Below are positions 1-23,318 of a DNA stretch of 23,318 bases, one piece after another. The position numbers and the translations under genes are program-made. Source of the DNA: a virus. Position 1 is the first letter of the stretch. The number at the start of each line of letters is the position of its first letter. The stretch is taken from IMG/VR virus record IMGVR_UViG_3300037247_001237, positions 1 through 23,318 of that record. One strand, given 5' to 3'. The notes below the pieces were generated by a model. That model saw only the letters and a program-made list of their open reading frames with translations. It had not been told where the DNA came from and did no database searches.

Positions 1-60
1 GTCCACCCCGAGAACATGGACGCCTTCCAGACCGCCGGCGGGCGACCGCAGCAACCATAG
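1..60 (+). CDS. C-terminal end of an unidentified protein (partial)
   Basis: An open frame enters from the left edge and stops at TAG 58-60, giving 19 residues ending GGRPQQP. The tail is rich in Gly, Pro and Gln, as in a flexible C-terminus. Nothing in it allows a family assignment. It is called coding because it is in frame to the edge and is followed directly by a small gene on the same strand. It could also be chance reading of GC-rich DNA. Confidence 0.4.
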   Translation, partial: VHPENMDAFQTAGGRPQQP

Positions 61-74
61 ACGTCGACGCGATC

Positions 75-230
75 GTGGCCGGGATCCGCCGCGAACAACG
101 AACGCGACGCCTGCTGGCGTTTACGGGGTGCGCCGGGCTGTGCGTCCTGTTGCTAGCAGGCGTCGCGTTCGTTGTGGTGCCGATCGGATCGCACTGGCTG
201 GACGTGATCTGGCGGTTCTGGTTCCCGTAG
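75..230 (+). CDS. small single-pass membrane protein, possible holin-like
   Basis: This frame gives about 51 residues from GTG 75. A strongly basic N-terminus (RREQRTRR) is followed by one hydrophobic segment at roughly residues 13-38 and a short aromatic tail ending WRFWFP. The start is uncertain. No ATG exists in frame, the frame is open to the left edge, and an ATA at 57 overlaps the upstream stop, so GTG 75 is only the best conventional choice. No clear Shine-Dalgarno sequence precedes it. Small membrane proteins beside a membrane-anchored coiled-coil protein are common in phage lysis clusters, which suggests a holin-like or spanin-associated role. That is inference from size, topology and position, and no holin family motif is recognised. 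Confidence 0.5.
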   Translation: MAGIRREQRTRRLLAFTGCAGLCVLLLAGVAFVVVPIGSHWLDVIWRFWFP

Positions 231-247
231 AGTAGGATCGAGGCACC

Positions 248-556
248 ATGAAGAGGCGCCTCTTTCTTTTGGGTCTGCTCTTCACCTTCCTGTCGGCGGG
301 CTGGACGTTGCGTGCGTGCCGCGTGACCGGCGAGATCGCCGCGGCTGATAAGGCGTGGGCGGAGGGGCTGCTGGCGGAGGTGAAAGGTGAGGTGCATCTC
401 GCGGTCCAGACCGTGAGCGCCAAGGCCGACAATGTCGAGAAGAAGATCGACGGCGTCGACGAGACGATCGCCGGACTGCAGGCCACGATCGAGGAACTGA
501 ACCTGCGCCTCAAGGCGCTCCGCGACGAACTCAGCAAGCTCACAGGAGGGGACTGA
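248..556 (+). CDS. membrane-anchored coiled-coil protein, possible inner-membrane spanin-like
   Basis: The protein is 102 residues long. Residues 1-4 are basic and 5-20 hydrophobic, forming a signal anchor. The rest, from about residue 30, is charged and helical, with a heptad-like pattern at about 60-98 (VEKKIDGVDETIAGLQ onward) that predicts a coiled coil. This topology resembles Rz-type i-spanins or other phage-encoded periplasmic coiled-coil proteins, but no family signature is visible. The Cys in LRAC at residues 21-24 is a poor lipobox because Arg sits at -2. GAGG at 240-243 lies just before the ATG. The stop overlaps the next start as TGATG at 554-558, so the gene is translationally coupled to the large fibre-like protein. 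A structural coiled-coil role for that neighbour is an alternative. Confidence 0.75.
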   Translation: MKRRLFLLGLLFTFLSAGWTLRACRVTGEIAAADKAWAEGLLAEVKGEVHLAVQTVSAKADNVEKKIDGVDETIAGLQATIEELNLRLKALRDELSKLTGGD

Positions 557-3174
557 TGCCCAAAGGCGACGCCAACGATCCCTGGCTCATCCCCGGCGAC
601 TTCACGAGTCCGCAGGTCGCGCTGGCGGACGGTTCGGTGGTCAACGGTCACTTCCTGGAGTGGTCCGACCACACCGCCGAGGACGGCAGTGGCAAGATCA
701 ACATCACGAAGGAGATCACGCTCACCTACACGGCGGCGTTTCGTTCCGGGTACGGGGCGGTCGGCGGACTGAAGGCATTCCCGACGGTGCTCCAGAGCAC
801 CATCGTGCTCCCGACGGTGTTTGTCGACAACGCCGACAACGTCACGATCAACGGGTTCATCGGGCGCGACATCCGCTTCGACAACGACCGAGTGGCGCTC
901 CTTTCGGTGACGGGTTCGGACAACTGCAAACTCATCAACCCGCAGGCATTCGTGTGGGGCCACCAGCTGAGTGTCGCGCCCTTCAACGCCAACAACGGTC
1001 ACGCGATCAGGATGTCGGGCTGCCTGAACTTCCTGATCCTGGGCGCGCGACTGTTCTCGCACCTGCACAATCCGGCCAGCCTCACTTCCCTCGGTGCTGG
1101 GATCAAAGTCGTCGGCACGAGTACCGGCAAGATTCTCAACTGCACCATCGACAATTTCAGCCTCACCCTCATCGGGTCGTTCTTCGAGGAAGGGTCAATC
1201 CGCCTCGACGGTGCCGGCGTGGACGTGACGGTCAAGAATACGTTTGCGAACGCCCGACCTCTGGACGGGGGGGCAGTCGCCTACACGCACTTCATGGCGA
1301 CCGGAGGCGCGGGCTTCAACGCCGCCTCGAACAACAACGCGGCGGCTGACGGGTCAGCTCCTGGGGCTGCCAGCCAGACGCTTGTGCGGCACGCGAACGT
1401 GGCCTTCTACGGGATCGGTGCCGGAAGGGGCGACGCAGTAGCGGGCGGTTCGGCAGACGGTGCTGGCATTGCGGACGCGGACCTCGTCGGGCGCAGTGAC
1501 ATCGACGGCAACCCGTGGCCGACCACTCCGCACATCGGCGCCTGGGCGGTCGCCAAGACGATCCCCTCGATCCCCAGCGCACCAATCACCGCGACCGCGA
1601 TGGACGGGGTGACTCCAGCCCGCACCGTGATGGTGGGTGAGGCGTGGGCCTACAAGACGGTCGGGGAAGCCCTCGATTGCTTGCGGACTCAGTTCGATGT
1701 GAGTATCGCGCTCGCGCACGAGTTGTCTCCTGAACTCGACGGCACCCAGAGAGACGGGGAAGCGGTGCTGGTCTTGATCGACGGCGATCTCGGTGTTCCT
1801 CGCGGGGATGATCGGTGCCTCTTCGCGGGCAAAGAGTCGTCGGCGCTGGTACGGCCCAAGATTTGGATCCAGCAGATCGGAACCCGCACCTTCAAGACCG
1901 CGAACCCCGCAGTGAAGGGCCGGTGGATGTGGGTTGCCCAGACGAACACCGACACCGACCTAGACATCGCGGGCATCCTCACGACGGACTGCTTCTCTGA
2001 TCTCGACAGCACTTTCGCGGACCTGGAGCACACGGGAACCTGGGTGCGTCCGGCGGTCTGTGTCGTCTGGGCCTCCAACGCGAGCGCGCCCGACATCACC
2101 TTCCGGTTTCGCAACAACCGGATCCTCAATTTCCAGACAAACCCGTTCACTGGCACTTCCGCAATCAATGCGTTCCTGTTGAGCCGAGGCGGTGGCGGGG
2201 GAGACATGAACATCGTCTGCGATCTCAACTACTGCGAGAGCGACGTGGTGGATGCCGCGGTCGTGATTTCTGGCGGTGGTGCGCTCCTCCAGATGAGCAG
2301 CAGCACCGTGACCATCGGCTCCGCTGGTGGTTCTCTCAGTTGGTCCAACAATACCCTGGTCTCGAAAGGTCTCGTGGCGCCGGCGTCCGGCACTGCCCCC
2401 GACCCGCTGGTCGATGGAGGTACGGCAACTGCTCGCCTGACGCATCACAACAATGTCTCCTTTGCGCTCTCCGGCGCCCATACGGAGATGATGCTCTCTA
2501 CGTTCACCGACACGTCCGACTTGGCGAACGCCACGAGCGATACGAGCGCACCGGGAGGTACGGGATTCATTCGCAACCTTGCGGGCTCGGCCTTCGAGGA
2601 TGACTCGGACTTCGAGGTCAGTGGTGGAGACTTCCATCCGGTTGTCGGAAGCGTGCTGGAAGATGCTGCCGACGCCGGCACCACGAAGGCGACAGACATC
2701 GACGGCAACCCGTGGATCGTCGGCGCGAACATCGGCGCGCTCAACTCCATTGGTGTTGCACCGAGCGCAGTCGCCAATCAGACTGGCGCGGGCGGGTCAC
2801 GCCATGAGATCTGCTTCACCTTGACGGACGCGACCTCCCGCGCGGGCGACGTCACGCCGCAGTACTCGACCGACGGCGGGCGCACCTGGACCAACGCGAC
2901 CGTCGTCGACCCGGCCAGCATCCTGGCCCTCGCCTCGAGCCCTGGTGGCACGGAGCACTGCGTGATCTGGGACGCAGAGGCCGACGGGTTCGACGGGACG
3001 CTCGTGAGCGTGATGTTCCGAATCGTCACCGCCACTTTCGGCGAGGGCGAGTCGCTGGCCTTCAACGTCCAGGTCTTGCCCGGCGCGGGCTCGCCACGCA
3101 TGGCCCTGGTGGCCCAGCAACTGCTCGCCGCGGATGTGATCGACGAGGACGACCTCTTCCTGCTCGGTCAGTAG
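556..3174 (+). CDS. large beta-helix-like fibre or adsorption protein
   Basis: The product has 872 residues, is rich in Asn, Asp, Gly, Thr and Ser, and has no signal peptide. Residues about 90-240 carry short repeats of the kind seen in right-handed parallel beta-helices (NADNVTINGF, GSDNCKLINP, TGKILNCTIDNF). Two related segments end with nearly the same motif, SDIDGNPW near residue 316 and TDIDGNPW near 715, each followed by an HIGAW or NIGAL element. This closing motif is familiar from bacterial and phage beta-helix surface proteins. Residues about 735-855 look like a separate beta-sandwich (DVTPQYSTDGGRTWTNA). The likely role is a tail-fibre, tailspike or other receptor-binding component. 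No catalytic residues for polysaccharide lyase or hydrolase activity can be assigned. The start is set by AGGAGGGG at 544-551 and the TGATG overlap. A promoter-like gap follows. Confidence 0.85.
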   Translation: MPKGDANDPWLIPGDFTSPQVALADGSVVNGHFLEWSDHTAEDGSGKINITKEITLTYTAAFRSGYGAVGGLKAFPTVLQSTIVLPTVFVDNADNVTINGFIGRDIRFDNDRVALLSVTGSDNCKLINPQAFVWGHQLSVAPFNANNGHAIRMSGCLNFLILGARLFSHLHNPASLTSLGAGIKVVGTSTGKILNCTIDNFSLTLIGSFFEEGSIRLDGAGVDVTVKNTFANARPLDGGAVAYTHFMATGGAGFNAASNNNAAADGSAPGAASQTLVRHANVAFYGIGAGRGDAVAGGSADGAGIADADLVGRSDIDGNPWPTTPHIGAWAVAKTIPSIPSAPITATAMDGVTPARTVMVGEAWAYKTVGEALDCLRTQFDVSIALAHELSPELDGTQRDGEAVLVLIDGDLGVPRGDDRCLFAGKESSALVRPKIWIQQIGTRTFKTANPAVKGRWMWVAQTNTDTDLDIAGILTTDCFSDLDSTFADLEHTGTWVRPAVCVVWASNASAPDITFRFRNNRILNFQTNPFTGTSAINAFLLSRGGGGGDMNIVCDLNYCESDVVDAAVVISGGGALLQMSSSTVTIGSAGGSLSWSNNTLVSKGLVAPASGTAPDPLVDGGTATARLTHHNNVSFALSGAHTEMMLSTFTDTSDLANATSDTSAPGGTGFIRNLAGSAFEDDSDFEVSGGDFHPVVGSVLEDAADAGTTKATDIDGNPWIVGANIGALNSIGVAPSAVANQTGAGGSRHEICFTLTDATSRAGDVTPQYSTDGGRTWTNATVVDPASILALASSPGGTEHCVIWDAEADGFDGTLVSVMFRIVTATFGEGESLAFNVQVLPGAGSPRMALVAQQLLAADVIDEDDLFLLGQ

Positions 3175-3175
3175 G

Positions 3176-3204
3176 TTGCGCGGTTGAGGGGGCGCCGCTA
3201 CCCT
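3176..3204 (+). promoter_or_regulatory. candidate promoter upstream of the 134-residue gene
   Basis: A -35-like TTGCGC (3176-3181) is separated by 17 bases from a -10-like TACCCT (3199-3204). It lies right after a stop codon and 41 bases before the ATG at 3246. The -10 fits the TANNNT form shared with four other gaps in this window. The match to the classical consensus is weak on its own, so confidence rests mainly on the recurrence. Confidence 0.4.
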
Positions 3205-3228
3205 GGGCCGGCCAACTTCGGCCGGCTC
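3205..3228 (+). terminator. GC-rich hairpin, terminator-like or 5' leader hairpin
   Basis: A 9-base-pair stem (3205-3213 with 3220-3228, including one G-U pair) closes a six-base loop AACTTC. It is followed by the pyrimidine-rich tract TTCTCT. It could be an intrinsic terminator for the preceding large gene or, if the promoter at 3176-3204 is used, a hairpin at the very 5' end of the new transcript. The sequence alone does not decide. Confidence 0.45.
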
Positions 3229-3245
3229 TTCTCTGGAGACCTACG

Positions 3246-3650
3246 ATGGCTGCACTGCAAGACTCCTTGACCGCGATCGCAGAAGTCTTGGCGGGGCCGG
3301 CATCCGACGACGCCGTCGGGGTGAGCGGCGCCAACGGGACCGACATTACCGACACGACCCCGCGCGAGATTCTCGCCGCCCCCGCCTCGGGCAAGCGGTT
3401 CCGAATCACTCAGATCGTCGCCCACAACCGCACGGCGGCCGAAGTCCCGATCATCATCATCGAGGATGGTTCGGCCGTCGAACTGTACCGCTTCAACCTG
3501 GGCGCCGGCGGTGCCGCGGACAGCCGCGTGATCGTCGACCTCCATCCGCCGATCTTGGTTGCGGTCGACGAGAGCGTCGCCGGCCAGGCGACCACCGCGA
3601 CGGGCGACACGGTCGTCACGCTGCGCGGCTTCGAAGAGACGCCCGTCTAG
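3246..3650 (+). CDS. small beta-rich protein, likely virion or fibre accessory
   Basis: This 134-residue protein has a helical N-terminus (about 1-15) and a mainly beta remainder. The stretch ASGKRFRITQIVAHN followed by IIIIEDG is a pattern I associate with small phage structural proteins that form a single beta-sandwich, but I cannot name the family. There are no cysteines, no membrane segment and no signal peptide. TGGAG at 3234-3238 precedes the ATG at a normal distance. It sits between two fibre-like genes, which suggests a fibre-tip, fibre-attachment or decoration role by context. Function is otherwise unknown. Confidence 0.75.
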   Translation: MAALQDSLTAIAEVLAGPASDDAVGVSGANGTDITDTTPREILAAPASGKRFRITQIVAHNRTAAEVPIIIIEDGSAVELYRFNLGAGGAADSRVIVDLHPPILVAVDESVAGQATTATGDTVVTLRGFEETPV

Positions 3651-3707
3651 CACTCCGAAGGGAGGCTGGGGCCGCGGCGGTGAGCGAGCGGTCCCGGCCG
3701 GTCAATC

Positions 3708-4250
3708 ATGGCGGACGACACCCGTCACCAGATCAATCTCGCGCCGACCGACGCGGAGCGGGATGTATTCCTCGAATACGCCAAGCTGACCGGCGGGCCG
3801 GGCGCCGACCCAGAGGTGTTCGTCAGGCTGGTGATCGACGACATCGAGTGCATTCGGTTCCGGTCCCAGCCCACCAAGGACATCGTGATCGGCGGCCCGA
3901 TCGTCGGTGAAGAGTTCGAGGTCAGCACCACCGACAACACCGTCACGACGATCTCGACGATCCCGATTGCGGATGATACGGCCGTGGCCTTGGAGGTCCG
4001 GGGCGAGGGAGTCAGGACGAACGGTGCGGATCAGGCGGCCTACATTCGGCGCGCGTTGCTGTTCCGGCGCGGTGGAGGTCCGGCGACAATCGAGGGCTCC
4101 GTGAGCAACGAGTGGACTGTGGAATCGGCGTCCGCGTGGAACTTCACGATTGGCGTCTCCGGCAACAACTGCATCATCACCGTGAAGGGCTCCGGCAGTC
4201 ACGATGTTGACTGGTTTGCCTCGGTGATCCAGCGGGAAAGACCGCTCTAA
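3708..4250 (+). CDS. fibre-associated beta-domain protein
   Basis: The protein has 180 residues. A short N-terminal segment (1-55) is followed by a domain with the pattern TVTTISTIPI, then ALEVRGEG, then AYIRRALLFRRGGG, then SAWNFTIGVSG and finally VDWFASV. From family knowledge this layout resembles a beta-sandwich domain often found at the C-terminal end of phage tail-fibre and capsid-fibre proteins, with a terminal 'VxW' strand. Here it is a stand-alone gene. The ATG at 3708 is the only plausible start because an in-frame stop lies at 3681. It has no convincing Shine-Dalgarno sequence. A GGGAGG at 3659-3664 is too far upstream. The stop overlaps the next ATG as TAATG at 4248-4252, indicating coupling with the repeat fibre. 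Confidence 0.8.
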   Translation: MADDTRHQINLAPTDAERDVFLEYAKLTGGPGADPEVFVRLVIDDIECIRFRSQPTKDIVIGGPIVGEEFEVSTTDNTVTTISTIPIADDTAVALEVRGEGVRTNGADQAAYIRRALLFRRGGGPATIEGSVSNEWTVESASAWNFTIGVSGNNCIITVKGSGSHDVDWFASVIQRERPL

Positions 4251-5899
4251 TGGCGCAAGTGCTCTCCACTCCCTTCGGCGCGGGTCTCGCCATCACGGTC
4301 GACGCCGACCCCACCATCACGCCTTGTGCGGGGATTCCTCGCGGGTCGGTGATCGTGTTCGATGATGGGGTTGGCGAACCCAAGTGCTATCACAAACACG
4401 ACGACGCCGACACCGACGCCGACAACACGATTCGGTTCGTGATGGCCAGCGGCGGAGGCGAGGTTCAGGTCGAGTACCTCAATGTGGGCGACCCCTCGGT
4501 CCCGGCGGACGCACCGGGCGAAGCCTCATTCGGCGGGCAGGTGATAGTCGATGGGAACGTGACGATCCTATTGGCGCCCACGGCACCGACCGCGGCGGGT
4601 GCGTCCCTCACGGTCAACCCGGTGGGCGCGACGGCGGGTGCGTACTTGCTCTACCTCGGCGTGGGTGGCGTCGATTCGATGACCGTGGATGAGGCCGGCA
4701 ACGCGGTGATCGGCGTGTTGGGCAGCGGCTCGCTGTCTGTGCCGGGCGCCGGGGTTAGTAGTGAACAGTTTGGGTTGGGTGCGTCGGCAGCAGGCGCCTT
4801 CACTACGGTGATTGGCGTAAGCGCGACCGGGGCGGGCGAGCGCGCCGTCGTGATCGGCAAGGGTGCCAGCGCGCCAGACCGGGGTGCAATCGTTCTCGGT
4901 TACCTAGCAGCGTCTACCGGCACCTGGGGCATAGCAATCGGGGAAAGTGTGACGGCGGCTGCTTGGACTGTCTCGATTGGTGCCACCAGCGACGCGATGA
5001 CCACCGGCTCGATTGCCATTGGGCGCACGGCTCAGGCCGGCACGGCGAACTACAACATTGCTATCGGCACGAGCGCCAACGCGCAGGGCACCGTCGGGGG
5101 CGTGGCGATTGGCTACAACGCGCAGGCGACGACCGGCGCAAGTCCGTTCGCGCTCGGGTATAGTTCCATCGCCACTGGCAACTACTCGCTCGCCTTGGGC
5201 TACAACGCGGTTGCTTCGGGTGCCGGCGCGGTCGCCATTGGATATCACACAGACGCCACGGTCGCCTTCGGATTTGCGATGGGCTACAACGCCCAAGCGA
5301 CCGGCGGGTCGTACGCGACGGCGCTGGGGTACTCGGCGAACGCCTCGGCGGCTGCCGCGTTCGCGCTCGGCGCGTTCGCCACAAGCGCCTATGCCGGCAT
5401 TGCGCTCGGCTACCATGCCGACACGACCGCCGCGGGCCAGTTCGTGGTGGGCGCGTCGGAATCGCCGATCACCGCCATGTACATCGGTGAGGGCGTGACG
5501 AGTCCGGAGCCGAGCGACTTCACGCTCAACGCCACGGGCGGCAGTGGCACCGACATCGCCGCTGGCGAGTTTATCGTGGCCGTGGGTCGCAGCACAGGTG
5601 CCGGCGATCCGGGAAGACTCATCTTCAAGACGACCGCCGTAGAGGCCAGCAGCGCGACGCTTCAGGCGTTGCGGACGGCGCTGGTTCTCGATGACCTGAA
5701 TGCGGAGTTCAAGGGCACGGCATCGATTGCGTCTAAACTAACCGTTTTTGGTGAAATAGAGCTGAACAGTACTCTCAACCACGACGGCGCAAACATCGGC
5801 TTCTATGGCACCGCCCCCATTGGGAAGCAGATCGGAGTGGCCGTGACCGCCGCCGCGGTTCACGCCGCCCTCGTCAACCTCGGACTCATCGCCGCCTAG
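4250..5899 (+). CDS. tail fibre with YadA-head-like repeats
   Basis: This is a 549-residue fibre. Residues about 1-95 form a distinct N-terminal region, probably for attachment. Residues about 201-399 contain about 14 tandem repeats of 13-15 residues with the core A-[IL]-G-[YxR]-x-A-x-A, for example AIGYNAQATTGAS, ALGYNAVASGAGA and ALGYSANASAAAA. These match the repeats of the YadA-type head of trimeric autotransporter adhesins, which fold as a left-handed beta-roll trimer. Residues about 510-549 carry the C-terminal phage motif DGANIGFYGTAPIGKQ followed by HAALVNLGLI, common at the ends of phage fibre proteins. There is no signal peptide and no YadA membrane anchor, so it is a virion fibre, not an autotransporter. 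Codons 495-504 are unusually AT-rich. It probably binds the host receptor as a trimer. Confidence 0.88.
   Translation: MAQVLSTPFGAGLAITVDADPTITPCAGIPRGSVIVFDDGVGEPKCYHKHDDADTDADNTIRFVMASGGGEVQVEYLNVGDPSVPADAPGEASFGGQVIVDGNVTILLAPTAPTAAGASLTVNPVGATAGAYLLYLGVGGVDSMTVDEAGNAVIGVLGSGSLSVPGAGVSSEQFGLGASAAGAFTTVIGVSATGAGERAVVIGKGASAPDRGAIVLGYLAASTGTWGIAIGESVTAAAWTVSIGATSDAMTTGSIAIGRTAQAGTANYNIAIGTSANAQGTVGGVAIGYNAQATTGASPFALGYSSIATGNYSLALGYNAVASGAGAVAIGYHTDATVAFGFAMGYNAQATGGSYATALGYSANASAAAAFALGAFATSAYAGIALGYHADTTAAGQFVVGASESPITAMYIGEGVTSPEPSDFTLNATGGSGTDIAAGEFIVAVGRSTGAGDPGRLIFKTTAVEASSATLQALRTALVLDDLNAEFKGTASIASKLTVFGEIELNSTLNHDGANIGFYGTAPIGKQIGVAVTAAAVHAALVNLGLIAA
4850..5452 (+). repeat. array of about 14 YadA-head-like 13-15-residue repeats
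   Basis: Protein-level tandem repeats with consensus [SA]-[IL]-[AG]-[IL]-G-Y-x-A-x-A-x-G lie within the fibre gene. The DNA repeats are diverged, so the array looks old rather than a fresh slippage expansion. Recurring pieces include GGCTACAACGC and variants of GCGATTGG. Confidence 0.8.
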
Positions 5900-5916
5900 T
5901 TGGGGATCGGAACCAA

Positions 5917-6435
5917 ATGCTACACCTCACCCCGCAAGCCCTGCTCGACCAACTGTTGGCCGAGTCCGACAAGCCGCTCCCCGCCGAGGGCGAGGAGTCC
6001 ATCACGGATTACCTGTCGTGCGCGGTGGTGCTCGTCGACGACGCCGGCGCCGAACTTGGTGTTTCGGCAACCGTGACGCTGCGGATCGGGCAGTCGGACG
6101 ATCCCGCTGACGGCCCCGAGGCACAACGTGCGCGCATCGCGGTCTGCCACCTGCGGGGCGCCGGTAACCAACTCGGCGGACACCGTCGCCACCTGCCGAT
6201 GCGCGACCTCGACGGCACGCGCCAGATCACCGAGACGGTCGAGATTCCCGATCCGACCGACGAAGAACCCGACCGCAAGCGCGAGGAGACACAGAGGCGC
6301 GTCGTCGCACGGACACTCCGTGGCCTGCTCGGCGAACTCGTCGACGAGGCGAAGGACTGGCAGCCGCGCCCCGGCGACGGCTGGAGCAAAGTCGTCACCG
6401 CACTACGTGATGCCGCCAACCAAGGAGACCGATGA
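5917..6435 (+). CDS. acidic hypothetical protein
   Basis: The protein has 172 residues and is rich in Asp, Glu and Arg. The first 95 residues are probably beta-rich (YLSCAVVLVDDAGAELGVS, then ATVTLRIG). Residues about 105-172 are predicted to be helical and strongly charged (PDRKREETQRRVVARTLRGL). No family is recognised. A GGGGATCGG stretch upstream may serve as ribosome binding site. The last codons overlap the next gene by four bases (ATGA), so the two are translationally coupled. By position it belongs to the small group between the fibre genes and the methyltransferase. It has no membrane segment and no signal peptide. Confidence 0.72.
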   Translation: MLHLTPQALLDQLLAESDKPLPAEGEESITDYLSCAVVLVDDAGAELGVSATVTLRIGQSDDPADGPEAQRARIAVCHLRGAGNQLGGHRRHLPMRDLDGTRQITETVEIPDPTDEEPDRKREETQRRVVARTLRGLLGELVDEAKDWQPRPGDGWSKVVTALRDAANQGDR

Positions 6436-6803
6436 TGGCGATACCGAAAGCGATCCAGAAGATCTTCGACCAACTACTCCATGAGGAGCCGAGAGGATCG
6501 GGCGCTCTATTCACTGGCCCGCTCGCCAACCTGATGGCCTCCAAGATTGCGTGCGAGGATCTGGTCGAGGTCGGCGACGAGAAGGCGAAGCGCGCGGCCG
6601 ACGAGCTCCTCAAGGTCTTCACGGGGATGCTCGATTCCTACACGGCCGGGAAGAAAACAGTCGAGGATCTCTACACCACGGCTGCCGAACGGGCCGCCGC
6701 CGGGAAGAAGAAAGCGGCGGCGAAGAAGGCTCCCGCCAAGGCCGAACCGAAGGCCAAGGCGAAGCGGAAGTCCGCCAAGAAGAAGAGCGCCAAACGACAC
6801 TGA
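6432..6803 (+). CDS. small protein with histone-H1-like Lys/Ala tail
   Basis: The protein has 123 residues. Residues 1-85 form a helical, mostly acidic to neutral domain (KAIQKIFDQLL, then ADELLKVFTGML). Residues about 88-123 are a low-complexity basic tail of Lys, Ala and Pro ending AKRKSAKKKSAKRH. Such tails occur in bacterial histone-H1-like and other nucleic-acid-binding proteins. DNA or RNA binding by the tail is therefore likely, but the globular part is not recognised. Translation may start at either of two adjacent ATG codons (6432 or 6435). The gene overlaps its neighbours on both sides (ATGA at 6432-6435, TGATG at 6801-6805). The next protein begins with its own Lys-rich segment, which suggests shared targeting to DNA. 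Confidence 0.75.
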   Translation: MMAIPKAIQKIFDQLLHEEPRGSGALFTGPLANLMASKIACEDLVEVGDEKAKRAADELLKVFTGMLDSYTAGKKTVEDLYTTAAERAAAGKKKAAAKKAPAKAEPKAKAKRKSAKKKSAKRH

Positions 6804-7972
6804 TGCCACCCAAGACCACGAAGAAGAAACGCAAGCGCAAGAAGAAGGCGAGCCCGAACGGGCGTGCGCCCGCGGCGCCCCCGTACATCAACCCGAACCT
6901 CGCCGCGCTCGTCAGGCCGATCGAGGGGCTGCGGGAGGATCCGGGCAACGCGCGTCTGCATCCGCAACGCAACCTCGACGACATCCGCCGGAGCCTGTTC
7001 GCGTTCCACCAACAGACGCCGATCGTCGCCCTCAAGGACGGGACGGTCATCAAGGGCAACGGCACGCTGCGGGTCGCGCTCGCGTTGGGCTGGGATCGGA
7101 TCGCCTGCATTGAGTTCGACGGCACCGCCGAGGACGCGACAGCCTACGGGATCGCCGACAACCGCACCGGCCAGAGCTCCGAGTGGGACGACGAGAAGCT
7201 CGCTGATCTCCTGTCCAGCATCGATGGCGACGTCAGGATCAATACCGGCTTCGACGAGACCGAGATCGGCGAACTCCTGCACGGGCTCGGCCGACTCGGC
7301 ACTCCCGAGGGCGACGGCAAGACCGGCGCCGACGACGTCCCGGATCCACCGGACAAACCGATCGCCAAACCGGGCGACGTGTGGGTGATGGGTGACCACC
7401 GAATCATCTGCGGCGACGCGCTAGAGCGCGACACCTACAGCCAACTGCTCGGAGACGAGCGCCCAGAACTGCTGTTGACCGATCCGCCCTACGGAGTCGC
7501 ATACCAGGACGCGGCAAAGAACCGGCTCCAAGGCGATCTGACGCAGGCGGCGTTTCCGATAGCGGTCGCGTGCGCGGTCGAGGTGCTTTCCGACAATGTC
7601 TTGCGCCACAACGGCTACCACTCGCAATTCGAGATGGTGTTGTATGCCTGGAAGGGTTCCGGTGGTGGGTTGGACTTCTGGAACGGCGATCGCAAACAGA
7701 GCGACGTCTGGAACGTGTCGCGGGATGGCGACCGACTTCACCCGACGCAGAAACCGGTGGAAGTTTGCAGCATTCCGCTTCGCAACAGCAGCAAGGCAGG
7801 TGACATTGTCCTTGAGCCGTTCGCCGGTTCCGGCAGTACGATCATCGCGTGCGAGCAACTTGGGCGGCGGTGTCGTGCAATCGAGATCGAGCCCAGGTGG
7901 GTCGACTGTTGCGTGAAGCGCTGGGAAGAATACACTGGCCGGACTGCCGAGCGCGTAGCGCCCGGACAGTAG
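6803..7972 (+). CDS. ParB-domain DNA methyltransferase, apparently internally shortened
   Basis: The start is ATG 6803, giving 389 residues; the TGATG junction supports it over an earlier in-frame ATG at 6551. Residues 4-15 are almost all Lys and Arg. Residues about 38-140 resemble a ParB/Spo0J nuclease-like N-terminal domain (VIKGNGTLRVALALGW). Residues about 195-385 form a beta-class amino-methyltransferase. Motif IV DPPYG is at residue 227, HPTQKP is near 314, and the AdoMet motif I FAGSGST is at 340. DPPY favours N6-adenine methylation, although N4-cytosine cannot be excluded. Between GDLTQAAFPIA and VLRHNGYHSQFE the segment that usually holds the 'pGG..Y.WHA' and 'IVWdK' strands seems to be missing. 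DPPY to FAGSG spans 113 residues, against about 150 that I expect. The enzyme may be inactive or unusual. Its usual phage role is host-mimicking DNA modification to evade restriction. Confidence 0.87.
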   Translation: MPPKTTKKKRKRKKKASPNGRAPAAPPYINPNLAALVRPIEGLREDPGNARLHPQRNLDDIRRSLFAFHQQTPIVALKDGTVIKGNGTLRVALALGWDRIACIEFDGTAEDATAYGIADNRTGQSSEWDDEKLADLLSSIDGDVRINTGFDETEIGELLHGLGRLGTPEGDGKTGADDVPDPPDKPIAKPGDVWVMGDHRIICGDALERDTYSQLLGDERPELLLTDPPYGVAYQDAAKNRLQGDLTQAAFPIAVACAVEVLSDNVLRHNGYHSQFEMVLYAWKGSGGGLDFWNGDRKQSDVWNVSRDGDRLHPTQKPVEVCSIPLRNSSKAGDIVLEPFAGSGSTIIACEQLGRRCRAIEIEPRWVDCCVKRWEEYTGRTAERVAPGQ

Positions 7973-7985
7973 TAGCGGGACCATC

Positions 7986-8028
7986 GACCCCGTTGCGGCA
8001 TCGGTGCGGGGTCTCCTTGGAGGCCCCG
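7986..8028 (+). terminator. hairpin with a competing alternative stem after the methyltransferase
   Basis: Segment B (CGGGGTCTC, 8007-8015) can pair downstream with GAGGCCCCG (8020-8028), a 9-bp stem with one G-U and a CTTG loop. Its first seven bases can instead pair perfectly with GACCCCG at 7986-7992. GTTCCATT follows, a weak U-containing tail. The simplest reading is an intrinsic terminator separating the methyltransferase module from the next transcription unit. The mutually exclusive stems also resemble an attenuator. Confidence 0.5.
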
Positions 8029-8033
8029 TTCCA

Positions 8034-8062
8034 TTGACGGCGCGCCGCGAGCCCGCTACGGT
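8034..8062 (+). promoter_or_regulatory. strong candidate sigma-70-type promoter
   Basis: TTGACG (8034-8039) and TACGGT (8057-8062) are separated by exactly 17 bases. The -35 matches five of six consensus bases and the -10 fits TANNNT. It lies directly after a terminator-like hairpin and 26 bases before the ATG at 8089, as expected for the start of a new transcription unit that would include the head genes. Confidence 0.6.
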
Positions 8063-8088
8063 ACCTGGGCCTTGCACCGAGGAAACCG

Positions 8089-8847
8089 ATGGCCGACATC
8101 CCAGAAGCAGGACTCGCCCAGAAGAAGCGGCGCATCTTCGTGCAGGGGACGAACGCCGACACCGGCGCATCGGCTGGCGACTTCGCGCTCTGGAACGCGC
8201 GCTCGGGTTTCGACTGGCAGGACCAGGGCGCGGTCGACGACGTGGCGATGTTTGCGGCCTCGACCAACGTCGGCGACACCAGCCGCACCTTCAGCGTCGT
8301 GGGGATCGCGGGCGGCAAGCTGATCAAGAAGCAATTCACGCTCGACGCCTCCGACTCGCAGACCGAAATCCCCATCCCGTCCGGCCAGGCGACCGGCGGA
8401 TGGGATCAGATCCTCGACGTCATCTGGGACGACGTGAATGCAGATGCGCTCGGCAACATCTTCGTCTACGCCGTGACGGGCAACACGGCAGGCATCCCGA
8501 CTGACCTCAACTCGATCCGCGGCAAGATCGACATCGGCGAACAGCGCGCCCGCATGGCGGTGTTCGAGGTTCCTGCTGGCTACAAGGCCCGCATCCTCCG
8601 CTGGTTCGGCGCGGCCTCCGATGGTCGCCTCCGGTTGCGCGTGAGTCGCCTCGGCAACGCGCTCGGTTTCGAGACCGTGGACGAACACGACGCAGCCGGC
8701 GGACCACTCGATCGCGGGCTCCCTCCGGGCGACCCGCGGTTCAGCCTCCTGGCGGGCGCACTCGTGAAGATGACGCTCGACACCGACACCGCCGCGACCT
8801 CCACCGCCGCGGGCGGCTTCGAGATCTTGCTCCTCAAGGATGAGTAG
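8089..8847 (+). CDS. probable virion structural protein, unrecognised family
   Basis: The protein has 252 residues, is mostly predicted beta, and lacks signal or membrane segments. The pattern of NIFVYAVTGNTAGIP followed by KIDIGEQRARMAVFEVPAG recalls a phage structural domain in which an 'I..GeqrsrmA.y.VPaG' strand follows a variable beta region. That resemblance is from memory and is not proof of homology. GAGGAAACCG immediately before the ATG gives a clear ribosome binding site. It is the first gene after a good promoter candidate, and the next gene starts on the base after its stop. Position just upstream of the portal suggests a head fibre, decoration or neck accessory role. Confidence 0.75.
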   Translation: MADIPEAGLAQKKRRIFVQGTNADTGASAGDFALWNARSGFDWQDQGAVDDVAMFAASTNVGDTSRTFSVVGIAGGKLIKKQFTLDASDSQTEIPIPSGQATGGWDQILDVIWDDVNADALGNIFVYAVTGNTAGIPTDLNSIRGKIDIGEQRARMAVFEVPAGYKARILRWFGAASDGRLRLRVSRLGNALGFETVDEHDAAGGPLDRGLPPGDPRFSLLAGALVKMTLDTDTAATSTAAGGFEILLLKDE

Positions 8848-9300
8848 ATGCCCCGCACCCTGAAGGCACTGTCGCTCACGTCCGACCGCCCCTGCCAGGT
8901 TTCCTTCGCAGGCAAGACGGCGCGCGTGATCGTGTTCGTCTCGTCGGCCGGTCGCTTCAGCGTGGACGTCAAGGGCATGACGGTCGGCCAGGCTGCCCAA
9001 CAGATCACCACCAACTGCGTCGGCGTGACCGCGCACGCCACGCGCGAAGCGTCCGGGATGCAGATCTCGCACCTCCGAGCCTTCAAGGACATTCCGCTCA
9101 AGCCAGGCGTCGAGGCGATCCTCAACCTCAAGGCGCCATCGGATCGTGCTGCGTCGGACGAAGCTCCGGTGGTGCTGATCCTGATTGATCCGAACGACCC
9201 GGACGATCTGTTCTCCGAGTACGTCGAACACATGGTCCCGAGGTCCAAATGGGCGCGACGGAACAAGGCAACGGAGACGGCCGAGTCGACGGCGAGCTAA
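8848..9300 (+). CDS. hypothetical protein upstream of the portal
   Basis: This 150-residue protein has an N-terminal half that is beta-rich (RPCQVSFAGKTARVIVFVSS). A second beta segment follows near residue 109 (EAPVVLILIDPNDPDD), and the C-terminal tail is basic and then polar (SKWARRNKATETAES). No family is recognised. The ATG follows the previous stop without a gap, and the 3' end overlaps the portal start by 52 bases, so all three genes are tightly coupled. The co-location suggests a small structural or assembly protein. The long overlap would shrink if the portal began further downstream, but no good later start exists there. Confidence 0.68.
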   Translation: MPRTLKALSLTSDRPCQVSFAGKTARVIVFVSSAGRFSVDVKGMTVGQAAQQITTNCVGVTAHATREASGMQISHLRAFKDIPLKPGVEAILNLKAPSDRAASDEAPVVLILIDPNDPDDLFSEYVEHMVPRSKWARRNKATETAESTAS

Positions 9301-11579
9301 GCGGCTCCCACATCGCGGCCCTGCAGGCATCGACTGCCCGGCTCAATGGCCGGGCCAAGTCGTCTGCGCCCAAGCATAAGAACGCGCGGTCGTTCCACCT
9401 CAGCCTCAACACCCTCGAGCTCGAGCCGATCTTCCGCGCCGCCGATCCGTTCGGCACCCACGCCTGGGTGTACGCGGGCGCGATGGCGATCGCCCTCAAC
9501 CTCAGCCAGGCGCCCTTCCTGGTCTTCGAGGAGACCGACGACGAAACGCAGCAGCGCGCCGCCAAGGCGATCAAGCGCGGCAAGCCCCCGCGCGCGCGCG
9601 CCGGCCGACAGCGGACTGCGGTGGAGCGTCACCTCCTGGCGAAGACCCGCGCGGAGAACTTCTACGAGCTCCGCGCGCTCGAGCCCGCTCTCGATCACGA
9701 GCTCGCGCCGGTGTTCCGCAACCCGAACGATCTCCAGAGCGGCCGCGAGCTCTGGCAGGTCACGGCGATGTGGATGGCGCTGGCGGGCGAGGCGTTCTGG
9801 ATCCTCACCGGGCCGGACATGGCGCGGCTCGCCCCGAACGAAACCCCCACCAACATATGGGCGCTCTCGCCGCGACTCTTCGAGCCGACGATCCGCGATA
9901 ACATGTTCGTCGGCTGGGAGTTCAGCGGGAGCACCTCGCGGTCACATCGCCTCTTCCACTCGATCTCGCTCGAGATGCACGAGGTCGTGCAGTTCAAGTT
10001 CCCCAACCCGCACGACCCACTCCGCGGCTTCAGTCCGCTCTCGCCCGTCGCCAACGCGATCTCCACTGACCTCGCGATCGAGCAGCACAACCGCGCGCTG
10101 CTCGAAAACAACGCGGAGCCGGGCGGGATCTTCATGTCCGAAGAGGCGATGGATCCCGACGAGGAGGAAAAGTTTCGCAACGATTGGAACGAGCGCCACC
10201 AGGGGCCGCGCAACCGGCGCCGGATCGAGATCCTCACGGGGATCAAGTTCGTCCCGACCGCCTTCAGTCCCGAGGACATGCAGTTCCAAGATCAGCGCCG
10301 CTGGAACCGCGAGGAGATCCTCGCGGTGATGGGTGTGCCGAAGTCGGTTGTGTCGGTGACGGAGGGTCTGAACTTCGCCATCCAGCGCAGCCAGGACTTC
10401 AACTTCTGGGACAAGCGGTTGCTGCCGATGCTCCGGATCTTCGAGGACACGGTCGACCAGACGGTGTTCTTCAAGGAGACCGACAACGTCGTCGGCGCGT
10501 TCGATCTCAGTGCAGTCGAGGCGTTGCGGGAGGGTACGAGCGCGAAGATCGAACAGGCGACGCAACTCGCCAGCCCGCCGCTCCATATGCCGCCCGAGGA
10601 CGCGTTCAGGATCGTCGGTCTCGCGGTGCCCGAGTACCCAGGCAGCGACATCGCGGTCCTGCCACCGACGCTGGCGCCGGCCGAGGACGTGACGGCCGGG
10701 ACAGACGACACAGGTGGCGACGGCGACGCGCAGTTCTTCAACCAGGGCAAGAAGCCCCGCACGGCCAACAAACCGCGTCGCGTCTCCCGTTCGCTCAACC
10801 GTTGGCGCGAGCTCATCGAGCAGGTGCAGATCCCGTCCGAGCGCAAGTTCCGCCGCGCCTGGCGCCAGTGGGTCCAGGAACGCCGCGACATCGCGCTCGC
10901 CGCGATCGACGCGCTCGCGGAAGAGGCCAGCCTCAGTCCGCTCTCGGCGTTCGCGCTCGCCAAGCAGTCGCCCGAGGAAATCGAGGGTCTGCTCGAGGAG
11001 CTCGAAGAGATGCGCCGCGGCCTGCGCTCGCGCGTCCGGCCCGTCTACAGTGGCGCCTCCTCCCTCACGATCGACTCCGCGATCGAGGGCGAACTCGGGG
11101 GCGTGTCGACCTTTGAGACGGACGATCCGCGCTTCCTGCAGGTGATCGACGACGCGGAGAAACTGCTGGTCGACTCGACCAGCAACACGCTCCGCAACCA
11201 AGTCCTGCGGACGGTGCGGACCGGCGTCCAGGAAGGCGAGACGATCGGAGAGATCCGCGCGCGCGTGGCGCGGGTGTTCGACATCGCGGCCTCCTCATCC
11301 AAGACCCTGCAGGTCGCCCGCACCGCGTCCGCCAGCTTGATGAACCGGACCCGCAATACCGTCTTCAGCCTCTCGGGGATCGAGGAACGGAACTGGCAGA
11401 CCGCGGGCGACGAGGTCGTGCGCGAGGATCATGTCGCCTTCGGCAACGCCGGCGCCCACGACGCGGGGTTCAACTGGCTGGACGTTGTAGGCAAGGCCGG
11501 GATTCTTGAGTACCCTACGGATCCGCGCGCGCCTGCCGAGCAGGTGATCAACTGCCGCTGCGTTGAAATTCCCGCCTAG
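9249..11579 (+). CDS. HK97-type portal fused to MuF-type head morphogenesis domain
   Basis: The product has 776 residues. Residues about 40-460 match the HK97 portal family: a helix with DLAIEQHNRALLENN near 274, the segment EILTGIKFVPTAFSP, then VMGVPKSVVSVTEG near 364 and AIQRSQDFNFWDKRLLPML. A Gly/Asp-rich and then basic linker lies at about 475-515. Residues about 620-776 match the SPP1 gp7 / Mu gpF minor head family: ARTASASLMNRTR near 690, NWQTAGDEVVREDHVAF near 715, and the terminal VINCRC at 766-771. The portal forms the dodecameric DNA entry ring at one capsid vertex. MuF proteins sit on or near the portal inside the head. In many phages these are two adjacent genes. GAGG at 9240-9243 precedes the ATG at 9249. 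No adjacent terminase is seen. Confidence 0.93.
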   Translation: MGATEQGNGDGRVDGELSGSHIAALQASTARLNGRAKSSAPKHKNARSFHLSLNTLELEPIFRAADPFGTHAWVYAGAMAIALNLSQAPFLVFEETDDETQQRAAKAIKRGKPPRARAGRQRTAVERHLLAKTRAENFYELRALEPALDHELAPVFRNPNDLQSGRELWQVTAMWMALAGEAFWILTGPDMARLAPNETPTNIWALSPRLFEPTIRDNMFVGWEFSGSTSRSHRLFHSISLEMHEVVQFKFPNPHDPLRGFSPLSPVANAISTDLAIEQHNRALLENNAEPGGIFMSEEAMDPDEEEKFRNDWNERHQGPRNRRRIEILTGIKFVPTAFSPEDMQFQDQRRWNREEILAVMGVPKSVVSVTEGLNFAIQRSQDFNFWDKRLLPMLRIFEDTVDQTVFFKETDNVVGAFDLSAVEALREGTSAKIEQATQLASPPLHMPPEDAFRIVGLAVPEYPGSDIAVLPPTLAPAEDVTAGTDDTGGDGDAQFFNQGKKPRTANKPRRVSRSLNRWRELIEQVQIPSERKFRRAWRQWVQERRDIALAAIDALAEEASLSPLSAFALAKQSPEEIEGLLEELEEMRRGLRSRVRPVYSGASSLTIDSAIEGELGGVSTFETDDPRFLQVIDDAEKLLVDSTSNTLRNQVLRTVRTGVQEGETIGEIRARVARVFDIAASSSKTLQVARTASASLMNRTRNTVFSLSGIEERNWQTAGDEVVREDHVAFGNAGAHDAGFNWLDVVGKAGILEYPTDPRAPAEQVINCRCVEIPA

Positions 11580-11592
11580 CCTGGAGGCACCG

Positions 11593-13422
11593 ATGACCTG
11601 GGAAGCCAAACTCGCTGCCTGCAAGTCCGCGCGGACCCTCACCGGTTTGGCGGAGGTGGCGAAGTTCCTCGCGGCGCGCGAAGACGCTACCACGCTCGGC
11701 ACGGCGGAAGCGGACGGATTCAAGGTCTACAAGCTCGTCACCGGCGACTCCAAGATCACGCTCCCGCCGGCCGAGCGCATCGAGGAGCTCGCGCGCGAGG
11801 CCGGCATCGAGTTCGAGCCCGGTATGGAGGACCGGGTCCAAGCCTTCTGGGCGTCCGACGAACGGGTCGACCGCGATGGCGACATCATCCGGCAGAACTG
11901 GGAGCTCGCCGAGTTCCTCAAGAACCCCATCATCCTCTTCGGCCATCAGTGGTTCGCGGCCCCGATCGGCGTGTCGCTGATCACCGAGGTCCGCGACCGG
12001 CTCGACGACGACTTCCAGGGCCGCGCGCTCTTCATGCTGCTGATGTTCGCAACGGCCGAGCAGAGCGAAGAGGCCGACCGTGTGTTCCGGCTCATCAAGG
12101 CCGGATTCCTGAAGACCGGGTCGGTGGGGTTCCGCCCGATCGAGATCCTCATCATCGACGACGCGGAGGAACGCGCGAGCCTCGGCCTGGGTCGCTGGGG
12201 CGTCATCTTCAACCGCTCGGCGCTGATCGAGTTCTCGATGGTTTCTGTGCCAGCCAACCCCGGCGCCCACACCCTCAGCGCAGTCAAGGCCCTGACGGAA
12301 GTCGACGTCGTGGCGCTGCGGGAGTTGCGCCGGCGTGAGTGCGTGGCGGGCCTCCACAGCATCGCCGATTACGTCGCGGCCGACAACACGCTCGCCAAGG
12401 CCCTCGCCGACGTCTTCACGTTCGAGCCGCTCGGCGATCTCACGGAGGAGATCGTCCGGGACAGCGTCTCGCCGGTCGTGCACCCTCTCGTGCCGATCGA
12501 TGAGGAGTCCGACTGGGACGGTCGGAAGGGACACCACCACAAGACCCGCAACGGTCGCGAGATGGTGTTCGAGTCCGGCGTCACGCTGGCGATGCTCCAC
12601 GAACTCAACCGCCGCGGCCGGAAGTTCGGGACGATCCCGATCGGCGCCGACCAGGCGGTGCTCGAGCACTTGGCGATGCACCTCGCCGCGTTCGGCCGTG
12701 AGACTCCTGACGGACGTGAAGGCATCGTGGCCTGGGTTGCCTGGGTCCAGCGCGGGACCATCGAAGAGTTCCACGCCTGGCTGGAGGAGCGCGGCCTCGC
12801 TGCAGTCCTCGCGGCATTCGCCCAGAAGGCGTTCCCGAACGAACACGCCTGCCGGGTGCGCGACCCCGGCGACTTTCAGGAAGATAGCTTCCGGCGCATC
12901 ACGCGCGAGACCGATGAGGGCAAGGAGTTCGCCGTCATCGTGGGCCGGCTCGAGGGCGAGGACGACACGACCGCGCAGTCGTTCCGCTACCCCACGAGCG
13001 ACTGGACGGAGTCCGAGGCGCGCGACGCCTGCACGAGCGCCGACGGGATCCTGTTCGAGCCTGCCGAGGATGACGACGAGGAAGAGGAAGAGGATCTCCA
13101 CGACGACGAGGACGACGACGACGAGGAGACCGAAGGCGCCCACGACGACGATGATGACGAAGACGAGGATGACAAGGCGCTTGCCACGCTGACCGCGTTG
13201 ATCGCGGCCGAGATCGCCCGCCAACTCGCGCCCCTCAAGTCTCAACTGCAGTCGCTCAACACCACCCTGGGGGATGTTCGGCGGTTGCTCGAGGAACAGG
13301 CCGACCGGGTCGAGCCGACCACCGACGACCCCGACCAAGACCCTGCGACGGCCGATGCCGCCACCCAAGCCTACAGTCTCATCATGGAGCTCGACCTCGA
13401 ACCCACCGCCGCCGAAGAGTAG
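11593..13422 (+). CDS. prohead protease fused to an extra domain and acidic coiled-coil (scaffold-like) tail
   Basis: The start is ATG 11593, with GGAGG at 11583-11587, giving 609 residues; the TTG at 11563 inside the portal is less likely. Residues about 80-235 are an S78/HK97 prohead protease. They include the DERVDRDGD segment, catalytic His118 in ILFGHQW and Ser215 in LIEFSMVSVPANPGA. Residues about 415-490 contain a second recognisable phage module (EHACRVRDPGDF, then FRYPTSDWTESEARDAC). Residues 492-513 and 517-528 are almost purely Asp and Glu. Residues about 530-575 form a heptad-like coiled coil (LKSQLQSLNTTLGDVRRLLE). The protease cleaves scaffold and capsid termini during maturation. 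The acidic and coiled-coil tail could act as built-in scaffold, an inference from layout since no separate scaffold gene lies between here and the capsid gene. Confidence 0.9.
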   Translation: MTWEAKLAACKSARTLTGLAEVAKFLAAREDATTLGTAEADGFKVYKLVTGDSKITLPPAERIEELAREAGIEFEPGMEDRVQAFWASDERVDRDGDIIRQNWELAEFLKNPIILFGHQWFAAPIGVSLITEVRDRLDDDFQGRALFMLLMFATAEQSEEADRVFRLIKAGFLKTGSVGFRPIEILIIDDAEERASLGLGRWGVIFNRSALIEFSMVSVPANPGAHTLSAVKALTEVDVVALRELRRRECVAGLHSIADYVAADNTLAKALADVFTFEPLGDLTEEIVRDSVSPVVHPLVPIDEESDWDGRKGHHHKTRNGREMVFESGVTLAMLHELNRRGRKFGTIPIGADQAVLEHLAMHLAAFGRETPDGREGIVAWVAWVQRGTIEEFHAWLEERGLAAVLAAFAQKAFPNEHACRVRDPGDFQEDSFRRITRETDEGKEFAVIVGRLEGEDDTTAQSFRYPTSDWTESEARDACTSADGILFEPAEDDDEEEEEDLHDDEDDDDEETEGAHDDDDDEDEDDKALATLTALIAAEIARQLAPLKSQLQSLNTTLGDVRRLLEEQADRVEPTTDDPDQDPATADAATQAYSLIMELDLEPTAAEE

Positions 13423-13439
13423 TGCGGCGCATTGGGGGG

Positions 13440-13469
13440 TTGCGGGTTTTGCGAACACACTGCTAGAAT
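13440..13469 (+). promoter_or_regulatory. candidate promoter of the major capsid gene
   Basis: TTGCGG (13440-13445) and TAGAAT (13464-13469) are 18 bases apart. TAGAAT differs from TATAAT at one position, the best -10 in the window. It is 56 bases before the capsid ATG and would give extra transcription of the most abundant virion protein. Confidence 0.58.
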
Positions 13470-13481
13470 CTGAACGATCGA

Positions 13482-13496
13482 GCGGGGATCTCCCGC
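13482..13496 (+). other. short 5' leader hairpin before the capsid gene
   Basis: A five-pair GC stem, GCGGG (13482-13486) with CCCGC (13492-13496), closes a GATCT loop. It lies a few bases after the expected transcription start of the capsid promoter and about 16 bases before the GGGGG ribosome binding tract. It might stabilise the mRNA. It is short and could be coincidental in GC-rich DNA. Confidence 0.3.
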
Positions 13497-13525
13497 GGCA
13501 CATTCATCTCTCGGGGGAAACCGTC

Positions 13526-14935
13526 ATGGCTGGCACCGCAACGCTGACCGACAAGGAACTCGCCGAGTTCCGCGCCGCGATCGAGACCTTCAAGGGCAAG
13601 GTCAAGGACTACGACGGCTGCCTCTCCGCCGTCGAACTCATCAAGGCCCAGCTCGGCGACGTCGACTTCAAGGCGATGCTCGAGACGATCGAGAAGCAAC
13701 AGGTCGCGTTCGACCGCGCCGTCAAGTATGTGCAGAACGGCGGTCTCGGCCTCGGCGTCCGGGCGATGATCCCCGGCCTCGAAGACGGCATCGGCGACTT
13801 CTCGATCCTCCGCGCGATGGGTGCCTGTACCCGCGCCGCCGGAAGCAAGGAGAAGTTCAAGGCGCTCGCGCCCCACGAGTACGAGGTGATGGAGCACGCG
13901 CGCCAGTACGTCCAGACCAAGACCAGCCAGACCAACATCGACGACCGCGGCGGATTTTTCGTCCCAGACCAGGTGATCGCCGAGGTCATCGTGGCGGTGT
14001 TCGCCAAGTCGGCCTTCCTGACCCTGCCGGGCGGCGAGGGCCAGACCCGCGTCCGCGTCATCGACGGCCTCGTCGGCGACCCGGTCATCATCCCGCGCTT
14101 CGATCGCGGAATGGAGGCGTTCTGGATCGACGAGCGCGCCCCCTACCAGGAGAGCGAGGTCACGGTCGGCCAGATCACCCTGCGGCGCAAGAAACTCACG
14201 GTGCTCGCGACCATCACGGAGGAGATGCTCCGCTGGGGCGCGTTCGGATTCGAGCAGCTGTTCCGCGACGACATGTCGACCGCGATCGCCACCGAGGTCG
14301 ACCGGACGATCATGTTCGGCAGCGGCATCGGCAACGAGCCGCGCGGCATCCTCGCGCACGACACCGTCCAGTACTTCTCGCACGACACCGAAGAGCTCAC
14401 CACCGCCGCCGGTCCCGCGACGACCGCGGGCGGCGAGCCCAACTTCGATGTCCTGCAGGACATGATGGGCGCGATGGAGGACGCGAACTTCGAGGCCGAC
14501 TCCTCCTTCGCCTACATCGCGCACCCCCGCTTCTGGCGCAAGCTGAAGCAGCTGAAGATCGACAACTTCTCCGGCCAGGCCGCGAACCAGCCGATCCTCG
14601 TCGGCATCCCGATGCTCTCGGACGCCAAGCTCCGCGAACTCGTCGGGTTCGACATCGGTCGCTCGACCCAGATCCCCACCACCGACGCGGCGGGCGCCCA
14701 GAAGGGCTGGACGACCGCCGGTGCCGGCGCGGACGCCGCGCACTCGACGGTCTTCGCGGGCAACTGGAACCAGTTCCTGTTCGCCCGCTGGTCCGGCATC
14801 GACGTGCTCGACGACGGCGGCCTGACCCGCTTCCGCAACGACGAGACGCTCATCAAGATGCGGATGTGGGCCGACCAGGCCATCCGCCAGCCCGAGGCAA
14901 TCGTCGTCTCGCCCGACGTGCGGGTCCGCGTCTAA
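13526..14935 (+). CDS. major capsid protein, HK97 fold
   Basis: The protein has 469 residues. The chosen start is ATG 13526, preceded by GGGGG at 13513-13517. The open frame extends back to 13274, but that part overlaps the protease and holds the promoter. Residues 1-75 are helical and charged, resembling the delta domain used for internal scaffolding in HK97-type capsids. Residues about 138-160 carry the typical entry to the fold (DDRGGFFVPDQVIAEVIVAVF). Around 262-276 is IMFGSGIGNEPRGIL, the 'GxG...PxGil' signature. The C-terminus (RFRNDETLIKMRMWADQAI) matches the family end. It forms the icosahedral shell and is likely trimmed by the upstream protease, although no cleavage site can be assigned by eye. 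Codon use is very strongly biased to C or G in third position, as expected for high expression. Confidence 0.94.
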   Translation: MAGTATLTDKELAEFRAAIETFKGKVKDYDGCLSAVELIKAQLGDVDFKAMLETIEKQQVAFDRAVKYVQNGGLGLGVRAMIPGLEDGIGDFSILRAMGACTRAAGSKEKFKALAPHEYEVMEHARQYVQTKTSQTNIDDRGGFFVPDQVIAEVIVAVFAKSAFLTLPGGEGQTRVRVIDGLVGDPVIIPRFDRGMEAFWIDERAPYQESEVTVGQITLRRKKLTVLATITEEMLRWGAFGFEQLFRDDMSTAIATEVDRTIMFGSGIGNEPRGILAHDTVQYFSHDTEELTTAAGPATTAGGEPNFDVLQDMMGAMEDANFEADSSFAYIAHPRFWRKLKQLKIDNFSGQAANQPILVGIPMLSDAKLRELVGFDIGRSTQIPTTDAAGAQKGWTTAGAGADAAHSTVFAGNWNQFLFARWSGIDVLDDGGLTRFRNDETLIKMRMWADQAIRQPEAIVVSPDVRVRV

Positions 14936-15027
14936 CAGCGCCCGCCCCCTCGCCTGTCTGTCACTGAGACCGACACCTTTCTGTTCTGGGGCCGACCCCG
15001 CAACCGCAACCCGCACCGGAGCAAGTC
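14936..15027 (+). other. 92-base gap after the capsid gene, no clear signal
   Basis: This gap between capsid and accessory capsid genes holds only weak structure. There is a possible four-pair GTCT/AGAC hairpin and a four-pair GGGG/CCCC hairpin, with a pyrimidine-rich CACCTTTCTGTTCT between them. Unlike the five gaps with promoter-like boxes, no TANNNT box with a suitable -35 at 17-18 bases stands out. It may be a spacer or a weak processing or termination site. Confidence 0.3.
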
Positions 15028-15543
15028 ATGGACCTCACCTTTCACACGCGGCACATCGCGTCGGTCGTGGCCGGTCCTGCGGACACGGTGGCGTCGGGTG
15101 GCGGCACGCTCAACAGCCGCAACACGGTCGACGCCCACAAGCTCGGCCGCAAGCTCACCTACCTGGTGAGCGCCGACCTGACGGGCGTCATCGAGGCGAC
15201 GCCCTTCCTGGTCGTGATCGGCACATCGATCGACGGCGGCTCCAACTTCACCGACACCCTCCGGGACGCCGACGGCGACGAGATCGTGTTCGATGTCGCG
15301 GAGACGTTCGCGGCCGGCGCGCTCGACTCCGACGGTGTGATGGTCGCCACCATCAACATTGACGGCGCCAAGGATCCGACGGGCGCGGCGATCGATGCCT
15401 ACCGCCTCGAGTTCCAGAACGACGACGCCGGCGACACGGTCGAGGTGATGGCGATGGCCGTCATCAGCGATCTCTTCGACCTGCCGGCCGTGCAGACGGC
15501 CGTCGACCAGGCGTATGGGCCGCTCTTGCGCCCGACGATCTAG
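15028..15543 (+). CDS. probable accessory capsid protein, unrecognised family
   Basis: The protein has 171 residues and is beta-rich, with many Asp, Ala and Thr residues. It has no signal peptide, cysteine or membrane segment. A repeated turn-strand pattern appears (TYLVSADLTGVIEATPFLVV, later YRLEFQNDDAGDTVEVMAMA). No family is recognised. GGAG at 15016-15019 lies before the ATG. The position immediately downstream of the major capsid gene is where decoration or head-stabilising proteins are often encoded, so an accessory capsid role is a reasonable contextual guess. The C-terminal LRPTI ends at TAG 15541-15543, just before a hairpin-promoter element, so it may close the head transcription unit. 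Confidence 0.75.
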   Translation: MDLTFHTRHIASVVAGPADTVASGGGTLNSRNTVDAHKLGRKLTYLVSADLTGVIEATPFLVVIGTSIDGGSNFTDTLRDADGDEIVFDVAETFAAGALDSDGVMVATINIDGAKDPTGAAIDAYRLEFQNDDAGDTVEVMAMAVISDLFDLPAVQTAVDQAYGPLLRPTI

Positions 15544-15578
15544 CCCTTCCACAGAGCACCAACTTCGCTTCGCGCAAG

Positions 15579-15602
15579 GCCCTCGGCGTTTACGTCGAGG
15601 GC
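15579..15602 (+). terminator. hairpin downstream of the head genes
   Basis: GCCCTCGGCG (15579-15588) pairs with CGTCGAGGGC (15593-15602) over ten pairs including one G-U, with a TTTA loop. There is no proper U tract afterwards, only CTCTCGCGTT, so intrinsic termination is possible but not clear. The loop and 3' arm overlap the -35 box of the next promoter candidate. Confidence 0.5.
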
Positions 15603-15617
15603 CTCTCGCGTTAGACT
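15589..15617 (+). promoter_or_regulatory. candidate promoter embedded in a hairpin
   Basis: TTTACG (15589-15594) and TAGACT (15612-15617) are separated by 17 bases. The -10 fits TANNNT. Only nine bases separate it from ATG 15627, so a transcript starting here would have almost no leader. Confidence 0.42.
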
Positions 15618-15626
15618 GGCGGCGCC

Positions 15627-15785
15627 ATGCTGCAGCAAGACGTCAACGTCAGGAACCAGGGTGACACCGACCCGGTCAAGCAGGCGCCGCCCGCGAAGGA
15701 CGATGTCCTGCGGGTGAAGCTCGAGCTCGGCCTGGTGAAGCGGGTCCGCCTGCAGCTGTTCGATCGCCAGCAAGGTGACGCATGA
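15627..15785 (+). CDS. 52-residue basic microprotein
   Basis: This short frame encodes 52 residues. The N-terminal half is polar (MLQQDVNVRNQGDTDPVKQ) and the C-terminal half is amphipathic and basic (VLRVKLELGLVKRVRLQLF). No family is recognised. Support comes from the ATGA overlap with the next gene at 15782-15785, GC-rich third codon positions, and the promoter candidate directly upstream. No convincing Shine-Dalgarno sequence precedes the ATG, so translation may be leaderless or depend on read-through transcription. A minor connector or assembly accessory role is only a positional guess. Confidence 0.55.
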   Translation: MLQQDVNVRNQGDTDPVKQAPPAKDDVLRVKLELGLVKRVRLQLFDRQQGDA

Positions 15786-16135
15786 GCACGCTCGACAGCA
15801 AGCTGACGGTGGTGCGCGGGACCGCGGCCGACGTGGAGTTCACGCTGGTCGACCAGTTCGGCGAGGTCGAGGATCTGCAGGGCTTCACGGACGGGCGGGT
15901 GGCGTTCGTGGAGGAGCTGGGCGATGCTGCGCTCGTCGACAAGGCGATCGCCACTGCCGACATCGAGCCCGGCGGCCGTAAGGGCGTCGTGCAGTTCAGC
16001 CTCACCGGAGCCGAGACGGCACTGTTCCTCCCCAGTAGCGTAATCGGCACGTTGGAGCTCGACGTACCGCCCTCAGGCACCGAGAAGAAACACAGCGAGA
16101 CGTTCGTCGTGCTGGTCAAGCCGAAGGTGATCTGA
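15782..16135 (+). CDS. Ig-like or beta-sandwich hypothetical protein
   Basis: The protein has 117 residues. The pattern KLTVVRGTAADVEFTLVDQF, then FTDGRVAFVEELGD, then KGVVQFSLTGAETALF and IGTLELDV fits the small Ig-like beta-sandwich seen in phage baseplate and tail-associated proteins (BppU N-terminal-like), where 'G....l.ftl.D..G...dL.G' is followed by 'G.v.f.l....t' and 'G.y..El'. This is a fold-level impression and not a firm family call. The first codons overlap the microprotein gene, and the last base of the stop is the first base of the connector ATG (TGATG at 16133-16137). The context, between capsid and connector genes, suggests a neck or decoration component. Confidence 0.72.
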   Translation: MSTLDSKLTVVRGTAADVEFTLVDQFGEVEDLQGFTDGRVAFVEELGDAALVDKAIATADIEPGGRKGVVQFSLTGAETALFLPSSVIGTLELDVPPSGTEKKHSETFVVLVKPKVI

Positions 16136-16761
16136 TGAGCATCTTCCCGATCTCACGCGCGCGGGAAACGCTCCCGGAGATGGACCTCCAGGAGTTGACG
16201 TTCCTCCGCGACTCGGTCGTGACGTTGTGGGAGAGCGCGACGCGACGTCTCTGGGATCGGCGCGTCGATCACGTCCAGGAGATCAACCTCGACGAACGGT
16301 ACCTGCAGCGAAAGCGCTTCATCTACCCGGAGCTCTACCCGATCGAGACGATCGCGGTGCGGGAGTTCGACGACGACGAAGACGTTGCGACGGAGCCGGA
16401 CCTGGTGGCCGGCACCGACTATGTCCTGCGCGCCACGAAGGGCGAGATCAAGCGTCTCACCAGGCCGACCTTCGGCGTGACGCTGAACCGTGACGCCAAC
16501 TGGAAAGAGAACGTCCGGCTCACCATCACGGGCGGCTACGGCGCCGATCCGGCCGCACGGATCCCCGAGGAGATCACGCGCGCCCTGCAGGCACAGCTGG
16601 CCTTCATGGCGCAACGGCTAAACTCGGATCGCATCGCGCTGTCGAGTCAGACGGTTTCGTTCGGCGGGACCAACGCCGCCTCGCAGTTCCTGCAGCCCGC
16701 CCACTGGGCTGCGCTCTTCCGCCAGACCGTGAACCGGAAGATGCTCCGCGCCCGCTGGTAG
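16135..16761 (+). CDS. head-tail connector protein, HK97 gp6-like
   Basis: The protein has 208 residues. The N-terminal helical region (ELTFLRDSVVTLWESATRRLW) resembles the gp6/gp15-like adaptor family, in which small helical proteins dock under the portal. The middle contains the characteristic YPELYPIETIAVREFD segment and a beta portion (GTDYVLRATKGEIKRL). The end returns to helices (IPEEITRALQAQLAFMAQRL). This order of helices, YP..PI strand, DY strand and helices is typical of the connector family. The protein would form a ring extending the portal channel and helping to retain packaged DNA. It is coupled upstream by TGATG, and the next gene begins two bases after its stop. Confidence 0.82.
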   Translation: MSIFPISRARETLPEMDLQELTFLRDSVVTLWESATRRLWDRRVDHVQEINLDERYLQRKRFIYPELYPIETIAVREFDDDEDVATEPDLVAGTDYVLRATKGEIKRLTRPTFGVTLNRDANWKENVRLTITGGYGADPAARIPEEITRALQAQLAFMAQRLNSDRIALSSQTVSFGGTNAASQFLQPAHWAALFRQTVNRKMLRARW

Positions 16762-16763
16762 CG

Positions 16764-17462
16764 ATGACGCTGAACGTGAGCATTCAACTCTCGCCCGAGA
16801 CGTCTCGCTTCCTCCGACGGGTGGGCGACACGCTCGGGGCGGCGAAGCTCAGGCGGGAACTCATCCGGTTCAATCAGAAGCAGGCGCAGAAGGCGGCCGG
16901 CACTGTCGTCAGGACGCAGTTGTCCGGCCAGGCGCTCGGCCGGCGCACCGGCACGCTCGCCCGATCGGTGGAGGGCCGCGTCGGCACGACCGCCGGACGG
17001 TTGCCCGCGATGCGGATCGGCATCTTCAAAGGCCCCGCCACCAGGTACGCGGCCGTCCAGGAGTTCGGCACCAAGGGGAAGAATCCCGCGAGTCCGATCC
17101 CCACGATCCGGCCCATCACCGCGAAGGCGCTGGCGATCCCGATCAATGACAGTCTGACGGGCGCGGGCGTGGCGAAGTTCCTCGGCCCGCGCAGCGACCC
17201 GCGCGACCTGGTCTTCATCCCGTTCGCCCGGAACACGATCGTCATCGGCGCACTGTTCGAGCGCAACCGGATCCGCGCGGCGCAGACGGCCGCGGTCGGC
17301 ACCCTGAACCTCCGAGAGGTCAAGGCCGCCTACCTGCTCATGACGGAGGTCGACATCGCGCCGACCTTCTGGCTCTCGCGTGGCGTCGATCTCTACATCC
17401 CCACCTACACCGAGGAACTGCTAGACTTCCTGGGCGACTTCATCGTGAGCGCGAGGATCTGA
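16764..17462 (+). CDS. neck or tail-completion protein, HK97 gp10-like
   Basis: The protein has 232 residues. The family pattern is clear: an N-terminal helix with KAAGTVVRTQL, then LGRRTGTLARSVEGRV, then RYAAVQEFGTKGK followed by IPTIRPITAKALAIP. This matches the gp10 / 'tail-component' family that bridges connector and tail tube. Members often end with an arginine-proline-phenylalanine-leucine segment. Here the sequence APTFWLSRGVDLYIP near residues 197-211 may be its counterpart. It is longer than many gp10 homologues (about 110-160 residues), with an extra segment between about 120 and 195. It sits between the connector and terminator genes, as expected, and its TGA overlaps the next ATG. 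Confidence 0.82.
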   Translation: MTLNVSIQLSPETSRFLRRVGDTLGAAKLRRELIRFNQKQAQKAAGTVVRTQLSGQALGRRTGTLARSVEGRVGTTAGRLPAMRIGIFKGPATRYAAVQEFGTKGKNPASPIPTIRPITAKALAIPINDSLTGAGVAKFLGPRSDPRDLVFIPFARNTIVIGALFERNRIRAAQTAAVGTLNLREVKAAYLLMTEVDIAPTFWLSRGVDLYIPTYTEELLDFLGDFIVSARI

Positions 17463-17932
17463 TGCCCGACGCCCCACCCGCCGAGACACCGAAACTGCGA
17501 TCGAAGCGACGGCAATTGTCGGAGGCGCTCACCAAGATCTGGCGGGAGCTCCGGAACGGCGACTACTTCGTCCGCCGCGGCGGGATCGAGTGGGCGACTT
17601 TCGACTTCAACGCCCACCCCCTCGCGGTCTCGATCATGCTGCCCAACTTCCCGGTCCTGGTCCCAAACGGCAGGGGGATCATGGAGTTCGAGATCCTGCA
17701 GCGGGCGCGGAACTGGCAGGCCGAACAGAAGGACATCGACGACGAGTCGCTTGACGACTTGTGGGACGATGTCTCAGAGGCTATAAAGAGGTTGTTGCTG
17801 GTGAGGCTCGACGAGGATCAGACCGTCCCGGTCATCCTGCACGTCACCGAGTCCGCGCCCGCGACCGAGGCAGCCAACGTCGAACAGCTCGGCGTGCAGG
17901 GTCTCACCGTGAAGATCGAGTTCGACTTCTAA
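17462..17932 (+). CDS. tail terminator candidate
   Basis: The protein has 156 residues. The sequence itself does not match a family I can name with certainty. It has a basic N-terminus (LRSKRRQLSEALTKIW), a central beta-hairpin (YFVRRGGIEWATFDF), a helix of DDLWDDVSEAIKRLLL and a final strand ending VQGLTVKIEFDF. Ending on an 'l.v.ief.' strand, and the position between the gp10-like protein and the tail tube protein, is what tail terminator proteins (gpU-like role) show. The terminator caps the tube after it reaches the length set by the tape measure. TGATG coupling to the upstream gene supports co-assembly. Alternative: another neck protein. Confidence 0.68.
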   Translation: MPDAPPAETPKLRSKRRQLSEALTKIWRELRNGDYFVRRGGIEWATFDFNAHPLAVSIMLPNFPVLVPNGRGIMEFEILQRARNWQAEQKDIDDESLDDLWDDVSEAIKRLLLVRLDEDQTVPVILHVTESAPATEAANVEQLGVQGLTVKIEFDF

Positions 17933-17951
17933 CCGGAACCGGAGAACCGCC

Positions 17952-18767
17952 ATGCCCAACGTAGGCTTCCAGGACATTTGGGTCGTCGGTGCGCGTGTGT
18001 TCTTCCGGCGCGATCCGATCTTGAGCGTCGTCCAGCCCATCCGCGACCTCGGTGTCGTGCAGGCGTTCACGCCCAACATCGAGACCGAAGAGGCCGAGTG
18101 CGAGGACACCGACGGCGGCGTCCGTGTGGTGGTCGCCAAGCAGGTCACGCGGGCCGAGGAGTCCTATGACCTCGAGCTCAAGAACCTCGGGCCGGACGGG
18201 CTCTCGGATCTGTTCCTCTCGACGCCCGCGGAGGAGTTCACCCAGTCCGCGACGCCGGTCGTCGACGCCGATCAGTTGGCGACGAACCCGGTCCGTAAGG
18301 GCTTCCTGATGCCGGTCGAGACCGCGCTCGGCGTCCACATCCAGGATCTCGCCAGCGTCGACGCCGTCAAGGATCCGACCGGCGTCACGACGTTCGTCGA
18401 GGGCACCGACTACGACGTCACCTCCCTGCAGCGCGGCTTCATCCGAATCATCGAGTCCGGTTCGATCGTTGAGGGTGACCTCCTGAAGCTCTCCTTCACG
18501 CCGAACGCGATCTCGGGGCTGCGGAAGGTCGTGCCGCTCGGCCAGACGCTCATCCAGGGCGACATCGAGATCTACCTGGGCCGCGAGAACAACACGCGCC
18601 AGACCGTCCGCAAGGGCCGCGCGTCGTTGCTCCCCACCGGCACCGCGTTCGCCATCGACGACTTCTCGACCTACACGCTCCAGGCGACCTTCCTCAGCGA
18701 CCTCACGCTGGCGGAGCCCGCCGGCGACATGGTCTCCTTCCTCGGCGACCTCCCCGCCACGTCGTAG
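17952..18767 (+). CDS. major tail tube protein
   Basis: The protein has 271 residues and is beta-rich. A segment from about residue 118 reads like tail tube proteins: PVETALGVHIQDLASV, then FVEGTDYDVTSLQRGFIRII, then GDLLKLSFTPNAISGLRKVV and GDIEIYLGREN. The '...gtDY.v....g.i' feature and the position just upstream of the tail chaperone and tape measure genes make this the best candidate for the subunit that polymerises as rings around the tape measure. GGAG at 17941-17944 precedes the ATG. A promoter and hairpin element follows the gene, possibly allowing different levels of tube and chaperone. The gpV-like homology is inferred from pattern and context, not from a search. Confidence 0.82.
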   Translation: MPNVGFQDIWVVGARVFFRRDPILSVVQPIRDLGVVQAFTPNIETEEAECEDTDGGVRVVVAKQVTRAEESYDLELKNLGPDGLSDLFLSTPAEEFTQSATPVVDADQLATNPVRKGFLMPVETALGVHIQDLASVDAVKDPTGVTTFVEGTDYDVTSLQRGFIRIIESGSIVEGDLLKLSFTPNAISGLRKVVPLGQTLIQGDIEIYLGRENNTRQTVRKGRASLLPTGTAFAIDDFSTYTLQATFLSDLTLAEPAGDMVSFLGDLPATS

Positions 18768-18793
18768 CGCGACGGGCGCGCCGGCTGTACTAT
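18765..18793 (+). promoter_or_regulatory. candidate promoter upstream of the tail chaperone
   Basis: TAGCGC (18765-18770) and TACTAT (18788-18793) are separated by 17 bases. The -10 matches TATAAT at four of six positions and fits TANNNT. The -35 is weak and overlaps the stop codon of the tail tube gene. Confidence 0.42.
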
Positions 18794-18800
18794 CCTCGGA

Positions 18801-18826
18801 GCGCGCCCGCCATCGTGCGGGCGCGT
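18801..18826 (+). terminator. strong GC hairpin after the tail tube gene
   Basis: GCGCGCCCGC (18801-18810) pairs with GCGGGCGCGT (18817-18826) over ten pairs including one terminal G-U; the loop is CATCGT. TCCATGTAA follows rather than a U tract. It could partly terminate transcription after the tail tube gene. Alternatively it could be a leader hairpin, since it begins right at the expected start of a transcript from the promoter at 18765-18793. Confidence 0.5.
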
Positions 18827-18856
18827 TCCATGTAACTACAGCCCAAGGTACAGCCC

Positions 18857-19450
18857 GTGAAAGACCACAAAGCCCACGACGAGCAAGGCGAACCGATCAA
18901 CTTCGCCGTCCTGTTTCCGGGGCGCCCAGTGGAGTTGCCTCCGCCCCTCGACGTCGTGAAGGTCGTCGTCTGGCCGGCCAGCGTGGCGCAGATGCGGAAG
19001 TTCTCCGAGGCGATCAGCAGGTTCATCTCTCGCGTCTCCCTGATCAAGTTCTCCGACCACCTCGATGAAGAGGCGCGGGTCACGATGATGATCCCGCACC
19101 TCATCCCGATCGTGCTCGACGAGATGATCGACCTCGTCAACGAGTGCACGATCGGCCTGGACCTGACGGTCGACCGGATGCCGCACTGGATGTGCGCGCC
19201 GCTCGTACACGCCTGGCTCGAGGAGAGCCTGTTGGGGGAAGGGAAAGTCGAGCCCTGGATGAACGCGCTGAAGCAAGGGATCGACTCCATCGCCAAGGGG
19301 ACGGCTCAGGTCAGCGCATTACCGTCGACCTCGGTGACGCCTTCCAGACTCTCATCGACGCCGGACATTCCTTCGAGTCCATCGTCGGAATCGAGCGAGA
19401 AGGATGCCCCTACCGAGGCTACTCCATCCCTCAGTACAAGTACTTCCTGA
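18857..19450 (+). CDS. tail assembly chaperone, unshifted (G-like) frame
   Basis: The start is GTG 18857, with AAGGT at 18845-18849; no ATG is available after the in-frame TAA at 18833. The unshifted frame gives 197 residues. Residues 1-148 look genuine (MRKFSEAISRFIS, then MIPHLIPIVLDEMIDLV, then VEPWMNALKQGIDSIAKG). After that the frame becomes Ser/Thr/Pro-rich with poor codon bias, while the -1 frame takes over with normal coding bias. Position between tail tube and tape measure genes, together with the overlap of two frames, matches the G/GT chaperone arrangement of siphophages. These chaperones bind the tape measure and recruit tail tube subunits. A short unshifted product with a Ser/Thr-rich tail would be the more abundant form. 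Confidence 0.75.
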   Translation: MKDHKAHDEQGEPINFAVLFPGRPVELPPPLDVVKVVVWPASVAQMRKFSEAISRFISRVSLIKFSDHLDEEARVTMMIPHLIPIVLDEMIDLVNECTIGLDLTVDRMPHWMCAPLVHAWLEESLLGEGKVEPWMNALKQGIDSIAKGTAQVSALPSTSVTPSRLSSTPDIPSSPSSESSEKDAPTEATPSLSTSTS

Positions 19451-19593
19451 GACGGGTCGCGCGCGCGAACAAGAGGGCTCGCGCGGCCGAGATCACCGCC
19501 ACCGCGATGGCGATCGCCGGCGCCCTGGATAAGAAGGGGCACGCGCAACTGAGGAAAGAAGTCACCTACCTGCAGAGGGGCGACGATGGTTGA
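18857..19593 (+). CDS. tail assembly chaperone, -1 frameshift (GT-like) product
   Basis: Joining the first 148 codons to the -1 frame at GGGG 19297-19300 gives about 245 residues. The join reads naturally as GIDSIAKG then DGSGQRITVDLGDAF. The extension has strong C/G third-position bias and recognisable protein character (YSIPQYKYFLRRVARANKR, and near the end KEVTYLQRGDDG). It stops at TGA 19591-19593, overlapping the tape measure ATG at 19586. In siphophages the GT form tethers the tape measure while G binds tail tube protein. Alternative explanations are an independent gene with a non-standard start such as ATT 19318, or a one-base sequence error. Because overlap, order and bias all fit, the frameshift is the favoured reading. 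Confidence 0.72.
19295..19301 (+). other. candidate -1 ribosomal frameshift site
   Basis: The sequence AAG GGG A in the upstream frame lets a glycine tRNA on GGG (19298-19300) slip back one base and still pair with GGG (19297-19299). It is not a canonical X-XXY-YYZ heptamer, because the preceding AAG would re-pair poorly with CAA. The other purine-rich candidate, GGGGGAAGGGAAAG at 19234-19247, would discard the well-biased codons between it and 19300, so it is less likely. Confidence 0.5.
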
Positions 19594-22500
19594 GCGACGC
19601 GTCACCATCCTGACCCAGCTTGTCGATCGGATCAGCAAGCCGCTGGACCAGATCAGCAAGAACTTCAGTCAGGTGAACGATTCCGCGGAGGCGGCGTCGG
19701 CGAGTTTCCGTAAGGTGACTGTGTCGGCGCGGCCGATCGCGGCCGGGCTGAAGAACGCCGGGCGGGCAGCGGCAACGACGGTCGTGGGGCTTACGGGCGT
19801 CGCCGCGTCCGCGGCGGCGGCGAGTGCCGGTGTCGGCGCCGTTGCGGCGACGACGGTGGTGGGAGCGGGCGGGCTCGCCACTCTCGCCGGCAGTGCCGCG
19901 CCTGTCGTCGACAACCTCGGCAAGATCGGTGAGCGCAGCAAGACTGCGTCCACAGACCTGGCGGCGATCGGCACGCGAGGCATCGAGACGGCCGGAAAAC
20001 TCGGCACGCTCACTGAGTCGCTCAAACAGGTCGGTCTCAACATCCGCGCGGCGTTCGTCGAACGTGGGCGCCAGGTTGAGTTTGATGTTGCGATCGAACG
20101 CAGGGCGGAAGCCTTCCGCAGGTTGGCCGCTGCTGTTACGGCCGAGCGGGAAGCGGAGCTCGCGCGGAACCGCCAGGCCAACAAGGAGGTTGCAACCACT
20201 GCAGCGGCGGTCGCCAGCCAAGAGCAAGCACTCGCCCGCCGCAACGCGCAACTCAAAATCGCCGCAGACGAAACCAAGGCAGCGACAGCGGCAAACAAGA
20301 TCGCCAGCAAGGAGGTCGATCTTCTGACGAAGGAGTTTGAGGAACTCGGGAGGGCGGAGGTGAAGGCCGCCGCCGCGTCAGAGAAGGTCACCCAGGCCGT
20401 CAGGCCGATGGCGCGTTCTGTCCGAGAGGGAGCGGACGCGAACGAGTTCCTCGGCCGCACGACTTCCTCGGCCGCGGCCGGCTTGAAGCGAGTCGAGCAG
20501 CAGGCCAAGCGAACCCAGACCACCTTCAGCAAGCTGCTCAAAACTCTGAAGCCGCTGATCGCGGGCTTCGCTGGCATCGCGCTCGTGCGTCGGAGTTTCG
20601 CCGCTGCCCAGAAGCAGGCCCAGGCAGAGGCCGCACTCTTCCAGGCGCTCCGTGGCAACGTCCAGGAGTTCGAGAAGCTGAACGCGCTCGCCAAGGAGAT
20701 CCAGTCGCGGACTGTGGTCGGTGATGAGGAAGTACTCCGGGTGTTGTCGTTGCTGGCCAACGCCGAGGTCGGGTTCGACCGGCTGGGCGTGTCGATCGAG
20801 GCCATCGTGCAGGCGTCGGCGGCGCTGCAGAAACCGCTCGACACCGTCGCCACCCAACTGCTGCAGACGCTCGCCGGCGAAGTGCCGCGGACCCTCAAGG
20901 CGCTGGTGCCGACGCTGCAGGATCTGACGAAGGAAGAACTCGCCGCCGGCGCTGCGTTCGACGTCATCGCTCGCTCGCTCGGCGGCGCCGCGGAGGCGAT
21001 CGCCCGGACTCCGTTCGGCCAGTTTGAACAGACGACCAACCGGCTCGGCGACCAGCTGGAGAAGCTCGGGGACGTGCTGGTCGGCGTCGTCAACCCGGCC
21101 ATCGAGACCGTGACGGACGCGGTCGAGGGTCTCACGGGCGCCTTCGACGGGCTCATCAGCCCCGAGACGCAGGAGGGCTTGGGTGACCTGTCGAGTGGCT
21201 TCCTGAAGCTGGTCGCTGAGGTCGCGCTCCTTTCGGGCGGGCTCCTCCTTGCCGTCAAGGCCATCAAAGGGATCCGGGCGGCGAGCATCGCGGCGGTCGG
21301 TGCCACCGCGGGTCTCACTGCCGGCCTCGGGATCGCCTTCGCGGCCGCCACGCTGCTGATCAAAATCCTCGAAGTCCAGCGAGAGCAAGAACGTCGCGAT
21401 GCTGCGGTGCGGGCGAAGAGCACGGTCGCCGTCACTCAAGCGCGTCAGCGGGAGCGCGAACGCCTTGAGCGCGCAACTGACGCGCGGATACAGAAGGCCC
21501 GGCTCGCCCTAGAGAACGAGGTCAACCGGATCCTGCAGAACACCAACCAAGTGGCCCAGGACCGCGTCCTCGCGCAAGCAAATGCACGGCTGGATCGGCA
21601 GCTCGAGCTTGAGCGGATCACAGCGGCGCAGGTGCTCGAAATCCGACGCGAACTGGAGCTCGAGGCCACCGAGTTTTCCCTCTTCGAAGCGAAACGCCGC
21701 GCTGCCGAACTACGGGCCGCCGAGGAGGCCCGTCTTCGGGAGACCCCCCCGCGCGGCATCTTCGATCCACGCGCCGAAGAAGATGCGCGAGCTGAGTTCC
21801 TCACGAACCTCGCCAAGGTGAGTCTGGAGATTCAGAACCTGCAACTGCAACAGAACGAGGCGGCGGCGCGCCTGGTCGAACAGCGGACGCAGTTCGCCCG
21901 CGAGGAGTTGCAGGCCGCGACGGATCTGCAGGCGAACTTCCGCGCCGAGCTCGCCCAAACGGATGCGCTGGTGGAGGCCGGCACGATCACGATCGAGCAA
22001 GGGTTCGCCCGCACCGCAGATGCGGGTGCCCGTGTGCAGGACGCACTGGAGGAGGTCCAGTTCAGGATCAGCGACCTGTTCTCTGGCGAGGGCATCGACT
22101 TCGATGAACTCCAATCCAAAGTCGACCAGGTGGTCGCGCTCATGTTCCAAGCCGACGCGACCACAGATGCCCAGCGGGCAGTGTTCGCGGCCGCGCAAAT
22201 CAAGCGCGACGAGGAGATCGCCGCGGCTGAGTTCCGGCTCGGCCAGATCCGATTGAATCAGAACGCCGAGATCCAGAACCGGCTCGTCGCCCTCCAAGAA
22301 GCCCGCATCGATCGTCTGATCGAGCTCGACCAGATCACACCGGGCGCGGCGAGTGCGGACCGCCAACGTCTCGCGCTGCAGCTTGTCAACGTCGAGATTG
22401 CCGAACAGGAAGCAGCACTGCGCCGTCTCGCGGAGACGCAAGTCCTGAACGCGGACCAACGCGGCGAACAACTGGAGCGGCAAACCGCGGCGGAGCTCGC

Positions 22501-23318
22501 CCTCCAGCAAGCAACCGTCTCCCGACAACAGATCCTGGTCGAGTTGTCGAACCAGCGCAGCGCGGGGTTCCAGGCTGAGATCGACGGCGCGACGGAAGCG
22601 CTTGCGGTGCTGGAGAAGTTGGAGGAAGACCTACAGAAACAGATCGAGGCCGGTTCGATCACGGTTGTCGAGGCCCAGGCGCGACAGGCCGCGGCGGTCG
22701 AGACGTTTCGCCTGGCGGTCGCGGCGGCGCGCGAGGAACTCCGACTGCTTGGGTCGGGTGAGGACATCGACCCGATCGAGTTCGAAGAACGCGTCGCGGA
22801 GCTCAACGCGATCCTCCAAGACGGACTCGTCACCCCGGAACTCAAGCAAGAGATCCAGACGCTCGGGCAGTTCCTGGTCGAGAACCTCGAGGCACCGCTG
22901 ACGGGTCTGTTCAGTGATCTCATCTCGGGCACGAAGTCGGTCCGCAATGCCTTCGCCGACATGCTCGACGCGATCGCGGATCAGATCGCCAAGTTCCTCA
23001 TCCAGCAGGCCGTCCAGGGGCTGCTCGGTTTGCTCGGTGGCACCGGCCCCGGCGGCCCCGGCGCGGGGTTCTCGTTGCTCGGCCGGAACGAAGGCGGGAT
23101 TGTCCCGGCGCGCCTGGCGGCAGGTGGAACCGTGCCGGGTTCCGGTCCGAACGTCGACTCCGTCCCCGCTATGCTGACGCCGGGCGAGTTCGTGATGCGC
23201 CGGAGCGCGGTCCAGCACTACGGCGCCTCGGTGATGGAGGGGATCAACCGAATGGTCGTGCCGTCGGATCTGATCCGCCACTTCCGCGCTATCGGTCGGA
23301 CGCCCTCACCATCGGGCG
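19586..23318 (+). CDS. tape measure protein (partial, runs off right edge)
   Basis: At least 1,244 residues are present with no stop before the window end. The start is ATG 19586, overlapping the GT-frame stop, with GAGGGG at 19575-19580. Residues about 60-105 form an Ala/Gly-rich hydrophobic segment, then long charged helices follow. Residues about 350-510 match the common siphophage domain (VVGDEEVLRVLSLLANAEVG, then LQTLAGEVPRTLKALVPTL). A second hydrophobic segment lies at about 548-595. Residues about 610-1130 are coiled-coil rich in Gln, Glu, Arg and Ala. Around 1170-1215 is the classic motif GGIVPARLAAGGTVPG followed by VPAMLTPGEFVMR and YGASVMEGIN. The protein sets tail length and may pass into the host envelope during DNA ejection. 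The remaining C-terminus, possibly with a peptidase domain, lies outside the window. Confidence 0.94.
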   Translation, partial: MVERRVTILTQLVDRISKPLDQISKNFSQVNDSAEAASASFRKVTVSARPIAAGLKNAGRAAATTVVGLTGVAASAAAASAGVGAVAATTVVGAGGLATLAGSAAPVVDNLGKIGERSKTASTDLAAIGTRGIETAGKLGTLTESLKQVGLNIRAAFVERGRQVEFDVAIERRAEAFRRLAAAVTAEREAELARNRQANKEVATTAAAVASQEQALARRNAQLKIAADETKAATAANKIASKEVDLLTKEFEELGRAEVKAAAASEKVTQAVRPMARSVREGADANEFLGRTTSSAAAGLKRVEQQAKRTQTTFSKLLKTLKPLIAGFAGIALVRRSFAAAQKQAQAEAALFQALRGNVQEFEKLNALAKEIQSRTVVGDEEVLRVLSLLANAEVGFDRLGVSIEAIVQASAALQKPLDTVATQLLQTLAGEVPRTLKALVPTLQDLTKEELAAGAAFDVIARSLGGAAEAIARTPFGQFEQTTNRLGDQLEKLGDVLVGVVNPAIETVTDAVEGLTGAFDGLISPETQEGLGDLSSGFLKLVAEVALLSGGLLLAVKAIKGIRAASIAAVGATAGLTAGLGIAFAAATLLIKILEVQREQERRDAAVRAKSTVAVTQARQRERERLERATDARIQKARLALENEVNRILQNTNQVAQDRVLAQANARLDRQLELERITAAQVLEIRRELELEATEFSLFEAKRRAAELRAAEEARLRETPPRGIFDPRAEEDARAEFLTNLAKVSLEIQNLQLQQNEAAARLVEQRTQFAREELQAATDLQANFRAELAQTDALVEAGTITIEQGFARTADAGARVQDALEEVQFRISDLFSGEGIDFDELQSKVDQVVALMFQADATTDAQRAVFAAAQIKRDEEIAAAEFRLGQIRLNQNAEIQNRLVALQEARIDRLIELDQITPGAASADRQRLALQLVNVEIAEQEAALRRLAETQVLNADQRGEQLERQTAAELALQQATVSRQQILVELSNQRSAGFQAEIDGATEALAVLEKLEEDLQKQIEAGSITVVEAQARQAAAVETFRLAVAAAREELRLLGSGEDIDPIEFEERVAELNAILQDGLVTPELKQEIQTLGQFLVENLEAPLTGLFSDLISGTKSVRNAFADMLDAIADQIAKFLIQQAVQGLLGLLGGTGPGGPGAGFSLLGRNEGGIVPARLAAGGTVPGSGPNVDSVPAMLTPGEFVMRRSAVQHYGASVMEGINRMVVPSDLIRHFRAIGRTPSPSG

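Follow-up and report, generated by a model that had tools for sequence, protein, structure and literature searches.

Do the gaps between the structural genes of an uncultured tailed phage carry one recurring regulatory element, or signals that act independently of each other? The sequence, record IMGVR_UViG_3300037247_001237, was analysed over its whole length of 23,318 nt (hereafter the window). An initial annotation had proposed that the five gaps preceding the genes at 3246, 8089, 13526, 15627 and 18857 (gaps 1 to 5) each contain a promoter-like pair of boxes and a GC-rich hairpin, together forming a single element that sets different mRNA levels along a late operon.

Relatives of the phage

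No direct DNA match to the window was found in the phage collection searched, and single-protein scans with the whole major capsid protein (MCP) or the whole portal protein returned no relatives. The working query was a conserved 134-aa stretch of the portal, leading to alignments that recovered the family; aligning distant isolated phages gave a set too varied for use as a scan query. The relatives comprise dozens of contigs that are syntenic with the window yet diverged from it, the MCP and portal proteins being 30-45% identical. Among the nearest is L093, whose major tail protein (MTP) is 46% identical. A search of the window against Rfam 15 gave zero matches at gathering score, and a tRNA search was likewise empty.

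Genes of the virion cluster

The genes on which the argument depends are as follows.

3246..3650, + strand: probable head decoration protein gene; product 34-39% identical to those encoded directly after the MCP gene in L007, L016 and L027
Upstream of the hairpin at 8005..8030: ParB-methyltransferase gene
13526..14935, + strand: MCP gene, HK97 fold family (Pfam Phage_capsid, 2e-31; phrog_10)
15028..15543, + strand: gene in the decoration position, the slot after the MCP gene being conserved in relatives
17952..18767, + strand: MTP gene (phrog_807, 7e-13; 33-41% identical to relatives)
18857..19450, + strand: tail assembly chaperone (TAC) gene, identified by position and by homology to same-position genes in relatives

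The predicted structure of the gene 3246 protein is mostly beta (pLDDT 69). A fold search with this model gave only weak matches, with a TM of about 0.45, the best of them being an Omono River virus protrusion and a Bdellovibrio fibre domain; hence the assignment of this gene as probably encoding a head decoration protein rests on its position in relatives. The product of 15028..15543 has a blastp match to an L049 gene that also comes after the MCP gene.

Promoter-like sites

Candidate promoters were scored with a generic sigma70 matrix, with P values given per gap. The box pairs of the initial annotation are present in all five gaps, and boxes spaced by 16-18 bp exceed chance expectation at 8034, 13440 and 15589 (P 0.0007-0.0065) and, more weakly, at 3176; the fifth pair is unsupported.

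3176..3204, + strand: probable sigma70-type promoter ahead of gene 3246, TTGCGC-17-TACCCT (gap P = 0.017; forward rank 9)
8034..8062, + strand: putative promoter, TTGACG-17-TACGGT (gap P = 0.0022; forward rank 1)
13440..13469, + strand: putative promoter ahead of the capsid ATG at 13526, TTGCGG-18-TAGAAT (gap P = 0.0065; forward rank 2)
15589..15617, + strand: putative promoter, TTTACG-17-TAGACT (gap P = 0.0007; forward rank 3)

The three best forward sigma70-like sites of the 23.3 kb therefore all lie in the named gaps, those holding them making up about 3% of the sequence, and nothing on the reverse strand scores as well. Over the full length of the window, the forward strand contains the pattern TTGN3-N16..18-TAN3T five times, the 3176 site being one of these, and the reverse strand not at all; three of the five occurrences are within named gaps, where 0.04 matching gaps would be expected and none of 5000 shuffles attained three. 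The TAGCGC/TACTAT pair in the gap at 18768-18856 is not significant, as the best site in this gap has P = 0.15 and a TANNNT motif arises in an 89-bp stretch with a probability of about 0.12.

The site at 8034..8062 is followed by a leader of about 20 nt, containing GAGGAAA, and then by the ATG at 8089. At 15589..15617 the predicted start is at or beside the ATG at 15627, such that a promoter here would yield a nearly leaderless mRNA.

In three of the four supported promoters the -10 box reads GCTANNNT, a sequence similar to that of alphaproteobacterial promoters as well. The earlier suggestion that TANNNT boxes indicate an actinobacterial host is not sustained: the motif is not diagnostic, and the only relative with a named host bin is found in an alphaproteobacterial (Robiginitomaculum) metagenome-assembled genome.

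Hairpins in the window

Hairpins were found close to all five of the positions originally proposed, and in four of these gaps they are strong.

3205..3228, + strand: hairpin with a 9-bp stem and tail TTCTCTGG (-18.8 kcal/mol)
3666..3697, + strand: strong hairpin 3' of gene 3246, without promoter boxes and absent from the initial annotation
8005..8030, + strand: terminator-like hairpin 3' of the ParB-methyltransferase gene, tail TTCCATTG
13482..13496, + strand: weak hairpin in the capsid gene leader
15577..15604, + strand: perfect 12-bp terminator-like hairpin 3' of the decoration gene
18799..18830, + strand: 13-bp terminator-like hairpin between the MTP and TAC genes, without a supported promoter

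When all 30-nt segments are ranked by hairpin, those at 18799 and 15576 come first and second, with 8003 and 3200 also in the top 30. The exception is 13482..13496, an ordinary structure that is equalled by 16% of coding windows and is probably not meaningful. In the window, the hairpins are followed by tails of limited length and imperfect form (CTCGCGTT, ATGTAACT, TTCTCTGG and TTCCATTG). Simple consensus scans of the window gave no signal, with zero promoter sites and nine terminator sites against 8.6 by chance, because the consensus they assume is richer in AT.

The geometry of promoter and hairpin is not fixed across the five gaps. In gap 1 the predicted start, at about 3210-3211, falls within the 5' arm of the hairpin, in gap 2 the hairpin is upstream of the promoter, and in gap 4 the -35 box lies in the hairpin loop; gap 3 has a weak hairpin, and gap 5 a hairpin unaccompanied by a supported promoter. 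This variability argues against the single composite element originally envisaged, in which every local transcript would have a hairpin acting in its leader. Both box types can be seen at face value in five gaps and gap 3 does have a small leader hairpin, but the failings of the fifth promoter and third hairpin, together with the occurrence of hairpins without promoters in relatives, which indicates that the two signals are independent, make such an element very improbable.

Conservation at gene junctions

The survey of relatives covered 715 de-duplicated junctions across the family. Strong hairpins were present at 13 of 28 MCP-to-decoration junctions, 16 of 21 junctions between the decoration gene and the next (family-wide count for gaps of 40-400 bp, the window among them) and 16 of 21 MTP-to-TAC junctions, where 1.5-2.5 would be expected; none was found at the 15 protease-to-MCP junctions. 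The hairpins of relatives differ in sequence while retaining their shape and position, and the genes between hairpin-bearing junctions are tightly packed (median gap -1).

Tails were read after the perfect core stem; whole folds absorb the tail into the stem. At the decoration-to-next and MTP-to-TAC junctions, 3.3-3.4 T per 8 nt follow the stems, where the background has 1.7 and the reverse strand 1.5-2.3, and at least four T are present in 14 of 27 cases against about 2 expected. These T-rich tails are confined to the coding strand; in L093, for instance, the MTP-to-TAC hairpin has a GC stem of 11 bp followed by TGTTTTCT. By contrast, the MCP-to-decoration stems of relatives lack a T-rich tail (1.8 vs 1.5), and so must have another function. 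They have long GC stems, several with GAAA or TTCG loops.

It could be that the hairpins stabilise or process mRNA, a long late transcript being cut or trimmed and exonucleases blocked, such that the capsid, decoration and tail segments are longer-lived. The coincidence of hairpin junctions with abundant proteins fits this explanation, as do the form and tails of the MCP-to-decoration hairpins, but the strand-specific enrichment of T after the decoration-to-next and MTP-to-TAC stems points to termination there, and U-tracts are clear in both L093 and the isolated phage GBK2. As a general account it is therefore considered unlikely. For the MCP-to-decoration hairpins in particular, a more speculative and rather unlikely reading is that they are position-conserved RNA elements other than terminators, which would protect or process the upstream segment of a shared late mRNA and so set virion protein ratios.

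The promoters show a different distribution from the hairpins. Gaps with a promoter at P < 0.05 numbered 0/14 at protease-to-MCP, 2/27 at MCP-to-decoration, 0/20 at decoration-to-next and 1/20 at MTP-to-TAC junctions of relatives, and this total of 3/81 is at chance level. Elsewhere in these contigs, the same matrix picked out 16/86 gaps, against 3 on the reverse strand. Hence, as promoters at the same junctions are not conserved, each rests on one genome; the promoters are so far apparent in the present phage alone, whereas the hairpins are retained by relatives behind genes for abundant virion proteins. The absence of enrichment at these junctions, with a matrix able to detect promoters elsewhere, might suggest that the box pairs are chance occurrences or relics in a cluster transcribed as one unit from an upstream promoter. 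Such an explanation appears improbable given the confinement of the three best forward sites to so small a part of the window.

A proposed model of two independent signals

The reading we favour, and regard as fairly likely on the sequence evidence, is that the gaps contain two independent and ordinary signals: partial terminators, and host sigma70-type promoters. Under this model, the hairpins that follow the decoration and MTP genes, together with those after the genes preceding gaps 1 and 2, would be partial intrinsic terminators, at which some of the polymerase arriving from upstream would be released, leaving the downstream genes transcribed less than the preceding gene. New transcripts would be initiated by the promoters before 8089, 13526 (capsid), 15627 and probably 3246. 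In gaps 1, 2 and 4 the predicted start is downstream of the hairpin or within its 5' arm, so a local transcript would lack the full hairpin and escape its effect; the hairpin would fold only in read-through RNA. The proposal that internal signals could set mRNA levels segment by segment along the late cluster is thus well supported by the sequence, from which we infer termination, promoter activity, start sites and an effect on protein ratios.

For this uncultured group, a comparative rule emerges: strong-hairpin gaps in an otherwise gapless structural cluster follow the genes for products needed in hundreds of copies. Hairpin placement would be a simple route to tuning virion stoichiometry, the principle of which is known, and the rule could aid the recognition of decoration protein and major tail genes in unannotated phages.

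Comparison with known systems

In cluster K mycobacteriophages, start-associated sequences (SAS/ESAS) recur intergenically near gene starts and their copies share sequence; the hairpins described here have only shape and position in common. T7 and LUZ100 have a local promoter and terminator around the MCP gene (PMC10134795). Like the T7 phi10 promoter and Tphi terminator, and their LUZ100 equivalents, the window has a promoter before and a terminator-like hairpin after an abundant capsid-type gene of the late cluster. However, the T7 and LUZ100 promoters serve a phage RNA polymerase and their activity has been measured, while those of the window appear host-type and are known from sequence alone, and the hairpin here comes after the decoration gene, not directly after that for the MCP. 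The late clusters of Bacillus phage SPP1 are delimited by stem-loop terminators (PMC6316719), and, as in the window, there is no shared late promoter consensus; SPP1 belongs to another phage family, and its terminators were predicted with standard tools. Mycobacteriophage Corndog has a stem-loop 3' of its major tail subunit gene (PMC4351075), the same junction as the MTP hairpin here, with a 12-bp stem and short T-rich tail (TTTCT). Sequence homology between Corndog and the present lineage is not evident, and one structural-cluster junction was described there compared with up to three here. GBK2 has U-tract terminators 3' of its capsid gene and 3' of gene 11. By analogy with T7 and LUZ100, Corndog and GBK2, the organisation itself would appear to be one already known from isolated phages, now found in an uncultured lineage.

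Gene content and relatives

The record (23,318 bp, 66% GC) is a complete IMG/VR virus entry, with a head-tail gene cluster on the plus strand:

6803, +, ParB-methyltransferase
9249, +, portal with a Mu-F-like C-terminal part
11593, +, prohead protease
13526, +, HK97-type capsid protein (MCP)
15028, +, gene at the decoration position, so labelled by gene position
17952, +, major tail protein (MTP)
18857, +, tail assembly chaperone
19586, +, tape measure

Small genes and neck genes lie between the genes at 15028 and 17952. Gene calls come from a small home-made program based on codon usage; it matched the hand-made calls for the window except in the tail-chaperone region, set by hand. No terminase gene is recognised anywhere in the record, and none of 50,697 phage records matches it at the DNA level. 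A conserved 134-aa portal stretch identified three diverged contigs, from which portal alignments were built that recovered 40 viral contigs plus a single bacterial-bin contig, NVWK01000008.1, which belongs to a Robiginitomaculum metagenome-assembled genome; capsid and tail protein alignments added further loci. At the protein level the relatives are mostly 30-46% identical to the window, the closest reaching about 46% over the proteins searched, and the order portal-protease-MCP-decoration-...-MTP-chaperone-tape measure is retained.

The region 5' of the portal gene (556-8088), where isolated phages have a terminase-portal order, holds fibre-like, YadA-repeat, lysine-rich and ParB-methyltransferase genes. 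A protein at 4250-5899, inside the structural region, carries YadA head repeats of the trimeric adhesin type and is probably a fibre. Gene 3246-3650 adjoins a long fibre-like gene, while its counterpart lies directly 3' of the capsid gene in four related contigs (L007, L016, L027, L046), hence the window carries this head-type gene some 10 kb further upstream; a hairpin lies behind this gene in the window, L027 and L046. The arrangement between the MTP and tape measure genes, with two overlapping plus-strand ORFs (18857-19450 and 19144-19593) in relative frame -1, resembles a programmed-frameshift tail assembly chaperone; the overlap contains the heptamer GGGAAAG at 19241, in a phase that differs from the usual.

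Promoter-like sites and hairpins in the window

The initial annotation proposed a recurring promoter-plus-hairpin element in the gaps before genes 3246, 8089, 13526, 15627 and 18857 (gaps 1-5), and its box pairs and hairpins are found in the sequence where it placed them. The pattern TTGN3-N16..18-TAN3T has five forward and no reverse matches in the whole window, three of the five in these gaps; this exceeds chance, as dinucleotide-shuffled gaps give a mean of 0.04 gaps with the pattern and none of 5000 shuffles reaches three. Sites were also scored with a generic sigma70 matrix of consensus frequencies:

3176-3204, +, promoter-like site (gap P = 0.017)
8034-8062, +, promoter-like site (gap-wise P = 0.0022)
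13440-13469, +, promoter-like site (gap-wise P = 0.0065)
15589-15617, +, promoter-like site (gap-wise P = 0.0007)

The last three are the top forward sites of the window and the first is weaker; the matrix does not support the fifth proposed pair, TAGCGC/TACTAT, which lies in gap 5 (P = 0.15). Four of the five hairpins are strong, the 30-nt structures at 18799 and 15576 being the strongest of the entire window and those at 8003 and 3200 within its top 30, while that at 13482-13496 is of ordinary strength. An additional strong hairpin, 3666-3697, occupies a gap without promoter boxes. Gap 3 has a convincing promoter but no convincing hairpin, gap 5 the reverse, and gaps 1, 2 and 4 have both, so the signals most likely mark separate ends and starts of transcription units rather than one composite element.

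Conservation between junctions

Across 715 de-duplicated junctions, structural genes follow each other closely, with a median gap of -1 in the neck region and of 15 ahead of MTP, but the medians are 67 bp for MCP>decoration, 83 bp for decoration>next and 103 bp for MTP>chaperone. Among gaps of 40-400 bp, window included, strong hairpins (top 0.5% of their own locus) occur in 13 of 28, 16 of 21 and 16 of 21 at these three junctions respectively (1.5, 2.5 and 2.0 expected), and in none of 15 protease>MCP gaps; the contigs are kindred, so counts are not independent events. What is conserved is hairpin position, and the sequences differ from contig to contig; in the close pair L022/L033, stems are retained through mostly pairing-preserving substitutions as flanks drift.

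Counting T in the 8 nt after the perfect core stem gives 3.36 at decoration>next (background 1.7, reverse strand 2.3) and 3.31 at MTP>chaperone (1.7 and 1.5), with at least four T in 14 of 27 stems at these junctions against about 2 expected. The window's four core stems average 3.5 (background 1.2). The tail direction favours coding-strand termination at these two of the three junctions. MCP>decoration stems show no T enrichment (1.8 vs 1.5), and these hairpins are the sole part that standard termination leaves unexplained.

The promoter-like boxes are not similarly conserved: P < 0.05 is reached in 0/14 protease>MCP, 2/27 MCP>decoration, 0/20 decoration>next and 1/20 MTP>chaperone gaps of relatives, the chance level. 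The matrix does have power, since 16 of 86 other gaps in the same contigs score P < 0.05 and 10 score P < 0.01, against 3 and 0 on the reverse strand. The window's predicted promoters are therefore its own, or at the least unshared with relatives at such distance. In one sub-lineage of the relatives (L020 1921-2008, L022 3114-3196, L033 3342-3429), a near-consensus promoter (TTGACA-17-TATAAT or TACAAT) shares its gap with a very strong hairpin and runs directly up to the called start codon; the mRNA may be leaderless, or the start may have been placed too early.

Proposed organisation and known systems

Most likely, judging from sequence, the gaps work through partial stops at hairpins and new starts at host-type promoters. 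Transcription from upstream would partially stop at a hairpin behind the gene for an abundant protein; gaps 1, 2 and 4 would each add a host-type promoter whose predicted start falls beyond the hairpin, or inside its 5' arm, and the local transcript would then lack the full stem and hence not be stopped.

Similar arrangements are established elsewhere. A local promoter and terminator flank the capsid gene in T7 and LUZ100 (PMC10134795), a stem-loop with TTTCT follows the major tail gene of Corndog (PMC4351075), and stem-loops bound the late clusters of SPP1 (PMC6316719). In Listeria phage CKA15, promoter motifs precede the capsid gene and efficient termination sites are not called intrinsic by standard tools (PMC12282133). 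The Geobacillus phage GBK2 record has hairpins with T-run tails behind the capsid gene and gene 11, and strong hairpins also stand behind the capsid gene in the records of Arthrobacter phage LittleTokyo and Streptomyces phage OnionKnight. The window appears to be an instance, in an uncultured lineage, of the organisation already known from such phages.
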